Below, in pieces: positions 1-64,000 of a stretch of DNA of 64,000 nucleotides (position 1 is its first letter; every line of letters begins with the position of its first letter). The stretch covers positions 103,624 through 167,623 of the forward strand of contig RPFO01001815.1 of the NCBI GenBank assembly GCA_009746045.1, given 5' to 3'. Source of the DNA: Mesostigma viride. Taxonomy: Eukaryota > Streptophyta > Mesostigmatophyceae > Mesostigmatales > Mesostigmataceae. The position numbers and the translations under genes are program-made. Below the pieces are notes generated by a model. The model saw only the letters and a program-made list of their open reading frames with translations. It was not told the DNA's origin and searched no databases.

Positions 1-245
1 GATTGTCCAGGCTCACACGCCAGCCCCTGTGGGCAAGCCCCCCCCCCCCAAGCGGAAGGGGCGTTTTTGCTGAGTAGTGTAGTAGTAGTTAATAGGATTT
101 TTCTAGACTAGACAGCTTAGAGTTAGCTTAGTTCGATTACGCGGCTTCGCCCATGCACCTCCACCCATCCAGCAAGGATGAAGGAATATGCGCTACATGA
201 TCTCCCAACAATGGAGTCATGTTATAATTTAATTTTTAATTTTAA
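1..245 (+). mobile_element. LINE 3' end (copy 1), ORF2 C-terminus, 3' UTR and A/T-rich tail
   Basis: The first bases encode the last residues of a LINE ORF2 (…KPPPPKRKGRF then stop). A 3' UTR with a TTTCTAGA…AGCTTAGAGTTAGCTTAG block follows, ending in a TTTAA-type tail near 220-245. The same C-terminus, UTR and tail recur at 3279-3497, 4195-4403 and 4660-4873, which defines the family. Only the 3' end is inside the window. Confidence 0.6.
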
Positions 246-599
246 TGTCAGTCATGATTAACGTTAGCCGTAGCAGGAAATAGGTAATAATACAGCAGCA
301 TGCATGTGTTTGTTTTTGAATCAAGTTTCTCAATTCGCATTCTCCAGCAGGGACTTCTCGGATTGGGTCAATGCTAATGTATTGTCGCGTGCTTTGCTAA
401 CATGCAAGGGTCTTATTAGGACCGAGTCGACGTGGACCAAGCTGTCTGTGCTAGTGTGCTACTAGGAAAGTGGTCACTTACGAACCGTCAGATGGGCCAA
501 GGCCGCATCACTCCACCCGGCTGTGAATAGCACGTGACTCCGTGCCACTAGCTGGCAGCCACGTACCATCACAATTCCTCCTATCCTATGGAGAATCAC
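246..599. other. No gene recognised
   Basis: Mixed-composition sequence between a LINE tail and a LINE ORF1 relic. Only short open frames without recognisable domains are seen. It may be 5' sequence of the next LINE fragment. Confidence 0.3.
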
Positions 600-1160
600 A
601 TTCAAACGTGGGGCATGACGTACCACCTCAACCACCGACGCCATCGCCACGAAACTCCACGAGCTTGAAGTAAACCATTGCCAGGCACAACAACGAGAGG
701 CCACCGACCGCGCCCGCCGCGACTGCCGAGTGGAAGACTGGAAGTGCTGCGTCGCTTCCCCCAGAAGCCAGGTGAGATGTCAACCACCCTTGCCGACGAG
801 CTCAAAGGATCAGCTCCTTACCCTCATGGGCCTGGCTGGTAGGTGAGGTAGAACTGCGTGGGTGCCACCGCCTTCCCCACTCGATCATGGGACAAGGCGG
901 CTCCCCCACCAGTCCTGCTCACCTTCCCCTCCCGTGAGGACAAGCAACGGTTCCTTTCTCGTCACAAGAGGTTGCACGACCTCACCTGGACGCTGGACGA
1001 CGACCTGACCCCCGCTCAGCAGCAGAAGCGACGCGACCTGTGGCCGGAATACGTACCTCCGCCACATTAATTAAAGCAGGTCCCCCAGAAGCCCAAGGTG
1101 TACTGGAGGGGCGGGGACCTGATGATCAACCACAAGATGTGGACGCCCCCTGCGGGCTAG
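600..1160 (+). pseudogene. LINE ORF1-like relic (coiled coil plus RNA-binding region)
   Basis: In plus-strand frames with interruptions, a glutamine/arginine-rich helical stretch (about 620-770) is followed at 858-1067 by a frame reading VLLTFPSREDKQRFLSR… and LDDDLTPAQQQKRRDLWP. It resumes after a stop with VYWRGGDLMINHKMWTPP. A coiled coil, then an RRM-like fold, then a DLTPAQ…RR helix and a short WRGG..L segment is the usual layout of L1-type ORF1 proteins. The reading is broken by stops and frame changes, so this is a dead fragment. The family assignment is from motif pattern only. Confidence 0.5.
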
Positions 1161-1369
1161 AAATATAGCTTGTATCATATGTAGCCCCAGCTTGTATCCA
1201 TTGGTAGTCACTGCCGCCATGGCAGCCATGCCTAGAATGATTGCCTATAGCTGTGCCATACCTAGTCACGTGCACTGCCAACACTGTCACCGCCGGCACC
1301 TACAGAACCAGCCATAGCCTTAGCTTAGCCCTTGTACAGCCATGCTACGTCTTGGCTATGCTCAGATTA

Positions 1370-1596
1370 CTTGCCCACGCTCCTTGCTATGATATCATAT
1401 GCTCACATGGGTCTTATTGCACCAACATCTTGCCGGATCGTTTAGCGTGTCCGATTGCAGCTGTGGCATGCCTCTGGCATGAAGGAGAAAGGGGGTCTCT
1501 GCCCTTCCTTCCTGTTGTGCACACACAGGGATTAAAAGCACTTCGGTGCTCCGTGACTCCCCAACGGGTCGAGCACGATCGAGTTTAATTAATTCA
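1370..1596 (+). mobile_element. TTAA-tailed retroposon, copy 1
   Basis: This roughly 225-bp segment contains GGGATTAAAAGCACTTCGGT, GCTCCGTGACTCCCCAACGG and an AT-rich end (TTTAATTAATTCA). The same sequence occurs in reverse orientation at 21962-22386 and 23604-23738, and as a fragment at 8326-8370. Each is followed by a (TTAA)n tail. The tail end and the variable 5' truncation point to copying through RNA (a SINE or the 3' end of a LINE). Confidence 0.5.
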
Positions 1597-1689
1597 TTAC
1601 CATGCCAACGATCTTTTGTGTCATCCTATAATGAGATTGGCATAGCGTTGGTTGTCTCTTGGATAGTACTCTGTGGCATGCCTCTGCGC

Positions 1690-3497
1690 TGAAGACCCCT
1701 GCAACCTGGCGGTACGGGAGCTTCTGCTGGCGTTCTGCAACCGTGTTCTGCTCTCTGATGAGCCTCCGCCTGCTGAGTGGCAGGCGGCCATCCGAGTCAT
1801 GCATGCTGTACAAGAAGGACTCTGCTGCTGACCCCGCGGTAACTATAGGGGTGTCTGGCGGCCTCCAGAGCGCCGCGCTGAAGGTCTTCATGCGTATGAT
1901 GCTGCACAGGCTCCGCGCCGCGCTGGACCCACACCTGGGTGAGTCTCAGATGGGTTTCCGTCGTGGTCCATTACAGGTAACACTGTCATGGCTCTGTATT
2001 TGTCGCGCGCCGGTTGATGGAGGAGGTGTGTCGCATTTGCCCTGATGGTTTTCCGCTGGTCTTCATTTTTGTTGACTATATATCAAGGCTTTCGACATGG
2101 TCCTCTGGGAGGCTCTTTGGGCCATCCTAGCTCTGGATCGCGTGTCACCAGCGTTTATTGCTGCCATTCGCCGGCTGTATGAGGGCTCACAGGCTGAGCA
2201 GTGCGGACTGCGGAAGGCACCACGTACCTCAACATTCCCCCTAGCTTTACCACGGGGTGTGGCAATTGGTTGTGTCCTGTCCCCGTACCTGTTCATCATT
2301 ACTGTCGTGGATCACGCGTCATGCGCCAGGCACGTGCACGCTTTGGCTTTGGGTTCGAGCCCGGCTAGCTTGGACATCCTCAACGTACGATCGCGAACAT
2401 GGCGGCGGTCACTGGCCCTGTATGGCTACCGCCTGTCCGACCTGATTTATGCGGATTGACACCACGTAGTGGTCGATGCATGAGCGTACCCTCATCGAGC
2501 GCCCCGAGCACATTCAGACCTGGCTGGACTGTCTGGGCTTGGAGGCGCGGGCCGGGTGGGGCTGGAGATTATTGTCAAAATTCAGGCGATTGAGTGATTG
2601 GGGCTACCAGTCGCCCGCCGCTGCCGCGGCTGCTAGACGGGATGGAGGTCCCGTTCCGTGATCGCTTCGAACTGCTGGGGAGCGTGCTCCCCGGCGACAC
2701 CGCCGATGATGTGGACACCCGCATCGGCCTGATCGACCTGGGCTGGGCTTCGTTCGCTCAAATTAACCTACTGGCACTCAAAGGACCTGGGCGAGCACCG
2801 CAAGCGAATGCTCCTCACGGTGCTCACCTATGGCGCCGAGGCATGGACGCTCACGGACACGCTGGCCACACGGCTGAACGGCACGGTTACCAGGATGCTC
2901 CGACAGGCCCTGAACGTTGGGTTTTCCACACATGGGTCTTTAGAGTCTCTGTATCAGGGTATGCCTCGCATTTCGGACGAGATTAGACAATGTATAGGAT
3001 AGCATTCGTAGGACATCTTGCTCACACCAGTCAGGTCGACACCGACCTCGGTATGGCCGGCCCCCAGCGGCTTGGCCAACCAGGGCGGCATGAGGCATAT
3101 CCTGACCTGGCCTGGCCCCAAGGACATTCCTAGAAAGATGGGTAAACATGCCATGACCTATCCACAGCAGTTGCTGGCCGACCTAGTGGTCCCAGCTGCG
3201 TTTGAACACCGCATTCACTCCCTCTCTCTTTCTTGGACTGCTAATAATGCAGAACAAGAAGAGGCCGGTGGAAGACGATTGTCCAGGCCCACACGCTGGC
3301 CCCTGTGGGCAAGCCCCCTCACCCTAGAAGGAAGGGGCGCTTTGCTGAGTTAGAGTAGTTTGGATTTTTCTAGATAGCTTAGAGTTAGCTTAGTTGGGTT
3401 TCGCGGCTGCGCCCACCTCCATCCATCCAGCAAGGGAATACGTGCTACATGATCTCCCAACGGAGTCATGTTATAATATAATATAATATAATATAAT
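1690..3497 (+). pseudogene. LINE ORF2 fragment: reverse transcriptase, C-terminal domain and 3' tail
   Basis: Several frames carry parts of a non-LTR reverse transcriptase. An RT entry block lies at 1740-1960 (…RLRAALDPHLGESQMGFRRG). The KAFDMVLWEALWAI helix is near 2090 and GVAIGCVLSPYLFII near 2260. The thumb/C-terminal region LTVLTYGAEAWTLTDTL…TRMLRQALN is at 2810-2920, followed by the family 3' UTR and an (ATAAT)n tail at 3465-3497. The catalytic ADD box cannot be read cleanly: a stop follows YAD at 2459. At least three frame changes and several stops show that it is dead. The 5' half with any endonuclease is missing. Confidence 0.75.
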
Positions 3498-3599
3498 TAA
3501 ATTTAATGCCTCTGCGCATGGCACGCAACTACCTACTTTATACTGTAGTACTTACTTTCAAACTGTCAGGTCATCATGCAGCCATATCGGCCTGCCATA

Positions 3600-4403
3600 T
3601 CCGTGACATTCGTAGGACATCTTGCTCACCGATGTGGACACCCGCATCGGCCTTGCCTGGGCCAAGCTCCGCTCGCTCACACCCTACTGGCGCTCGAAGG
3701 GCCTGGGCGAGCACCGCAAGCGCATGCTCTTCAAGGTCCTCGTCCTCACGGTGCTCACGTATGGCGCCGAGGCGTGGACCATCCCACCCAAACTGGCAGC
3801 TAGGCTAGACGGCACGGTTTACAGGATGCTCCGACAGGTCCTTAACGTAGGTTTTTCCGAGCGTCCGTCATCAGAGTCTTTGTATCATGGCATGCCTCGT
3901 GTTTCGGACGAGATTAGGCAGCGTAGGATAGCATTTGTAGGACACCTTGCCCGCACCAGCCAGGTCGACACCACCCTAGCTTGGTCTGGCCGGCCCCCAG
4001 CGGCTTGGCCAGCCAGGGCGGCACATTCTGACCTGGCCTGGCCCCGAGGGCATTCCCAAAAGGGTAGGGAAACCTGTCACGAACTACGTCCAGATGTTGC
4101 TGGACGACCTAGTGGTCCCAGCCCAGTTTGAGCACCGCATCCACTCTCTCTCCCGTCTTTGGACTGCCATGCAGGACAAGACGCGGTGGAAGAAGATTGT
4201 CAAGGCGCACACGCCCGACCCTGTGGGCAAGCCACCTACCCCCAAGCGGAGGAGGCGTTTTGATGAGTAGTGTAGTTAGGATTTTCTAGATAGCTTAGAG
4301 TTAGGATAGTTCGATCACGCGGCTTCCTCCACCCCATCCATCATGGAATATGTGCTACATGACCTCCCCACGGAGGCATGTTATAATTTAATTTAATTTA
4401 ATC
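3600..4403 (+). pseudogene. LINE ORF2 C-terminal fragment with 3' UTR (copy 3)
   Basis: An open frame at 3622-4131 reads TDVDTRIGLAWAKLRSLTPY, then LTVLTYGAEAWTI…RMLRQVLNVGF and IRQRRIAFVGHLART. It parallels the 2700-3100 part of the upstream copy, so this is a separate, 5'-truncated insertion of the same family. The C-terminus KPPTPKRRRRF is in another frame near 4210-4265. The UTR and (TTTAA)n tail end near 4403. Confidence 0.7.
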
Positions 4404-4873
4404 TTGCTCACACCAGTCAGGCAGACACCGACCTCGGTATGGCCGGCCCCCAGGCGCTTGGCCAGCCAGGGCAGCATATCCTGACCTGGCCTGGCCCCAA
4501 GGACATTCCTACTAGAAAGATTGGTAAACCTGCCATGAACTATACACAGCAGTTGCTGGCCGACCTAGTGTTCCCAGACAAGTTTAATTTGAACACCGCA
4601 TATCCTGCCTCTCTCTTGCTGGGACTGCCATGCAAAACAAGAAGAGGTGGCAGACCATTGTCCAGTCCCACACGCCCGCCCCCGTGGGCAAGCCCCAACC
4701 CCCCCAGACGAAAGGGGCGCTTTGCTGTTTAGCGTAGTTCGGATTTTTCTAGATAGCTTAGAGTTAGCTTAGTTAGTTTTCGCGGCTTCCCCCACCTCCA
4801 TCCATCAAGCAAGGGAATACGTGCTACATGAATACATGATCTCCCAACGGTGTCATTTTATAATTTAATTTAA
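4404..4873 (+). pseudogene. LINE ORF2 extreme C-terminus and 3' UTR (copy 4)
   Basis: A short copy begins at CTTGCTCACACCAGTCAGGC, equivalent to about 3018 and 3945 in the other copies. It runs through the ORF2 C-terminus and the UTR to an AATTTAATTTAA tail. The neighbouring TTAA-type transposon is inserted in this tail. Confidence 0.6.
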
Positions 4874-5404
4874 GGGGACCGGTTGGTTCTAACCACCCCA
4901 AAAGTGAACTCATGTAATAACATTGTAATTCCACGTGATATGTCCAGATTTGAGTTTGGGGCATCAAAACAACATGTTTGGGCATGCATCCCCCCACCTG
5001 TAGGGTTCATGACCCCTGGCTATACACCGGATGCCAGCATAATACGCTAAACCATAGGGTCCATGGCACCTAGTGCCTAGGTGCATGGCAAGACCAAATT
5101 CAATCAGCCATGATATTTTCTTTAAGTTCCCACTGTTTACAAAAAACCTGGCTAGTTGGGTCCCAAAAATGGTACTTCAAACTAGTAGGTGTTAAATTTT
5201 GACCTAAAAAGGGTCTTTTTTAGCACGTAAAAAAATTAATCAAATCAATAACACATGTTCAGTATATGGCCAGTGGGGTTAAAATCAAATATTACATGGT
5301 GGGAAATGTATACTGACCAATTTTCAGCTCAATCTGACCAGTAAAACACATATATGATCATGGTTATAGCCCTTTTCAGGACTTGGAAAAAACTGGAAAA
5401 ACTG

Positions 5405-5925
5405 TCAATCAAGCACTCTGTTGGCCCCCGTGTCATCACATGCTGCACAAAACCAGGGATCACCAGGCACGGTGGACAGCGTGAAACCCAAGCACAACAT
5501 GTGCCCCCCATGGTCGCCCGGATCCTGGTTGGAACACAAGAGAAAGGGGTTCACCTTCTTGTGCTCTGCACCGCCACACACCGTGCAGAGCACACTGTCA
5601 CTGCCACTGTCACTGGCTTCCCCCCCCCTTCCTGCCCCGCCACGGGCTGCCCGTAGATGGCATAGCCACTGCCATGCTCATACTCCCCCCCGGCCTTGTT
5701 ATCCTTCCACTTGCCCCCCCCGCGCAAGCCACAGCCAGTTTTTTTCTTCTTGCGCAGCCTGCGCCAGTTTGGGTCCCTCTTCTTGGCCTGCTGGCGTGCC
5801 CTCTCCAGCTTGAGGGAGGCCAGCTGCTCCTCCACAGCCGGTGTGACCGTGATGCCCAACCACATACTACCATCCTCTGCACATATGGTACCTCCTATGT
5901 TCAAGGTTTGACGACGTTCTGACAA
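5405..5925 (-). pseudogene. PHD-finger-like protein fragment inside transposon A
   Basis: On the minus strand an upstream frame (5925 to about 5630) encodes a basic segment (…RARQQAKKRDPNWRRLRKKKK, about 60 residues in). A second frame (5593-5405) encodes a zinc-finger pattern: CTVC, then LLC 13 residues later, HMLC, and PGDPWFCAAC. That is the Cys-x2-Cys … His-x2-Cys … Trp-Phe-Cys-x2-Cys core of a PHD finger. The usual fourth Cys after LLC is not visible, so one zinc ligand is missing or replaced (Asp/His nearby). The two frames meet at a run of nine C near 5620-5628, so a one-base slip there would explain the break. An acidic serine stretch (SDSGSDS) precedes the finger. It could be the element's own protein or a captured host chromatin gene. 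No clear ATG is seen; an upstream exon is possible but not proven. Confidence 0.5.
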
Positions 5926-6265
5926 GAACTGCCCAAGTTACATGTTAGTGTTACAACCATTCCAAGACGGCCACCCATGTAGACACTACAAGGAAATTAT
6001 AGTAACCATTCAGCCACACTAGCACCTCCTTCTTCATCAAGGACATCTGCAAACTGACCAAAGCACACATCATTAACTCTTGCACGCTGACGGCAACGCA
6101 TGCTCAACGTGGGGGGTCATTGTGACAAGAACTACTCAAGTTGATGGGTTTCCTATATGACCACCTGACAAGGCGCTAAGGACCACTCAGTAAGTTAGTA
6201 ACCCCACAGTGCCACTTCATATGCCATCCAACATGCACCAAAACCATGCTGAGTATTCTGTGAGT

Positions 6266-7090
6266 AGAAGGGGGCGTAGCCGGTACTATCGAAATCAGCC
6301 AAGCGTATATTCTGATCAGACACTCCGCAAAGGTGAAAACCATTTGCGGTCAGTGCCAGGCCGCGGAAAACCGGCGGAAAAACGCGATCTGCAAATGAAT
6401 CTGACCGGAATCGAACTGGGGACCTCTCGCACCAATTTTGCTGACTATAGGACGGACGTCTCCGGTTACCATGGCATCGCCAACTTACACCTACAGTCAT
6501 CCGCAAAAGTAGTAGGAGTACTACACAGAGCTGAGTATGTTTACAATGTACAAAGGGGTGGCCACGCACCTCATATGTGTTCATCATCCCTCCAGCATGG
6601 CCAGCCTTGTAAATATGTTCATAGCCTTGACGATGGTAGCCCTAACATGCCTAAGCAGCATTTCCTATTCTGATCAGACACTCCGCAAAGGTGAAAACCT
6701 TTGCGTTCAGTGCCGGGCCGCGGAAAACGCGGAAAACGCGATCTGCAAATGAATCCGACCGGAATCGAACTGGGGACCTCTCGCACCAATTTTGCTGACT
6801 ATAGGACGGACGTCTCCGGTTACCATGGCATCGCCAACTTACACCTACAGTCATCCGCAAAAGTTCTCCTGTCCGGGGAGTGATGCAAGCCTTTCGGATT
6901 TGGTACTAGATAAATCACTCGAGATCTGTGTGTAGGAGTACTACACACGTGTCTGCACGCGAGACTTGTTCAGTCTCGCACCGTGAGACGGGCTGAACAC
7001 GGCTGAATCCTTCTTTAGAAGGGGGCGTAGCCGGTACTATCGAAATCAGCCAAGCGTATATTCTGATCAGACACTCCGCAAAGGTGAAAA
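6266..7090. repeat. Tandem/dispersed tRNA-like unit inside transposon A (2.3 copies)
   Basis: A roughly 245-bp unit occurs at 6266-6510, at 6666-6864 (lacking its first part) and as its first 75 bases at 7017-7090. On the minus strand it contains CAGTTCGATTCCGG, a good pol III B box/T-arm, preceded by GGTGCGAGAGGTCCC and an A-box-like TATAGTCAGC. The acceptor stem does not close, so it is not a functional tRNA. A tRNA-derived SINE body or a tRNA-like promoter is the simplest reading. Perfect small palindromes (GTGTAGGAGTACTACAC) lie beside two of the copies. Confidence 0.4.
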
Positions 7091-8308
7091 TTTCCTATGT
7101 TTCTCCCAGGTTAGAGTGTAAGGTTGATGCCAACCAAGCTAATCAGCTCAACAACACCTCCTAAACAGCTCAACAGCACCTCCAAACCCCGGCATGGATG
7201 ACAAAATGGGACTATGGAGGGCAAGGAACCAAGTAGGAACATGGTATATATAGCTTGCATGCAGTCATGCATGTCAACCATGGTTGGCTCAGCACATTGT
7301 AGTCTTGTCACATCATCATAACAAAGGAAAGCTCAAACAACCATTGGTGCCAGCTATCTACATGCAGTCACACAAATGCAATATCTCCAACATCATCATC
7401 ACTATAACACTTCCATCCCTGTACGATAAAATGCAAAGAAACCATTGGCGGCCCTTCAGCGCATGAGCGCTGTGATGCCGCTGCGGCCTGCGAAGAGAGG
7501 GTGCGTCACTCTCAAACAACAAGAAGCGTCCATACGCACAACATCCTTGCCAGAACACGTTTTATGAAATGCCTTATACCTTCCCGAAGAGCTATAGGCT
7601 GCGACTGAAGCGGCCCTGATCACGACATCAACGAAAACAATCTAAAGCTGCCAGGTATTCGGCAACACAACGGCAAGCGACGGCAAGCTAGCTGGCGGAA
7701 ACTGCCCAATTAAAAAGAACGCAAAAAAAATCGAACGATGAGCTCATAGAAGAAGGCACTGATAGCATATAACATTCGCGACAAATCTGTAACTCGCCCT
7801 CGTAAATCCCTCGCCCAGGCGCGCAATAACAGCCGTTATTCCATGGACAGGTCAGACACGCACTGCGCAGGTCTGAACAATTACTTACCGATAATGGCCG
7901 AAAATATGGCAAAAAGCACCAGCTCGGTTTAGAATTCGATGCAACCGCCTGCTTCACGGTCAGAACAACCCCCAAAACCGCGATTTTACAGCCGCTATCA
8001 TGAATTCTATTTCATTCCGCGCGACCAAAAAATTCAGATTACCCCCCATGCCGATGGCATAAAAAAACAACAGCGATATTGTAAACCAGCTGATTTCCGC
8101 CACAAACTAACACCATAAACTCATCGTCTTTTAGATTCGAGTAAAATTTTTGCATTTCGCCTGCCCTAGTGTGGTAGTTTCGCCTGAACGCAGTCGCCAT
8201 GGCCACTTCCGCAAGGGGTGCGCGCACCGTGCACGTGAAATTTATGACCTTCGGTACCGGCGCGAATTTTTTGGCGCCAAAAAATTCGGAACCGACCGGT
8301 CCCCTTAA

Positions 8309-8375
8309 TTTTTAATATCCGTGACTCCCCAACGGAAGCACGAGTTTAGTAAATTAATTAATTAATATCGGCCTG
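8309..8375 (+). mobile_element. TTAA-tailed retroposon fragment, copy 2
   Basis: CCGTGACTCCCCAACGGAAG plus CACGAGTTTAGTAAATTAATTAATTAAT matches the 3' end of the copies at 1370, 21962 and 23604. Only the last 50 bases and the tail remain, next to the TTAA border of transposon A. Confidence 0.45.
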
Positions 8376-9903
8376 GTGCTAATACATCGCTTCGCGCTTT
8401 CTTCTCTTGTTGTTGGCTAAGAAAACAGACAACAATTCTAAAATCATATCGCCGATTTTTTTGTGGGTTTATGTTCTGTGGGGTGACCCTGTCACCTCCC
8501 AAAAGTCCGCATGGATAGCTGTTCAAGTGCGACATGCAGTCAGCAAGAAATGAACACATCCGAAATCCGGCACCAGCCGCCGGAACTAAACCCACAGTAC
8601 TACAGTCCTTAGCCAAGGCCAACTGCAGGCATGCCCCGGCCCACAAATTTTGCAGCTGAGACCGTATAGTTGAAAAAAGCTCAGATACCTGAAGGGCTGC
8701 CAACAGCCTAACAAATATCACACGAACGTGCCAAAGTTGTTGTATTTACACACGTGCGTGCAAAGTTGCGTAAAGCGGAGCACTGATGTCATTTGGTACG
8801 TAAATTATCAGATAGTAGAGGTGGTAGCACCAGTGATGGAGATGGCGGCGAGCCGTCTATTTAGTTACATACAAAGTTGATTGCCAAATGCCAATGCAAC
8901 GGGGGTTGTTGCTCATATACTATCGGTACGGATACGATATTTCCAAAATTAGAGTTTACCTTGGGTAAGCAAGGTTCGATTCACAGCGTCGTGGATTCAA
9001 AGCCCCTCAAATACTAAAACACATATACCCATGGGTACCATACGCCGGAACATGTACAGCCAAGTTATCATGGAAATGGGCAGGAAAATGTGAAAATGTG
9101 CTCAGCCAGCTGTAGCTGCCGAGCTTGGCGCCACTGTTGAATGTTCTGTATGTGGAGTCCGGCCGGGGAAGAATGCGGTGCAAGGTCCCAAAGAGCACCG
9201 TACCACGCAAAGAGGTCCAAGCTACAATAAATGTATCCTTTCACGCTAAAACCCTCATGATCATCCTCGTTACGATGGGGGGAAAAGACGTGGGATGACG
9301 CAATTTCATATTCGACATTTGGCAATCGCTCAGTTCGCGTGTCGTCAACTTTCAATTTTGACATGCTGGTGATACCACGGATGACCAGGGGGCGAACGTC
9401 AAGGCAACGCTGGCAGTTGCTGGCATCACACATCATGACGTAAGGGCTTACGCGAGGCTTACGTCCGGCGACCTGGCGCAAGAAGGCCCGGCAAGGTTCA
9501 AGATGTTTCTCCCGCCCTTCTGCACCGATTTCCCGCGTTGTATCTCGCTGCTTGTGTGTTTTTTCCGTTGCCCGGTATCTGCAGCCGTTTCCACGCGTTG
9601 CCACATGTAACGCATGAGTCGCCAATCTCGCGACCGTACTCGTCCCCTCGCGAACAATCGGACCACCGCCACCGAAGAACCGTTGGATAAGTACAACGTC
9701 ACCGTTAGCTCTTGATGGGGCGCTCAAGCAAGCTCTCTTGGCTGGTTGCCGCCTGGCAGTCACCACGTGGCATCACGTCCCCACACGTGGCATTCGCGTT
9801 TCCACCAAAGCCATCCATCGCCTACAGTACATAAGACCAAACAGATCAGCAGTGCAAGACCAAGTCCGTGCCAGCAACCTCGCACTAGCAATTCCCGTCA
9901 AGA
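8376..9903. other. No supported gene; 5' flank of the lumen-protein gene
   Basis: A minus-strand open frame (9766-9068, 232 codons from a GTG) has no ATG near its start, no recognisable domain and no homologue I know. It is not called as a gene. The last few hundred bases should include the promoter of the plus-strand gene at 9904; TACATAAG near 9828 is the only weak TATA-like match. Confidence 0.3.
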
Positions 9904-10962
9904 ATGGCCCCCACAACCGCTACCTTGGTATCCAGTGTCTCTTCCCTTGCTCTTAAGTCTCGGGTGACCAAAAAGAATGTGTCACCTTCCGCGAAGGAAG
10001 CACTTAAATGCGGTGTCAACAACACCACACATCGGCCACGAACCGTTGCACAGGCTGTGCCCTCAGAAACTGTGGCGTCTCAGGTGTGTGCTTTTGCTTT
10101 CCCACTTGAAACTCCTCAATGCTGTGGGCTGGTATGCCGTTTCCGCTACTGTTTTCTAGTGCTGTGAGTCAGTCGGGCTAGGCGTGGGCAAACTGTAGCG
10201 AGGTAGGACGCACGGGTAGCGAGCTGACTGGGACTGCAATACGTAATTGTACCCTCGCCTTTGACTGTTCGACGTGATACAGGATGAGCGGTTGAAAATT
10301 TCTGCCGTTAGCCGCCGCCAGATGCTCTCAGGGGGTGTTGCTCTTGCCGTCGTGGTGGCTATGTTCACGGACGCCCGCCCTTCGTTTGCGGACGAGGAGT
10401 CGTCCGCCGCGCCCGAGTTCGGCACCGTTTCCGAGGCCTCCCCCGTTGCTGAGATCGCTGAGGAAACAACCGAGGCTGCCACCGAGGCAACCACTGAGGC
10501 AGCCACCGAGGAGGCCGCTCAGACCGAGGAGGAACTCGAAGAAGAGATTGAGGAAGAGGTAAGCTGGCTGGCCGCGTCGCCTCACTCGGTGCTGTCCGCT
10601 TGGGATAAATCTTGTATGGCCTTGGAGTGCCTCTTGTCGGGGTCCATTTCTCTGGCAGTCTATGCTCAGTGTTAATTTTGAGCTTCCCGGTCCCCGTCAT
10701 GCTGAGTCTTGCAGGTTATAGCGCCGTTGCTCATGTGGCTTGAGCTGCTGGCACTTGTAACACACATCGTGCCTGCTGGGGTGGCTGGCTGCAGATTGCG
10801 GAGCTGGAGGAGCGCGCCGCCCAACTAGAGGCGGAGGGCGAGACAGAGGAGGCCAAGGTCCTGGAGGACGAGCTGGAGGTAATTGAGGAGGAGTTGGAGA
10901 CGGCCCCGCGCAGCTTCATACAGCAGGCACTCCTGGCCCTCAAGCGCAGCTTCGGCCTTTAA
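9904..10962 (+). CDS. Thylakoid-lumen protein with twin-arginine signal, acidic coiled coil (3 exons)
   Basis: Exons 9904-10083, 10283-10558 and 10795-10962 (stop included) join in phase 0 at GT-AG sites (CAG|gtgtgt … atacag; GAG|gtaagc … tgcag) and give 207 residues. Residues 1 to about 66 are Ser/Thr/Ala/Val/Lys-rich with almost no acid, as in a chloroplast transit peptide. Then come SRRQML (Arg71-Arg72), a hydrophobic GGVALAVVVAMF core and a cleavage site after PSFA (Ala96), the layout of a thylakoid Tat signal. The mature 111 residues start with an acidic, low-complexity stretch (TEAATEATTEAATEEA) and continue as a Glu-rich predicted coiled coil (EELEEEIEEE, LEERAAQLEAEG, EDELEVIEEELE). 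The end is basic-hydrophobic (FIQQALLALKRSFGL). I do not recognise the family. A small structural or assembly protein of a lumenal photosynthetic complex is possible but is inference. Confidence 0.8.
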
Positions 10963-11290
10963 AACAGAGCATAGGCCAGGGTATAATACCAGGCAGGTGG
11001 CATCATGGCTAGTTACGGCATAGGGATACTCATCCAGGCTGTGATCCATACAGACGCGTGTTATTGACACAAGGTCTGGGATTTATGGGTGATTGGGGAC
11101 CAAGGATCTCCTGGATGGGAGAACTTGGCGCTATTCTTGGACATGGGTTCTGTTGTGAAAAACATTGGTCCATGGCAGGCCTGCTGTTGGGATTGTCCAG
11201 TTGCTGTACAGCAGTAACGGAATGATATTTGTGCTGTCTCCAGCCTGTGCACGGCAAAACAGACTTCATGGGATTCTGTACATAATTGTT

Positions 11291-11295
11291 TGTAA
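11291..11295 (+). terminator. Possible poly(A) signal TGTAA
   Basis: TGTAA, the usual green-algal polyadenylation signal, lies about 330 bases after the stop codon of the lumen-protein gene. It fits a 3' UTR of roughly 350 bases. The motif is short, so this is weak evidence. Confidence 0.3.
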
Positions 11296-11885
11296 TAATA
11301 AGCATCCCCGCTATTGTGGGAAATTGTGAACACGATGTACCTTCATGGATGCATGGATTGTATCTGTCATTCATCGCTATATATTCTATATGAATTAAAC
11401 TCATGCACACGCTGGGGAGTCTTACCTGAGCCACCATCAATAGGTCATGTCAATCATTACGTTCGCCATGCCATGCGTTCATACCTAGGAGACAACGAGC
11501 GTAGGCCAGAAATCGGGAAAATCATACATGAAAGGAAGGCTGCCCACAGTGCAAATACAAATACTATGCATACGTTGTATCGCAGCACGTTGCAATGGGC
11601 GACAGGAGCCAACTGCCCGTGGCACAAATAAGTCCAGAAAACAAATGCCACATTGCTGGCTCGAGGAGTATTTTTCTCGTTTCTCGTTTTCAGGATTTAA
11701 TAAAAAAAAGTGGTTTTTAATTAAAAAAATAGGTTACACATCAATTTTAAGTCACCCCGGGAAAGCTATCGTGCTGAAGATGTACGTCTCATCAAAACAC
11801 ACCATATCTAGACATGCATATCTGTTTTCACATGGACCTCATGAAATCACATCATCCCATGGCACGCATTTCTGCATTCACATTA
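11296..11885. other. No gene recognised
   Basis: AT-richer intergenic sequence between the 3' UTR of the lumen-protein gene and the Copia element. It ends in an ATTAATTAA stretch that served as the Copia target. No domain-bearing frame is seen. Confidence 0.4.
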
Positions 11886-11890
11886 ATTAA

Positions 11891-12321
11891 TGTTAGGAGT
11901 GAGAAAACAATGTTTGCCACAAAGTTTTACTTTATTTCACTCAGATAAAAATAAGTCTCAGTCGGCAGCTGGCCGGCTGCTAGTTCCACCACAGGAGTGT
12001 GTGAGGTGTGAGGTACTGAGAGAGCAAACAAGGTGCGTAGCTTCGCCTTTTAAACAATTCCAGGCTCAGCTACTGGGTAGCAGTTATGATCTACCTACAA
12101 CGTGGCCACACCAAACCGGTCTTTTCTGACTGTGTGGCAGTTACAATCATAACGTGATCTCAAGCCAACCATTCACAACCAAAGTTCAAGGTCAGTCACA
12201 GAATGACTGGGTCACTTATGGAACAGAACTTAAACATGCGGCACATGCCCGTCCATGTAGTCCAGAGCTAGCACTAAACTATAAGTACTAGTTTCAGGCA
12301 GGTGTGTCGATACTTCTGACA
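11891..12321 (-). repeat. Copia 3' LTR
   Basis: TG…CA repeat matching the 5' LTR at 17829-18260 except for one indel (CCGGTC versus CCGGGTC) and about three substitutions. In element orientation it is preceded by the polypurine tract. Confidence 0.95.
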
Positions 12322-12331
12322 CCCCCCTTAC
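12322..12331 (-). promoter_or_regulatory. Copia polypurine tract
   Basis: On the minus strand GTAAGGGGGG directly precedes the TG of the 3' LTR, the expected place for plus-strand priming. Confidence 0.8.
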
Positions 12332-12466
12332 TCGGCACACAGGCCGGAAAACAAACTCAAGCAAGCCAGAACAAATGTTCACTAAATAAAAGAACTGTAG
12401 TATGGGACCACTGTCACAGGCTAGCAAGTGTGTCCTTATGTTGTCTCATCTCGAATTGCCAGTAAC

Positions 12467-15400
12467 TCAAATACCCAACAACTTGTGTCTGAGCTCCACA
12501 AAACGTGGCTCGGGTAGTGCCTTGGTGAGCATGTCGGCGATCATCGCTGCCCCAGGAAGGTGAGACACCTGAACGGTGCCATCCGCGACCTTCGCGCGAA
12601 TGTAGTGGTACTTGACGTCGATGTGCTTGGTACGCCGAGGGTGAACAGGGTCTCGTGACAGAGCCACAGCACCAGTGTTGTCGCAAAACACCTGAATTGG
12701 CCCTGAGGCCGGGTCACCCAACTCCTTGGTGATGGTGAGAAGGGGAACCACCTGCTGCGTGACACCGCACAGGGCCATGTACTCGGCCTCACAGGTGGAC
12801 AGGGCTGGAGTGGGCTGCTTGCGACTGGTCCACTCCACCGCAGCACCGCGGTACATGACCACGTTGCCAGTGATTGACTTGCGGTCCACAGGATCGTTTG
12901 CCCAGTCGGCATCCGAGTAGGCCACCAGCCCCCCCTGCCCCGAGTAGGACAGACCCAGGTCCTTGGTGTGTACCGCGTACTGAAGCACCCGGCGTGCCAG
13001 CCCAAGGTCGCTTACAGTAGGGTTTTTCATATTCTGAGTCAGCAGGTTGACTGCGAATGCCAGGTCAGGCCGAGTGCATCCCATCGCATACAGGAGTGCC
13101 CCGGTGATCGCTTGGTAGACGCGAGTGTCGTCCGCGTTGAGAAGCCCCCCCTCACCACGGGGGGTGTTGGGGACGATGGGCGTCTTCACCGCCCGTGGGG
13201 AGACCCCAAAGCGCTCAGCGAGGGCCTCCAGGTACGGGCCTTGGTGCAGAAAAACTGTGCGCGCCGGCGGGTCGAGGACCAGGGAGACCCCCAGAAAGAG
13301 GGAGGGGGCATCCGTCTCGGTGATCTGGAAGCGCTGGGACACCCGTTGGGTCCACTGCGATAGCCACTCCGCCGAGGAGTGGGAGACCAGGAGATCGTCG
13401 ACATGGACGAAGGCAAAACCACCAACATACAGGAACAGACACGTGTCCGTGGTGCTCTGGACAGCGCCAGTCTCATGGATGAGGTAGTCCCGGAGCGTGT
13501 GGTGCCAGTTCCGGGGCGCCTGTTTGAGCCCATAGAGGCTCCGCCGGAGGCGCCAGAGGTACGTTTGGCCAGTGGGGTCGCGCTCCTCAAAGCCCTTGGG
13601 GGGAAGGACATACACGTCCTCCTCCAACTCAGCATAGAGGAACGCGGTGCGGACATCCAGCTGCCGGATGGGGTGGCCAGCAGTGCCAGCACGAGCCAAG
13701 CCCAGGCGCACGGTGGCAGCACGGACGGTGGGAGCAAAAGTCTCACCGAAATCAATGCCCTCGCGCTGTGCAAACCCCTTGCACACAAACCGGGCCTTGC
13801 ACCGCCCATCAGCTTTCTGGGCGAAGACCCACTTGGTGGGTAGGAGCTTGGCACCGCGCGGAAGATCACGCATATGCAGAAGCTCGTAAACCTGGTGCTC
13901 CTGGAGGCTGGCCAGCTCACTCTCCATGGCCGTGCGCCATTCCGGCAAGGCAAGGGCGGCAGCGGGAGAGGAGGGCACGGACGCAGGCTGGCTATGAAAA
14001 GCAGCAGCGAAGCACAGGTCAGCGACAAGTGAGTGATGCGCGTGGATCCGTGCAGCCTTGGTGACAGGTTGATCCGGCCAGGAAGAAAGTGCGTCATCCA
14101 ATACATCATCGCCCCCGAAACCAGGGGGAGCGGGGGTGTTACTGCCATGAGAAAGGTCGCCACACAAGGCAGCACCACGGGAACCCCACACGGGGAGGAG
14201 ACCTGCAGAGGCACCAGGGGACGCCGGAGGAGAATAGCCGGTGCTGTCAGCCGTGCTCTCCAGGTCAACCGAGGTACTCAAATGCGGCGGAGGCATCCCC
14301 GCCCCGGCGTGTTCATATGACGCCGCAGAACGCGAGTGGCCAGAGGCCTGTCCGCGCAACAGAGGGGCATGCTGTCGAGCATCTGACACGGTGAGGTAAG
14401 ATGTCGGCGCCGAGGCAGGAGCCGGAGCCGTCGGAGCAGGGCCGTTCCGCACAAGTGCCTGGATGGCCGCAGCGGCGGCCGGGGGGAGAACGAAACGCTC
14501 AGGAGTCCCCCCGATGCTGACATAGCTGTCCTCACGGCCTGCGGGCAAGGCAGTGGAGGGCGTTGCCGGCCCCCCAGAGTCCTCGGCAGAGGCAGAGGGT
14601 AACTGCAAAGGGGCAGGAGTCAGCATGTCGGCGGGAAAGAGGTCGGCCTCCGCAAAGGGGGCCGCCGGGAGCCACTGCGCAGCCTGCGGGGCCCGGTTGC
14701 GCCACGTCTCGTCGAACTGCACGTGCTTGCGCTCGATGACACGCCCGCCGCCCGTCGCCTTGTCGGGCACCCATACGAGGTAGGCCGGGGAGTCAAGCTT
14801 GTATCCCACGAAGAGGCCATCCTCAGCGCGAGAATCAAACTTCTCACGGGCTGCCCCCTCAACCAAGACGTGGGAGGGGCAGCCAAACACACGCATGCCG
14901 GATAAATCCGCAGGGCGCCCATACATGAGGAAGTAGGGCGTTGCGTGCTCCGGGTTGCTGCGGCAGGGCAGCCTGTTGATGATGTAGATGGCGCATGCAA
15001 AGGCTAGAGCCCAGAACTCCTTGCCGAGGCCAGCATGCGCCAGCATGCTCCTGGTCATGCTAACTGCGACGCCCCAGAATCGCTCCGCCACGCCGTTCTG
15101 CTCCGGCGTATAGGGGGACGAGAACTCTTGCCGCACGCCATACTCGGCGCAGACGGCGCGCCAGTCCTGGCCAGTGAAAACCGCGTCTTGGTCGGAGCGA
15201 AGCTCCACAGGCGCCGTGGCCGCGGACGCCCGGAACGGCTTGATCTCCGTGGCCAGGAAGTGACGCAGGCTCCCAACGGCAGCGTCCTTCGTCTTCAAGA
15301 AGTAAACCCAGTGAAAACGAGTGGCTTCATCCGTGATGCCCAGGACATACCGCCAGTCCCCCAACACGGCAGGGGTCCGCATGGGACCTAGCAGGTCGCA

Positions 15401-16504
15401 GTGCAGGCGATGGCGAGGGGTCGCGCAGCGTGGCGTCGTGCTGGGGGGAAAGCTGCTCCGCCGCAAGTGACCGGCAGGGCAGGAAGGACACGTGGGAGCC
15501 TTGGGACCGTGGGTCACCATGTTTGAGGCGGGGTCGGCGGCTAGCCGAGCAATACGATCCGCGCCAGCGTGTCCGAGGCGCAGGTGCCACTGCATCAGGT
15601 CCACGGGGGCGGCTGATGTGGCGAGGGCATGGGGCGCCACCCCGCGGAGCAAGTAAATGCCGTCACACTCCACGAGGGGGAACGTGCGGGTCCCCAAAGT
15701 GAGGCGCAGGTGCTTAAAGTCCACATCATGGCCGGCTTTAAAGAGCTGGCTCACCGAGAGTAGGCGGGCCTGAAGGCCTGGGACATACAAAGCTGGGCCG
15801 AGGTGCACGTCCGGGGTGCCGAGCCGGAGAAGCAGAGGGCCCCTGCCGCCCGCATGCAGATTGCCGCCCGAGCCGGTGATGCGCAGCCGGAAGGCGGGAT
15901 CAAATCCATCGCCAAAGTCCGCCCGGTGAGGCGTCATGTGGTACGTGGCACCCGTGTCAACCACCCACTCCGGGGCACACCTAGCCGAGGCCGTTGCGGC
16001 CGTGTGAAGCACAGAAGGAGCGGTGGTTGAGGAACCAGCCGTCGAGTCCGAGGAGGTGCTGGGGCGGGGTGCCGAGAGACGACTGCCCGAGCGGGACGGG
16101 GAAGGCGCAAGGCCGTGCACTGGACGAAGCGAGGCCTGCCCGTGAGGCTGCACACCGTCGCGCAGGGAAGCACCTAAAGGGTTGGCGCGCAGGGAAGCAC
16201 ACAAAGGGCCTCGACCCACGTGGAACGCGTACGTCGTCTCCAAGGGAGGCAGGCCTGCGTCGGTGTGATGGGCGTGCCCGGCGCCGTCACCGCGGAGGTG
16301 AGCAGGGCGCTGGGCGGGATGGGCAGTCCAGCAGGTGGCGGCGTCATGTCCAGGCTTGGCGCAGACGGAGCAGGGCGGCCCGCGACCACGCCCGACCCCT
16401 GCGCCACCACCGCGACCACCACCGCGCCCGCCGCGCCCCCCGCTGCTACCGCCATGGCCGTGGCCGTTGCCGTGGCCATTGCCGTGGGCGCGGCCGTTGC
16501 CGTG

Positions 16505-16596
<92 letters not shown>

Positions 16597-17586
16597 TGTT
16601 GCCGTTGCCGTTGCCGCGGGCACCGCCATTCCGTGGGCCACGCCCCCGGCCAGGGGTATGGTACGCGTGGTTGGAGGCAGAGCCAGAATCTGCAGGGGAC
16701 GGGAGGCCACCCGTCAGCAGATCTTCAACTTCCATCAGGCGCTGCCGCAGGACCGGAACAGTCTCGACCTCGTCAAGACGGAGGGAGATTAGCGCGGGCC
16801 GGTACTCGGCGCGCAGACCGCTGAGGACGCTGGCAATGAAGGCAGCGACTGGGAACGTAATGCCTGCAGCCTGTAGCTTGGCGTACAGCAGTTCCGAGCG
16901 GTTCACATACGGCTCCACAGTCTCGCGAGCAGTTTGACGAAGTTGGGCCATTTGTTTCCACAAGTCCAGACGCATGGACTTGGTGAGCTTGCCATGCTCA
17001 TAGACCTGGATGAGCTTGGTGATGGCCAGACTGCCCAGGCGACGATCCAGGGGGAGCGTCTGCATCAAGGCACGCGCAGGCCCATCGACGACGGCCAACA
17101 AGGCAACGTAAAGGAGCCGATCCAGTTGCACGTTCTGGACAACACCTGCCAGCACTCCAAGGAGGCCAGCATAAAGGGAAACAAGGCCCAAGAAATGGTC
17201 CTTAAAAGGGATCCACAGCGTCCAATCTGAGCCGGTAAAAACCTTGACCCCACGAACATCCTTCAAAAGCTCCTTGCAAGCCACAAAGGAGGCTCGGGCG
17301 GGGCCCCCCCCGCCGTACCGCGGCTCAAACCACCACCGTCAACCGCCGGATTCTCACCGGCGGGAGCACCGAGGGCGGCGTCCTCATCACCACCTGGCGG
17401 GTGCAAAGCCAGGGCAGCCAGCCCAGCTGCTGCGTCAAAAAATACCTCGCCTGGGAGACCCGAATCGGTAAGAGTTACGGACGATGCAGTCAAAGCGGCC
17501 AGACCGGCAGCGTCGTCGGCATCAAAATCGTTACTGCCAGCAGCGCGACCCGCGGAAGCGACCTGGCTGCGAGTTCCGGAAGCCAT
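12467..17586 (-). CDS. Copia gag-pol polyprotein, one frame break at a homopolymer
   Basis: The minus-strand frame 17284-12467 is open for 1,605 codons. Gag helices span residues 1-200. An Asn-Gly simple repeat lies at about 222-277 and a CCHC zinc knuckle (CSVCAKPGHDAATC) near 300. The protease VVDTGATYHM is near 443. Integrase has its HHCC region at about 563-605 (HLRLGHAGADR…CPSC) and DDE residues near 631 (HCDLLGP), 698 (RSDQDAVF) and 731 (QNGVAERF). RT runs about 1128-1330 with VHVDDLL near 1294. RNase H is near 1453-1530 (YSDADWA, STCEAEYMA). The frame starts at a GTG. The true start is probably the ATG at 17586 (MASGTRSQVAS…) in the neighbouring frame, which meets the long frame at a run of eight C (17304-17311). 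One base there decides whether gag-pol is continuous. It may be a sequencing slip, a recent mutation or a programmed shift. Confidence 0.92.
16453..16618. repeat. Hexanucleotide repeat inside Copia gag
   Basis: About 25 near-perfect copies of GTTGCC (plus strand) encode an Asn-Gly run on the coding strand, between the gag helices and the zinc knuckle. The length is a multiple of three, so the frame is kept. Confidence 0.9.
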
Positions 17587-17810
17587 TCCAGAAAAAAAAA
17601 ACAGCAAAAAACTCCGAAAAAAAGGTAACGTTGACCACGAGATTCCGGCCAGGAATCGAACCAAGCATTGTATTACGCGCCGGACGGGAATCAAACCTCC
17701 GCCTACGCTGTCGTCATGCAAATCTCGCCGAAATACACAAATCAAGTCAACCGCGAGCAGAGCCTCGGGAAACGACTTTTACCAGCGGTAAGCAGGTCGA
17801 AAGGCGTGCG

Positions 17811-17828
17811 AACCGCACTCCGATGCCA
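17811..17828 (-). promoter_or_regulatory. Copia primer-binding site
   Basis: On the minus strand TGGCATCGGAGTGCGGTT begins right after the …TAACA end of the 5' LTR. TGG complementing a tRNA CCA end is typical. The donor tRNA is not identified; the sequence is not the usual initiator-Met site. Confidence 0.6.
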
Positions 17829-18260
17829 TGTTAGGAGTGAGAAAACAATGTTTGCCACAAAGTTTTACTTTATTTCACTCAGATAAAAATAAGTCTCAGT
17901 CGGCAGCTGGCCGGCTGCTAGTTCCACCACAGGAGTGTGTGAGGTGTGAGGTACTGAGAGAGCAAACAAGGTGCGTAGCTTCGCCTTTTAAACAATTCCA
18001 GGCTCAGCTACTGGGTAGCAGTTATGATCTACCTACAACGTGGCCACACCAAACCGGGTCTTTTCTGACTGTGTGGCAGTTACAATCATAACGTGATCTC
18101 AAGCCAACCATTCATCACCAAAGTTCAAGGTCAGTCACAGAATGACTGGGTCACTTATGGAACAGAACTTAAACATGCGGCACATGCCCGTCCATGCAGT
18201 CCAGAGCTAGCACTAAACTATAAGTACTAGTTTCAGGCAGGTGTGTCGATACTTCTGACA
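17829..18260 (-). repeat. Copia 5' LTR
   Basis: TG…CA repeat nearly identical to 11891-12321. It is followed on the right by the target duplication ATTAA and then by the TTAA border of the next element. Confidence 0.95.
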
Positions 18261-18273
18261 ATTAACTAATTAA

Positions 18274-21200
18274 GGGGACTCGGCGCGGCGAATATTTTCC
18301 GCGCCAAAAAAATTCCGCGGTACCCTCCGTACCGTGAAAAGTGGGTGCACGGTGCGCGCACCCCTTGCGGAAGTGGCCATGGCGACTGCTTTTAGACGAA
18401 ACGTGACAAATCTGGCTCGCGGAAAGCAGAAAAAATGCTCGATTCTTGGAGAAAATTAGTTACTGATTCTAATTTATGGTGGGATAGTTGCGATCTATAA
18501 TGTCGCGGGCTCTTTTTCTTTACCATCGGCAGGGGGGGTCCGGCCTGAATTTCTGTAGGGATGAATAAAGTATAATGGATGCCTGCAGGTGTGATTGTCG
18601 ATTGTTGCCAGTTTTGATGGTCCTAATGGAAGCTAGTTTAATGATGTTTCTAAAGCCGTAAAAATTCCAGCTGCTATCTTTACCTTTCCCGTCATTTTTC
18701 GGTAAGATAACATTAGGCCTGCGCGATGCGCGCCCGACCTCTCCATGAAATTAAGGGTGGCCTTTCTTGTGCGCCTGGGCACGAATAAATGCCCGTTATG
18801 GTACGTTCTTGTATTAAACGTCCTAAGATAGCGCTTTCCTGCTTTCTTAGCTCGTTGAGCGTAAGCTTTTTGCCTTCTTTCCGGCCAGATGCAGCCATGA
18901 AGTTGCGGGTCCTGGCGCTGCATCGCTGGATTCCTGGATGTTTTTTAGCAAGTTCGTCTGTGACGTGGCTGGCTTGCTGCAGCGCGTGGCCCACAACCTG
19001 TCGGGAAGGTGTAATGCTTTTATTTCCATGCTTCTCTGAAATTTCTTTTGCTTTATAGACAGTTGTGTTCGAGGAAATTCACGCGGTCTTCCTAAGCAGC
19101 GGCATCATTTTCCCCAGACACTGACGAGCTGGCACCTGTCTCCTAATGTTAAGCCTCCCACGGTCCTTAATTTAGGACTTTGTCCTAAATTAAGGACCAA
19201 TTTACTATAACCGAGGTACCGGGGGGGGGGTCACTATATGGACCGTACCCCATGTGGACCGTACCCGGCATGATGTACCCGACCCGTGGTACCGGCACAT
19301 GGTACCCGGATTCCGTACCCGGGTACCGGGTATAATGGCGGGAAAGTAGGTACCTCGACCAAAAATATAACCGATTTTGGAGCGAAAAAGTGGGTGCGGG
19401 AATGATCTGAGGTGGATATGGCGACCTGACAATCGTGGCCGGCTTTTTCACGTGCGTTTATCATTTCGGGCGCCCAGTAGCAAAAACGAAAGGTCGTTAG
19501 TTATGCTTAAAGGCTGTGAAATTTTCTGCGCAAGTTTTTATGTGTAGCGCTGTAGCACAGCGGCACAACACAAATGGGTCGCAGATCGCCTGCTCGCGGA
19601 GGGTCGATTTTGGCACAAACATGTTAGTGTATTAGCAATGGTGGTGCGAATCAAGCCAGGAAATTTTTGTGGACGATTTTGATTATAGTCTGGAGTTTAT
19701 AAACGGAGTATTTGACATGGGAGCGCCTGGGCCGTGATATTCTTGCCCGATTTCCATTGTCGACCATGTTTTAGGGACGTTCAGGCTGGGCAGCGAGCGC
19801 ACCTTATAGGTCTTCACTTTCGGTATTTCTTGGACCTAGAACGCAGCACAAGCGTGGTTTATATCATTTTCGAACCGGTTGGCCAGCTTTGGTGCGCTCA
19901 GCTCTCGGAAAGCTGACCTCGCTGCGGATTTCAGCGACTTTTTTGCAACCATCTGGAATGAGGCGACGTAAGTAGCAGGTACGTGCCGGGGTGCCCTAGA
20001 TCATGAGTGTAACTGGCAACGCTGTCGTGGTGTTTTGAGTCAGTAAGCTATGCCTAAAAAGAGGGGACGCTCTCTGTGCACATAACTGTCACACATAGTT
20101 GGTTTACGTCATACAATTTTTTACGTCTCTATCTTCGTCGTCCGCTGCAGCTAAAACACACATGCGTAAGAGCAGTTTTACTCATGTGTTAGTTATAAAC
20201 CATGGTCCTATGGCCTGCAGTCGTTCAGGGTGTTCTCAGACAGTATATACAATATGGTTTACGTGTTACATGCACCCTGAATTCGCTCACAAAGCGTTGC
20301 ATGTTAGCACAACGTTGTTCTGTAACTTGATTTGGCTGCATTCATGTGTTAGTTGCAATGCAAATGCAATGTTTTTTCATCGCTGGGTGGTGGCCAGCAT
20401 GTCCGTGATGTCAAAGAAGGTTTGGCATATGCTTAGAGAAAGTTTACCGCAAGGGGTGGGCCATGTTCAAGCCGGGCAACCTCAGCAACCATGCAACCGT
20501 ATATTGCATTACCTGCACCATCTGTGACACCGTTAAGCACGCGTATATATAGAGGCAGCCACAGCAGGGTATGGCCTTGTTATACGCTGCCCCGCCATCC
20601 CAAGGCCTCGTAGGGTCCCCTAGCGCTTGTAAGATGCTCAAGGGACCGTGTGGATAGCATGGTCATGCGTTGACACTAATTGGTCCTATTGGTCCTAAAT
20701 TCTCATTTTGACCAAATTCGCGGTTTGAGGCCTGCCATGGGCCAGGGTCCATTCAGGCACTAAATGTAATTATTTGAACCCAGGTTTTTGTCCAAAATTC
20801 AAAAAGTGTGTTATCTGTCAGTGGTAAAAATGCCAGGGTCAAAATTTGATGTTTGCACATATATTTTTTAATTCAAACTGGTCCTAAAATAAGGACTTTT
20901 CTTGGGAACATGGACACTAAAGAAAGTGGCTCGTGCTTGTTAGAAAGGAGGCAGTGTGCATATTGCGGGACACAATGCTTTGGTGGCACATGCGTCAGGT
21001 AGGTTGTTCCAATGGTCTCTTCACCTTTCCCACTGAGTAAATGATAGCCTTTGTCATGCTAACCAGAGCAGCTAGCCACAGGTTGGCTGGATAAAAAATC
21101 AGCTTATTTTCTCTTGATATACTGCGTGTGTGGTCCTCCACATGTCCGGCTTGTTGGGCATTTTGGAAGAGGGTTTTTAATGTGTTGTTGGGTGGAACAA

Positions 21201-21957
21201 CTTGGTTGTTGGCACAAAATCACACATTATTAGCCTGAGATAGGCATGACATAGGCTGCTCAGGCGTGTCGTCCTACCAGCCTTGTTGTTAAGGGTAGAC
21301 TCACAAGGCTGGCTGTGCCGATGGAGGGGTGGGGCGTATGACGCTCCGGACATCCTCATCACACTCCGTGATCAAAGTGGGCATGTTTTTGGGTGTCTAG
21401 GGTAGCAAAACAGATGTCATTTTGGCTCAGCACTAGCTCAATTCTCTTTTAGCGTCTACCCAGGTGGCATCACAGGAAAATCAATAACTTGAGCTACGCT
21501 TGTCAGAATGAGCTCAAACTTTGGGGTTGTGTTTCCCCCCACTCAGTGGAATTTAAAATGTATGGATGACCCAATCTGATGTGTTAATGATTTGATTTTT
21601 TTTTTTGGCTCAAAAAAGTACCCATTTTGTGGGAAAATTAATAACTCAAACAAATGTGACCATTTTGGCCATGTAAATAGCCCAGCTTTTAAAAAAGTGG
21701 GGGAACTTTGCAGAAATGTACGGGCAGGTCATTTGGATAAGTGGTTTGTCTTGGGCAAAATATCTCATAAATAGCGTCTTTTTCTATTTTTAGCTCGCCA
21801 CCGGTGCGTGGTTGGGGGTAGTACCCCCAACAAGGGGTGGCATGAATGTCCAAACATCATATTTATGGTACTCAATCATCACTAGATGGTTCCCGAGTGC
21901 ATTGGAACTGATATTCATTAAAGTCAGTTTTTCAGGCTTTTGGACGTGCGAGTCCCC
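18274..21957 (+). mobile_element. TTAA-flanked DNA element 'X', copy 1 (interrupted)
   Basis: The left end is GGGGACTCGGCGCGGCG after TTAA (18270-18273). The right end is CGTGCGAGTCCCC before TTAA (21958-21961). Parts 18274-19143 and 20919-21957 are matched, in inverted orientation and in order, by copy 2 (22391-24448). The intact element was therefore about 1.9 kb, and the 1.78 kb between these parts is a later insertion. Terminal inverted identity is short (GGGGACTC). No transposase is seen, so it is probably non-autonomous and related to element A by its shared subterminal block. Confidence 0.75.
19144..20918. mobile_element. Insertion 'Y' in element X copy 1, with terminal hairpins
   Basis: Comparison with X copy 2 shows this 1.77 kb is absent there, which fixes both borders to within a base or two. 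The left end TAATGTTAAGCCTCCCACGG is followed by a long palindrome (GGTCCTTAATTTAGGAC…GTCCTAAATTAAGGACC). The right end has a smaller palindrome, GTCCTAAAATAAGGAC, then …ACACTA. A second copy of the left end starts at 37266. No clear target duplication and no coding region are seen. Superfamily unknown. Confidence 0.6.
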
Positions 21958-21961
21958 TTAA

Positions 21962-22386
21962 TTAATTAATTAATTAATTAATTAATAATTAATTGAACAC
22001 GTGCTCCCGTTGGGGAGTCACGGAGCACCGAAGTGCTTTTAATCCCTGCGTGTGCACAACAAGAGAAAGGGCAGAGACCCCCAGTCTCCTTCATGCCAAA
22101 GGCATGCCACAGCTGCACTCGGACACGCTAAACGATCCGGCAATCTGTGGTGCAATAAGACCCATGTGAGCATGGCATAACAAGGAGCGTGGGCATTCAC
22201 ATGCATTCACATGTGCTGGGTTTTCTACTCCAGTTCAGACTCATAAAACTTGCTATCGCTGTCCACCCGAATAGGGCCTTGATGCTGCTCCTTGTTATTG
22301 CGGTCCTGTAACACTTTCGCAACGAGGGAGTCATCATCCAAGTCATTGTTGTTACGCGGAGGGTGTCGCACCTCATCGAGGATTAA
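21962..22386 (-). mobile_element. TTAA-tailed retroposon, copy 3, between the two X copies
   Basis: Read on the minus strand it starts inside an open frame (22380-22225), continues through a 3' UTR matching the copies at 1370 and 23604, and ends in a long (TTAA)n tail (21958-21998). It exactly fills the gap between the inverted X elements. Confidence 0.6.
22225..22380 (-). pseudogene. C-terminal 51 codons of an unrecognised protein in the retroposon
   Basis: The minus-strand frame is open to the retroposon's 5' edge and ends in a stop. It is hydrophilic and looks like real protein (LDDDSLVAKVLQDRNNKEQ, VDSDSKFYESELE). It probably is the C-terminus of the protein of the autonomous parent, or of a retroposed host mRNA. 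I do not recognise it. Confidence 0.4.
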
Positions 22387-22390
22387 TTAA

Positions 22391-24448
22391 GGGGACTCGC
22401 ACGTCCAAAAGCCTGAAAAACTGACTTTAATGAATATCAGTTCCAATGCACTCGGGAACCATCTAGTGATGATTGAGTACCATAAATATGATGTTTGGAC
22501 ATTCATGCCACCCCTTGTTGGGGGTACTACCCCCAACCACGCACCGGTGGCGAGCTAAAAATAGAAAAAGACGCTATTTATGAGATATTTTGCCCAAGAC
22601 AAACCACTTATCCAAATGACCTGCCCGTACATTTCTGCAAAGTTCCCCCACTTTTTTAAAAGCTGGGCTATTTACATGGCCAAAATGGTCACATTTGTTT
22701 GAGTTATTAATTTTCCCACAAAATGGGTACTTTTTTGAGCCAAAAAAAAAAATCAAATCATTAACACATCAGATTGGGTCATCCATACATTTTAAATTCC
22801 ACTGAGTGGGGGGAAACACAACCCCAAAGTTTGAGCTCATTCTGACAAGCGTAGCTCAAGTTATTGATTTTCCTGTGATGCCACCTGGGTAGACGCTAAA
22901 AGAGAATTGAGCTAGTGCTGAGCCAAAATGACATCTGTTTTGCTACCCTAGACACCCAAAAACATGCCCACTTTGATCACGGAGTGTGATGAGGATGTCC
23001 GGAGCGTCATACGCCCCACCCCTCCATCGGCACAGCCAGCCTTGTGAGTCTACCCTTAACAACAAGGCTGGTAGGACGACACGCCTGAGCAGCCTATGTC
23101 ATGCCTATCTCAGGCTAATAATGTGTGATTTTGTGCCAACAACCAAGTTGTTCCACCCAACAACACATTAAAAACCCTCTTCCAAAATGCCCAACAAGCC
23201 GGACATGTGGAGGACCACACACGCAGTATATCAAGAGAAAATAAGCTGATTTTTTATCCAGCCAACCTGTGGCTAGCTGCTCTGGTTAGCATGACAAAGG
23301 CTATCATTTACTCAGTGGGAAAGGTGAAGAGACCATTAGAACAACCTACCTGACGCATGTGCCACCAAAGCATTGTGTCCCGCAATATGCACACTGCCTC
23401 CTTTCTAACAAGCACGAGCCACTTTCTTTGGGAGACAGGTGCCAGCTCGTCAGTGTCTGGGGAAAATCATGATGCCGCTGCTTAGGAGGACCGCGTGAAT
23501 TTCCTCGAACACAACTGTCTATAAAGCAAAAGAAATTTCAGAGAAGCATGGAAATAAAAGCATTACACCTTCCCGACAGGTTGTGGGCCACGCGCTGCAG
23601 CAATTAATTAATTAATTAATTAAACTCGTGCTCCCGTTGGGGAGTCACGGAGCACCGAAGTGCTTTTAATCCCTGTGTGTGCACTACAGGAGAAAGGGCA
23701 GAGACCCCCAGTCTCCTTCATGCCAAAGGCATGCCACAGCTGCAGCAAGCCAGCCACGTCACAGACGAACTTGCTAAAAAACATCCAGGAATCCAGCGAT
23801 GCAGCGCCAGGACCCGCAACTTCATGGCTGCATCTGGCCGGAAAGAAGGCAAAAAGCTTACGCTCAACGAGCTAAGAAAGCAGGAAAGCGCTATCTTAGG
23901 ACGTTTAATACAAGAACGTACCATAACGGGCATTTATTCGTGCCCAGGCGCACAAGAAAGGCCACCCTTAATTTCATGGAGAGGTCGGGCGCGCATCGCG
24001 CAGGCCTAATGTTATCTTACCGAAAAATGACGGGAAAGGTAAAGATAGCAGCTGGAATTTTTACGGCTTTAGAAACATCATTAAACTAGCTTCCATTAGG
24101 ACCATCAAAACTGGCAACAATCGACAATCACACCTGCAGGCATCCATTATACTTTATTCATCCCTACAGAAATTCAGGCCGGACCCCCCCTGCCGATGGT
24201 AAAGAAAAAGAGCCCGCGACATTATAGATCGCAACTATCCCACCATAAATTAGAATCAGTAACTAATTTTCTCCAAGAATCGAGCATTTTTTCTGCTTTC
24301 CGCGAGCCAGATTTGTCACGTTTCGTCTAAAAGCAGTCGCCATGGCCACTTCCGCAAGGGGTGCGCGCACCGTGCACCCACTTTTCACGGTACGGAGGGT
24401 ACCGCGGAATTTTTTTGGCGCGGAAAATATTCGCCGCGCCGAGTCCCC
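22391..24448 (-). mobile_element. TTAA-flanked DNA element 'X', copy 2 (inverted)
   Basis: It starts GGGGACTCGCACGTCC after TTAA (22387-22390) and ends CGCGCCGAGTCCCC before TTAA (24449-24452). Apart from a 145-bp insertion at 23604-23748 it is nearly identical to copy 1 read backwards, so 18274-24448 is a large imperfect palindrome. Short open frames such as 23799-24089 and their mirror in copy 1 have no recognisable domain. Confidence 0.75.
23604..23748 (-). mobile_element. TTAA-tailed retroposon, copy 4, with 10-bp target duplication
   Basis: The 135-bp insert (23604-23738) is flanked by GCTGCAGCAA on both sides (23594-23603 and 23739-23748). X copy 1 has a single GCTGCAG at the matching place. 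The element runs on the minus strand and ends in TTAATTAA repeats. Long target duplications of this kind are typical of LINE-driven insertion. Confidence 0.7.
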
Positions 24449-24745
24449 TTAATTAATTAATAGACACGTGACTGCGTCACGTGAGCATAAGTCCTCAGTG
24501 GGATGGAATGGATGGTGTAAGCTATCTAGGTCCTAGTTACAGGGGTGTGGGCACCGCGGCCCGAATCGCTATGAATGCCATACGCGGTCACACGCGGAGC
24601 CCCCACAGACTTGGGGGTGGTCTCCTTCATCACTACTTGCCATCTATCCTTGCGTACCATCTGCCTCCATATTACAGACAAACCAAGAGGCTGCCCGGGC
24701 GTGAGCCCGTCACGTCTAGTGTAGCACATGTCCATGCCGAGTCTA

Positions 24746-26700
24746 TCACGAAAAGTCCACGGGTGGCGGCCCTGCCGCGCGCGGCCTGGGGCACGCCAGG
24801 TGAGGACATATCGCCCAGGCTGGGCGGGTTTGGTGCCTGCATGCTAGTCTATCTGATGTGTCTACCTGATCTGTGCGGGCCAGGTGCCCGGCTAGGCCCA
24901 GGCGCCTGTGCCTAATAATGTGGGAAACATAGGGCAAATCAGCGTACAAATCCTCATTACTACTAATGTGCAAACCAAAGGGGATGTTAAGGGCCTTGCG
25001 CAGCATCTTGGTGACGGTGCCGTCGAGTCGTTGCTCCAGCTCCTGCGTCAGTGTCCAGGTCTCGGCGCCGTAGGTCAGGATCGTCAGAATGACGACCTTG
25101 AAGAGGTCGCGCTTGACGATCCGGGGTAGGGCGGGGTTGCTCCACCAGCGGCGGTGGTCATGGAGGTGCGCCCACGCCATGCCGATCCGTGTCGTCAGGT
25201 CGTCCTCGCAGTCGGGAAGCCAACTCGGCCGAGCAGCTTGAAGCGGCCTGAAGTAGGGTACGGGACCTCGGTGTCGTCTAAGAGGCGGAGTGTGGGTGGG
25301 GGCCCTGCCATGCCGAGGGCCAGGGCCTCCGTTTTGGGGCTGATTTCTAGACCAACCGCCCGAGCCTCGAGCGCCACGCAGTCCAGCCAAAGTTGGGCAG
25401 ACTCCGCCACTCCGGCTTCTCGATGAGCGTGATGTCGTCGGCATAAATGAGGTCAGCTAGTAAATTATGCTTGTTAGTCGGCCCCCCTTCTCCAAGCTCG
25501 TTCGTGATCGCTAGGCCGGGGGCACGGCCTGCAATGCTAGCAAAGCGAGCACGTGCCTGGCGCATATAACATAATCCACTACAATAATAAACAGGTACGG
25601 CGACAGGACGCAACCCTGCCAGACGCCGGTCTGCAGTGGGCATGGCGGGGTAATGCCGTGTTGAGTGCGCACCGAAGTGGTCGACCCCTCATTCAGCGCG
25701 TGCGGATGACGGTAATCAGGGGAGTGGGGACGCGAGCGCGAGCAATTACAGCCCATAGAGCGTCCCAGAGGACAGAATCAAAAGCCTTGATGAAGTCGAC
25801 GAAGATCAGGATGGCGGGAAACTCACCAGGTTGCAGGAGAGCGATTTCCTCGATGAGGCGACGCGCGACGAAGATGGCCATGACGGTGTTGCGCACGAAA
25901 GCCCATTTGACTTTCCCTGAGGTGACAGTCGAGAGCAGAACGAAGGCGGTTGAGGATCATGCGCATGAACAACTTGAGTGCGGCGCTCTGGATGCAGACT
26001 CCTCGGTAGTTGGCGGGGTCATCAGGGGAACCTTTGTTTTTGTACAGGCTGCATAATACGGTAGCTGTGCTGCCACTCAGGAATCGGCGGCGCGGCGGCA
26101 AGCAGGATCTGGTTGCAGACGTCAAGCAGGAACCCCGTGAGCGCCGTCAGCTTAATCACCGGGGCTGGGAGCTGGTCAGGTCCAACGGCGGCGTAGAAGC
26201 GGAGTTGCTTGGCGGCGGTGCTCAGCTCGAGCTCGGTGAACGGCGGTAGCTCGTTGGGGTCGGCCAGGGGTTCTGTCAGGGCTGGGTACGTACGTGTAGT
26301 CCTGCTCAGCGGCGGGCGGCGTGGGCGGCGCAGGGACGGCCGCAGGCGCTACTGCCAGGCGTGCAGCCGCCAGAGGGCCAAGCGGCGGAGGCGGCGGGGG
26401 GGCGAGCAGCCGGGACTGGGAGGAATACCACTGCATGGTCGAGCTGCTGCTGCGGTGAGCCAGAGAGCGTCCGCGGCGCCGGCTGCGCGCCGCCGGCGGG
26501 CCGTTGGGCGTGACGCAGGCGTGTCCAGGCGTACTTGCCGTGCTGGTCCTTGAGGTGGGCGAAGTACTCGCGGACATGAAGGTCCTCCTGCTCCTTGGTC
26601 GCCTAGCTGCCGGATGGCCGAGTGGTAATCGGCTTTGAGGCGGGCGTAGCGGGCGGGGTCGCGGTTGTCGCGTAGGGCTTGCCGGGCCTGGATGACGGCG
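24746..26700 (-). pseudogene. LINE ORF2 relic: reverse transcriptase and C-terminal domain
   Basis: The minus strand holds, in several frames, an N-terminal linker (ELELSTAAKQLRFYAAVGPD near 26200), then the RT entry (YRGVCIQSAALKLFMRMILN near 26000). FVDFIKAFDSVLWDALWAV follows near 25780, GCVLSPYLFIIVVDYV near 25590, and ADLIYADDITLIEKPEW with the catalytic YADD near 25440. The C-terminal LTILTYGAETWTL…MLRKALNIPF is near 25000. Frame changes between these blocks make it inactive. It resembles the LINE at 1690-4403 but differs at the 3' end, so it is a related, separate family. No endonuclease domain is recognised upstream. Confidence 0.75.
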
Positions 26701-28768
26701 GGGAGCCGGTGCAGGCTGGTGAAGCGGGGCGGGCGGCGGGGGGGCAGCAGGGCCCCGGGCGCGGGCAGCTTGCCAGCGAGGTGCCGAAGGGCCGAAGCCG
26801 GGCCGGCAGTGACCAGCTGGGCGTGGCTGGCTAGCTGGGATGTCCAGCGCGTCCATGTCTATTGCCATGGCCTCCCTCTCGGCAGCCCGTTCTTGCCGCA
26901 GCCCAGCACGTGCGTTGGGACACACGGGGGCCATCTGATCTGTCTCAAAGTAACGCTTGCGCGGATTAAACAGCGCTCGCTCTATGCATGGCACGTGCAA
27001 TCACATGCAGTGAGTGGTCACCCAACTTTGGCGCTACCATGATCTCAAAAGCAGATTGCGCACGGGGATAGTCCAGACCCCTTCCATAGTATACACTCTC
27101 CTGCTGAACCATGCAGGAATTTGGTTTCCTCCTGCCAACCTGATGCAGACGAGTGGCCAGTCTTCATCATATGTGATAGCGTCCTAATAAGGTTTGGCTC
27201 GCGACTAATCCTTGCATGATGGTTGAACCAGTACACGGCTGCACTTCTGGTAAGTTGTACGCATTGAGACACAATGTGTGAGATTCATGCAACATACTCG
27301 ATCTATCTCCTACTTTTCCCTCTATCTTCTTCCGGTCAATACAATGTTCATACAAAATGTCAAACCCATCCGATTTTAGGGGTACCCAAACATGCCAGAA
27401 AACTTGGTCTTGTGGCGCTTTGTACCCTCCCTAGTTTTCATGCTCGGTGTCTTGCTAAATGCCGACTAGAAAGGTACAATTAAGTCTCCCCGATGTCATC
27501 AACCGCATCATCTTCATCTTGCATGAGCCTCGTCCACGTCCACCTCGCCTTGCATCGCCTTCTGCCTGCACACAAGATGCATAGGCAACGCTGAAACAAG
27601 GAAATCATGAAGACCACAGACTATCAAACTTCTAATAAGACGGTCGGCTGAAAAAGGTTTCTGGGTGAAAATGACGGACAGTAAAACCGTGGCAGATTCC
27701 TAAAGCATGGCACTGAGATTATAAATCAATGTCGCGTTTGAGATTATAAACCAATGTCGTGACCACCATTGGCGTTCCTTGCATAGGCTTCGATCCCTGT
27801 ATAGTCCACCACAGTATCCTTTGAGTTTATTAATTAACGGTTGACACTGTCCTCAGCTTTCTTTCATTTCATCTCGCTCTTTTTGATCACGTCGGACAGA
27901 TTCACCCTGTAACAGAATAAACTGGTGGCCTCTGCTCCACTAAATGCACGGATCTTTTACATCCTGTCATTAAAGACAGAACGGACTTATCAAACCCCAA
28001 GAGACAGGGGAGATTCCTAGCACTCTCCAGGAATCGTAGAGGGTGGTCGTTTCCCGTCGAGAGGCTCTCCTACGAGACGGTACTTACGGGATAGAGCTCA
28101 GCGGTGGTCCCCTTTTGGTCGGGCGTCTCTCCATGCTTGTTCATACAGACACAAGGCTTCCTGTCTATCGGATATGGCTGTCCAATAACAGGGCCTGAAG
28201 TGAGGATGTTTGGTTATTAGAAATAACTTCACATTATTGGGGGTATCCGCCTGATCATTGGCTATGGAGACAAACAGGCAAAGCTTACTACGATAGTGTC
28301 CCCGCCGACACAGAGGAGTCCAACGCAATCCTAGAGGTCTAAGCCAATCAGAACACAGATGAACCGGTAAGGTTCTCTCTCTATATGCTTTACATCCCTA
28401 ACGTACGAAAGATACTAACTGACATCAGTCAGATTACACATAGATTCCAAGGTACTGTCCCGTACCGTCCAGGGCCCAACACAAAGGACCATCAAAAGGG
28501 CATTCCGCATATATAAGTCCCAAAAAGTCAAGTCAGGCCAGGAATCATAACACTTTGGCCGTACAAAGGACTCAGCCATTTACACTGAACGCTGAACTAC
28601 AAGTTCGCGTCCACTTGGATCTAACAGTACATATACACATTGGGCGTTTGCTTTGGTTTGAGTGATTTCACTCTGCTGTAAGTAATTATATTTTTAAAAT
28701 ATATACACATTGTCAGAAAATACTGTTTCATTCCTCCCCCCAAGTCAGGCACTCCGGTCGACTTATAA
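26701..28768. other. No gene recognised; possible 5' flank of the Gypsy element
   Basis: A proline/arginine-rich minus-strand frame up to about 27000 may be the LINE 5' part. From 27030 to 28768 no domain-bearing frame is seen. A TATA-like ATATATAAG at 28509 lies 260 bases before the Gypsy pol remnant and could belong to a degraded LTR or leader, but no matching LTR was found by eye. Confidence 0.3.
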
Positions 28769-31700
28769 TTGGCTGCGACCATCGCGCCGTTGGGCGCCGC
28801 AGACATCATCATCGGGCTCGACTGGTTGGACGCGCAGGATGTAGACATCAGTGTGCGCCGGCGAGTAGTTTGGTTTCCTGATGGTTCCTTTTGGTGTCCC
28901 GACAGCGAGTATAGGGCACAGGCTGCGGAGGTCCATAACATTACACACGAGCGCTCGGCGGACGGGCCTCGTCCAGCGTCCCAGATCCTGATGAGCAGCA
29001 AGACGCTGGCACGCCAACTCCAGAAGGGCAAGGAATACACGATGTATCGTATCGATCTGGATACCACCCAGACCCTGCTCAACGAGATCGGCGTCGGCTT
29101 CACCCCGGACGAGTTGTCGCGTTTCAACGCCGTTTTGGAAAAGCGCGCCACTCTTTAGTCGCAGACCGCACGCCCCATGCAGTTCCCTCTCCACCGTCCG
29201 GTGCTACACCGCATCCAGCTCCAGGAGGGTTCCGGGCCTATACAGCGTCCCCCATGTACCGCATGGGTCCAGTCGAGTTGGTGGAGCTCAAGAAGATTCT
29301 CATTTCGCTGCTCGATGCCGGGCTCGTCGAGCCCAGCAACAGTCCCTTCTCGGCAGGTGTGCTGCTCGTCCCCAAGCCAGGGGGCAAGTGGCGACTGGTG
29401 ACCGACTACTGGAAGCTAGCTGAACGCCATCACGGTCAAGTCCAAGTATCCCCTGCCGAGGATCGACGACATCTTCAACCGCGTCCAAGGGGCTACGTGC
29501 TTCACGGTCATCGACTGCGCGGACGGGTTCTGGCAGCTGCGCATCGCGCCGGAGGATTGTCACAAGACTGCGTTTGCCACGCCCTTCGGTCACTACCAGT
29601 TCCGGGTGGCGGCGATGGGCCTGTGTAATTCGCCCGCGTCCTTCCAGATGCTAATCAACGACATCCTCCGCCGGCCGGTGATGGGCACGGCCCACCTGCC
29701 GCAGGTCTCCCAGGATCTGACGGACCCGCACTGTCAAGGGGGCGCGTCTACCCTGGACCTACAAGCGCACGTGTGCGTTGGCGTACCTGGACGACATTCT
29801 GGTGTATTCCAGGACGTTTGAGGAGCACCTGGAGGATGTTGACGCGGTGCTACAGATCATGGAAGACGAGCACCTGTCGGCGCGGAAAGCCAAGGTGCGA
29901 GCTGGTCGCTGTGTGCCCTTCCTGGGCCACACCCTGTCTGCTGACGGCATATAGCGACCGACCCGGAGAAGATTGAGTCCGTCCAGCAGTGGCCGGTTCC
30001 CAGGGACGTGAAGGGGGTGCGCAGTTTTCTGGGGTTGGCTTCCTACTACCGACGGTTTTTCCCGAGGTTCGCCACCATCGCCGCCCCGATCAGCGCTCTT
30101 CTCAAGAAGGGTTACTACTCCGTTCCTGTGGGCTGAGCAGTGCCAGCAGGCCTTTGAGGCCCTCAAGCGCTACCTCACCACAGCCCCTGTCCTCGTCCTG
30201 CCGGACCCGTCCCTTCCCTTCGTTGTGGCTACTGACGCCAGCAAAGTGGCCATAGTAGGGGGCGTTCTCCTGCAGGATCAAGGAAATTAAGGGTCTACAG
30301 CCCATTGAGTACATCTCACGTACGATGATTCCGGCGGAACGGAATTATCCAGTACACCAACAGGAACTCTTGGCAGTGGTTTACTGCTGCCACACGTGGC
30401 GTCACCATCTTTTGGGCGCACAGTTTTCGGTGGCCATTAGTGAGCAGGGGGATCTTGATCGACCCCCACCGTCTGGTGATCCGCACCGACCACCGGCCTC
30501 TCACCCACATCCTGGTGCAGCCCAACCTGACGCCCCGTCAAGCGCGGTGGATGGAGTACTTGTCGCATGCAATTTGCACCGTACCAATATGTCAAGGGAG
30601 CGGACAAGGTTGTTCCCGACGCCCTCTCACGACGGGCTGACTATTGGTTCTACGAGGACATGGACGTGCTTCATACCACCTGGGTTCCAGTGGCCGCCCC
30701 GCGGGGACCGCGTACGGCGCGGAGCCACGGTCCCCTCGGGCCCGCCATCTTTTTCATCTCGGGCACACCACCAAGGATGACTTTGTCTCCCGGCCATCCT
30801 GGATGAGTCCTCCCGTCTGGGCCCCCACGCGGACGTGGAGACCCCCGGGGGAGGGGAGGGGTCGCACACGCACACGCGCGTGCCACTCAGTCATGTGGTG
30901 CCGCCCCAGGGAATTTTTCAGCTTCAACCGCTCGGCCCTCCCACAGTCTTCTCAGAGTACGTCAACCAGGTGATGGCGGAGACTGAGGACTCGGCAGAGG
31001 ATGTGTTCACGGTCACATCTGACCTCGAGATGATAAGTCGTTTCACGGTCACGGAAGAAGCGGCCCTCAAGGCCATCAGGGCACACCCGCAACGGATGGG
31101 CACCCTCCCCTGCAAGTTCCAGGAAGGGCGCCTGTTCGTGAGTGCATGTCCAGCCGGGGGAATGGCGTTTGTACGTTTCCGATCGAGCTGTGTAGGGCAG
31201 CCTTGCTCCATGAACTCCACGACTCCCTCCTAGGCGGTCACCAAGGAATGCATCGCCTCCTCCCGCGGGCCCGGTAAGTACTTCTACTGGCCAGGGATGA
31301 GGGAGTATATCGAGACGTATGTGCGCCAGTGCCCCTCGTGCCAGATCATGAAGTCCAGGAACACGCGCTCTCAGGCCGTCCCAAAGACGATACCTGATCC
31401 AATGGGTCCGTGGGATTCCATCATGATGGATTTCATCGGCCCATTCAAGAAGACGAAGGGCGGCAACAGCATGGTCTTGGTGTTCGTGGATCGACTGACT
31501 CGTATGTGTCATCTGGCTCCATATGCCCTGCCGACCTCACGGCGGAAGAGTATCACTGCCAAGCTCTATCTTACTCACGTGTTCCGGTTCCACGGGCTCA
31601 GCCGGCAGTTCATCTCTGACCGCGACAAGCTCTTCACGGCCAAATTCTGGCAGGAGTTCTTCGAGCGGTTGGGCACCAAGGTATCACTGGGCACGGCCTA

Positions 31701-32572
31701 CCACAGCTCGTTGTCGCACATGGTGGAGCGGCTGAACCGCACGGTGCAAGAGACCATGCGCCATTACACCGACGCGGTGGGTAGTAAGTGGGAGGAACTC
31801 CTGGGGTTGGTGGAATTCTCCTTGAATAATGCCCCCCAGGCTGCTCACGGGTTCACTCCCTTTTTCCTCAACTCCGGCCGACATCCCCTCACGCCGCCCG
31901 ACTTGCTTCTGAGTCCAGAACGTGGTGAGGATCAGGTCAAACGGGATACCCTGCAAGGGGTCGAGCGGCTGCTGCAACAGATGCACCAGGCGCATAACAG
32001 CGCCGTCAAGGGTTATCGAGCAGCGGCAGAACTGTACATGGCAGAACTGTATACATGGCCAGAACAGCAGGGAAGCGGGATGCTCGGGCGCCGCCCATTG
32101 AGGTGGGCGACTGGGTCCTGGTGGAGGGCCCGGCCGCAGATCGGACGGTTTGCTCATAAGGTGGAGAAGGAACTGAAGACTAAGCTCCGTCCCATGTTCT
32201 TGGGCCGCTACAAGGTCCTCGACAAGTTCGACGATGTCATGTTCCAGGTGGACATCCCTGTGTCGTGGAACCTCACGTCCAACCGGTTCCATCGTGACCA
32301 GCTCAAGCTGTCGCACCAGAACACCATCCAGGGCCGAGTTACTAAATCCCCCAGCCCCGCTGGAGTTCAATCCGGACACGGGGGAACAGGAGGACGAGGT
32401 GGCGGAGATCGTGGGGCACCGGGACGTCAAGAAAGGACGTGGGGTCCAACGACAATATCGCGTGCGCTGGAGATTTGCCCAGCATGAGTCAGAGGATTCC
32501 TGGCGCACCGCGACTGAGTTAGCTGGATGCGCACGATTACTAGAAGCGTATAAGAAGACGCACCACCAGTGA
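28769..32572 (+). pseudogene. Ty3/Gypsy chromovirus pol remnant (PR-RT-RH-INT-chromodomain)
   Basis: Plus-strand frames give, in order: the protease tail ADIIIGLDWLDAQDVDI (28795); RT (LLVPKPGGKWRLVTDY 29370, YPLPRIDDIFNRV 29450, AYLDDILVYSRTFEEHL 29780); and RNase H (PIEYISRTMIPAERNYPVHQ 30300, TDHRPLTHILVQPNLTPRQA 30490). The integrase zinc region (GGHQGMHRLL…CPSCQIMK) is at 31232-31350, and a long frame at 31297-32487 holds the integrase core with Asp at 31428 (MMDFIGPF), Asp at 31618 (FISDRDKLF) and Glu at 31725 (MVERLNR). A chromodomain (QYRVRWRFAQHESEDSW) is at 32450-32510 in another frame. Frame breaks near 29248, 29415, 29740, 29955 and 32330, and in-frame stops, show decay. Gag and both LTRs were not found. 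Confidence 0.88.
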
Positions 32573-33790
32573 TAGACTCCTCGCGACATAGAAAGTGAGA
32601 GTGAGGGCTGTGTGTGAGCCAGGTATCAAGGTGCACGTCGACTGACGCTTGTTTTGTTGTGCATTGCATTTGCAGACGGACGCCGCGGAGGCGTTCCCCA
32701 GGACTCAGCCATCCAGTGCCGCGGAGGCAGTAGACACCGAGTTACCTGATGCAGAGGGGGCACAGAGCGAGGAGGATTTAGTCGACCTGGAGATGCCGGA
32801 TCCTGAGTCCCCTGTGCAGAACCGTCAGCAGTTTGGACCGGTCCCGGCTCGAGGAGAGCCCTCGGCGGCAGAGGCAAGGACGCAGATAGCTCGCGAAGAG
32901 CCTGCGGTCCGAGGCGCCACTTCAGGGGCTGGAGGGTCAGGTCGCGAGACTCGCCGACCGGTCGCGCCACCTGCTGGGCGCGACAACAATCGGGAGACGC
33001 CGACCGGGCCGGTGGCACCAGACACGGGCACGGATGCACGGATGCAACATGCCGTTTGTGGATGCAACATGCCGTCCCGGTCGATCGGCGCCGACCGTAA
33101 TCCGGCGCCAGTGCCGAAGCCATAGATAGTATAGTTGGCAGCCGAGGCAATCCGTGTGGAAGTAAGTGTTGAAGTTTTGCTGACGAACTTGGCCTTTACG
33201 CCGTAGGCGAACCTAGCGCCTGAACGGGAGTTACCGGACAGCCAAGTGGCACTGCACACACGTTATGATGGTTCCTACGGACATTTGGATATTTTTCAGG
33301 AGAGGCCTCTAGCCGTACTGGTCTTTAATGTGTTCTAGACGGTTCGAGAAGCCCGTCCCCGCGGACCTCACGTCATGCCTGGTTGGCAGCGCCAGGAGCA
33401 GCCACCAACGGGGACGAAGGGACAAAATGGGCAAGGCACGAGCTATGCCAGCAATCCGGACCTTGTATCGTAATTAACCACGTTGCTCTACAGATTATTT
33501 ACCATCGCTTAATCCTGGAGTGTAAATCTCCTGTGGGCTCGAGTGTGAATCCCTCGCCTACTGCTGGGTGTAAGTCTTCCCGCATTGAGTGTTTTAATCT
33601 GTGTGGTAACATTGTAATATACGAAACCGGTTTTCCGGGTTTGAGCTTATTCGTATTGTGTAACAAGTATTCTTAAGCCACCATCGTGCGCTGTGACGCA
33701 TAGGAAGCCGGTCAAAGGTCTTTCGCATTATTTCTCAATCACTAAGGCGCTATTTTAAATAGCCATACGTGTTAAACGCACCCTATACAC
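32573..33790. other. Region after Gypsy pol; no gene confirmed
   Basis: A frame at 32649-33125 is rich in Pro, Glu and Arg with no known domain. It may be a spliced tail of the Gypsy protein, since TTTGCAG precedes it at 32667-32673, or chance. 33126-33790 has no useful frame and could be LTR sequence. Confidence 0.3.
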
Positions 33791-35997
33791 TTGGTGAGAG
33801 AGATAAATGAGGAGACCTTCAACCCTCGCCTGTTTCTGCACGACTACGGCAAGGATGGCGAGACATTATTCGAGCGGCGGCGTCGGCGCCGTCAGCAGAT
33901 GCCATCCGACCATGCATCGGGCCGACTCGATTCTGTCGCGCGTCAACCGAGTTCCGTTGGAGCAATTTCGGTTGTCCCTCCGGAGAAATGTGGGGTTCAA
34001 GGTGGAGACCTGCACCGCAGTACGCGACGGTGTGGTGGCACTGAGGCACGGATTGGGATACTCACGCGAGGGAGTGTCCCTGTAACAAATGTATCACCAC
34101 CGTCGAGGCAGGCCTGGCCTACCCGCGACTTCTGCTACTCCTATAGTCCCAAAGTCGGTGCGGGACCTCCTAATAAGGGACCGGTTTCCTCGGTATCTTC
34201 CCTTGGACACGGCGTTGCGGGGGGAAAAGTGCCAACAGGAGGGGCAATACTCCCTCCGTATGGCATTGGATTGCATCGCGCAGATGGATGACGAGGACCA
34301 AGACAGTGGTAGTGACGGCTTTGATTCCGACGACTCTCCCCCACGTGACCGACCTCGGGACCCTCGACCTCGAGACCCTCCTCCGTTGGTGGGCGGTCCA
34401 GGACACCGTCCGGTCGCGGTGCGTTACGACGCACCTCGATCCGCCCGCGACAGGTTGGGGTCGGCAGCTAGCCCAGCCGGATCGAGCACCGGCGTTCTCA
34501 GCCGGCGCCAGGGTGGGGTGAGTGGAGCTACATAGTCGGCCAGCTACAACTAGGCGCGAGCCAGAACAACCTGTTCCCCGCCGTTCGTCCTCACCGCGTC
34601 CGCGATCTCAACCAGCAGCGAGGGCCGACGAGCGTCCCTCCCGTCGATCGTCGCCGCCCCGACCCAGCCGTGGAGACGATCTGCAATGGAAGCGGACGCG
34701 GGACGCCGCGCGCGGACTCGAGGAAGCGCAGCGACGGCAGCAAGCGGAGGTGTCCAGAGACAACACAGGACTCAGCGGGCACCACGGCATCCTAGGGGGG
34801 AGACCTCCGGCGAGGCCTCGGGTGGACCCGCAGCGACGGACCAACTGGAACCGACCTTCACCGTTTCGTTGGAACCCCGCCCCTGGGCTGACAGGGCTGA
34901 ACCGCCCTCGCCGCGTTCCGCGGAGGGACCCAGCGGGCCTGCCAGGGCTGATCTGCATTCATCTCGTTCCGCGGAGGAACCCAGCGGCCCTACCAGGGCG
35001 GGTGCGTCACTGCGCGCCGCGGAGGGGCCCAGTGGGGCGGGCGCAATGGTGCCAATGGGGTCCACCGTACCCTACGACGTACTCGTGGTAACGGTGCAGA
35101 ATCAGCAAGAACTCCTCCGCCAGCTGATGCTTCAGCAGGGTCGTCAAACAGACCAGTCGGTAGCCACGTCAGTGGGCTATGAAGCTGCATCCGGTGCCCC
35201 CGGGCTTCCTTATGAGGAATGGACGCTGGGGGATTTCATCCGGCCTCAGGTACGTTGGTAGGGTGGCGGAGTATGGTGGACCGGGCCCGCGTACGGAGAA
35301 ATTACGTGAAATTACGTTTGCACTTCGTGGGAGGTCGTCCCGCCGCTCCAAGCTCCCACCGGCATGCATGTGCCGGCGAGCCCCTGGTTTTTCAAGCTGG
35401 ACCCTGGTGTGCCGTGGACCACGGGGCGTACTGGGAGCAGCTGGAGATGACCTTCTCACCACTCCTGCCGGTGCCGCTGCCGCAGCCGTCCAGCCCGCAC
35501 CTCCCGTTCACCGTGGGGCATATAGTGCGGTATGGCACGGAGGATTGGTGGGACTGGAAGTACTATGTGGACGGGATGGCACACACGGTGGTGCCCCCTA
35601 AGGTGGCTCCAGTGGATGGGCGCGCTTTCCTCGACAAGACGGCGCCAGATTTTGCGTGGACCTCGAAGACTACCTATGATGAGGATCACGTGCGCACCGC
35701 TGTGTTCAAGATGGGGGTGGACTTCGTTGGTGCCCATCGTTGTGGGGTGGTGGATAAATCGGCTCTGACCCTGTTGTTCACTCACCCTCAGTACCTCGCC
35801 GGATTCCTGGCCATGTGGCCCCCTGGCACGTGGGTGGAGCTCTCTCGGGTCGGCCGGCAGAAGGTGTCGCCCTACCAGGTGGCTTTCGAGACGGATCTGC
35901 GGTCGCATCCCGGTTGTCTGATTCGGACTATGACGCCATCGCCGGTCGTCAGGCCCTTATAGCGGCCCAGCAACACTGGCGTGTCACCGGTCGTTAA
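33791..35997 (+). pseudogene. Unrecognised, frame-broken protein-coding block, possibly gag-like
   Basis: Successive plus-strand frames look protein-like but are broken. 33807-34085 is basic and helical (LEQFRLSLRRNVGFKVET). 34089-34535 has an acidic-serine patch (DEDQDSGSDGFDSDDSPP) and Arg-Asp-Pro repeats. 34522-35261 is Arg/Ser/Pro-rich with SAEGPSGPARA-type repeats, then VQNQQELLRQLMLQQG. 35219-35962 has a Trp/Tyr-rich region (YGTEDWWDWKYYVDGM) that seems to end DYDAIAGRQALIAAQQHW in the next frame. Composition resembles retroelement gag or an accessory ORF, and it lies downstream of a Gypsy pol. There is no zinc knuckle, no catalytic motif and no family match that I recognise. Confidence 0.35.
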
Positions 35998-37265
35998 GGT
36001 GGTTGTGAGAGATATGTGACGGATAGCGGAATGATCCTGTCATCCTGTTTCATGCTACTACGTCAGGGTTGGTCCTGTGTATCAACCTCTAGAGGAATTG
36101 GTATTACTAACCCGCGGGCGGACCGGGGTTGGGACATAGTAGTACTCTTATAGTAGCGCAGAATAGTTGTTTCTTTCCCATCTCTTGTACGGTAGGGACT
36201 ACCGACCCCCGCGGAGGGGGAGGAGTGCTGCGGCCCGACCCTTAGAACGGGCGCAACAATGGAAAAAAATTACTAAGGCAGTTTGGCCTGTTGTTCTAGT
36301 TTGTATGGATCTTGGTAGTCATGAGATTTGGACTAGTTATTTTGGTCCTAGGTCGTTATGTGTGACCTTCTAGGGGCCGGTGCCGAGTCGCGCCGCGCCA
36401 ATTGAGATCTGGCCTGTACTTATAGGCGTGGATCCTGTAGTTGAGGGTCGATGTCGGCCCAAGGATCTTGCGTGGAATGCATGCTTTGGAATTCTCTAGA
36501 GGAGCGGCGCTGTATCTGCGCAGCCACAGGCCTAGGTTAAATTAGTCCAACGACGAGAGTCTCGTCCTCTCTTGGTGAATGTAAAGTGCGATGACGCCTT
36601 CATATTGAACCTGGGGCAACTATCCATTTGTAATTGGTATTGCTAGCCATTATAAGTGTGTATCAATTAGCTTGGCATCAAGCCGCGGTGCCAGATATCT
36701 CACGACTCACGTCGTGAAGCGCAATCTACGTTAGGCTACCTTGATTATTCCTAATTCCGGCATGGTGGATCTTTCGCTACGTAGCTTAGGTTAGGAGTCT
36801 GGGCTGGGACGTAACAGGCAGTGCCTCCTAGGATGTGGCCCCCGTTGTCCGGCATTGGAGCAGATAGCGGCTGTGCTGCTGTGTCATCGTATTTTCTCCT
36901 ACCTCTCCACTCCCGAGGGTCGTGCCCGCCTTCGGAACATTTTTCACTGGCTCATCCCTGCAGTACTTAGGAGATGCGGAGATAGACGATGAGCCTTGCG
37001 ACCTCCTCAGGGCCATTGAGTTTATGGAGATAGCGGACCAGTCAGCGCACTGCGGCAGGTGTTCCCTCAGGGTGACCAGCTTCCTCACGACGCGCAGGCA
37101 GAGGTACAATATACCCCTGAGTATCCGGCTTCGGCAGCCGCCTCCTCCGTCCTCTGTTTCTGAGGGTCGATCGGCGCCCTCCCCTGTTCCTTCGTCCCCT
37201 GCGTCGGCTAGGCGCGTGTCGACTGAGCCTTGTCCTACCCCTCCGGTTGCGGACCCAGCGACGGC
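35998..37265. other. No gene confirmed; one open frame of unknown nature
   Basis: 36000-36850 has only short frames. A frame at 36922-37275 (YLGDAEIDDEPCDLLRAIEF, then Pro/Ser-rich) looks protein-like. It runs exactly into the left end of a Y-type element at 37266, so it may be truncated by that insertion. Function unknown. Confidence 0.25.
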
Positions 37266-39558
37266 TAATGTCTAGCCACCCACGGTCCTAGGACCAATTT
37301 ACTATATACGAAGGCAAAATGAAAAAAGTTAAAACGTTAGCCGCCGACAATCTGGAGCGTCCGATGATGGATCCAACGGACGCGATAAACCCGCTAAGTT
37401 AGCGGCTCGGGTCGTCCGTACAAATACTAAATCACCAAACAACCAATACAAAACAAGCAAACTACGGAAAACAAACGGCCTTCGGCCCCAACGGTCACAA
37501 ATCCAACGGAAACGACCCGAAATCGATATAGTCTCAAAAAAAAAAAATTATTAACGCAGCCGCAGGCCACGCCGCCGGACGAAAAACAAAGTGACGTGCT
37601 CCGCGAGCAATTTGCTGGCTGGCGATGGCAGGAAACGTACGCTAGAAAATTGGGATGGGGAATGCGCAGCCATGGTTTTATACGTCAAAATTTTATTTGA
37701 AGAGCAAGTACGAAATTTTCTGAGCTGGAGGTGCGTCAACGGAGTGATACCTGCGTGGGAGAGGTCCGCGTCGCTATCATGGCGACCTGTAAATGGAATG
37801 TCGTTGTAGATTTAGGTATTGTAGCATCATGCTTAATTGCTTTACGTACTGGGTGCCTAGTAAAATCAGTTTGCTGTTCGTGGAAGGCGTGGGGCCGACG
37901 AGTTTCTGGTGTCATCATATTGGAAAGAACGCTGGATTTTTTGCCACGGGACGTAACTGGCGATGCCGATGGTGAGGCGTACTACCTACCGGGGTACTAC
38001 CTGCTCTCTTTCTGATGCATTTTCATGGTTGCGTTCTTTCCATTTCGCCGAATCCACCTAGTCGCAGACATAGCGTAGCGTTGCGTTTTACTATTTTCTT
38101 AGCCGTGCAGGACGCCATCTTCATGGTCCTTCGAATGTCCTGTGTGAACGTCCGTTGCCCAAGGATCTGTGATGCTTTTTTCTGGAATATACTAGGCTTG
38201 GAAAGCCCCTCTGGATGCTTGCCTGGTCACGGGTTTGGGGCGTCATTTACATTCATGGTGCTTTCTGCGTAAGCTGACTTGCTTCGCACGTGGATTTTCT
38301 GGACTCTTCACTGGACTGAAGAGCTCGTCTGCTAGCATGTTTACGTGGTGTATAAGGTGATCAATCAACTATTTGTTTATAGAAGGTGTGACAATAGAAG
38401 GTGTGTTAATTATTTCTTCATCAAGCATGTCAAAAGTAATCTCCACTCGCTTACAACCAAACAAAAATTTTGCTTTGCTGGGTCTGCTGTGTTTGTGTCT
38501 CACGGTGCAGGCTATCCCCTTGGTTGATCAACCAGGTGCTGGCCAGCGGGGCCATATACTCTTCTTGGCGTTTTTCATCCATGGCACTATGTCAACCAAC
38601 GCATGCATGCCAGCCCCTAAACAAGAAAACACTAAGTCACCAAAGAATGGAATTCAGTCAGGGCATGGTCATGAGCAGGGTAACAGCAGCATTAATATTA
38701 AATGGGCATGATGTCAACAGGAAAACACTAAGTCACGTGAGGAAAGTCTTTTTATGATCCCAAACGGCCTGGACGTGGCCGTGTGCCAAATTAATTTGTG
38801 TAGTCCGCGCATTTCCGGCGCAAGTCGCCGGCCGGACCTTGTGACAGCGCCAGAATCATTATTAACATTGTATGACTTTTGTAGGTAGAAAAATGGACCT
38901 GTGGAGACGCTGTGCGTCGCGCTTAAATATTTTAATATAATTTTAATGAAAAGTTTGAAATGTTTCGTAAACCTTACCTAAGCTTAGCCGCTAGGCGGCT
39001 AAGCTTAGCCAAACCACATGTGCACATCGATATAGTCTCCAAAAAAAAAAAAAAACGTTATACAAACGTTAAACATTATACAGTCAGTTGTTGTCGTAGA
39101 CTCTCGAGTCTCGACTATCGAGTCTACACTCTACAGCATCGATATAGTCTCCAAAAAAAAAAACCCAACAACAACGTCGTCGTCTCATTGCCCGAGTACA
39201 CTGTAGTACATAATAATTATCATTGTAAATGCATTGTAAACGCCGACCCTCATAATTGGCTGCGGATGATAGCAGATATCACTTGTTGGTTGCTAGAATT
39301 ACTATCCACGAATTCTTTGGAAGCGGTGGTGTTAACAAACGAGCAATAATTAACGCTGAAGTAAAAACCCACAACAGCTCCCCTTTCCGGCGGTTCCGCC
39401 GTCTCTATTAATTTCATCTTTTCATCAACGCTGTCGCTTGCAAACGTCCGATTCTTGCTTGTTTGTCTAGGGTAACTTGCCGAGTGGGCATTAGGAGCAT
39501 GCGTGTATGGTTTCTTAAGGCAATTCCGTGCTATTAGTCGTAACGGCTGACAAGGAAG
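37266..39558. other. Y-type element end and 5' flank of DIS3
   Basis: TAATGTCTAGCCACCCACGG and the following GGTCCTAGGACCAATTTACTATA match the left end of insertion Y at 19144, with a shorter palindrome. Its right end was not found. Three copies of ATCGATATAGTCTC followed by 9 to 15 A lie at 37522, 39026 and 39138. No gene is seen. The promoter of DIS3 should be in the last few hundred bases, but no clear TATA box was found. Confidence 0.35.
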
Positions 39559-39612
39559 ATGCTGCACCAGAAAGCGTTTGCTAAAAAGACGAAGAAGGGG
39601 CAAGTGCTCAAG
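39559..39612 (+). CDS. DIS3: DIS3 exon 1 (residues 1-18)
   Basis: Starts at ATG ([18 protein letters not shown]), the usual DIS3 start. Donor AAG|gtatcg, phase 0. The intron is only 134 bases, the shortest of the gene. Confidence 0.92.
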
Positions 39613-42600
39613 GTATCGAAATTTTCGCGGCCAGAGTCAGTGGCCAACGTGGTGAAGGCGTGGTGCTGTTGAAATCGTTGATTGTGGAAGTTCCCCACAC
39701 TTACACGCAGCACGGGGTTTTCGCTTTATTTCTATCGACCCTGCAGGTTGTTCGAGAGCATTATCTTCGTGATGACATTTGGTGCGGGTCTGTGCTTTGC
39801 AAAGCCTGCAAACACGAATTGCCAAAGCTAGATGCCGACGCCGGAACATACGTCATTGTGGACACTAATGTGGTCCTTTCACAGGTGAATTAACCAAACC
39901 GAAGAGCTGTAAATGGAGATCGTAGTGCCAACACATGGTCCGAAGGTCATGTTCAACACATTGTCCTTATTTTCATTTATTATTCGTATCGACCCGGTTG
40001 CATAACGTGCACATGCCTGGGTTTGCGGCTCATAATCCAAGACTCATAGTATTAGTAATGGTCGTTCTGTGTTTTTATAAGATTTTCCTCTTGTAAGAAG
40101 TTTTCCTCCACCTTCCGACTTCATATGATATGTGGGACAGTGCTCTGTGTGTACCACGCTCCTATGGCTGCTGCGTTGCTGTGATCCCATGCCCACTGCT
40201 GTGCTGTCCTGTCATGAACGGCGCTTTGCCTGTATGAAACGGCGGCAGAAAATGTCTGTGCACGTGCGTGACGCCTTGAAATATATGGCAGGCTTGTCGT
40301 ATTAGTTAAGCTATTATATGTATTTCAAGGTTATATGCACATGTCAGCCCCCTTCATGGCCACAAAGTCCCTCAGCGGAGCATGCCAGTGCCTGGGATTC
40401 ATCGCCAGCAAAATTTCCCCTGTGGTGATGGCATGGACAGGTCGCTCTATTGCCTGTGGGGTGCTACGCCACTCTGTGTTTGGGAACAATACTACAATGG
40501 ACGAGGTATTGCTGCTGCAACACAGTTGAATTCGTTGAATTCTGTAATTTATTCAAAGTAAATGCTTTTGTTGGTTGCTTATTTGCCCCGCTCTGTCACT
40601 GCCAAGGACCCTACGTGCCCGACGTAAGTCATTGGGTTGACAGAGGCAGGCCATGGATCTCCCCCAAAGTCTGGCTGTGTTGTGACACGGATGGTCCAAT
40701 GAAGCTGGCAATGTCACTCATCGTGCCCTGCCCTGTGCCCCTCCCCTTGGATCGAGAAAATATTGTGCCATGTCCCTCTCTGCCGGGCACCCGGTTGCTG
40801 ACAAGGCCACCTTCTGCCCCGCGCACCTCCTCGGCCTTGTGCCCCTCCCCTGCCCGCTGTGGTGTCTGCAACCCAACCTCACAATGTTTCTTTTGTTCCT
40901 TGCTTGTTGCCCCCCCCCCCCCCCCCCAGCTGGACCTGCTTGAGAATGTGGCCGTGGACAACGTGGTCGTCCCCTCCGTGGTGATGGAGGAGGTGCGCCA
41001 CAAGGACCTGGCCTCATACAACCGCGTGCGCAACCTGGTGGCCAACGACAGCAGGCACTTCTTCGTCTTCTCCAACGAGCACCACCGGTGAGGCGGCGGC
41101 ACGTAGCTATGCGCGCGCCACAGGTTGCTGCTTGTCCAGGCTCTGTGTGTGGCCATGGGCGCCCGAGTGGCGTCCACCTTTAAATCTCTATGGGACAGGA
41201 GAGATAGTGGCATATTTTAAGAAGGTGGTGTCAGCTCTCATTGGTTCAGCTAGCTGTGTTGCCACCATGTGAACGGCAACCGCCTGCCCAAGTGCTGCGT
41301 GCCTTGCAGCTTCGATATAAGGCGTCATGCCGTTGGTAGCTGAGTGGCCGGCCTCTGGCAGCGAACGGAACGGGCTCGTGGGACCGGCAGCAGTGGGTGC
41401 GTTGTATGGATGTGATAGCGCTGGATGATGTCGAGATGCATTTAGCTGTACTCGTTCAACTGTTAACAAGTTCATGTTTTCAAAAGACTTCTCGTTCTTT
41501 TACCATCAATCACAGGCCTAGCATCCTCCCCCTGCGTCAACCTGCTGGTTGCCTTGGTCTCGACGTTGCCTTGTCTTCAAACTTGCTGCCGGATGGATGG
41601 ATGGCCTGATGGATGGATGGATGGATGGATGGGTGGCCAAATGGATGGATGGCCAAATGGGTGGATGGCTGCTTGGAAGAGCAAGCGGCCCGGATACACG
41701 GATCTGTGAGGCTCTTTTCACGAGTCTCAGAGGCTTTGCCTCGCTGAAAGCCACGCTCCTGCCATACCCAAGCGATGCATGGCGCTGTATATAAATCCAG
41801 TGTATCTGCCCCTTGGTATGACTGGGTTTCTTCATGGTTGAAAGGACGGGCTTGCCAGCCTGCGGTTCAGAGCAGCCTTCGGCTCTCCTGGGCGGTGAAA
41901 CGACGCGTGATTGGGTTCCACGTGTTGTTGTCCTGCTGGCGCCCAGGGGCACGTACATCAAAGTGATTGGGTTCCACGTGTTGTTGTCCTGCTGGCGCGC
42001 AGGGGCACGTACATCAAAGTGATTGGGTTCCACGTGTTGTTGTCCTGCTGGCGCGCAGGGACACGTACATCAAAGCGCTTCCGGGGGAGTCGCCCAACGA
42101 CCGCAACGACCGAGGTGGGGCGCCGCGTGGGGTGTCTCGTGGTGTAGCCAGATGGTCAGTTGACCAGTGGTGCAGATGGTGGGTCTGTCGGGGGGTACGT
42201 TTGTAAGGACTCGTGTGTAGGACGCATCGTGACCGCCTTTGAGTTTGGCGTGTTTTAAAATGGTGGCTGCTTTGTGACGACACAAGAATTGCTGGAGTGC
42301 AAGAAATGGAAGCGGCAACAACGTGGGCTGGGGCAGAGCACAGCAGGGGCATGGGTTGCCCTGGGAAAAAGACAGAGAGGAATACGAGGGTGCCTTGGGA
42401 AAGGCTCGTGTTTCTTTGCTGTGGAATCCTCCGAGGTTCTTGAAAGTAATAATCTTGGTGGATGTGGGCGCCTAGTTTGCATCGTGTTCCTGTTGGCTGC
42501 AACAGCGGGGCCAGGCATCGTGGTTTGTGGAGGAAACATCACAAGCCACTTGTCATGCCCATAAATATGCATGTAATATGCAAGTAATTGCTCTCTCCCC

Positions 42601-45600
42601 TGCCTATCCCTGTCCTTGGGCATGTATTTTGCCTTTTAGTGATAGGCCTCTCAAGCACTTTTGACTATTTCTTGGTGATTGTAGTTGCTTGTTTAATTTA
42701 TGCATTATTATTTATTCATTATCATCTACATGTGTAATTTGTGTTGTCATGCCATAATATTTCGGCCTTAACTGGAGAGTGCTGAGGGTACATTAGGTTC
42801 GTATGCTATGCGCAACTCTTTGCTTTTTCGTAGTCCTCTGGCGGTTTCTGGTTTAACGTTTCCTGAAAGTTCTTGCCATGAACTACATCACCACCGCTCG
42901 ACCTGACGTGGCGGCAGCCATCCGCGTGGCGGCGCTGTGGTACAAGAAGCACCTGCAGGGTCTGGGCGTGGAGGTCCTGCTGGTTACCAATGACGTGGAC
43001 AACGCGCGCAAGGCGGCTGCGGAGGGGTTGGAGGCTAAGACCGGTATGTGCGGCGGTGTAGCCAGGGTGATGCGTGCGCCAGAGGATGGAATGTTGGTGT
43101 GTGGGGCAGGTGTTGTTTCAAGCCCCCGGTTTCCAGTTGGTGCGTGCCTTTCACTGTATCTGGTGCATGTGGCAGTAGCAGTTGTTGTGCAGCCGTTTTG
43201 GCATGGTGCATAAGCCCCTGGCATTGGTGCGTGAGGCCATAGCATGGTGGCACGAGGATGGTGAGGTGGAGGCAAGGAGATGTGCCACCATCCGCCTATC
43301 GCGACATCGTTCCGCATTGTCTTGGATTAAGACAATGCCATGTGGGGAGAGACATAATGAGGATCTATACAGGATGCGGGAAATCTATTCATTATAGTGG
43401 ACGTGGTCAATCAGTTAGTAAGATTAATTTGCAAAGGTGTGAGACATTCGGCGAATTCTTTTGTGTAGGCCGGCACCTGTGTTTTTGCTAAGGGTTTTTG
43501 GGCTGCGGTCGCGGGTGACCTCGGCCCCTGAAATCCTGCGGTCGCAGTGACCTCGGCCACCAAAATCCCGCGGTCGCGCATGACCTTACATAGCTTTGTT
43601 GCGAGCACTGTGTGTGATGTGTTATACGCTTGAATGCCTCAGCCTAGGCTTGTGGGGGGCCCAGGGGGGGGTAATAGGCACTTTGGCCTTAGTCTACTAA
43701 CATAACAACTTAGTGGTTTGTTCTTATGTGGAATTCTTGCATCGATAAAACTAGATTGCCCTTCACCCTTGGGCCTTAAGACTTGGGCATAAAAACAAAC
43801 TTGCTGACCCTTAAGGCGCATTCATAATACTCAATACACATCAATGATTACACCTTTGAGTTGTGACTTGGCAACCTGGGCCATGGGGCATGGTCCAACG
43901 GCTATGTACGGAGGTTTAAAAACTCAATCCTACCTGCTTGACTGAAAATGCTACATGAAACAATAGCATACATGAAGAATCAGACGATCTATGGCGACGC
44001 TTTCCACGCCCAGATCTCGGGTCATCGTCGGAATGCGAAGGTGATTGAGACTCAGCAGACTCAGAAGAGGAGTCATGTCCACTCGTCCCAGACCTTTTCC
44101 CTCTGTTCGTCTCGTTAGATTCCAAACGGCGACTAGCTCCGACACTATTCACATTCCCAGGCGGCTGCAAGTTGCCTGATGATGGCGCCGAATCAGGCCT
44201 TGCTTCGGGCATGGAGTTGTCAGGAGGGCTGCGGCCATGGCTGTGCCTGATGACTTTCGTGGAATGAGCCACGATAATAAACCTACGCCCTTAGCTCTGC
44301 CTGAGGCTGAGGCCACTCCTAAACTAGACGTTTTTTTATTCTTGCTGACCATGTTCGATTTGTCGTAACCCGACATGTTCGTATTTAACGCTAGGGCAAG
44401 CTCAGTCCCCACCCATGATAGCATGGCGCTACCTGGACATACAGCTAAAAGCTTGTTACTTTGTTCCGTTTTTCACAGCCATTATCACGCTGCTGATCCC
44501 CCACCAGTCTAGAGAACGAGCATAGTGTTTTCGACGTCGTCAGCCATCAATGACTTCACGCCTTGTCAAGAACGCAGGGAATTCATTAAATCAGGTAATA
44601 CGCGCAAGCTCTAAGGTCAACCCAAGTCAGGGTAGGAACGTCGCTGCTGTCTGCTTCAGAACTGAAAATTTACTAGAGCCGAATTTCTAACTGACGTCTT
44701 CTTACACCCCTAGTCCCACGTTTAAGATTTCCAGGTTTAAGATCTTGAGACCCTGGATTTTGAAATTCCAGGTTTAAGATGGCAGGGCTGGTTTGGGGGA
44801 AAAGATCTTAAAGTAGGTACAAATAGCTGGTCAATGGTATGCGATATAGATTATGTACTCAGGTATACCGCATCATGTTTAAGATCGCCTACAGCTCTCC
44901 ACTTTAAGATCGTCAGCCCTGGATTTGATTTTAGGTTTAAGATCGCAGCCCTGGGTCGGCCGGACCCCAATCTTAAACGTGGAGCTAGGGGTGTAGTGGT
45001 TACTAAATACCTTGTTGAGTAAACGATTCTAAAATCTGATTCTGACGAAACCTGTACAGCTCGAAGTTACCTGACAGACCACTGACCGGCCGATGGACCC
45101 ACTACCTGCTGCCAGACCTACGGTCACAAGACTAGACCTGTGACCGCAGCCTGCCTGTGACCGCGGTCACCAAAATCCCGCGGTCATGTGTGACCGCAGC
45201 CACCAAAATCCGGCGGTCATGTGTGACCGCGGGCTCCAAAGTCCGGCGGTCAGCGGTCACACATGACCGCGCGCGGTCCGTTAGCAAAAACACTGGCCGG
45301 CACGACGAGCAACCAGCACGAGTTGTGTGGTAGAGTCCACGTTCCAGATCTGGTGGTTGGCAGGAAAGCAAGCTACGGTGCTGCATCTCAGCCGTGGTCC
45401 ATCATGGTGCCGTGCTGTCTAGTTATTACTTTGCAGGGTGGATCGGCATCTGCGGTCACTACGCAACTGCAATGGGAGGCCAAGATGCTGCCAGGTGGCC
45501 CCTATTGAAACTGTTGGCGGGAAACCGGTATACCGTAGAAAAAAAGCACATTTTGGCGAATTAATAATTTTTTTGCGTTGGGAGTATCGGGTTTTGCCCC

Positions 45601-48600
45601 CTGTCGTCCAAACATGGACCATTCCTGGCCTTTGACATTCAGATTCTGAATGCCCTCATCAAGATCTATCAATTGCACAACTAAAACTTTTGTTTGGACC
45701 CCCGAACGTCCTACTTGGACTGTCTGGGCTTTGGCCCATTTGATGCTAAGGACCCAGCTTACAGCCATTTTCACTTGTCTTGTTGGCCTACTATCGCTTA
45801 ACTGAAAACGGACTTTCCAGTATCTAAGGTATGATCCAGGATCCTCTCGGGGAGATCTGTCGATTGCGCTACTCAAAATAAAAATCGAACTTGATTTTTG
45901 AGCCCCAGTCTACGATAGTAGACCGGTTTCCCGCCAACTGTTTCAATTGTTGTTCTCCAAAGCAGCAGCGTTTCCTTGTCCTCCTTTTGTCCTTGGTTCA
46001 TGACATCTTTTGGTTTCACCCTGCTCGGTACCCTGCAGTGGGGCGGTATGTGGAGGAGAACCTGTCCGCCGTGCCAGAACTATTGGACATTGTGGCGGCC
46101 GGGCGCGAGAGGGAGGACGCCAAGGATGGGGACGGAGACGCCGAGGGAGGCAGTGGCCGGACCAGCAAGCGCCGCTGTATTTATGAGGAGGTAGGCAAGC
46201 GCCGCTGTATTTATGAGGTAGGCAAGCGCCGCTGTATTGATGAGGCAGGCAAGCGCCGCTGTATTTATGAGGAGGTAGGCAAGCGCCGCTGTATTTATGA
46301 GGAGGTAGGCAAGCGCCGCTGTGTTTATGAGGAGGTAGGGGAGGAGAGGGGTGTTGTGGGTAGCTATGGCCTGGGTCGCTAAGCAGCCGAATGATGCGGC
46401 GAGTGTCAGACACCGCCAGGTCATGCTCCAAGCTGACACTTCAAATATTTATATTTTCTGTGCACTTTACTGGCCCTGTAAGGGTGTATCAGGCAGCGGC
46501 ATCCCCCCGCAATGGCGGGACTCTCGGGATACGTATCGCGCCATTGCGCCTCAAGGTCCCGCACGCTCGGTTTGTCTTGACCTCCAGGGTTGTCGGAGCA
46601 AAGCCCCAGGCATGATCCTGTGGCCAGCACCCGCCACGCGCCCTGTGGCCACCCTAAGCAAAGCACCCCCCTTTCCGTTGTGCCGTGCACGCACGAGTTG
46701 TTTGCCAAGGTCACGCCCGCTAGGGTCAGCGCATTGTCATGGGGCATCGCAGGCGTTTACGCAGCCATGAGCTGCATGTGCCACCATGAACCAGTGGCTC
46801 AGTGCAAGGTGGCCTCCTGTGCCCCCTCGCTGGTCGCGTACTCTGTTCCTGTAATCTCTTCCTGCACTCTATTCCGGTGTCCATGGGCCCCCTCAACACC
46901 AGAGCGACCGGACCCCTCGATGTCTCCGTATGTTCTTCATTTTGCGCTGCGGACCACTGTCCTGCTTGTGCACATTCGTGTGGGTATGCTTATGTGAGTA
47001 TGTGTATGCGTGTGTGCGTGTGTCCGTCCTCTTTTCGTGTATCTGTGTGTGTGTCCTCGTGTGTGTCGTCCGCCAGCACAAGCACGCCAGTGAGATCACA
47101 CTGGGCCTCAAGAGCGGCCGCTTCTTCCAGGGACCCCTGCGTGTGAGCCAGTTCAACCCATTTGAGGGATACGTGTCGGCGCTCGAAGGCGGCGAGGACA
47201 TCTACATTGGTGGCGCGGTGCACATGAACCGGGCGATGGATGACGACATTGTGGCGGTGGAGCTGCTGCCTGAGGACCAATGGCATGCGGGCAGCCGGCG
47301 CATCGTCGAAGGTGGGTGGGCGATGCCTTGTCTCTGAGAAGCTTGTCCTGTGACCACAGGCTGGGTGGCCGATGTTTGCTCGCAGTCTGCATGGAGAAGC
47401 TTGACCTGTGTTCACAGGCTGGGTGGCCGATATTTGCTCGCCGTCTGCATGGAGAAGCTTGTCCTGTGACCACAGGCTGGGTGGCCGATGTTTGCTCGCA
47501 GTCTGCGTGGAGAAGCTTGTCCTGTGACGACAAGCTGGGTGGCCGATGTTTGCTCGCCGTCTGCAAGGAGAAGCTTGTCCTGTGACCACAGGCTGGGTGG
47601 CCGATGTTTGCTCGCAGTCCGCGCGGAGAAGCTTGTCCTACGACGACAAGCTGGGTGGCCGATGTTTGCTCGCCGTCTGCAAGGAGAAGCTTGTCCTGTG
47701 ACGACAGGCTGGGTGGCCGATGTTTGCGCGCAGTCTGCATGGAGAAGCTTATCCTGTGACGACAGGCTGGGTGGCCGATGTTTGCTCGCCGTCTGCATGG
47801 ATAAGCTTGTCCTGTGACCACAGGCTGGGTGGCCGATGTTTGCTCGCAGTCTGCATGGAGAAGCTTGTCCTGTGACGACAGGCTGGGTGGCCGATGTTTG
47901 CGCGCAGTCTGCACTGGCATTTTTCCAGCGCACGGGCTGGATGGTCAGTGGCCCGTATTTGCTGGCATCCCTGCCCGCACCCACAGAACAGGACAGTGGC
48001 CATGTCAACCTGTTGATGGTGTTTACTTGTACTGCTCCCTGTACCGTTCAGTGCTATTCTCAGTACTCCGCACTTCACGCCTTCCAACTCACTCACCTGC
48101 TTGTCTGGCATGGCACTGCTCCCACGCACCACACCCCAAGCACGGTACCCAGGCAATGAGTCGGACGAGGACGGCAAGGAGGGCGATGAGGGTGAGGGGG
48201 AGGTGCTGGAGGCAAGCGTGAAGCCGTCCTTCTGCCCCGAGCCGGAGCCGCTGCCACACGTCACGGGGACGGGGAAGGGGGGGGACAAGCGCGTGTCGGG
48301 CAAGGTGGTCGGCATCATCCAGCGCAAGTCGTGGCGACCGTGAGTGTTAAGAGTTAAACGGTACAAGTGCGTGCGACAGTGAGTGGGAGTGTCTGTTGCT
48401 GGCAACCGTAGCTGTAAGAAGTCTTCTGTTCGAGGTTCTGGCGACCGTAGCCGTAAGAAGTCTTCTGTTCGATGTTTTGGCGACCGTAGCTGTTAGAAGT
48501 CTTCTGTTTTAGGTTCTGGCGACCGTAGCTGTAAGAAGTCTTCTGTTCGAGGTTCTGGCGACCGTAGCTGTTAGGTGTCTTCTGTTCGAGGTTTTGGCGA

Positions 48601-51600
48601 CCGTAGCTGTTAGAAGTCTTCTGTTCAAGGTTCTGGCGACCGTAGCTGTAAGAAGTCTTCTGTTCGAGGTTCTGGCGACCGTAGCTGTTATGTGTCTTCT
48701 GTACGAGGTTCTGGCGACCGTAGCTGTAAGAAGTCTTCTGTTCGAGGTTTTGGCGACCGTAGCTGTTATGTGTCTTCTGTACGAGGTTCTGGCGACCGTA
48801 GCTGTAAGAAGTCTTCTGTTCGAGGTTCTGGCGACCGTAGCTGTAAGAAGTCTTCTGTTCGAGGTTCTGGCGACCGTAGCTGTTATGTGTCTTCTGTACG
48901 AGGTTCTGGCGACCGTAGCTGTAAGAAGTCTTCTGTTTGAGGTTCTGGCGACCGTAGCTGTTATGTGTCTTCTGTACGAGGTTCTGGCGACCGTAGCTGT
49001 TATGTGTCTTCTGTACGAGGTTTTGGCGACCGTAGCTGTTAGAAGTCTTCTGTTCGAGGTTTTGGCGACCGTAGCTGTAAGAAGTCTTCTGTTCGAGGTT
49101 TTGGCGACCGTAGCTGTTAGGCTGTTAGAAGTCTTCTGTTTGAGGTTCTGGCGACCGTAGCTGTTATGTGTCTTCTGTACGAGGTTCTGGCGACCGTAGC
49201 TGTAAGAAGTCTTCTGTTCGAGGTTTTGGCGACCGTAGCTGTAAGAAGTCTTCTGTTCGAGGTTCTGGCGACCGTAGCTGTTAGGTGTCTTCTGTTTGAG
49301 GTTCTGGCGACCGTAGCTGTCAGAAGTCTTCTGTTCGAGGTTCTGGCGATCGTGAGTGTCAGGTGTCTATTTGCAAATCACGCAGTAATATCTGGTGCAT
49401 AGCGATTTCGTTTTGTGAACAGTTTTAATACACAAACGTTCAGCGGTTTACACGCGGGCCGAGAGGGCTTCCCCTCCAAGTGCCTCTCCTGACCATGGGG
49501 AAAAATTATGGCATCAATGCAACGAAGAAAAGAGCCTCATGTCGTGGGTATTCTTGCACATGGGAGCTGGGGAGAGACACCAGCGCCAGCGCCCCTCGCG
49601 CCAGAGGTTGACTTGCATCGGCTCCACGCTATGTGGTCGGATATGGGGCTCCCATGAAATCTTCCAGGTGGTTGCGGCACATGTTTGCAGGTTCTGTGGC
49701 TTCTCATCATCCCCGGCAACCTTGTTGACGTCGATCATGATTGTGCAACAGTTTATGGACGCGGCGTACCCCGGCAGGTTCTGCGGTTCCCCCATCCCCT
49801 CGCTGCCTTTATGAACATGGATCCATCGAACATGCCACACTTGTCATCGGATGCGGTGCACCCCTGCAGGTTCTGCGGCTCTATCATCCCCCCCAAGCCA
49901 GGCTCGGCAGTGCGGGGCGGTGGCGACGCAGGCTGGGCCCTCTTTGAGTGCGTCACGCGCAACATCCCGCGCATTCGCTTCCACACCAAGCAGCTCATGC
50001 AGCTGTCTGACAAGCGCATCGTGGTGGTGATTGACAAGTGGGAGCGGTCCTCGCGGCACCCGGAGGGCCACTACGTGCGCGAGGTGGGGAAGATCGGTGA
50101 CAGGGAGACCGAGTCGCAGGTAAGCGAGCTGTCTTGTTGGATCGGGGGTGTGCTGCGCTGCATGGGTAGTGGCATTTTCGATCGAGTCACAGGTGGGTGC
50201 ATAGTGTAGTTGCGTTTTTAATGTCATATGAGACCGAGCAGTAAGTGTGCTGCGCTGCATGTATAATGACACATGAGACTGAACGCAAGTTACCACGCAA
50301 TTTTGTTTCATAGGGGGAGTGGGAGCAGAGGGAGGAGAGGGGGTGAGCAATCTGGGCTCGTCTCACTACACCTGCATGGCTACTGCTTTTTAAAGTCGTT
50401 GTTCTGCTGTGTTCTACTACTCTGTGTCTGTATCTGTCTGCTGAACATATGGCGGGTCTCACATAAACAAGGCGGGAAGGGTGGTTACATGAATCATGGA
50501 CGGGTCAGGGCAATATTTTCGGTGCAAATGAGTTGGTGTCAGATGGTAGTGGCTGCACGTAAGGGGCCGAGTTCACAGTTTTCGATGAAGGTTGTCTGAA
50601 GAGTCGCGAGCCTAGCATTTTGGAATGATGACCGTTTCCACGACAGGTAGTCTCTCTTGTCAGCTAACTTTTTGTCTTTTTACCGCGATAGTTTAATTAG
50701 AGCTGGCATATTGTGAAGGTTTGGGTGCGTGCACATTTGTGTCTGCGAGAATTGTGCGATGCTTGGTGTCCTTCTGTGCTACTCTCTAAAGAGTAGCTCG
50801 TGGCGTGCCGTGGAGGGCGCTGCTTGGTTGCTGTGGCCATCCCTTCTCGTTTCGGTTCTGTTGCACTCAGCTGCAGGGCGGGAGGGCATGTCCCTTGCCT
50901 TCACTCTGTGCACTACCACGTACACCTGCCCTCCTCCCCGCAGGTGCTACTTATTGAGAACGATATTGATGACCGGCCATTTGCGCCTGCGGTCATGGAG
51001 TGTGTCCCCCGACTGCCGTGGGACGTGCCTGCCGAGGCGTTGGTGGATCCGCACCGCCGCGACCTGCGGCACCTGGTGGTGTGCAGCGTGGACCCTCCAG
51101 GGTGCAAGGACATTGACGACGCCCTGCACTGCCGCCGGTTGCCTAACGGCAATTTCGAGATCGGTGTCCGTATCCTCCCAACCTGACAGGGCTGAGAGCG
51201 AGAAATCTCTCCAGCCTGTACTGTGTATCAAGTTCTTTTGTTCATAGCAGTGTATGCCTTATTTGTACGCTATCCATGAGCCTGCACTATTGTGCGTGTG
51301 CATGTGCGCTGTATTTTCCTGCGTGTGCATGTGCGCTGTATTTGCCTGCGTGTGCATGTGCGCTGTATTTGCCTGCGTGTGCATGTGCACATGTGGAATA
51401 TCATGGGCGTTGCTGTGACAGATGCATGAGTATGTTTCCTTTTCGGGTATTGTTCATCCACAAAGGGGGTGAGACGTCAATGCCAGCTGTGCATCCCCAA
51501 ACGATTCTCTAGAGCTGTGCATCCCTTTCTGTGGAAGAGAGGCACGGTCAGTATCTGGGAAATAATACATGGATTGGTCTTGAAACCTTGACTGTTTTTT

Positions 51601-54600
51601 TGCGGAAAAATGTTTATCCTGTGTGGCTCCCCTGGCGCCCCGCATGATGGCCGATGCCCACGCCGGTTGGGAGCACGGCGTCATCTCGGATGGTGTTGTT
51701 TTGAACAATGGGTTCGCCGGCTCCATCCTGCCTTCTTTATCACCTACGCGAATGCAATGAATTGGTCGACCCACGCCTCTGGCTGGACAGACATTGCGGA
51801 TGTCACGAGTTTTGTCAAGCCAGGGACCGCGCTGGACAAGGAGGCGGCCAAGAGGGGCACGTCGGTCTACCTGGTGGAGCGGAGGATTGACATGCTGCCT
51901 AGCGCGCTTACCACGGGTGAGGGGAAGCTCTAATGCTGGTCGCTTCACTACCCCGTCTATTCTATTCTTGTACACGATGGATGCTCTAAGCATGTGTTGT
52001 GTACTAAGCTCTTGATTGATGAGAAGAAATCTTTTTTTTTTCTCTTTGCGGGCATGCGCCTGGATGCAGCGTGCCATGCACTATTTTGTAATCTTGAATA
52101 ATTGTTTGATTACAGCTGCGGCGTTGCTGCACTTGCCGGGCTACCAGTCACTAGCCCATGCAATGCTGCGATGATTGCCGCATGCTGCTGCGATAATTGC
52201 CGCATGCTGCTGCGATGATTGCCGCATGCTGCTGCGATGATTGCCGCATGCTGCTGCGATGATTGCCGCACGCTTCTGCGATGATTGCCCCATGCTGCTG
52301 CGATGGTTGCCCCTTGCTGCTGCAATGATTGCCCCTTACTGCTACGCTGACAAGGGTGCCACTCCCATACAACCAGGGCACTGCGTACACGAGTACATCG
52401 CTGATGTGCTGCCATGACCTTGCTGGCGCCTGCCTGGCTGCTTGCGTGCAGAGATTTGCTCTCTCAACGAACAAGTCGACCGCTTTGCCCTCTCTGTGAT
52501 TTGGGTGAGTGCGATGGCTTTTAACGTTTATGTATGGGTGAGTACAATGACATCTATTTATGGGTGTGTGCCACGGCTTTTAACATTTATATATGGGTGA
52601 CTGCGATGGTTTCTTGTTCGATGCACAATATCAGGATTAACTTTTAAGGCACATAGTGTTGTGTCCTTGTCAGGGGGGCGTGGAGCACAAACTCCCATGT
52701 CTGCAGTGTCAAGCGGATGCTTCGTACCCAGAAGCGAGAGCCAGGCTAGTATGTGATGGGCCCCATAAGCTCGGCGAGAGATGGGCACACCCACACACGC
52801 ACACGCACATGCACATGCGGCTACTTAGGGCTGTGGCAGTTAGTTGAAATAGTGCCGGAACCTTTTGCCACCTGCGGCAAACCGGTCCAGAACACTATTT
52901 ACTTAACTAATGCGGCCGAATTAGTTTGGGTGCTCGGAAGTGGTTATTCCGGGCAAAATAGTGTTCCGGACCGGTTTGCCGCAGGTGGCAAAAGGTTCCG
53001 GCACTATTTCAACTAACTGTGGCTACGCAACAACCAGGCCTCTTTGCAGCTCGCGCCCACCCACCCTCGCTGCCTAAGGATGTAACATAGTCCAGGTCCT
53101 CATGACTGGCCCAGGCCGTTAAGACTGGTGGAGTGATGCTCTGGCCCTTGTTGTGTGCCCTAGTTAGCCCTTGTTGTGTGTGCCCTAGTTAGCCCTTGTT
53201 GTGTGCCCTAGTACGGCCTTGTGTGCCCTAGTTAGCCCTTGTTGTATGCCCTAGTTAGCCCTTGTTGTGTGCCCTAGTTAGCCCTTGTTGTGTGCCCTAG
53301 TACGACCTTGTTGTATGCCCTAGTACGGCCTTGTTGTGTGCCCTAGTTAGATCTTGTTGTGTGCCCTAGATAGCCCTTGTTGTGTGCCCTAGTTACCCCT
53401 TGTTGTGTGCCCTAGTACGGCCTTGTGTGCCCTAGTTAGCCCTTGTTGTATGCCCTAGTTAGCCCTTGTTGTGTGCCCTAGTTACCCCTTGTTGTGTGCC
53501 CTAGTTAGATCTTGTTGTGTGCCCTAGATAGCCCTTGTTGTGTGCCCTAGTTACCCCTTGTTGTGTGCCCTAGTACGGCCTTGTGTGCCCTAGTTAGCCC
53601 TTGTTGTATGCCCTAGTTAGCCCTTGTTGTGTGCCCTAGTTAGCCCTTGTTGTGTGCCCTAGTTAGCCCTTGTTGTGTGCCCTAGGTAGACCTTGTTATG
53701 TGCCCTAGTTAGACCTTGTTGTGTGCCCTAGTACGGCCTTGTTGTGTGCCCTAGTTAGCCCTTGTTGTGTGCCCTAGTATGGCCTTGTTGTGCGCCCTAG
53801 TTAGCCCTTGTTGTGTGCCCTAGGTAGACCTTGTTGTGTGCCCTACTTAGCCCTTGTTGTGTGCCCTAGTTAGCCCTTGTTGTGTGCCCTAGGTAGACCT
53901 TGTTGTGTGCCCTAGTACGGCCTTGTTGTGTGCCCTAGTTAGCCCTTGTTGTGTGCCCTAGTTAGCCCTTGTTGTGTGCCCTAGTTAGACCTTGTTGTGT
54001 GCCCTAGTACGGCCTTGTTGTGTGCCCTAGTTACCCCTTGTTGTGTGCCCTAGTTACCCCTTGTTGTGTGCCCTAGTTAGCCCTTGTTGTGTGCCCTAGT
54101 TACCCCTTGTTGTGTGCCCTAGTTAGATCTTGTTGTGTGCCCTAGTTAGCCCTTGTTGTGTGCCCTAGTTACCCCTTGTTGTGTGCCCTAGTACGGCCTT
54201 GTTGTGTGCCCTAGTACGACCTTGTTGTGTGCCCTAGTTAGCCCTTGCTGCGTGCCCTAGTTAGCCCTTGTTGTGTGCCCTAGGTAGACCTTGTTATGTG
54301 CCCTAGTTAGACCTTGTTGTGTGCCCTAGGTAGACCTTGTTGTGTGCCCTAGTACGGCCTTGTGTGCCCTAGTTAGCCCTTGTTGTGTGCCCTAGTTAGC
54401 CCTTGTTGGGTGCCCTTGTTAGACCTTGTTGTGTGCCCTAGTTAGATCTTGTTGTGTGCCCTAGTACGGCCTTGTTGTGCGCCCTAGTTAGTCCAGGATA
54501 CGGATGGGTGCCGTTACATATTACCAAATAAGTGGGAAGGCCCACGTCAAGGCCACAGCCAACCTAAGAACCTAAGGGCACCCATCAGCATCGTAGTCTA

Positions 54601-57600
54601 GCTAGGCCATACAAACAAGGGCCGGAGCATCAGTCCACCAGTCTTGGGGACCTGGGCCAGTGATGAGGACCTGGACTTTGTAACACCCTCAGGCACCGAG
54701 GGTGGGTGGGTGCGAGCTGCAAAGAGGGCTGGTTGTTGCGCAGCCACAGCGCTAAGTAGCCACCGACTTGGGGTGGCGCGCGCCAGCCCACTGTCCAACA
54801 GGCCAGTGGCACCGCACCACCCCTGTTCCACAGTACCACGCCCGGTTCACATTACCCCCCCTCACTGCCAGTTGGACCTGCCTACTGCGGCCGCCCCTCC
54901 GCCTTTGAAAATTCCGCAAGTCAGATAGAACAAGCACGAGCTCACAAAGTACATGTAGACACACGCACACGCGCACACACACACACACACGCATAGGCAC
55001 ACGCACATGCACACGTAGATGTGCCTATGTGTGTGAAAAGTTGGAGGGCAGAGTACGACATTATGTGACAGAAGAGGGGCCTGCTTTTGCTGGATTGAGT
55101 TGTTGGTTATGAAGTATCGTTGTTTAAGAAATATTCAATTGATATCCACCAACATTATCAAATAATGTGGTGTTGGATGTAGATGTAAAGGTGCATTTAA
55201 TCATCGTGATTGGGATGTTCCTTGCGTACCCACCATGCCTCTCCATGCATGGCTGCGCCTCACTCTGTTGCCGCATGTGATTACACGCAGCTAACCGCTC
55301 GGCATGCGCCTTGCCTTGCCTCCTGCCACCTGTTGCATGAGACCACACATGGCTCAACCATTGCATGGTAGTGACCCTTGATGTTAGGTTAGGTATGTGT
55401 TTGCTGCGACTGCCGTGCCTCCTCTTCCTATTGCAAGAGGTCACGCGTGGTAAGAACCTTATGCATGCTCCACTCCTTTCCTCCACCAGTTATTGCATGA
55501 CATTGCGCGTGGCTTAACCCCTATGCATCTGTGGTGCATCATTTCGCTTCCCTGCCCCTTGTTGCAGGAGATCACGGAGGATGCGCACATCGTCTCGACA
55601 GACTTCACGCGCAGCCTCATCCGCTCACGCCACTCCTTCTCGTACCTAGAGGCGCAGACGCGTATGGATGACAGGTGGGGACGAATGGCCAGGCCATTCG
55701 TCCCATTGCTCCACCCCGCCCCACCCCACCAACCAACCAACCAACCAACCAACCAACCAACCATCCAACCAACCAACCAACCAACCAACCAACCAACCAA
55801 CCAACCAACCAACCAACCAACCAACCAACCAACCAACCAACCAACCAACCAACCAACCAACCCACCGACCGACCGACCGACCGACCGACCGACCGACCGA
55901 CCGACCGACCGACCGACCGACCGACCGACCGACCGACCGACCGACCGACCGACCAACCAACCAACCAACCAACCAACCCCCCACCCCCACCCACCCCCAC
56001 CCCCCACCCCCCCACCCCCCACCCCCACCCCCCCACCCCCCACCCCCCACCCCCCACCCCCCACCCCCCCCCCACCCCCACCCCCACCCCACCCCACCCC
56101 CCCCACCCACCCACCCACCCACCCACCCACCCACCCACCTACCTCACCGCTGCTCCCTTTTCCCCATTTCTTACCTCCCTTTCCTTCCCCTCTTCTCCCC
56201 TCCCCTTTACCCCCTTGCTACTCCCCTGCTTCTCGTTCCCCTGTTTTCTCCTATGTCCCCCTGTCCCCTCCTTCGCTGCTCGCATCCTTGTTGGGTCAGT
56301 ATTTTCTACGCCACATGCCTGGCCTTGCATGCATTCTAATAGGCCAGTTGCAAAACCTTTTCATGCCTTGCGCACAGGCAGCTTTAGTGCCAATGCACGT
56401 TGTCACTGGCTCTCATCACCTGCTTATGGGAACTGCAAGAGCCACTGTCTTGCCTGCATATGGTACCACCCATCACATCTGCCTGGCTGAATCAAATTTG
56501 GCCTACGCTAGCCAGGATCTGTTTGTCCCTTATGGTTGCCTCACTCGTTCCTGGTTGTGTGGCAAACACCCCACTGTTTGCCTGCCATGGGCACCACCAT
56601 CACCACCATGCCCTGCAATCTGGCATTCCCTTCCCCAACCCTGCCTCTGCCACCCACCAGCCGTGTCGATGACGAGGTGACGGTGGCGCTGCGCGATCTG
56701 AACAAACTCGCCAAGGTGAGCGGCAATCGCCAATTTAACGCGTTCCAAGGCCGTTGTCTTTAAATGCTCTTCCCCCTACTTTTCCTTGCACATTCCCATA
56801 TGATCAGATAAGACGAGATCCTGCGTGACTGCAAGTGCGACTATAGCAAAGGGAGGCCTACTGACCCTAGCCTGGGTCTAGGGGCTTTAGGTCTCATGAG
56901 CGTAATTCTAGATACTACAGTACTTGTGGCGATGCTGATGCCTATCATTACCCTGCGCTATTGGCATCGTGTGAGCAGCATCATGGGCTGGTTGGCATTG
57001 AACTAGCCTTTCAAACACCGCTTACTGCTTAGCACCCCAGGCATTTCTCCCAAGCATCTCTTGTTCCCCCCCGCTTACTCCCTTCCCCCCCGGGCCACAA
57101 GCCCTACGCCTCGCACCAAGTCTGTAGCTAGCATCACACCCATGTCCCACTCTGTCAGTAGCCACATGGCACCCATGTTATAATGTGCTTCAGCTTCCGT
57201 GCTGCAGCAACCACTACGCGTACATTCAACCACCCCATATGCTTCAAATCCCATTGTTGCCGCATTCTCAGGCAGAGGCTTGATAGGCACGTATCAATCA
57301 CATCCCTCCCCACATCAACACTCACTAATGGGTCCTCTCGCCGAGCTGCATCCATATTCCTTGTCGGCAAGGCCACGTGGCATCTCCTTGCCCTGTTGCA
57401 CTGCATGTGTGCGGATTATGCACGTGTTGGGATGTTTGCACACATGTGGGCTATGCCGTGGCTACCTGCTGCACCGGTCTCTGCTCAGCTGAAGCTGACA
57501 GACAACACCGCCGGCCCCTGCTCAGGCAGCCGCACTTGTGCCCTACGTATGTCCCAGTGCCTTCTGACGCGTGTTGATTTAATGGATCACCACCCTCAGT

Positions 57601-60600
57601 GATGAGGTCAGCGTGCATGACCTCATGCGGCACGTCTCCTCTGTGACGGCTTACGTTGTACGCGCATGTGTGGTCCTGGCGTCATGGCATAGCAGTTAGC
57701 AAAGTGCATCCTGTCGTGCGCGTGTCATGGCCTACGGCTTTGCGTGCCGACGGTAGATTTAGTTCTGCCGCTTGGCGTGTGCGTGCTTCTTTCCCACACC
57801 GCCCACCTGTCCGCATCTGCCAGATCACGGGTGTCCCTTCATGTTTGTCCCTTCTGCATCCGCCTGCCTGTGCCGTCGCGTGTCGTCTGCCAGATCATGC
57901 GGCAGCGGCGCATTGACCGCGGCGCGCTCACACTGGCATCCGCCGAGGTCAAGTTCACGCTTGACACCGAGACGCTCGACCCGACCGACGTGGGTGCGTG
58001 GGAACAAGGGCACAGTACTGACTAGTTGTCCACCCATGTGGGTGCGTGGGAATAAGGGCACAGTACTGACTAGTTGTCCACCCATGTGGGTGCGTGGGAA
58101 TAAGGGCACAGTACTGACTAGTTGTCCACCCATGTGGGTGCGTGGGAATAAGGGCACAGTACTGACTAGTTGTCCACCCATGTGGGTGCGTGGGAATAAG
58201 GGCACAGTACTGACTAGTTGTCCACCCATGCGGGTGCGTGGGAATAAGGGCACAGTACTGACTAGTTGTCCACCCATGTGGGTGCGTGGGAATAAGGGCA
58301 CAGTACTGACTAGTTGTCCACCCATGTGGGTGCGTGGGAATAAGGGCACAGTACTGACTAGTTGTCCACCCATGTGGGTGCGTGGGAATAAGGGCACAGT
58401 ACTGACTAGTTGTCCACCCATGTGGGTGCGTGGGAATAAGGGCACAGTACTGACTAGTTGTCCACCCATGTGGGTGCGTGGGAATAAGGGCACAGTACTG
58501 ACTAGTTGTCCACCCATGTGGGTGCGTTGACGCATGGGGGTATCGTGTCCGCTAGTATGTGGTCACCCAGTGCACTTGGACGCTTGACCCGACTGACATG
58601 GGTGCGTGGTGGCATGTTGATTCAAAGGTTTTGCTTGGCACCGGCGTGGGTGTGTGGTTCTTTGCCCACAAGCGGGAGTTGAGATCATGTTTTGTATTTA
58701 TCATAGCAGCCACGTTGTCACCACTGCCTGTCAGGAACGTGACAAGGGGGAGGGGGATTTTTCATGCAGCTCGTTACCTACAGCGTATTGTTGGGCCCGT
58801 TGTGTTCGGGGATATTTTCTTCCGGTAGTAAGGGCGTATTGGTTGGCGTATGGTAGTAAGCGCCTATTTGTTCGAGAAATCCCCCCAAGGCGCCTCTCAG
58901 CTCATGCTGCTGCTGACTATGTGTTCCCTGCCGTTTCGATTCCTCACCCCCCCTCCCTCCCTCCCTCCTTCCCCATCCACTCGGGTTGTATGCACCCACA
59001 TCTGTATCGTGGGCACACGCACCGTCCCCTTTTCCCCACTGCAGGCATGTACAAGGTGCGCGAGTCCAACCAGATGATCGAGGAGTACATGCTGCTTGCA
59101 AACGTCACCGTCGCCGACAAGATCTTCGCCACCTTCCCACAGTGCGCGATGCTTCGGTGAGGCGTTGAATAAACCAGAGGAGGCCATGAGGGCTGACATG
59201 TGCTGTGATTTCTTACTCGCAAGAAAGGACATGGTGGAGTGCCACCTGGGTCCTCAGGCCTGGAAGCCTTCCTTGGTGTTGCACAGCCGCACCGTCTGCA
59301 TTTCATGCGTTTGGTATAGGCCACCGTTCTTGGTTGGAGAAGCAAAGTTACCTGCATTTGGCAAGGGGGCAAAGTGTGAGGGCTTGGACTCTGGGTTTGG
59401 AGAGGTCTATGCCAGCGGTTGGCTGAAGCCTTCAGAAGTATTAATACCTTCTGTTGCTCCTGCCAATGGTGTTTTACGCGTCATGTCATCCCGCTTGCCA
59501 AAACATGATCTGGACAGTCATGGGCCTGAGATAAGTTTGCCCCAACAAGGGTAATGGCCACTTGACGATGCCCCAACAAGGGTAATGGCCACGTGATGAT
59601 GCCCCAACAAGGGTAATGGCCACGTGATGATGCCCCAACAAGGGTAATGGTCACGTGATGATGCCCCAACAAGGGTAATGGTCACGTGATGATGCCCCAA
59701 CAAGGGTAATGGCCACGTGATGATGCCCCAACGGATGGCCACGTGATGATGCCCCAACAAGGGTAATGGCCACGTGATGATGCCCCAACAAGGGTAATGG
59801 CCACGTGATGATGCCCCAACAGATGGCCACGTGATGATGCCCCAACAGATGGCCACGTGATGATGCCCTGAATGCTGATGTGTTGCTGCACATTCCATCT
59901 AGCTTCTTGTTGCGTGTGCTGGTGCTCTCATGTTGTATGAATCGTATGACCGTGCTTTACTTCCATCCCATCACCAAAACTGGCGCCCTCCCCATCCTTA
60001 ATGCTTACTTTCCCTTGGCCACCTGTGTTCTCGGATTGGCATATCCCCCCAGGCGTCACCCCGAGCCGACGCCCAACATGTTCAAGCCACTGCACAAGGT
60101 GGCCAACGCGGTCGGCATCACATTGCAGACGGAGAGCTCCAAGGCCCTGGCCGACTCGCTAGACCGCGCGGTGGTAGGTCGCCGGCTCAGGGGAGGGTGT
60201 GGTGTGATGCCCCCTTAGCGTAGCCGCCTAGGGGACCCGGGCTCCTACCACCCACGCATGCCCCTTCTTGCTGGGTATCTAGGAGACCAGGGTGGATGTC
60301 ATTCTGCTCGCTCTTTTTTGTGGGGGTGCAGAAACTGGATTAGAGAATTTTCTTTCGGGAATATTTTTAACATCTTGAATGAATGACTTGCGGCCTGGGC
60401 TGCCTGCTATGTAATATGATTAACTAATGCTGAAAAGCCAACTCTGCCAGTGTTGGCAAGCGACTCCCCTGCCTAGAAGCTTCCGGTGTCCATTCGCCTA
60501 CCACTCTACACCACGTAATTGCGTTTTCCTTCCCATGCTGGTGGGAGCCAAAAATATGGCCCTGCTGCTTGTCAACCAGCAGTGCAGGTGTCTGTACATG

Positions 60601-63351
60601 ACCCGTTACCTCTAGGTGTAACTAGCAAGTCGTCGTGGCTGACATTCGTTGATGGTAGTGTTTTTCTCATGACAACCATATCCCGTTATGATACGTGGTT
60701 GCCTGCTGCCACCCACTCCCGGCTGCGCTGACCTCTTTGCTGCCGCCCGTACGTGCTGCCGCCTGCTCGTGTCGTGGTCCGGCTGCTCTTGTCCCTGTGT
60801 CTTCTTTCTCTCTGCCTCCCCTCCCCCCCCAAAAAAAGCTGGGTGACGGCAACGACGGCTACTTCAACAAGCTGCTCCGCATCCTGGCCACGCGATGCAT
60901 GACGCAGGTGGGCGGAGTTTGCATACTGTAGCCTGGATACATGGCGCACTGTACGTAATTTATCCTAGTACGGTGCTGCATCATGCAGGTGGGCGCAGTG
61001 CGCACTTTTTTTGCACTTGACGCGGTATTTGCCTGCTAGCGTGCACATTCATGGCGTAGGTGGGTACAGCAGGCGCGGTGTTGTGCACTTGCCGCAGTAG
61101 TTTTATCGCGGAGTGGGGCAAAAATGCAGCAGCAGGGCCTGTTCATTGTGGGTTGCGACGTTCTTTTGTATGGGAGGTAAAGCCTGACGCCTCAAAAGCC
61201 CACACCAGCCCTGCCATTAATTACACTGTCCCTTCTTTGGCTTACCCAAACAACCAAATAACCAAACAACCGCCCCCCCTTACACACACACACACACTGC
61301 CCCACCCCCACCCCCACCCCCCCACCCCCACCCATCCACCCAGCTGCCCACCCACCTGTCCACCCACCCACCCACCCACCCACCCCCCACCCACCCACCC
61401 ACCCACCCACCCCCCCACCCACCCACCCACCCACCCACCCACCCACCCACCCACCCACCCACCCACCCACCCACCCACCCACCCACCCACCCACCCACCC
61501 ACCCACCCACCCACCCACCCCCACCCACCCACCCACCCACCCACCCACCCACCCACCCACCCACAGGCCAAGTACATCTGCAGCGGTGACTTCACGGAAA
61601 AGGAGTTCTGGCACTACGGCCTTGCGGCGCCCCGCTACACGCACTTCACGTCGCCCATTCGGCGATACGCGGGTGAGCAAACGCAGCCCACCCGCGTATT
61701 ATTCACCTGTACATCCGCGTCTATATGTACATTGCTATCCCACGTGGTTGATGTGTGGGAGAAACCGCAGGCTGTGTCCTGCGGTTCATGAAGGCAACGG
61801 GGGATCCGCCGCGCTGGCAACGCTGTGCGTGGGTCTTTCCTTCCCAACGCAATGTCAGGGGTGCGTTCACTATCGTCCGCCGCTCAACTCACACAGGAAA
61901 AACCCGTCCTCTGTTGTCCGATACCTGGACCCAGGTGCCCCCAACGGAATGCTTTGGATCCCTCCCTGAGGCCATGACCGCGTGTTGGGCACGCCTGTGT
62001 GTGGCGGCTTCTCCAGCCGCATGTTGTCCCCTGCCCCAAACATCACGTCCATGTGGCATATCTTATTTTTGTCGACATGTCGTACTGACACACGGTGCCG
62101 CGCTTGTGGCCGGCCTCACAGCAATGGCGCACATTTGTTTCCCCATTTTCATGTTCAGCAGTTGTAGCAGGCAGCATGGCCTGTCACTGGCAGCTTGCAC
62201 CTTGTTTCTCGTCAGTCTTGTTGCGGCTCCCTGACTTGGCACGAGCTAGTTTGCCAGTCTGCAGCTTGCCACCATGCTGATGCTGTGCACTGACATAGTT
62301 CCTCCCCGTGTCACTGGCTCCTGTCATCAGGCACTGTTGGGAGGCTTCCGTGCCTACGAAGGTGTCAAATGACCCCGTTGCTTGCTGGCACGTCACTGGA
62401 CGCTAGCCGCAGTTGTACCTGTCATCGCCTCTTGGTCTACCTTGGTTGCCAACGCTCATGGTGTTTTTTTTTTTTTGTCGTTGCGATGTCCTCGGCTGGA
62501 TGATGTCCTCAGCTGGCTGATGTCCCCTCCCCCCCGCACATGCTCCCCATTTGCCTTTCTGCTCCGCGAATCTGCACTACCCCTTGGGCCGCCTGCATTT
62601 GTCCCCCCTCCTGCCGCAGACGTGGTGGTCCACCGCCTGCTTGCTGCCGCCATCGGGATCGACCGGCTATACGAGAAGCTCTTCGAGAAGGCGTTCGTCA
62701 AGGAGCTGGCGGACGGTGGGTGGTGGTGCACTGAGCGCTGTCATCATGTGGGTCGTAGTGGGATGGTTGGAGCTGGCGGACGGTGGGTGGTGGTGCACTG
62801 AGCGCTGTCATCATGTGGGTCGTGGTGGGATGGTTGGAGCTGGCGGACGTTGAGTGGTGGTGCACTGAGCGCTGTCATCATGTGGGTCGTGGTGGGATGG
62901 TTGGAGCTGGCCGACGGTGGGTGGTGGTGCACTGAACTGGTCTAATGACAGACCGACATAGCCGTTGCTATCATGTTTCATGTTAAGCCCTGGTCATGAT
63001 GTACTACGCACATGCGCCGGCGGCCTGCTTGAGCTCATGTGCCCAGCGTGTGGGATGACAAGCCTTGCATCAGGACCTGCATACGAGGGAGAGCGCTGCT
63101 GTCGCCTGGCGAAAGAGTCGAGCGTTAGCCAACCATTGTCTGCGGGGCTGAATGCAGGTCTGGCTTGATCTTGTTGCAACCTGCCATGTGTTTACGCGTC
63201 GAGATCACCCATGAACCAGTGAATCGTCCAACGGTCTTGTGGCTGTTTGCCCTCCACCCCTGCTCGCAGAGTGCAACGTGCGGCACCACAACGCGCAGGT
63301 AGCGGGGCGGTCCTCGGTGGAGCTGCACACGCTCATCTACTTCCGCAACAG
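39559..63351 (+). CDS. DIS3: DIS3/RRP44, catalytic ribonuclease of the RNA exosome (21 exons, 3' end outside window)
   Basis: Exons: 39559-39612, 39747-39884, 40930-41087, 42059-42114, 42918-43043, 46039-46190, 47077-47311, 48153-48339, 49870-50119, 50944-51169, 51791-51916, 52452-52504, 55568-55674, 56661-56715, 57894-57993, 59045-59156, 60053-60173, 60839-60907, 61567-61672, 62620-62715, 63270-63351. They sum to 2,609 bases and join in one frame at GT-AG sites: 869 residues of a family near 950. The order is: N-terminal [12 protein letters not shown]3 (C-x4-C-x2-C, residues about 31-39); PIN endonuclease with Asp of VDTN, Glu of MEEVR and Asp of TND (about 55-160); cold-shock region (about 230-450); and RNB exonuclease (from about 480). 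RNB has the metal-binding [13 protein letters not shown] and the signature [21 protein letters not shown] across exons 19-20. The protein degrades RNA 3'-5' and cuts it internally as part of the nuclear and cytoplasmic exosome. The rest of RNB and the S1 domain lie beyond 64000. All identifications are from conserved motifs and frame continuity; no transcript was seen. Confidence 0.96.
39747..39884 (+). CDS. DIS3: DIS3 exon 2 (residues 19-64): CR3 motif and PIN start
   Basis: Acceptor ctgcag|GTT, donor CAG|gtgaat, phase 0 at both ends. Encodes [14 protein letters not shown], the three-Cys CR3 motif (CGSVLCKAC) and the PIN strand VIVDTNVVL with its first catalytic Asp. Confidence 0.95.
40930..41087 (+). 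CDS. DIS3: DIS3 exon 3 (residues 65-116): PIN
   Basis: Acceptor is a 17-base C run then AG. Donor ACCG|gtgagg, phase 2. Contains [26 protein letters not shown] with the catalytic Glu, and FVFSNEHH. Confidence 0.95.
41591..41670. repeat. (ATGG)n tract in DIS3 intron 3
   Basis: Imperfect GGAT/GGCC tetranucleotide repeat of about 80 bp. Confidence 0.85.
41907..42074 (+). repeat. 56-bp x3 tandem repeat carrying the exon 4 acceptor
   Basis: Three copies start at 41907, 41963 and 42019. Each ends GGCGC(C/G)CAG|GG(C/A)ACGTACATCAAA, so each has the acceptor and first codons of exon 4. Only the last copy leads into the conserved exon. Confidence 0.92.
42059..42114 (+). CDS. DIS3: DIS3 exon 4 (residues 117-135): PIN
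   Basis: A 56-base exon found by phase and motif: [18 protein letters not shown]. Acceptor gcgcgcag|G, donor CGAG|gtgggg. Two upstream near-copies of its acceptor and first 16 bases exist (41951, 42007). Only this copy continues into the conserved [10 protein letters not shown]. Confidence 0.93.
42918..43043 (+). CDS. DIS3: DIS3 exon 5 (residues 136-177): PIN
   Basis: Acceptor ggcggcag|CC gives the conserved [19 protein letters not shown] join. An in-frame upstream extension beginning at the ATG at 42878 is open but not conserved and is rejected. Contains [14 protein letters not shown] with the third PIN Asp. Donor CCG|gtatgt. Confidence 0.92.
43477..45295. mobile_element. hAT-type element in DIS3 intron 5, 8-bp target duplication
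   Basis: The ends are CTGTGTTTTTGCTAAGG (left) and CAGTGTTTTTGCTAACGG (right, reverse complement). They are flanked by identical GCCGGCAC at 43469-43476 and 45296-45303. An 8-bp duplication with CA/TG-type ends is diagnostic of hAT. Subterminal regions are packed with CCGCGGTCR motifs in both orientations, as expected of transposase-binding arrays. A Ser/Arg-rich minus frame (44272-43916) has no transposase motif, so it is probably non-autonomous. Confidence 0.85.
44705..44993. mobile_element. 289-bp MITE nested in the hAT element, TA target
   Basis: Inverted ends CACCCCTAGTCCCACGTTTA and CACCCCTAGCTCCACGTTTA are flanked by TA (44703-44704, 44994-44995). The motif GTTTAAGAT recurs through the body. 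TA duplication suggests a Tc1/mariner-type parent. Confidence 0.75.
45504..45947. mobile_element. 444-bp MITE with 26-bp inverted ends in DIS3 intron 5
   Basis: ATTGAAACTGTTGGCGGGAA at the left is matched by ATTGAAACAGTTGGCGGGAA on the opposite strand at the right, both continuing ACCGGT. It lies about 90 bases before exon 6. Target duplication not resolved. Confidence 0.7.
46039..46190 (+). CDS. DIS3: DIS3 exon 6 (residues 178-228)
   Basis: Acceptor ctgcag|TG. Encodes [17 protein letters not shown], then an acidic low-complexity linker and SKRRCIYEE. The first GAGGAG|gtaggc (46191) gives the length expected for the family. Four further in-frame donor copies follow downstream. Confidence 0.88.
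46165..46336 (+). repeat. 27/30-bp x6 tandem repeat carrying the exon 6 donor
   Basis: Copies of GCAAGCGCCGCTGTATTTAT… start at 46165, 46195, 46222, 46249, 46279 and 46309. All spacings are multiples of three. Five copies end in a GAG|GTAG donor; one has GCAG instead. The frame stays open through all of them. Confidence 0.92.
46979..47066. repeat. TG-rich tract before DIS3 exon 7
   Basis: Imperfect TGTGTG repeat in the 3' part of intron 6, just before the acceptor at 47076. Confidence 0.6.
47077..47311 (+). CDS. DIS3: DIS3 exon 7 (residues 229-306): cold-shock domain
   Basis: Acceptor ccgccag|CAC, donor GAAG|gtgggt, phase 0 to 1. Contains [39 protein letters not shown] and LLPEDQW, the typical first OB-fold region. 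Confidence 0.95.
47312..47914. repeat. 58-bp x10 minisatellite in DIS3 intron 7, starting at the donor
   Basis: Unit GCTGGGTGGCCGATGTTTGC… with GAGAAGCTTGTCCTGTGAC. The exon 7 donor itself (GGTGGGTGGGCGATGCCTTG…GAGAAGCTTGTCC) is a diverged first copy. Alternating CGCAG/CGCCG and CCACAGG/CGACAGG variants give a two-type pattern. Confidence 0.9.
48153..48339 (+). CDS. DIS3: DIS3 exon 8 (residues 307-368)
   Basis: Acceptor acccag|GC. An acidic insert ([16 protein letters not shown]) is followed by [14 protein letters not shown], the start of the second cold-shock region. Donor GACC|gtgagt, phase 2. Confidence 0.94.
48395..49360. repeat. 39-bp x about 24 minisatellite in DIS3 intron 8
   Basis: Unit GTTCTGGCGACCGTAGCTGT…GTCTTCTGTTCGAG. 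The TGGCGACC|GT core copies the exon 8 end and donor (GTGGCGACC|GTGAGTGTTAAGAG). The last unit, CTGGCGATCGTGAGTGTCAG, is closest to it. Because 39 is a multiple of three, long false reading frames run through it. Confidence 0.92.
49688..49870 (+). repeat. Three copies of the exon 9 acceptor
   Basis: GCAG|GTTCTG(T/C)GG occurs with exon-like starts at 49691, 49778 and 49870, 87 and 92 bases apart, each followed by a CATC-CCC stretch. Only the third continues into exon 9. Confidence 0.85.
49870..50119 (+). CDS. DIS3: DIS3 exon 9 (residues 369-452): second cold-shock region
   Basis: Acceptor ctgcag|G (third of three similar acceptors). Contains [41 protein letters not shown] and [10 protein letters not shown]. 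Donor CAG|gtaagc. Confidence 0.95.
50944..51169 (+). CDS. DIS3: DIS3 exon 10 (residues 453-527): RNB entry and active site
   Basis: Acceptor ccgcag|GTG. Contains [12 protein letters not shown], then [19 protein letters not shown] with the RNB metal-binding aspartates. The donor used is GTCC|gtatcc at 51170, because it gives EIGV-HIADV with the next exon. An earlier GT at 51164 breaks the motif. Confidence 0.95.
51292..51392. repeat. 27-bp x about 3.7 repeat in DIS3 intron 10
   Basis: Unit GCGTGTGCATGTGCGCTGTA + TTTGCCT, shortly after the exon 10 donor. Confidence 0.85.
51791..51916 (+). CDS. DIS3: DIS3 exon 11 (residues 528-569): RNB
   Basis: Acceptor ggacag|AC. Contains [35 protein letters not shown]. 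Donor CGG|gtgagg. Confidence 0.95.
52160..52345. repeat. 22-bp repeat in DIS3 intron 11
   Basis: About eight copies of GCTGCGATGATTGCCGCATGCT-type units. It lies about 100 bases before exon 12. Confidence 0.85.
52452..52504 (+). CDS. DIS3: DIS3 exon 12 (residues 570-587): RNB
   Basis: A 53-base exon. Acceptor gtgcag|AG gives [18 protein letters not shown]. Donor TGG|gtgagt, phase 0. Confidence 0.93.
52837..53019. mobile_element. 183-bp hairpin MITE in DIS3 intron 12
   Basis: CAGTTAGTTGAAATAGTGCC starts inverted arms of about 65 bases that pair almost perfectly with the other end (…GGCACTATTTCAACTAACTG). Flanks are TGG on both sides, a possible 3-bp duplication. A short unrelated loop lies between the arms. 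Confidence 0.8.
53143..54492. repeat. 23-bp x about 58 satellite in DIS3 intron 12
   Basis: Unit GCCCTAGTTAGCCCTTGTTG + TGT with variant second halves (ACGGCC, AGACC, AGATC, ACCCC). Variant order repeats in blocks (for example 53210-53390 and 53405-53580), so larger segments were duplicated too. Confidence 0.93.
54957..55018. repeat. (CA)n tract in DIS3 intron 12
   Basis: Imperfect CA repeat of about 60 bp, on the plus strand. Confidence 0.85.
55568..55674 (+). CDS. DIS3: DIS3 exon 13 (residues 588-622): RNB
   Basis: Acceptor ttgcag|GAG. Contains [20 protein letters not shown] and [12 protein letters not shown]. Donor ACAG|gtgggg, phase 2. Confidence 0.95.
55727..56138. repeat. C-rich tetranucleotide mosaic in DIS3 intron 13
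   Basis: Successive blocks of (CCAA)n, (CCGA)n, (CCAA)n, C5-6A runs and (CCCA)n, about 410 bp, with all C on the plus (transcribed RNA) strand. It starts about 50 bases after the exon 13 donor. Confidence 0.95.
56661..56715 (+). CDS. DIS3: DIS3 exon 14 (residues 623-641): RNB
   Basis: Acceptor caccag|C. Encodes [18 protein letters not shown]. Donor AAG|gtgagc, phase 0. Confidence 0.93.
57814..57900 (+). repeat. Duplicated exon 15 acceptor
   Basis: CTGCCAG|ATCA occurs at 57824 and at the real exon start 57894, 70 bases apart, with GTCCC/CGTCG-type tracts before both. Confidence 0.6.
57894..57993 (+). CDS. DIS3: DIS3 exon 15 (residues 642-674): RNB
   Basis: Acceptor tgccag|ATC. Contains [20 protein letters not shown] and TETLDPTDV. 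The donor GTGG|gtgcgt (57994) is chosen because it restores [10 protein letters not shown] with exon 16; a GT four bases earlier breaks the frame. Confidence 0.94.
57990..58610. repeat. 48-bp x11 minisatellite starting at the exon 15 donor
   Basis: Each unit begins GTGG|GTGCGTGGGAATAAGG, the donor of exon 15, and ends CCACCCAT. The array runs to about 58527. A further copy of the exon end plus donor (CTTGACCCGACTGACATGG|GTGCGTGG) lies at 58583-58610. Confidence 0.93.
59045..59156 (+). CDS. DIS3: DIS3 exon 16 (residues 675-711): RNB
   Basis: Acceptor ctgcag|GC. Contains [20 protein letters not shown] and [17 protein letters not shown]. Donor TTCG|gtgagg, phase 2. Confidence 0.95.
59545..59870. 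repeat. 31-bp x about 11 repeat in DIS3 intron 16
   Basis: Unit GCCCCAACAAGGGTAATGGC + CACGTGATGAT, with 26-bp short forms lacking AGGGTA. It is not linked to a splice site. Confidence 0.9.
60053..60173 (+). CDS. DIS3: DIS3 exon 17 (residues 712-752): RNB
   Basis: Acceptor ccccag|G. Contains [20 protein letters not shown] and [13 protein letters not shown]. Donor GTG|gtaggt; a GT three bases earlier would only drop one Val. Confidence 0.93.
60839..60907 (+). CDS. DIS3: DIS3 exon 18 (residues 753-775): RNB
   Basis: The acceptor is unusual: eight C, seven A, then G (CCCCCCCCAAAAAAAG|CTG). Encodes [17 protein letters not shown]. Donor CAG|gtgggc, phase 0. Confidence 0.94.
60897..61070 (+). repeat. 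Three copies of the exon 18 end and donor
   Basis: GCATGACGCAG|GTGGGCGGAGT (60897), GCATCATGCAG|GTGGGCGCAGT (about 60979) and TCATGGCGTAG|GTGGGTACAGC (about 61049). Confidence 0.75.
61262..61565. repeat. (CCCA)n tract abutting the exon 19 acceptor
   Basis: About 300 bp of CA and CCCA repeats run straight into CCCACAG|GCC. The repeat thus supplies the pyrimidine-rich side of the acceptor. Confidence 0.95.
61567..61672 (+). CDS. DIS3: DIS3 exon 19 (residues 776-810): RNB signature
   Basis: Acceptor cccacag|GCC directly after a (CCCA)n tract. Contains [20 protein letters not shown], most of the RNase II/R signature. Donor GCGG|gtgagc. Confidence 0.96.
62620..62715 (+). CDS. DIS3: DIS3 exon 20 (residues 811-842): RNB
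   Basis: Acceptor ccgcag|AC completes the signature (…[13 protein letters not shown]). Ends KAFVKELAD. Donor GACG|gtgggt, the first of four tandem copies. Confidence 0.95.
62703..62935 (+). repeat. 67-bp x about 3.5 tandem copies of exon 20 end and donor
   Basis: GAGCTGGCGGACG|GTGGGTGG starts at 62703, 62770, 62837 and 62904. The third and fourth copies are mutated (ACGTTGAG; GCCGACGG). Each unit holds 13 exon bases plus about 54 intron bases. Confidence 0.93.
63270..63351 (+). CDS. DIS3: DIS3 exon 21 (residues 843-869): RNB C-terminal part
   Basis: Acceptor ctcgcag|AG. Encodes [16 protein letters not shown] and LHTLIYFRN. Donor ACAG|gtgtgc, phase 2. Later exons are outside the window; 63352-64000 is intron with no further exon recognised. 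Confidence 0.93.
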
Positions 63352-64000
63352 GTGTGCATGTCAATAGTTAGGGACGAGTGCACGATAATCAGTCCTAGGG
63401 ACTGGTGCCATGTGTGCACGCTCCTCTCCCTCCACAATGGGAGCGCACACTTTTTTTTGGGGGGGGGGAGGTGCGTGCATCTATTAGTGGCAGTTGCACA
63501 ATATTTCCTAGGAACAGTCGCACACTCGTCGTCTTTAATTAGCGTGTAAGCCATGTAGATGCTTGGTTGAACAAGTCTGTGGCTGCTTGGCGTCGAGGGC
63601 GTTGCTTGTATGCCATCAAAACCAGCACACCCGTGTGCGTTACTGAATTCGCTGCAGTCACCTTGCTATGGAAGCACCAGATCAATGGCTTTGACCTTTC
63701 AAGGGGCTTTGACCTTCCAAGGGGATGGTCAGCGGTTGCCAGCAGAAATCACAGCACACGCCTGATCGTGCTTGCTCGTTTTTCTAATCCATGCCTGCGT
63801 GTTTGCTCGAACACAAACTAATTAGTTTACCAAAATAGAAATCGCAGCGCTATGCTATTAATGACATGACATGTTCTGTGTGTTCATCAAATGATTAGCA
63901 GCCGCCCTAGGGCAGCATCTGTACTCGGGAGTAAGCTAGCCTCCTGTGTCTTGCCCCCCTGACCTGCACACTTCTCTTTTTGGCCCATCCCCTGCTGCGT

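Follow-up and report, generated by a model that had tools for sequence, protein, structure and literature searches.

Tandem copies of exon-intron borders in DIS3/RRP44 and six other genes of the streptophyte alga Mesostigma viride

The window, a 64,000-nucleotide stretch of contig C502 (103624-167623) from the 440 Mb assembly of Mesostigma viride, a deep-branching streptophyte alga, contains the first 21 exons of a DIS3/RRP44 gene on its plus strand. When spliced, these exons give a stop-free frame of 869 codons with GT or AG at all 41 splice sites, and the best solved relative of this frame is the RRP44 of entry 6d6q (809.7 bits over query residues 1-868), which we take to be the human protein; exons 22 and 23 were located past the window, in the adjoining stretch. 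A protein search showed that the public Mesostigma viride model jgi/Mesvir1/9288, whose prefix 'Mesvir' presumably denotes this species, starts exactly with the DIS3 translation minus exon 2, and the 41 splice sites mapped in the initial annotation agree with that model except at the two introns flanking exon 2. This exon (39747-39884, 46 residues) is absent from Mesvir1/9288, yet the solved RRP44 aligns across it, and its absence reflects either a skipped exon or an annotation slip. Upstream, three of ten frames scanned in the first 39 kb of the window are retrotransposon frames and seven have no Pfam match; a stop-free frame of 1622 codons on the minus strand (12467-17335) and frames on the plus strand (30259-32484) belong to retrotransposons that we take to be of Copia and Gypsy type, respectively. 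An Rfam search of the window returned no matches at gathering scores. The gene and its repeats are arranged as follows.

39559..63351, plus strand, DIS3/RRP44 exons 1-21; the gene continues to exon 23 beyond the window
41907..42080, plus strand, exon 4 acceptor array, three units of 56 bp with 22 exonic bases
46165..46339, plus strand, exon 6 donor array, six units of 27-30 bp
47336..47917, plus strand, intron 7 array, 10 copies of a 58-bp unit, beginning 24 bp into intron 7
48395..49368, plus strand, intron 8 array, 24 copies of a 39-bp unit, beginning 55 bp into intron 8
49686..49896, plus strand, exon 9 acceptor, three copies including the real one (49686-49719, 49757-49799, 49849-49896)
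50107..50271, plus strand, exon 9 donor region with diverged copies, weak (p = 0.05 with 100 shuffles, p = 0.03 with 500)
52499..52612, plus strand, exon 12 donor, 3.5 units of 33 bp (p = 0.002), absent from the list in the initial annotation
52819..54761, no strand, inverted-repeat element in intron 12, enclosing a 23-bp array at 53144-54491; not derived from a splice junction
55305..55575, plus strand, exon 13 acceptor, diverged copies at 55305-55346 and 55405-55439, real site in 55551-55575
57971..58609, plus strand, exon 15 donor, 48-bp array of 11 copies plus a far copy
60896..61004, plus strand, exon 18 donor and copy (60896-60923, 60977-61004), with a third copy downstream by eye
62702..62935, plus strand, exon 20 donor array, 3.5 units of 67 bp with 14 exonic bases

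Each of the 41 DIS3 junctions was compared with its own neighbourhood in an all-site test with 100 shuffles, and nine gave a best match score of at least 15 at p ≤ 0.01. A directed test, in which 20 exonic and 20 intronic bases were matched to the adjoining intron against 500 Markov shuffles (p values uncorrected), covered 12 DIS3 junctions, namely the ten that had initially been claimed as tandemly copied and two from the all-site test. Eight of the ten were upheld at p < 0.05, whereas the exon 7 donor (p = 0.054) and the exon 15 acceptor (p = 0.22) fell short. The acceptors of exons 4 and 9 and the donors of exons 6, 15, 18 and 20 were equalled in 0 of 500 shuffles each, as was the exon 13 acceptor, where two diverged copies were detected besides the real site and which the initial list lacked; the p = 0.03 of the exon 9 donor would fail correction for 12 tests. 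The gene model uses the last of the exon 4 acceptor copies (42058/42059), the last two exon 9 acceptor copies lie 92 bp apart, and a distant copy of the exon 15 edge with its donor is found at 58579-58609. The donor of exon 22, past the window, is also duplicated. For the exon 8 donor (p = 0.008) the best match is one nearby copy at 48364-48385, outside the 24-copy array, and its link to that array is a common TGGCGACCGT core, judged by eye. The intron 7 array resembles the exon 7 donor weakly, its units by eye having CT versus the GT of the donor, and we did not accept it as a set of exon 7 donor copies at the p value given above. The supposed pair of exon 15 acceptors, a 12-base match, was likewise rejected. 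Long ACCA/ACCG/CCCA tetranucleotide tracts were observed at 55711-56148 and 61300-61564, the latter reaching the exon 19 acceptor, for which it may act as the pyrimidine-rich tract.

The wider sample comprised 95 introns, all GT-AG, from seven genes including DIS3. This sample is not random: the genes came from an RNB search and from one stretch around the locus of that search, with the genes other than DIS3 taken from 200 kb of contig C1967 and from stretches of C1668 and C1457. Gene models were obtained by retrieving the alga's public proteins with two chimeric queries and aligning them exactly to the DNA. The six other genes are labelled CMT (DNA methylase and chromodomain), RNR and SOV (RNB), WW (WW domain), PSY (squalene/phytoene synthase) and Mesvir1/20351 (without a domain); RNB apart, these are the names that we take the precomputed Pfam accessions of the genes to carry. 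Left out as gene models were P0124 and P0125, which are transposon-like with many partial matches, matches from other species, the last, spurious fragment of P0143, and the C1457 stretches, which yielded just two RNB-gene exons and no protein. Intron 1 of CMT entered the sample after the first tests. Low-complexity windows were removed from the intron and exon points used for per-base rates (35 of 1010 intron points in DIS3). Large arrays cover many bases and may each represent one origin, and therefore families of duplications were also counted; in the null for these events each family was shifted uniformly within its own intron, an overlap of 25 or 40 bases with the exon being permitted, over 20,000 shifts.

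Duplicated junctions are not confined to DIS3, as each of the six other modelled genes has at least one. Examples are intron 4 of RNR, where the donor is followed by five more donor-like copies at a spacing of about 96 bp, and intron 6 of PSY, which by eye has four acceptor copies. The initial view that this is a recurrent process and not one element was also sustained, since repeat offsets vary from 25 to 118 bp and nearly all units tested are private to their loci. Of 89 arrays searched in 361 kb of Mesostigma DNA, 77 gave matches, 75 of them at their own locus only; the other two match a second locus, and neither lies at a junction. The exon 15 unit, the one unit searched against the whole assembly (very common words skipped), matches its own locus only, and the junction units contain the exon edge of their own gene. 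A mobile element, introner-like or minisatellite-carrying, that inserts at splice sites is therefore very improbable: the privacy of the units (75 of 77 arrays, and the exon 15 unit assembly-wide) speaks against it, as do junction arrays that match only their own locus where searched and carry the gene's own exon edge, although one array, in intron 12, does lie in an inverted-repeat element and two arrays away from junctions do match a second locus. The copies seemed to extend no more than 28 bases into the exon (P = 5e-6), but we rejected this limit: by eye, a diverged copy at the intron 4 donor of Mesvir1/20351 takes in about 37 exonic bases, and strict arrays alone give P = 0.01 and 0.09.

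The statement that splice junctions seed the intron minisatellites proved true of some arrays but too broad, given that 77 of the 96 duplication families in the seven genes span no junction. Within the window, DIS3 has 25 duplication families, eight of them junction-spanning; the exon 12 donor is included in this count and narrowly fails the 5-base rule of the 95-intron event test. The largest DIS3 array, with its 23-bp unit repeated over 1.35 kb, sits inside the inverted-repeat element of intron 12, away from splice sites. A 98% palindrome (52837-53019) is set into the left end of that element.

Whether duplication is biased towards exon-intron borders, as had been proposed for this lineage, depends on the unit of counting: the bias was found per event over the whole sample, but neither per base nor in the last-added genes alone. 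In DIS3, a local copy score of at least 15 was reached at 9 of 41 junctions versus 263 of 975 intron points and 4 of 206 exon points. Over five genes, duplication was found at 16 of 70 donors (23%), 4 of 70 acceptors (6%) and 1134 of 3545 points in the intron interior (32%), with exon interiors at 3%. These per-base rates favour an alternative without any bias, in which introns abound in local duplications, junctions are hit like any intron base, border copies are tolerated since the outer site works, and exon copies are purged by selection; the last-added genes, which are near expectation for donors, favour it too. Counted as events, however, the families tell against it. At a score of 17 the 95 introns hold 96 families, versus nine in shuffled introns with none at junctions. 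Donors are spanned by 13 of the 96 families where 2.6 or 3.9 are expected (equalled in 0 and 2 of 20,000 shifts; p ≤ 0.0001), and acceptors by six where 2.6 or 4.0 are expected (p = 0.05 and 0.20). Without DIS3, the donor count is 8 of 73 versus 2.0 or 3.0 (p = 0.0006 and 0.0099) and the acceptor count 3 of 73 versus 2.0 or 3.0, which is not significant. At this cut-off the observed donor counts are 3.3 to 5 times those expected for the full gene set and 2.7 to 4 times when DIS3 is left out. With stricter cut-offs, donor-spanning families over all genes number 10 of 76 (2.2-3.4 expected) at 20 and 10 of 59 (1.8-2.8 expected) at 23, with p ≤ 0.0015; without DIS3 the count at 20 is 6 of 58 versus 1.6 or 2.5 (p = 0.006 and 0.037), weaker under the looser null.

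The density of family boundaries also argues against unbiased copying, as family starts are densest at the exon edge: 6.7 per kb at -27 to -5 of the donor, 2.4-2.5 at -5 to +60 and 0.5-1.0 deeper. Family ends occur at 2.4 per kb in the stretch 5-27 bases past the acceptor, 1.8-2.5 per kb in the last 60 intron bases and 0.7-1.2 per kb more than 60 bases inside the intron from the acceptor. We regard the absence of any bias as possible but on balance doubtful. The last-added genes, which were added once the donor hypothesis existed and contribute 25 introns and 31 families, have two donor-spanning families versus 0.9-1.3 expected and three acceptor-spanning families versus 0.85-1.3 expected (p 0.05-0.14); at cut-offs of 20 and 23 none of their families spans a donor (0 of 22 and 0 of 17, with 0.5-1.0 expected). 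This lack of a donor excess leaves the size and the donor preference of the border excess unsettled. A donor-over-acceptor asymmetry, seen in the first five genes both per base (the 16 of 70 versus 4 of 70 above) and among 65 families (11 versus 3), faded over the 95 introns to 14 of 95 versus 6 of 95 (p ~0.1, not significant) and was dropped. When the exon windows were widened, copies were seen at 20 of the 190 junctions, about a tenth (14 donors, 6 acceptors). In the genes sampled, border duplication is commoner than random copying predicts, most clearly at donors, by an amount that is uncertain.

Duplication might instead track the donor motif and not the splice site, the G-rich, GTGGGTG-like sequence being prone to slippage. 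The donor consensus in the sample is CAG/GTGAGTG and many real donors read GTGGGTG, in keeping with such an effect, as is the G-richness of the sense strand at intron starts. Cryptic donors of equal strength, however, are less often duplicated (8 families versus 133 single copies, real donors 11/72; p = 0.02), and in families that span no donor, donor-like motifs are as frequent as chance predicts (5 of 54 versus 4.99 expected, first five genes). Both results speak against the motif alone as the cause and acceptor copies also occur, and we consider this explanation unlikely. On the sense strand, intron starts are rich in G and intron ends in C, also outside repeats (70 introns of DIS3, CMT, RNR, WW and SOV).

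The further proposal that these duplications expand introns and leave decoy sites was borne out in so far as the arrays lie within introns and 11 of 13 donor arrays contain at least one further donor-like site, a putative decoy. In the exon 6 array such sites lie at +27, +84, +114 and +144, all four in frame, and the first stop is at +189. The copies being in frame and stop-free for 189 bases, use of a decoy would therefore add in-frame residues. Three more arrays (CMT intron 10, WW intron 7 and SOV intron 7) have at least one in-frame donor-like copy before a stop, bringing these to 4 of 13 donor arrays. Such arrays could be taken to mean that extra donor copies are selected, for example as additional U1-binding sites that aid long introns or as a source of protein length variants. 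The other 9 of 13 donor arrays, however, have no in-frame copy before a stop, and the exon 6 edge occurs just once in the public DIS3 protein, which fits use of the outer site; selection for the copies thus appears quite improbable. We note that the exon 6 array, taken as 46165-46379, could itself serve as a protein length variant.

Taking together the copies, their positions, their private units and their excess over uniform placement, we favour, at a probability of roughly 0.7, a reading in which recurrent local tandem duplication with minisatellite growth, over-represented at intron ends, would have built these arrays while the outermost site stayed in use. A short segment straddling the border would be duplicated in tandem in the DNA (offset about 25-118 bp), presumably by slippage or template switching and independently at many junctions. 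In the gene models the outermost authentic site, that is, the first donor copy or the last acceptor copy, stays in use, and the added copies would therefore become intron and be spliced out. Through repeat turnover, some duplicates would then expand into intronic minisatellites. The added copies would be nearly neutral except for the danger that a decoy is spliced, the decoys being presumably left unused. The excess at intron ends would be due to a local duplication bias there, which the G-rich and then C-rich strand bias of intron ends might favour. A bolder version, which we put forward tentatively and think rather less than probable, is a mutation process focused on exon-intron borders and tied to transcription or splicing, for example through R-loops at the G-rich intron start. 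Such a process would copy border DNA at several times the rate of the remaining intron and would contribute to the growth of introns across the genome. A possible duplication hot spot at borders is the part of this work most worth following.

The original report of a 'mirage' in amphioxus Adh is said to be that of Canestro in 2002. The amphioxus papers apply the name mirages to minisatellite-like arrays in which 5' or 3' exon-intron borders are repeated in tandem, in Adh3, globin BflGb6 and BflGb9, TnC and PGBD5, with units of 10-72 bp in Adh3 and 150-160 bp in the globins, and report them not to disturb splicing (PMC3087553; PMC3902484). The Mesostigma repeats agree with mirages in being tandem copies that include the exon edge and the splice signal, in occurring at both 5' and 3' borders, in unit lengths that vary between loci (25-118 bp here) and in having many units with AG/GT signals; by this anatomy they are the same kind of structure, a kind already known. 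They differ in belonging to a green alga and not a chordate, and in being counted here over 95 introns in seven genes and known from DNA alone. The birth of introns from a tandemly duplicated segment that carries AGGT was reportedly described by Rogers, Gao and Lynch. Such an intron gain is described for potato RdRp (PMC4974935). There, as in Mesostigma, a tandem duplication carries splice signals, but the duplicate gives birth to a new intron, whereas the Mesostigma copies lie within one intron of the gene model. With introner elements, which place related sequences at many loci, the Mesostigma arrays have in common a recurrent, lineage-specific effect on introns; unlike introners, the units tested are private, with related sequences at many loci found neither in the 361 kb nor, for the exon 15 unit, assembly-wide.

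The Mesostigma genome paper gives long introns (mean 1142 bp) with a repetitive content of 30.1%, and those of its passages that answer to our search terms hold nothing on exon-intron borders (PMC6947507). Among the matches listed for Mesostigma, the literature consists of organelle, nucleomorph and genome papers, none by title on nuclear splice-junction repeats. Duplication across borders has been proposed as one origin of new introns and of decoy splice sites, and earlier accounts of border-spanning repeats, as far as found, concern a small number of genes in amphioxus. A deep-branching streptophyte in which about one in ten sampled junctions carries copies would offer a natural test bed for the way decoys are passed over, for the growth of introns and for the question whether mutation is concentrated at splice sites.

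One region containing an RNB-domain gene is present as 3.1-kb copies of 99.6-99.8% identity on contigs C1668, C1245 and C1088, and these copies are either unmerged haplotypes or recent duplicates in the assembly.
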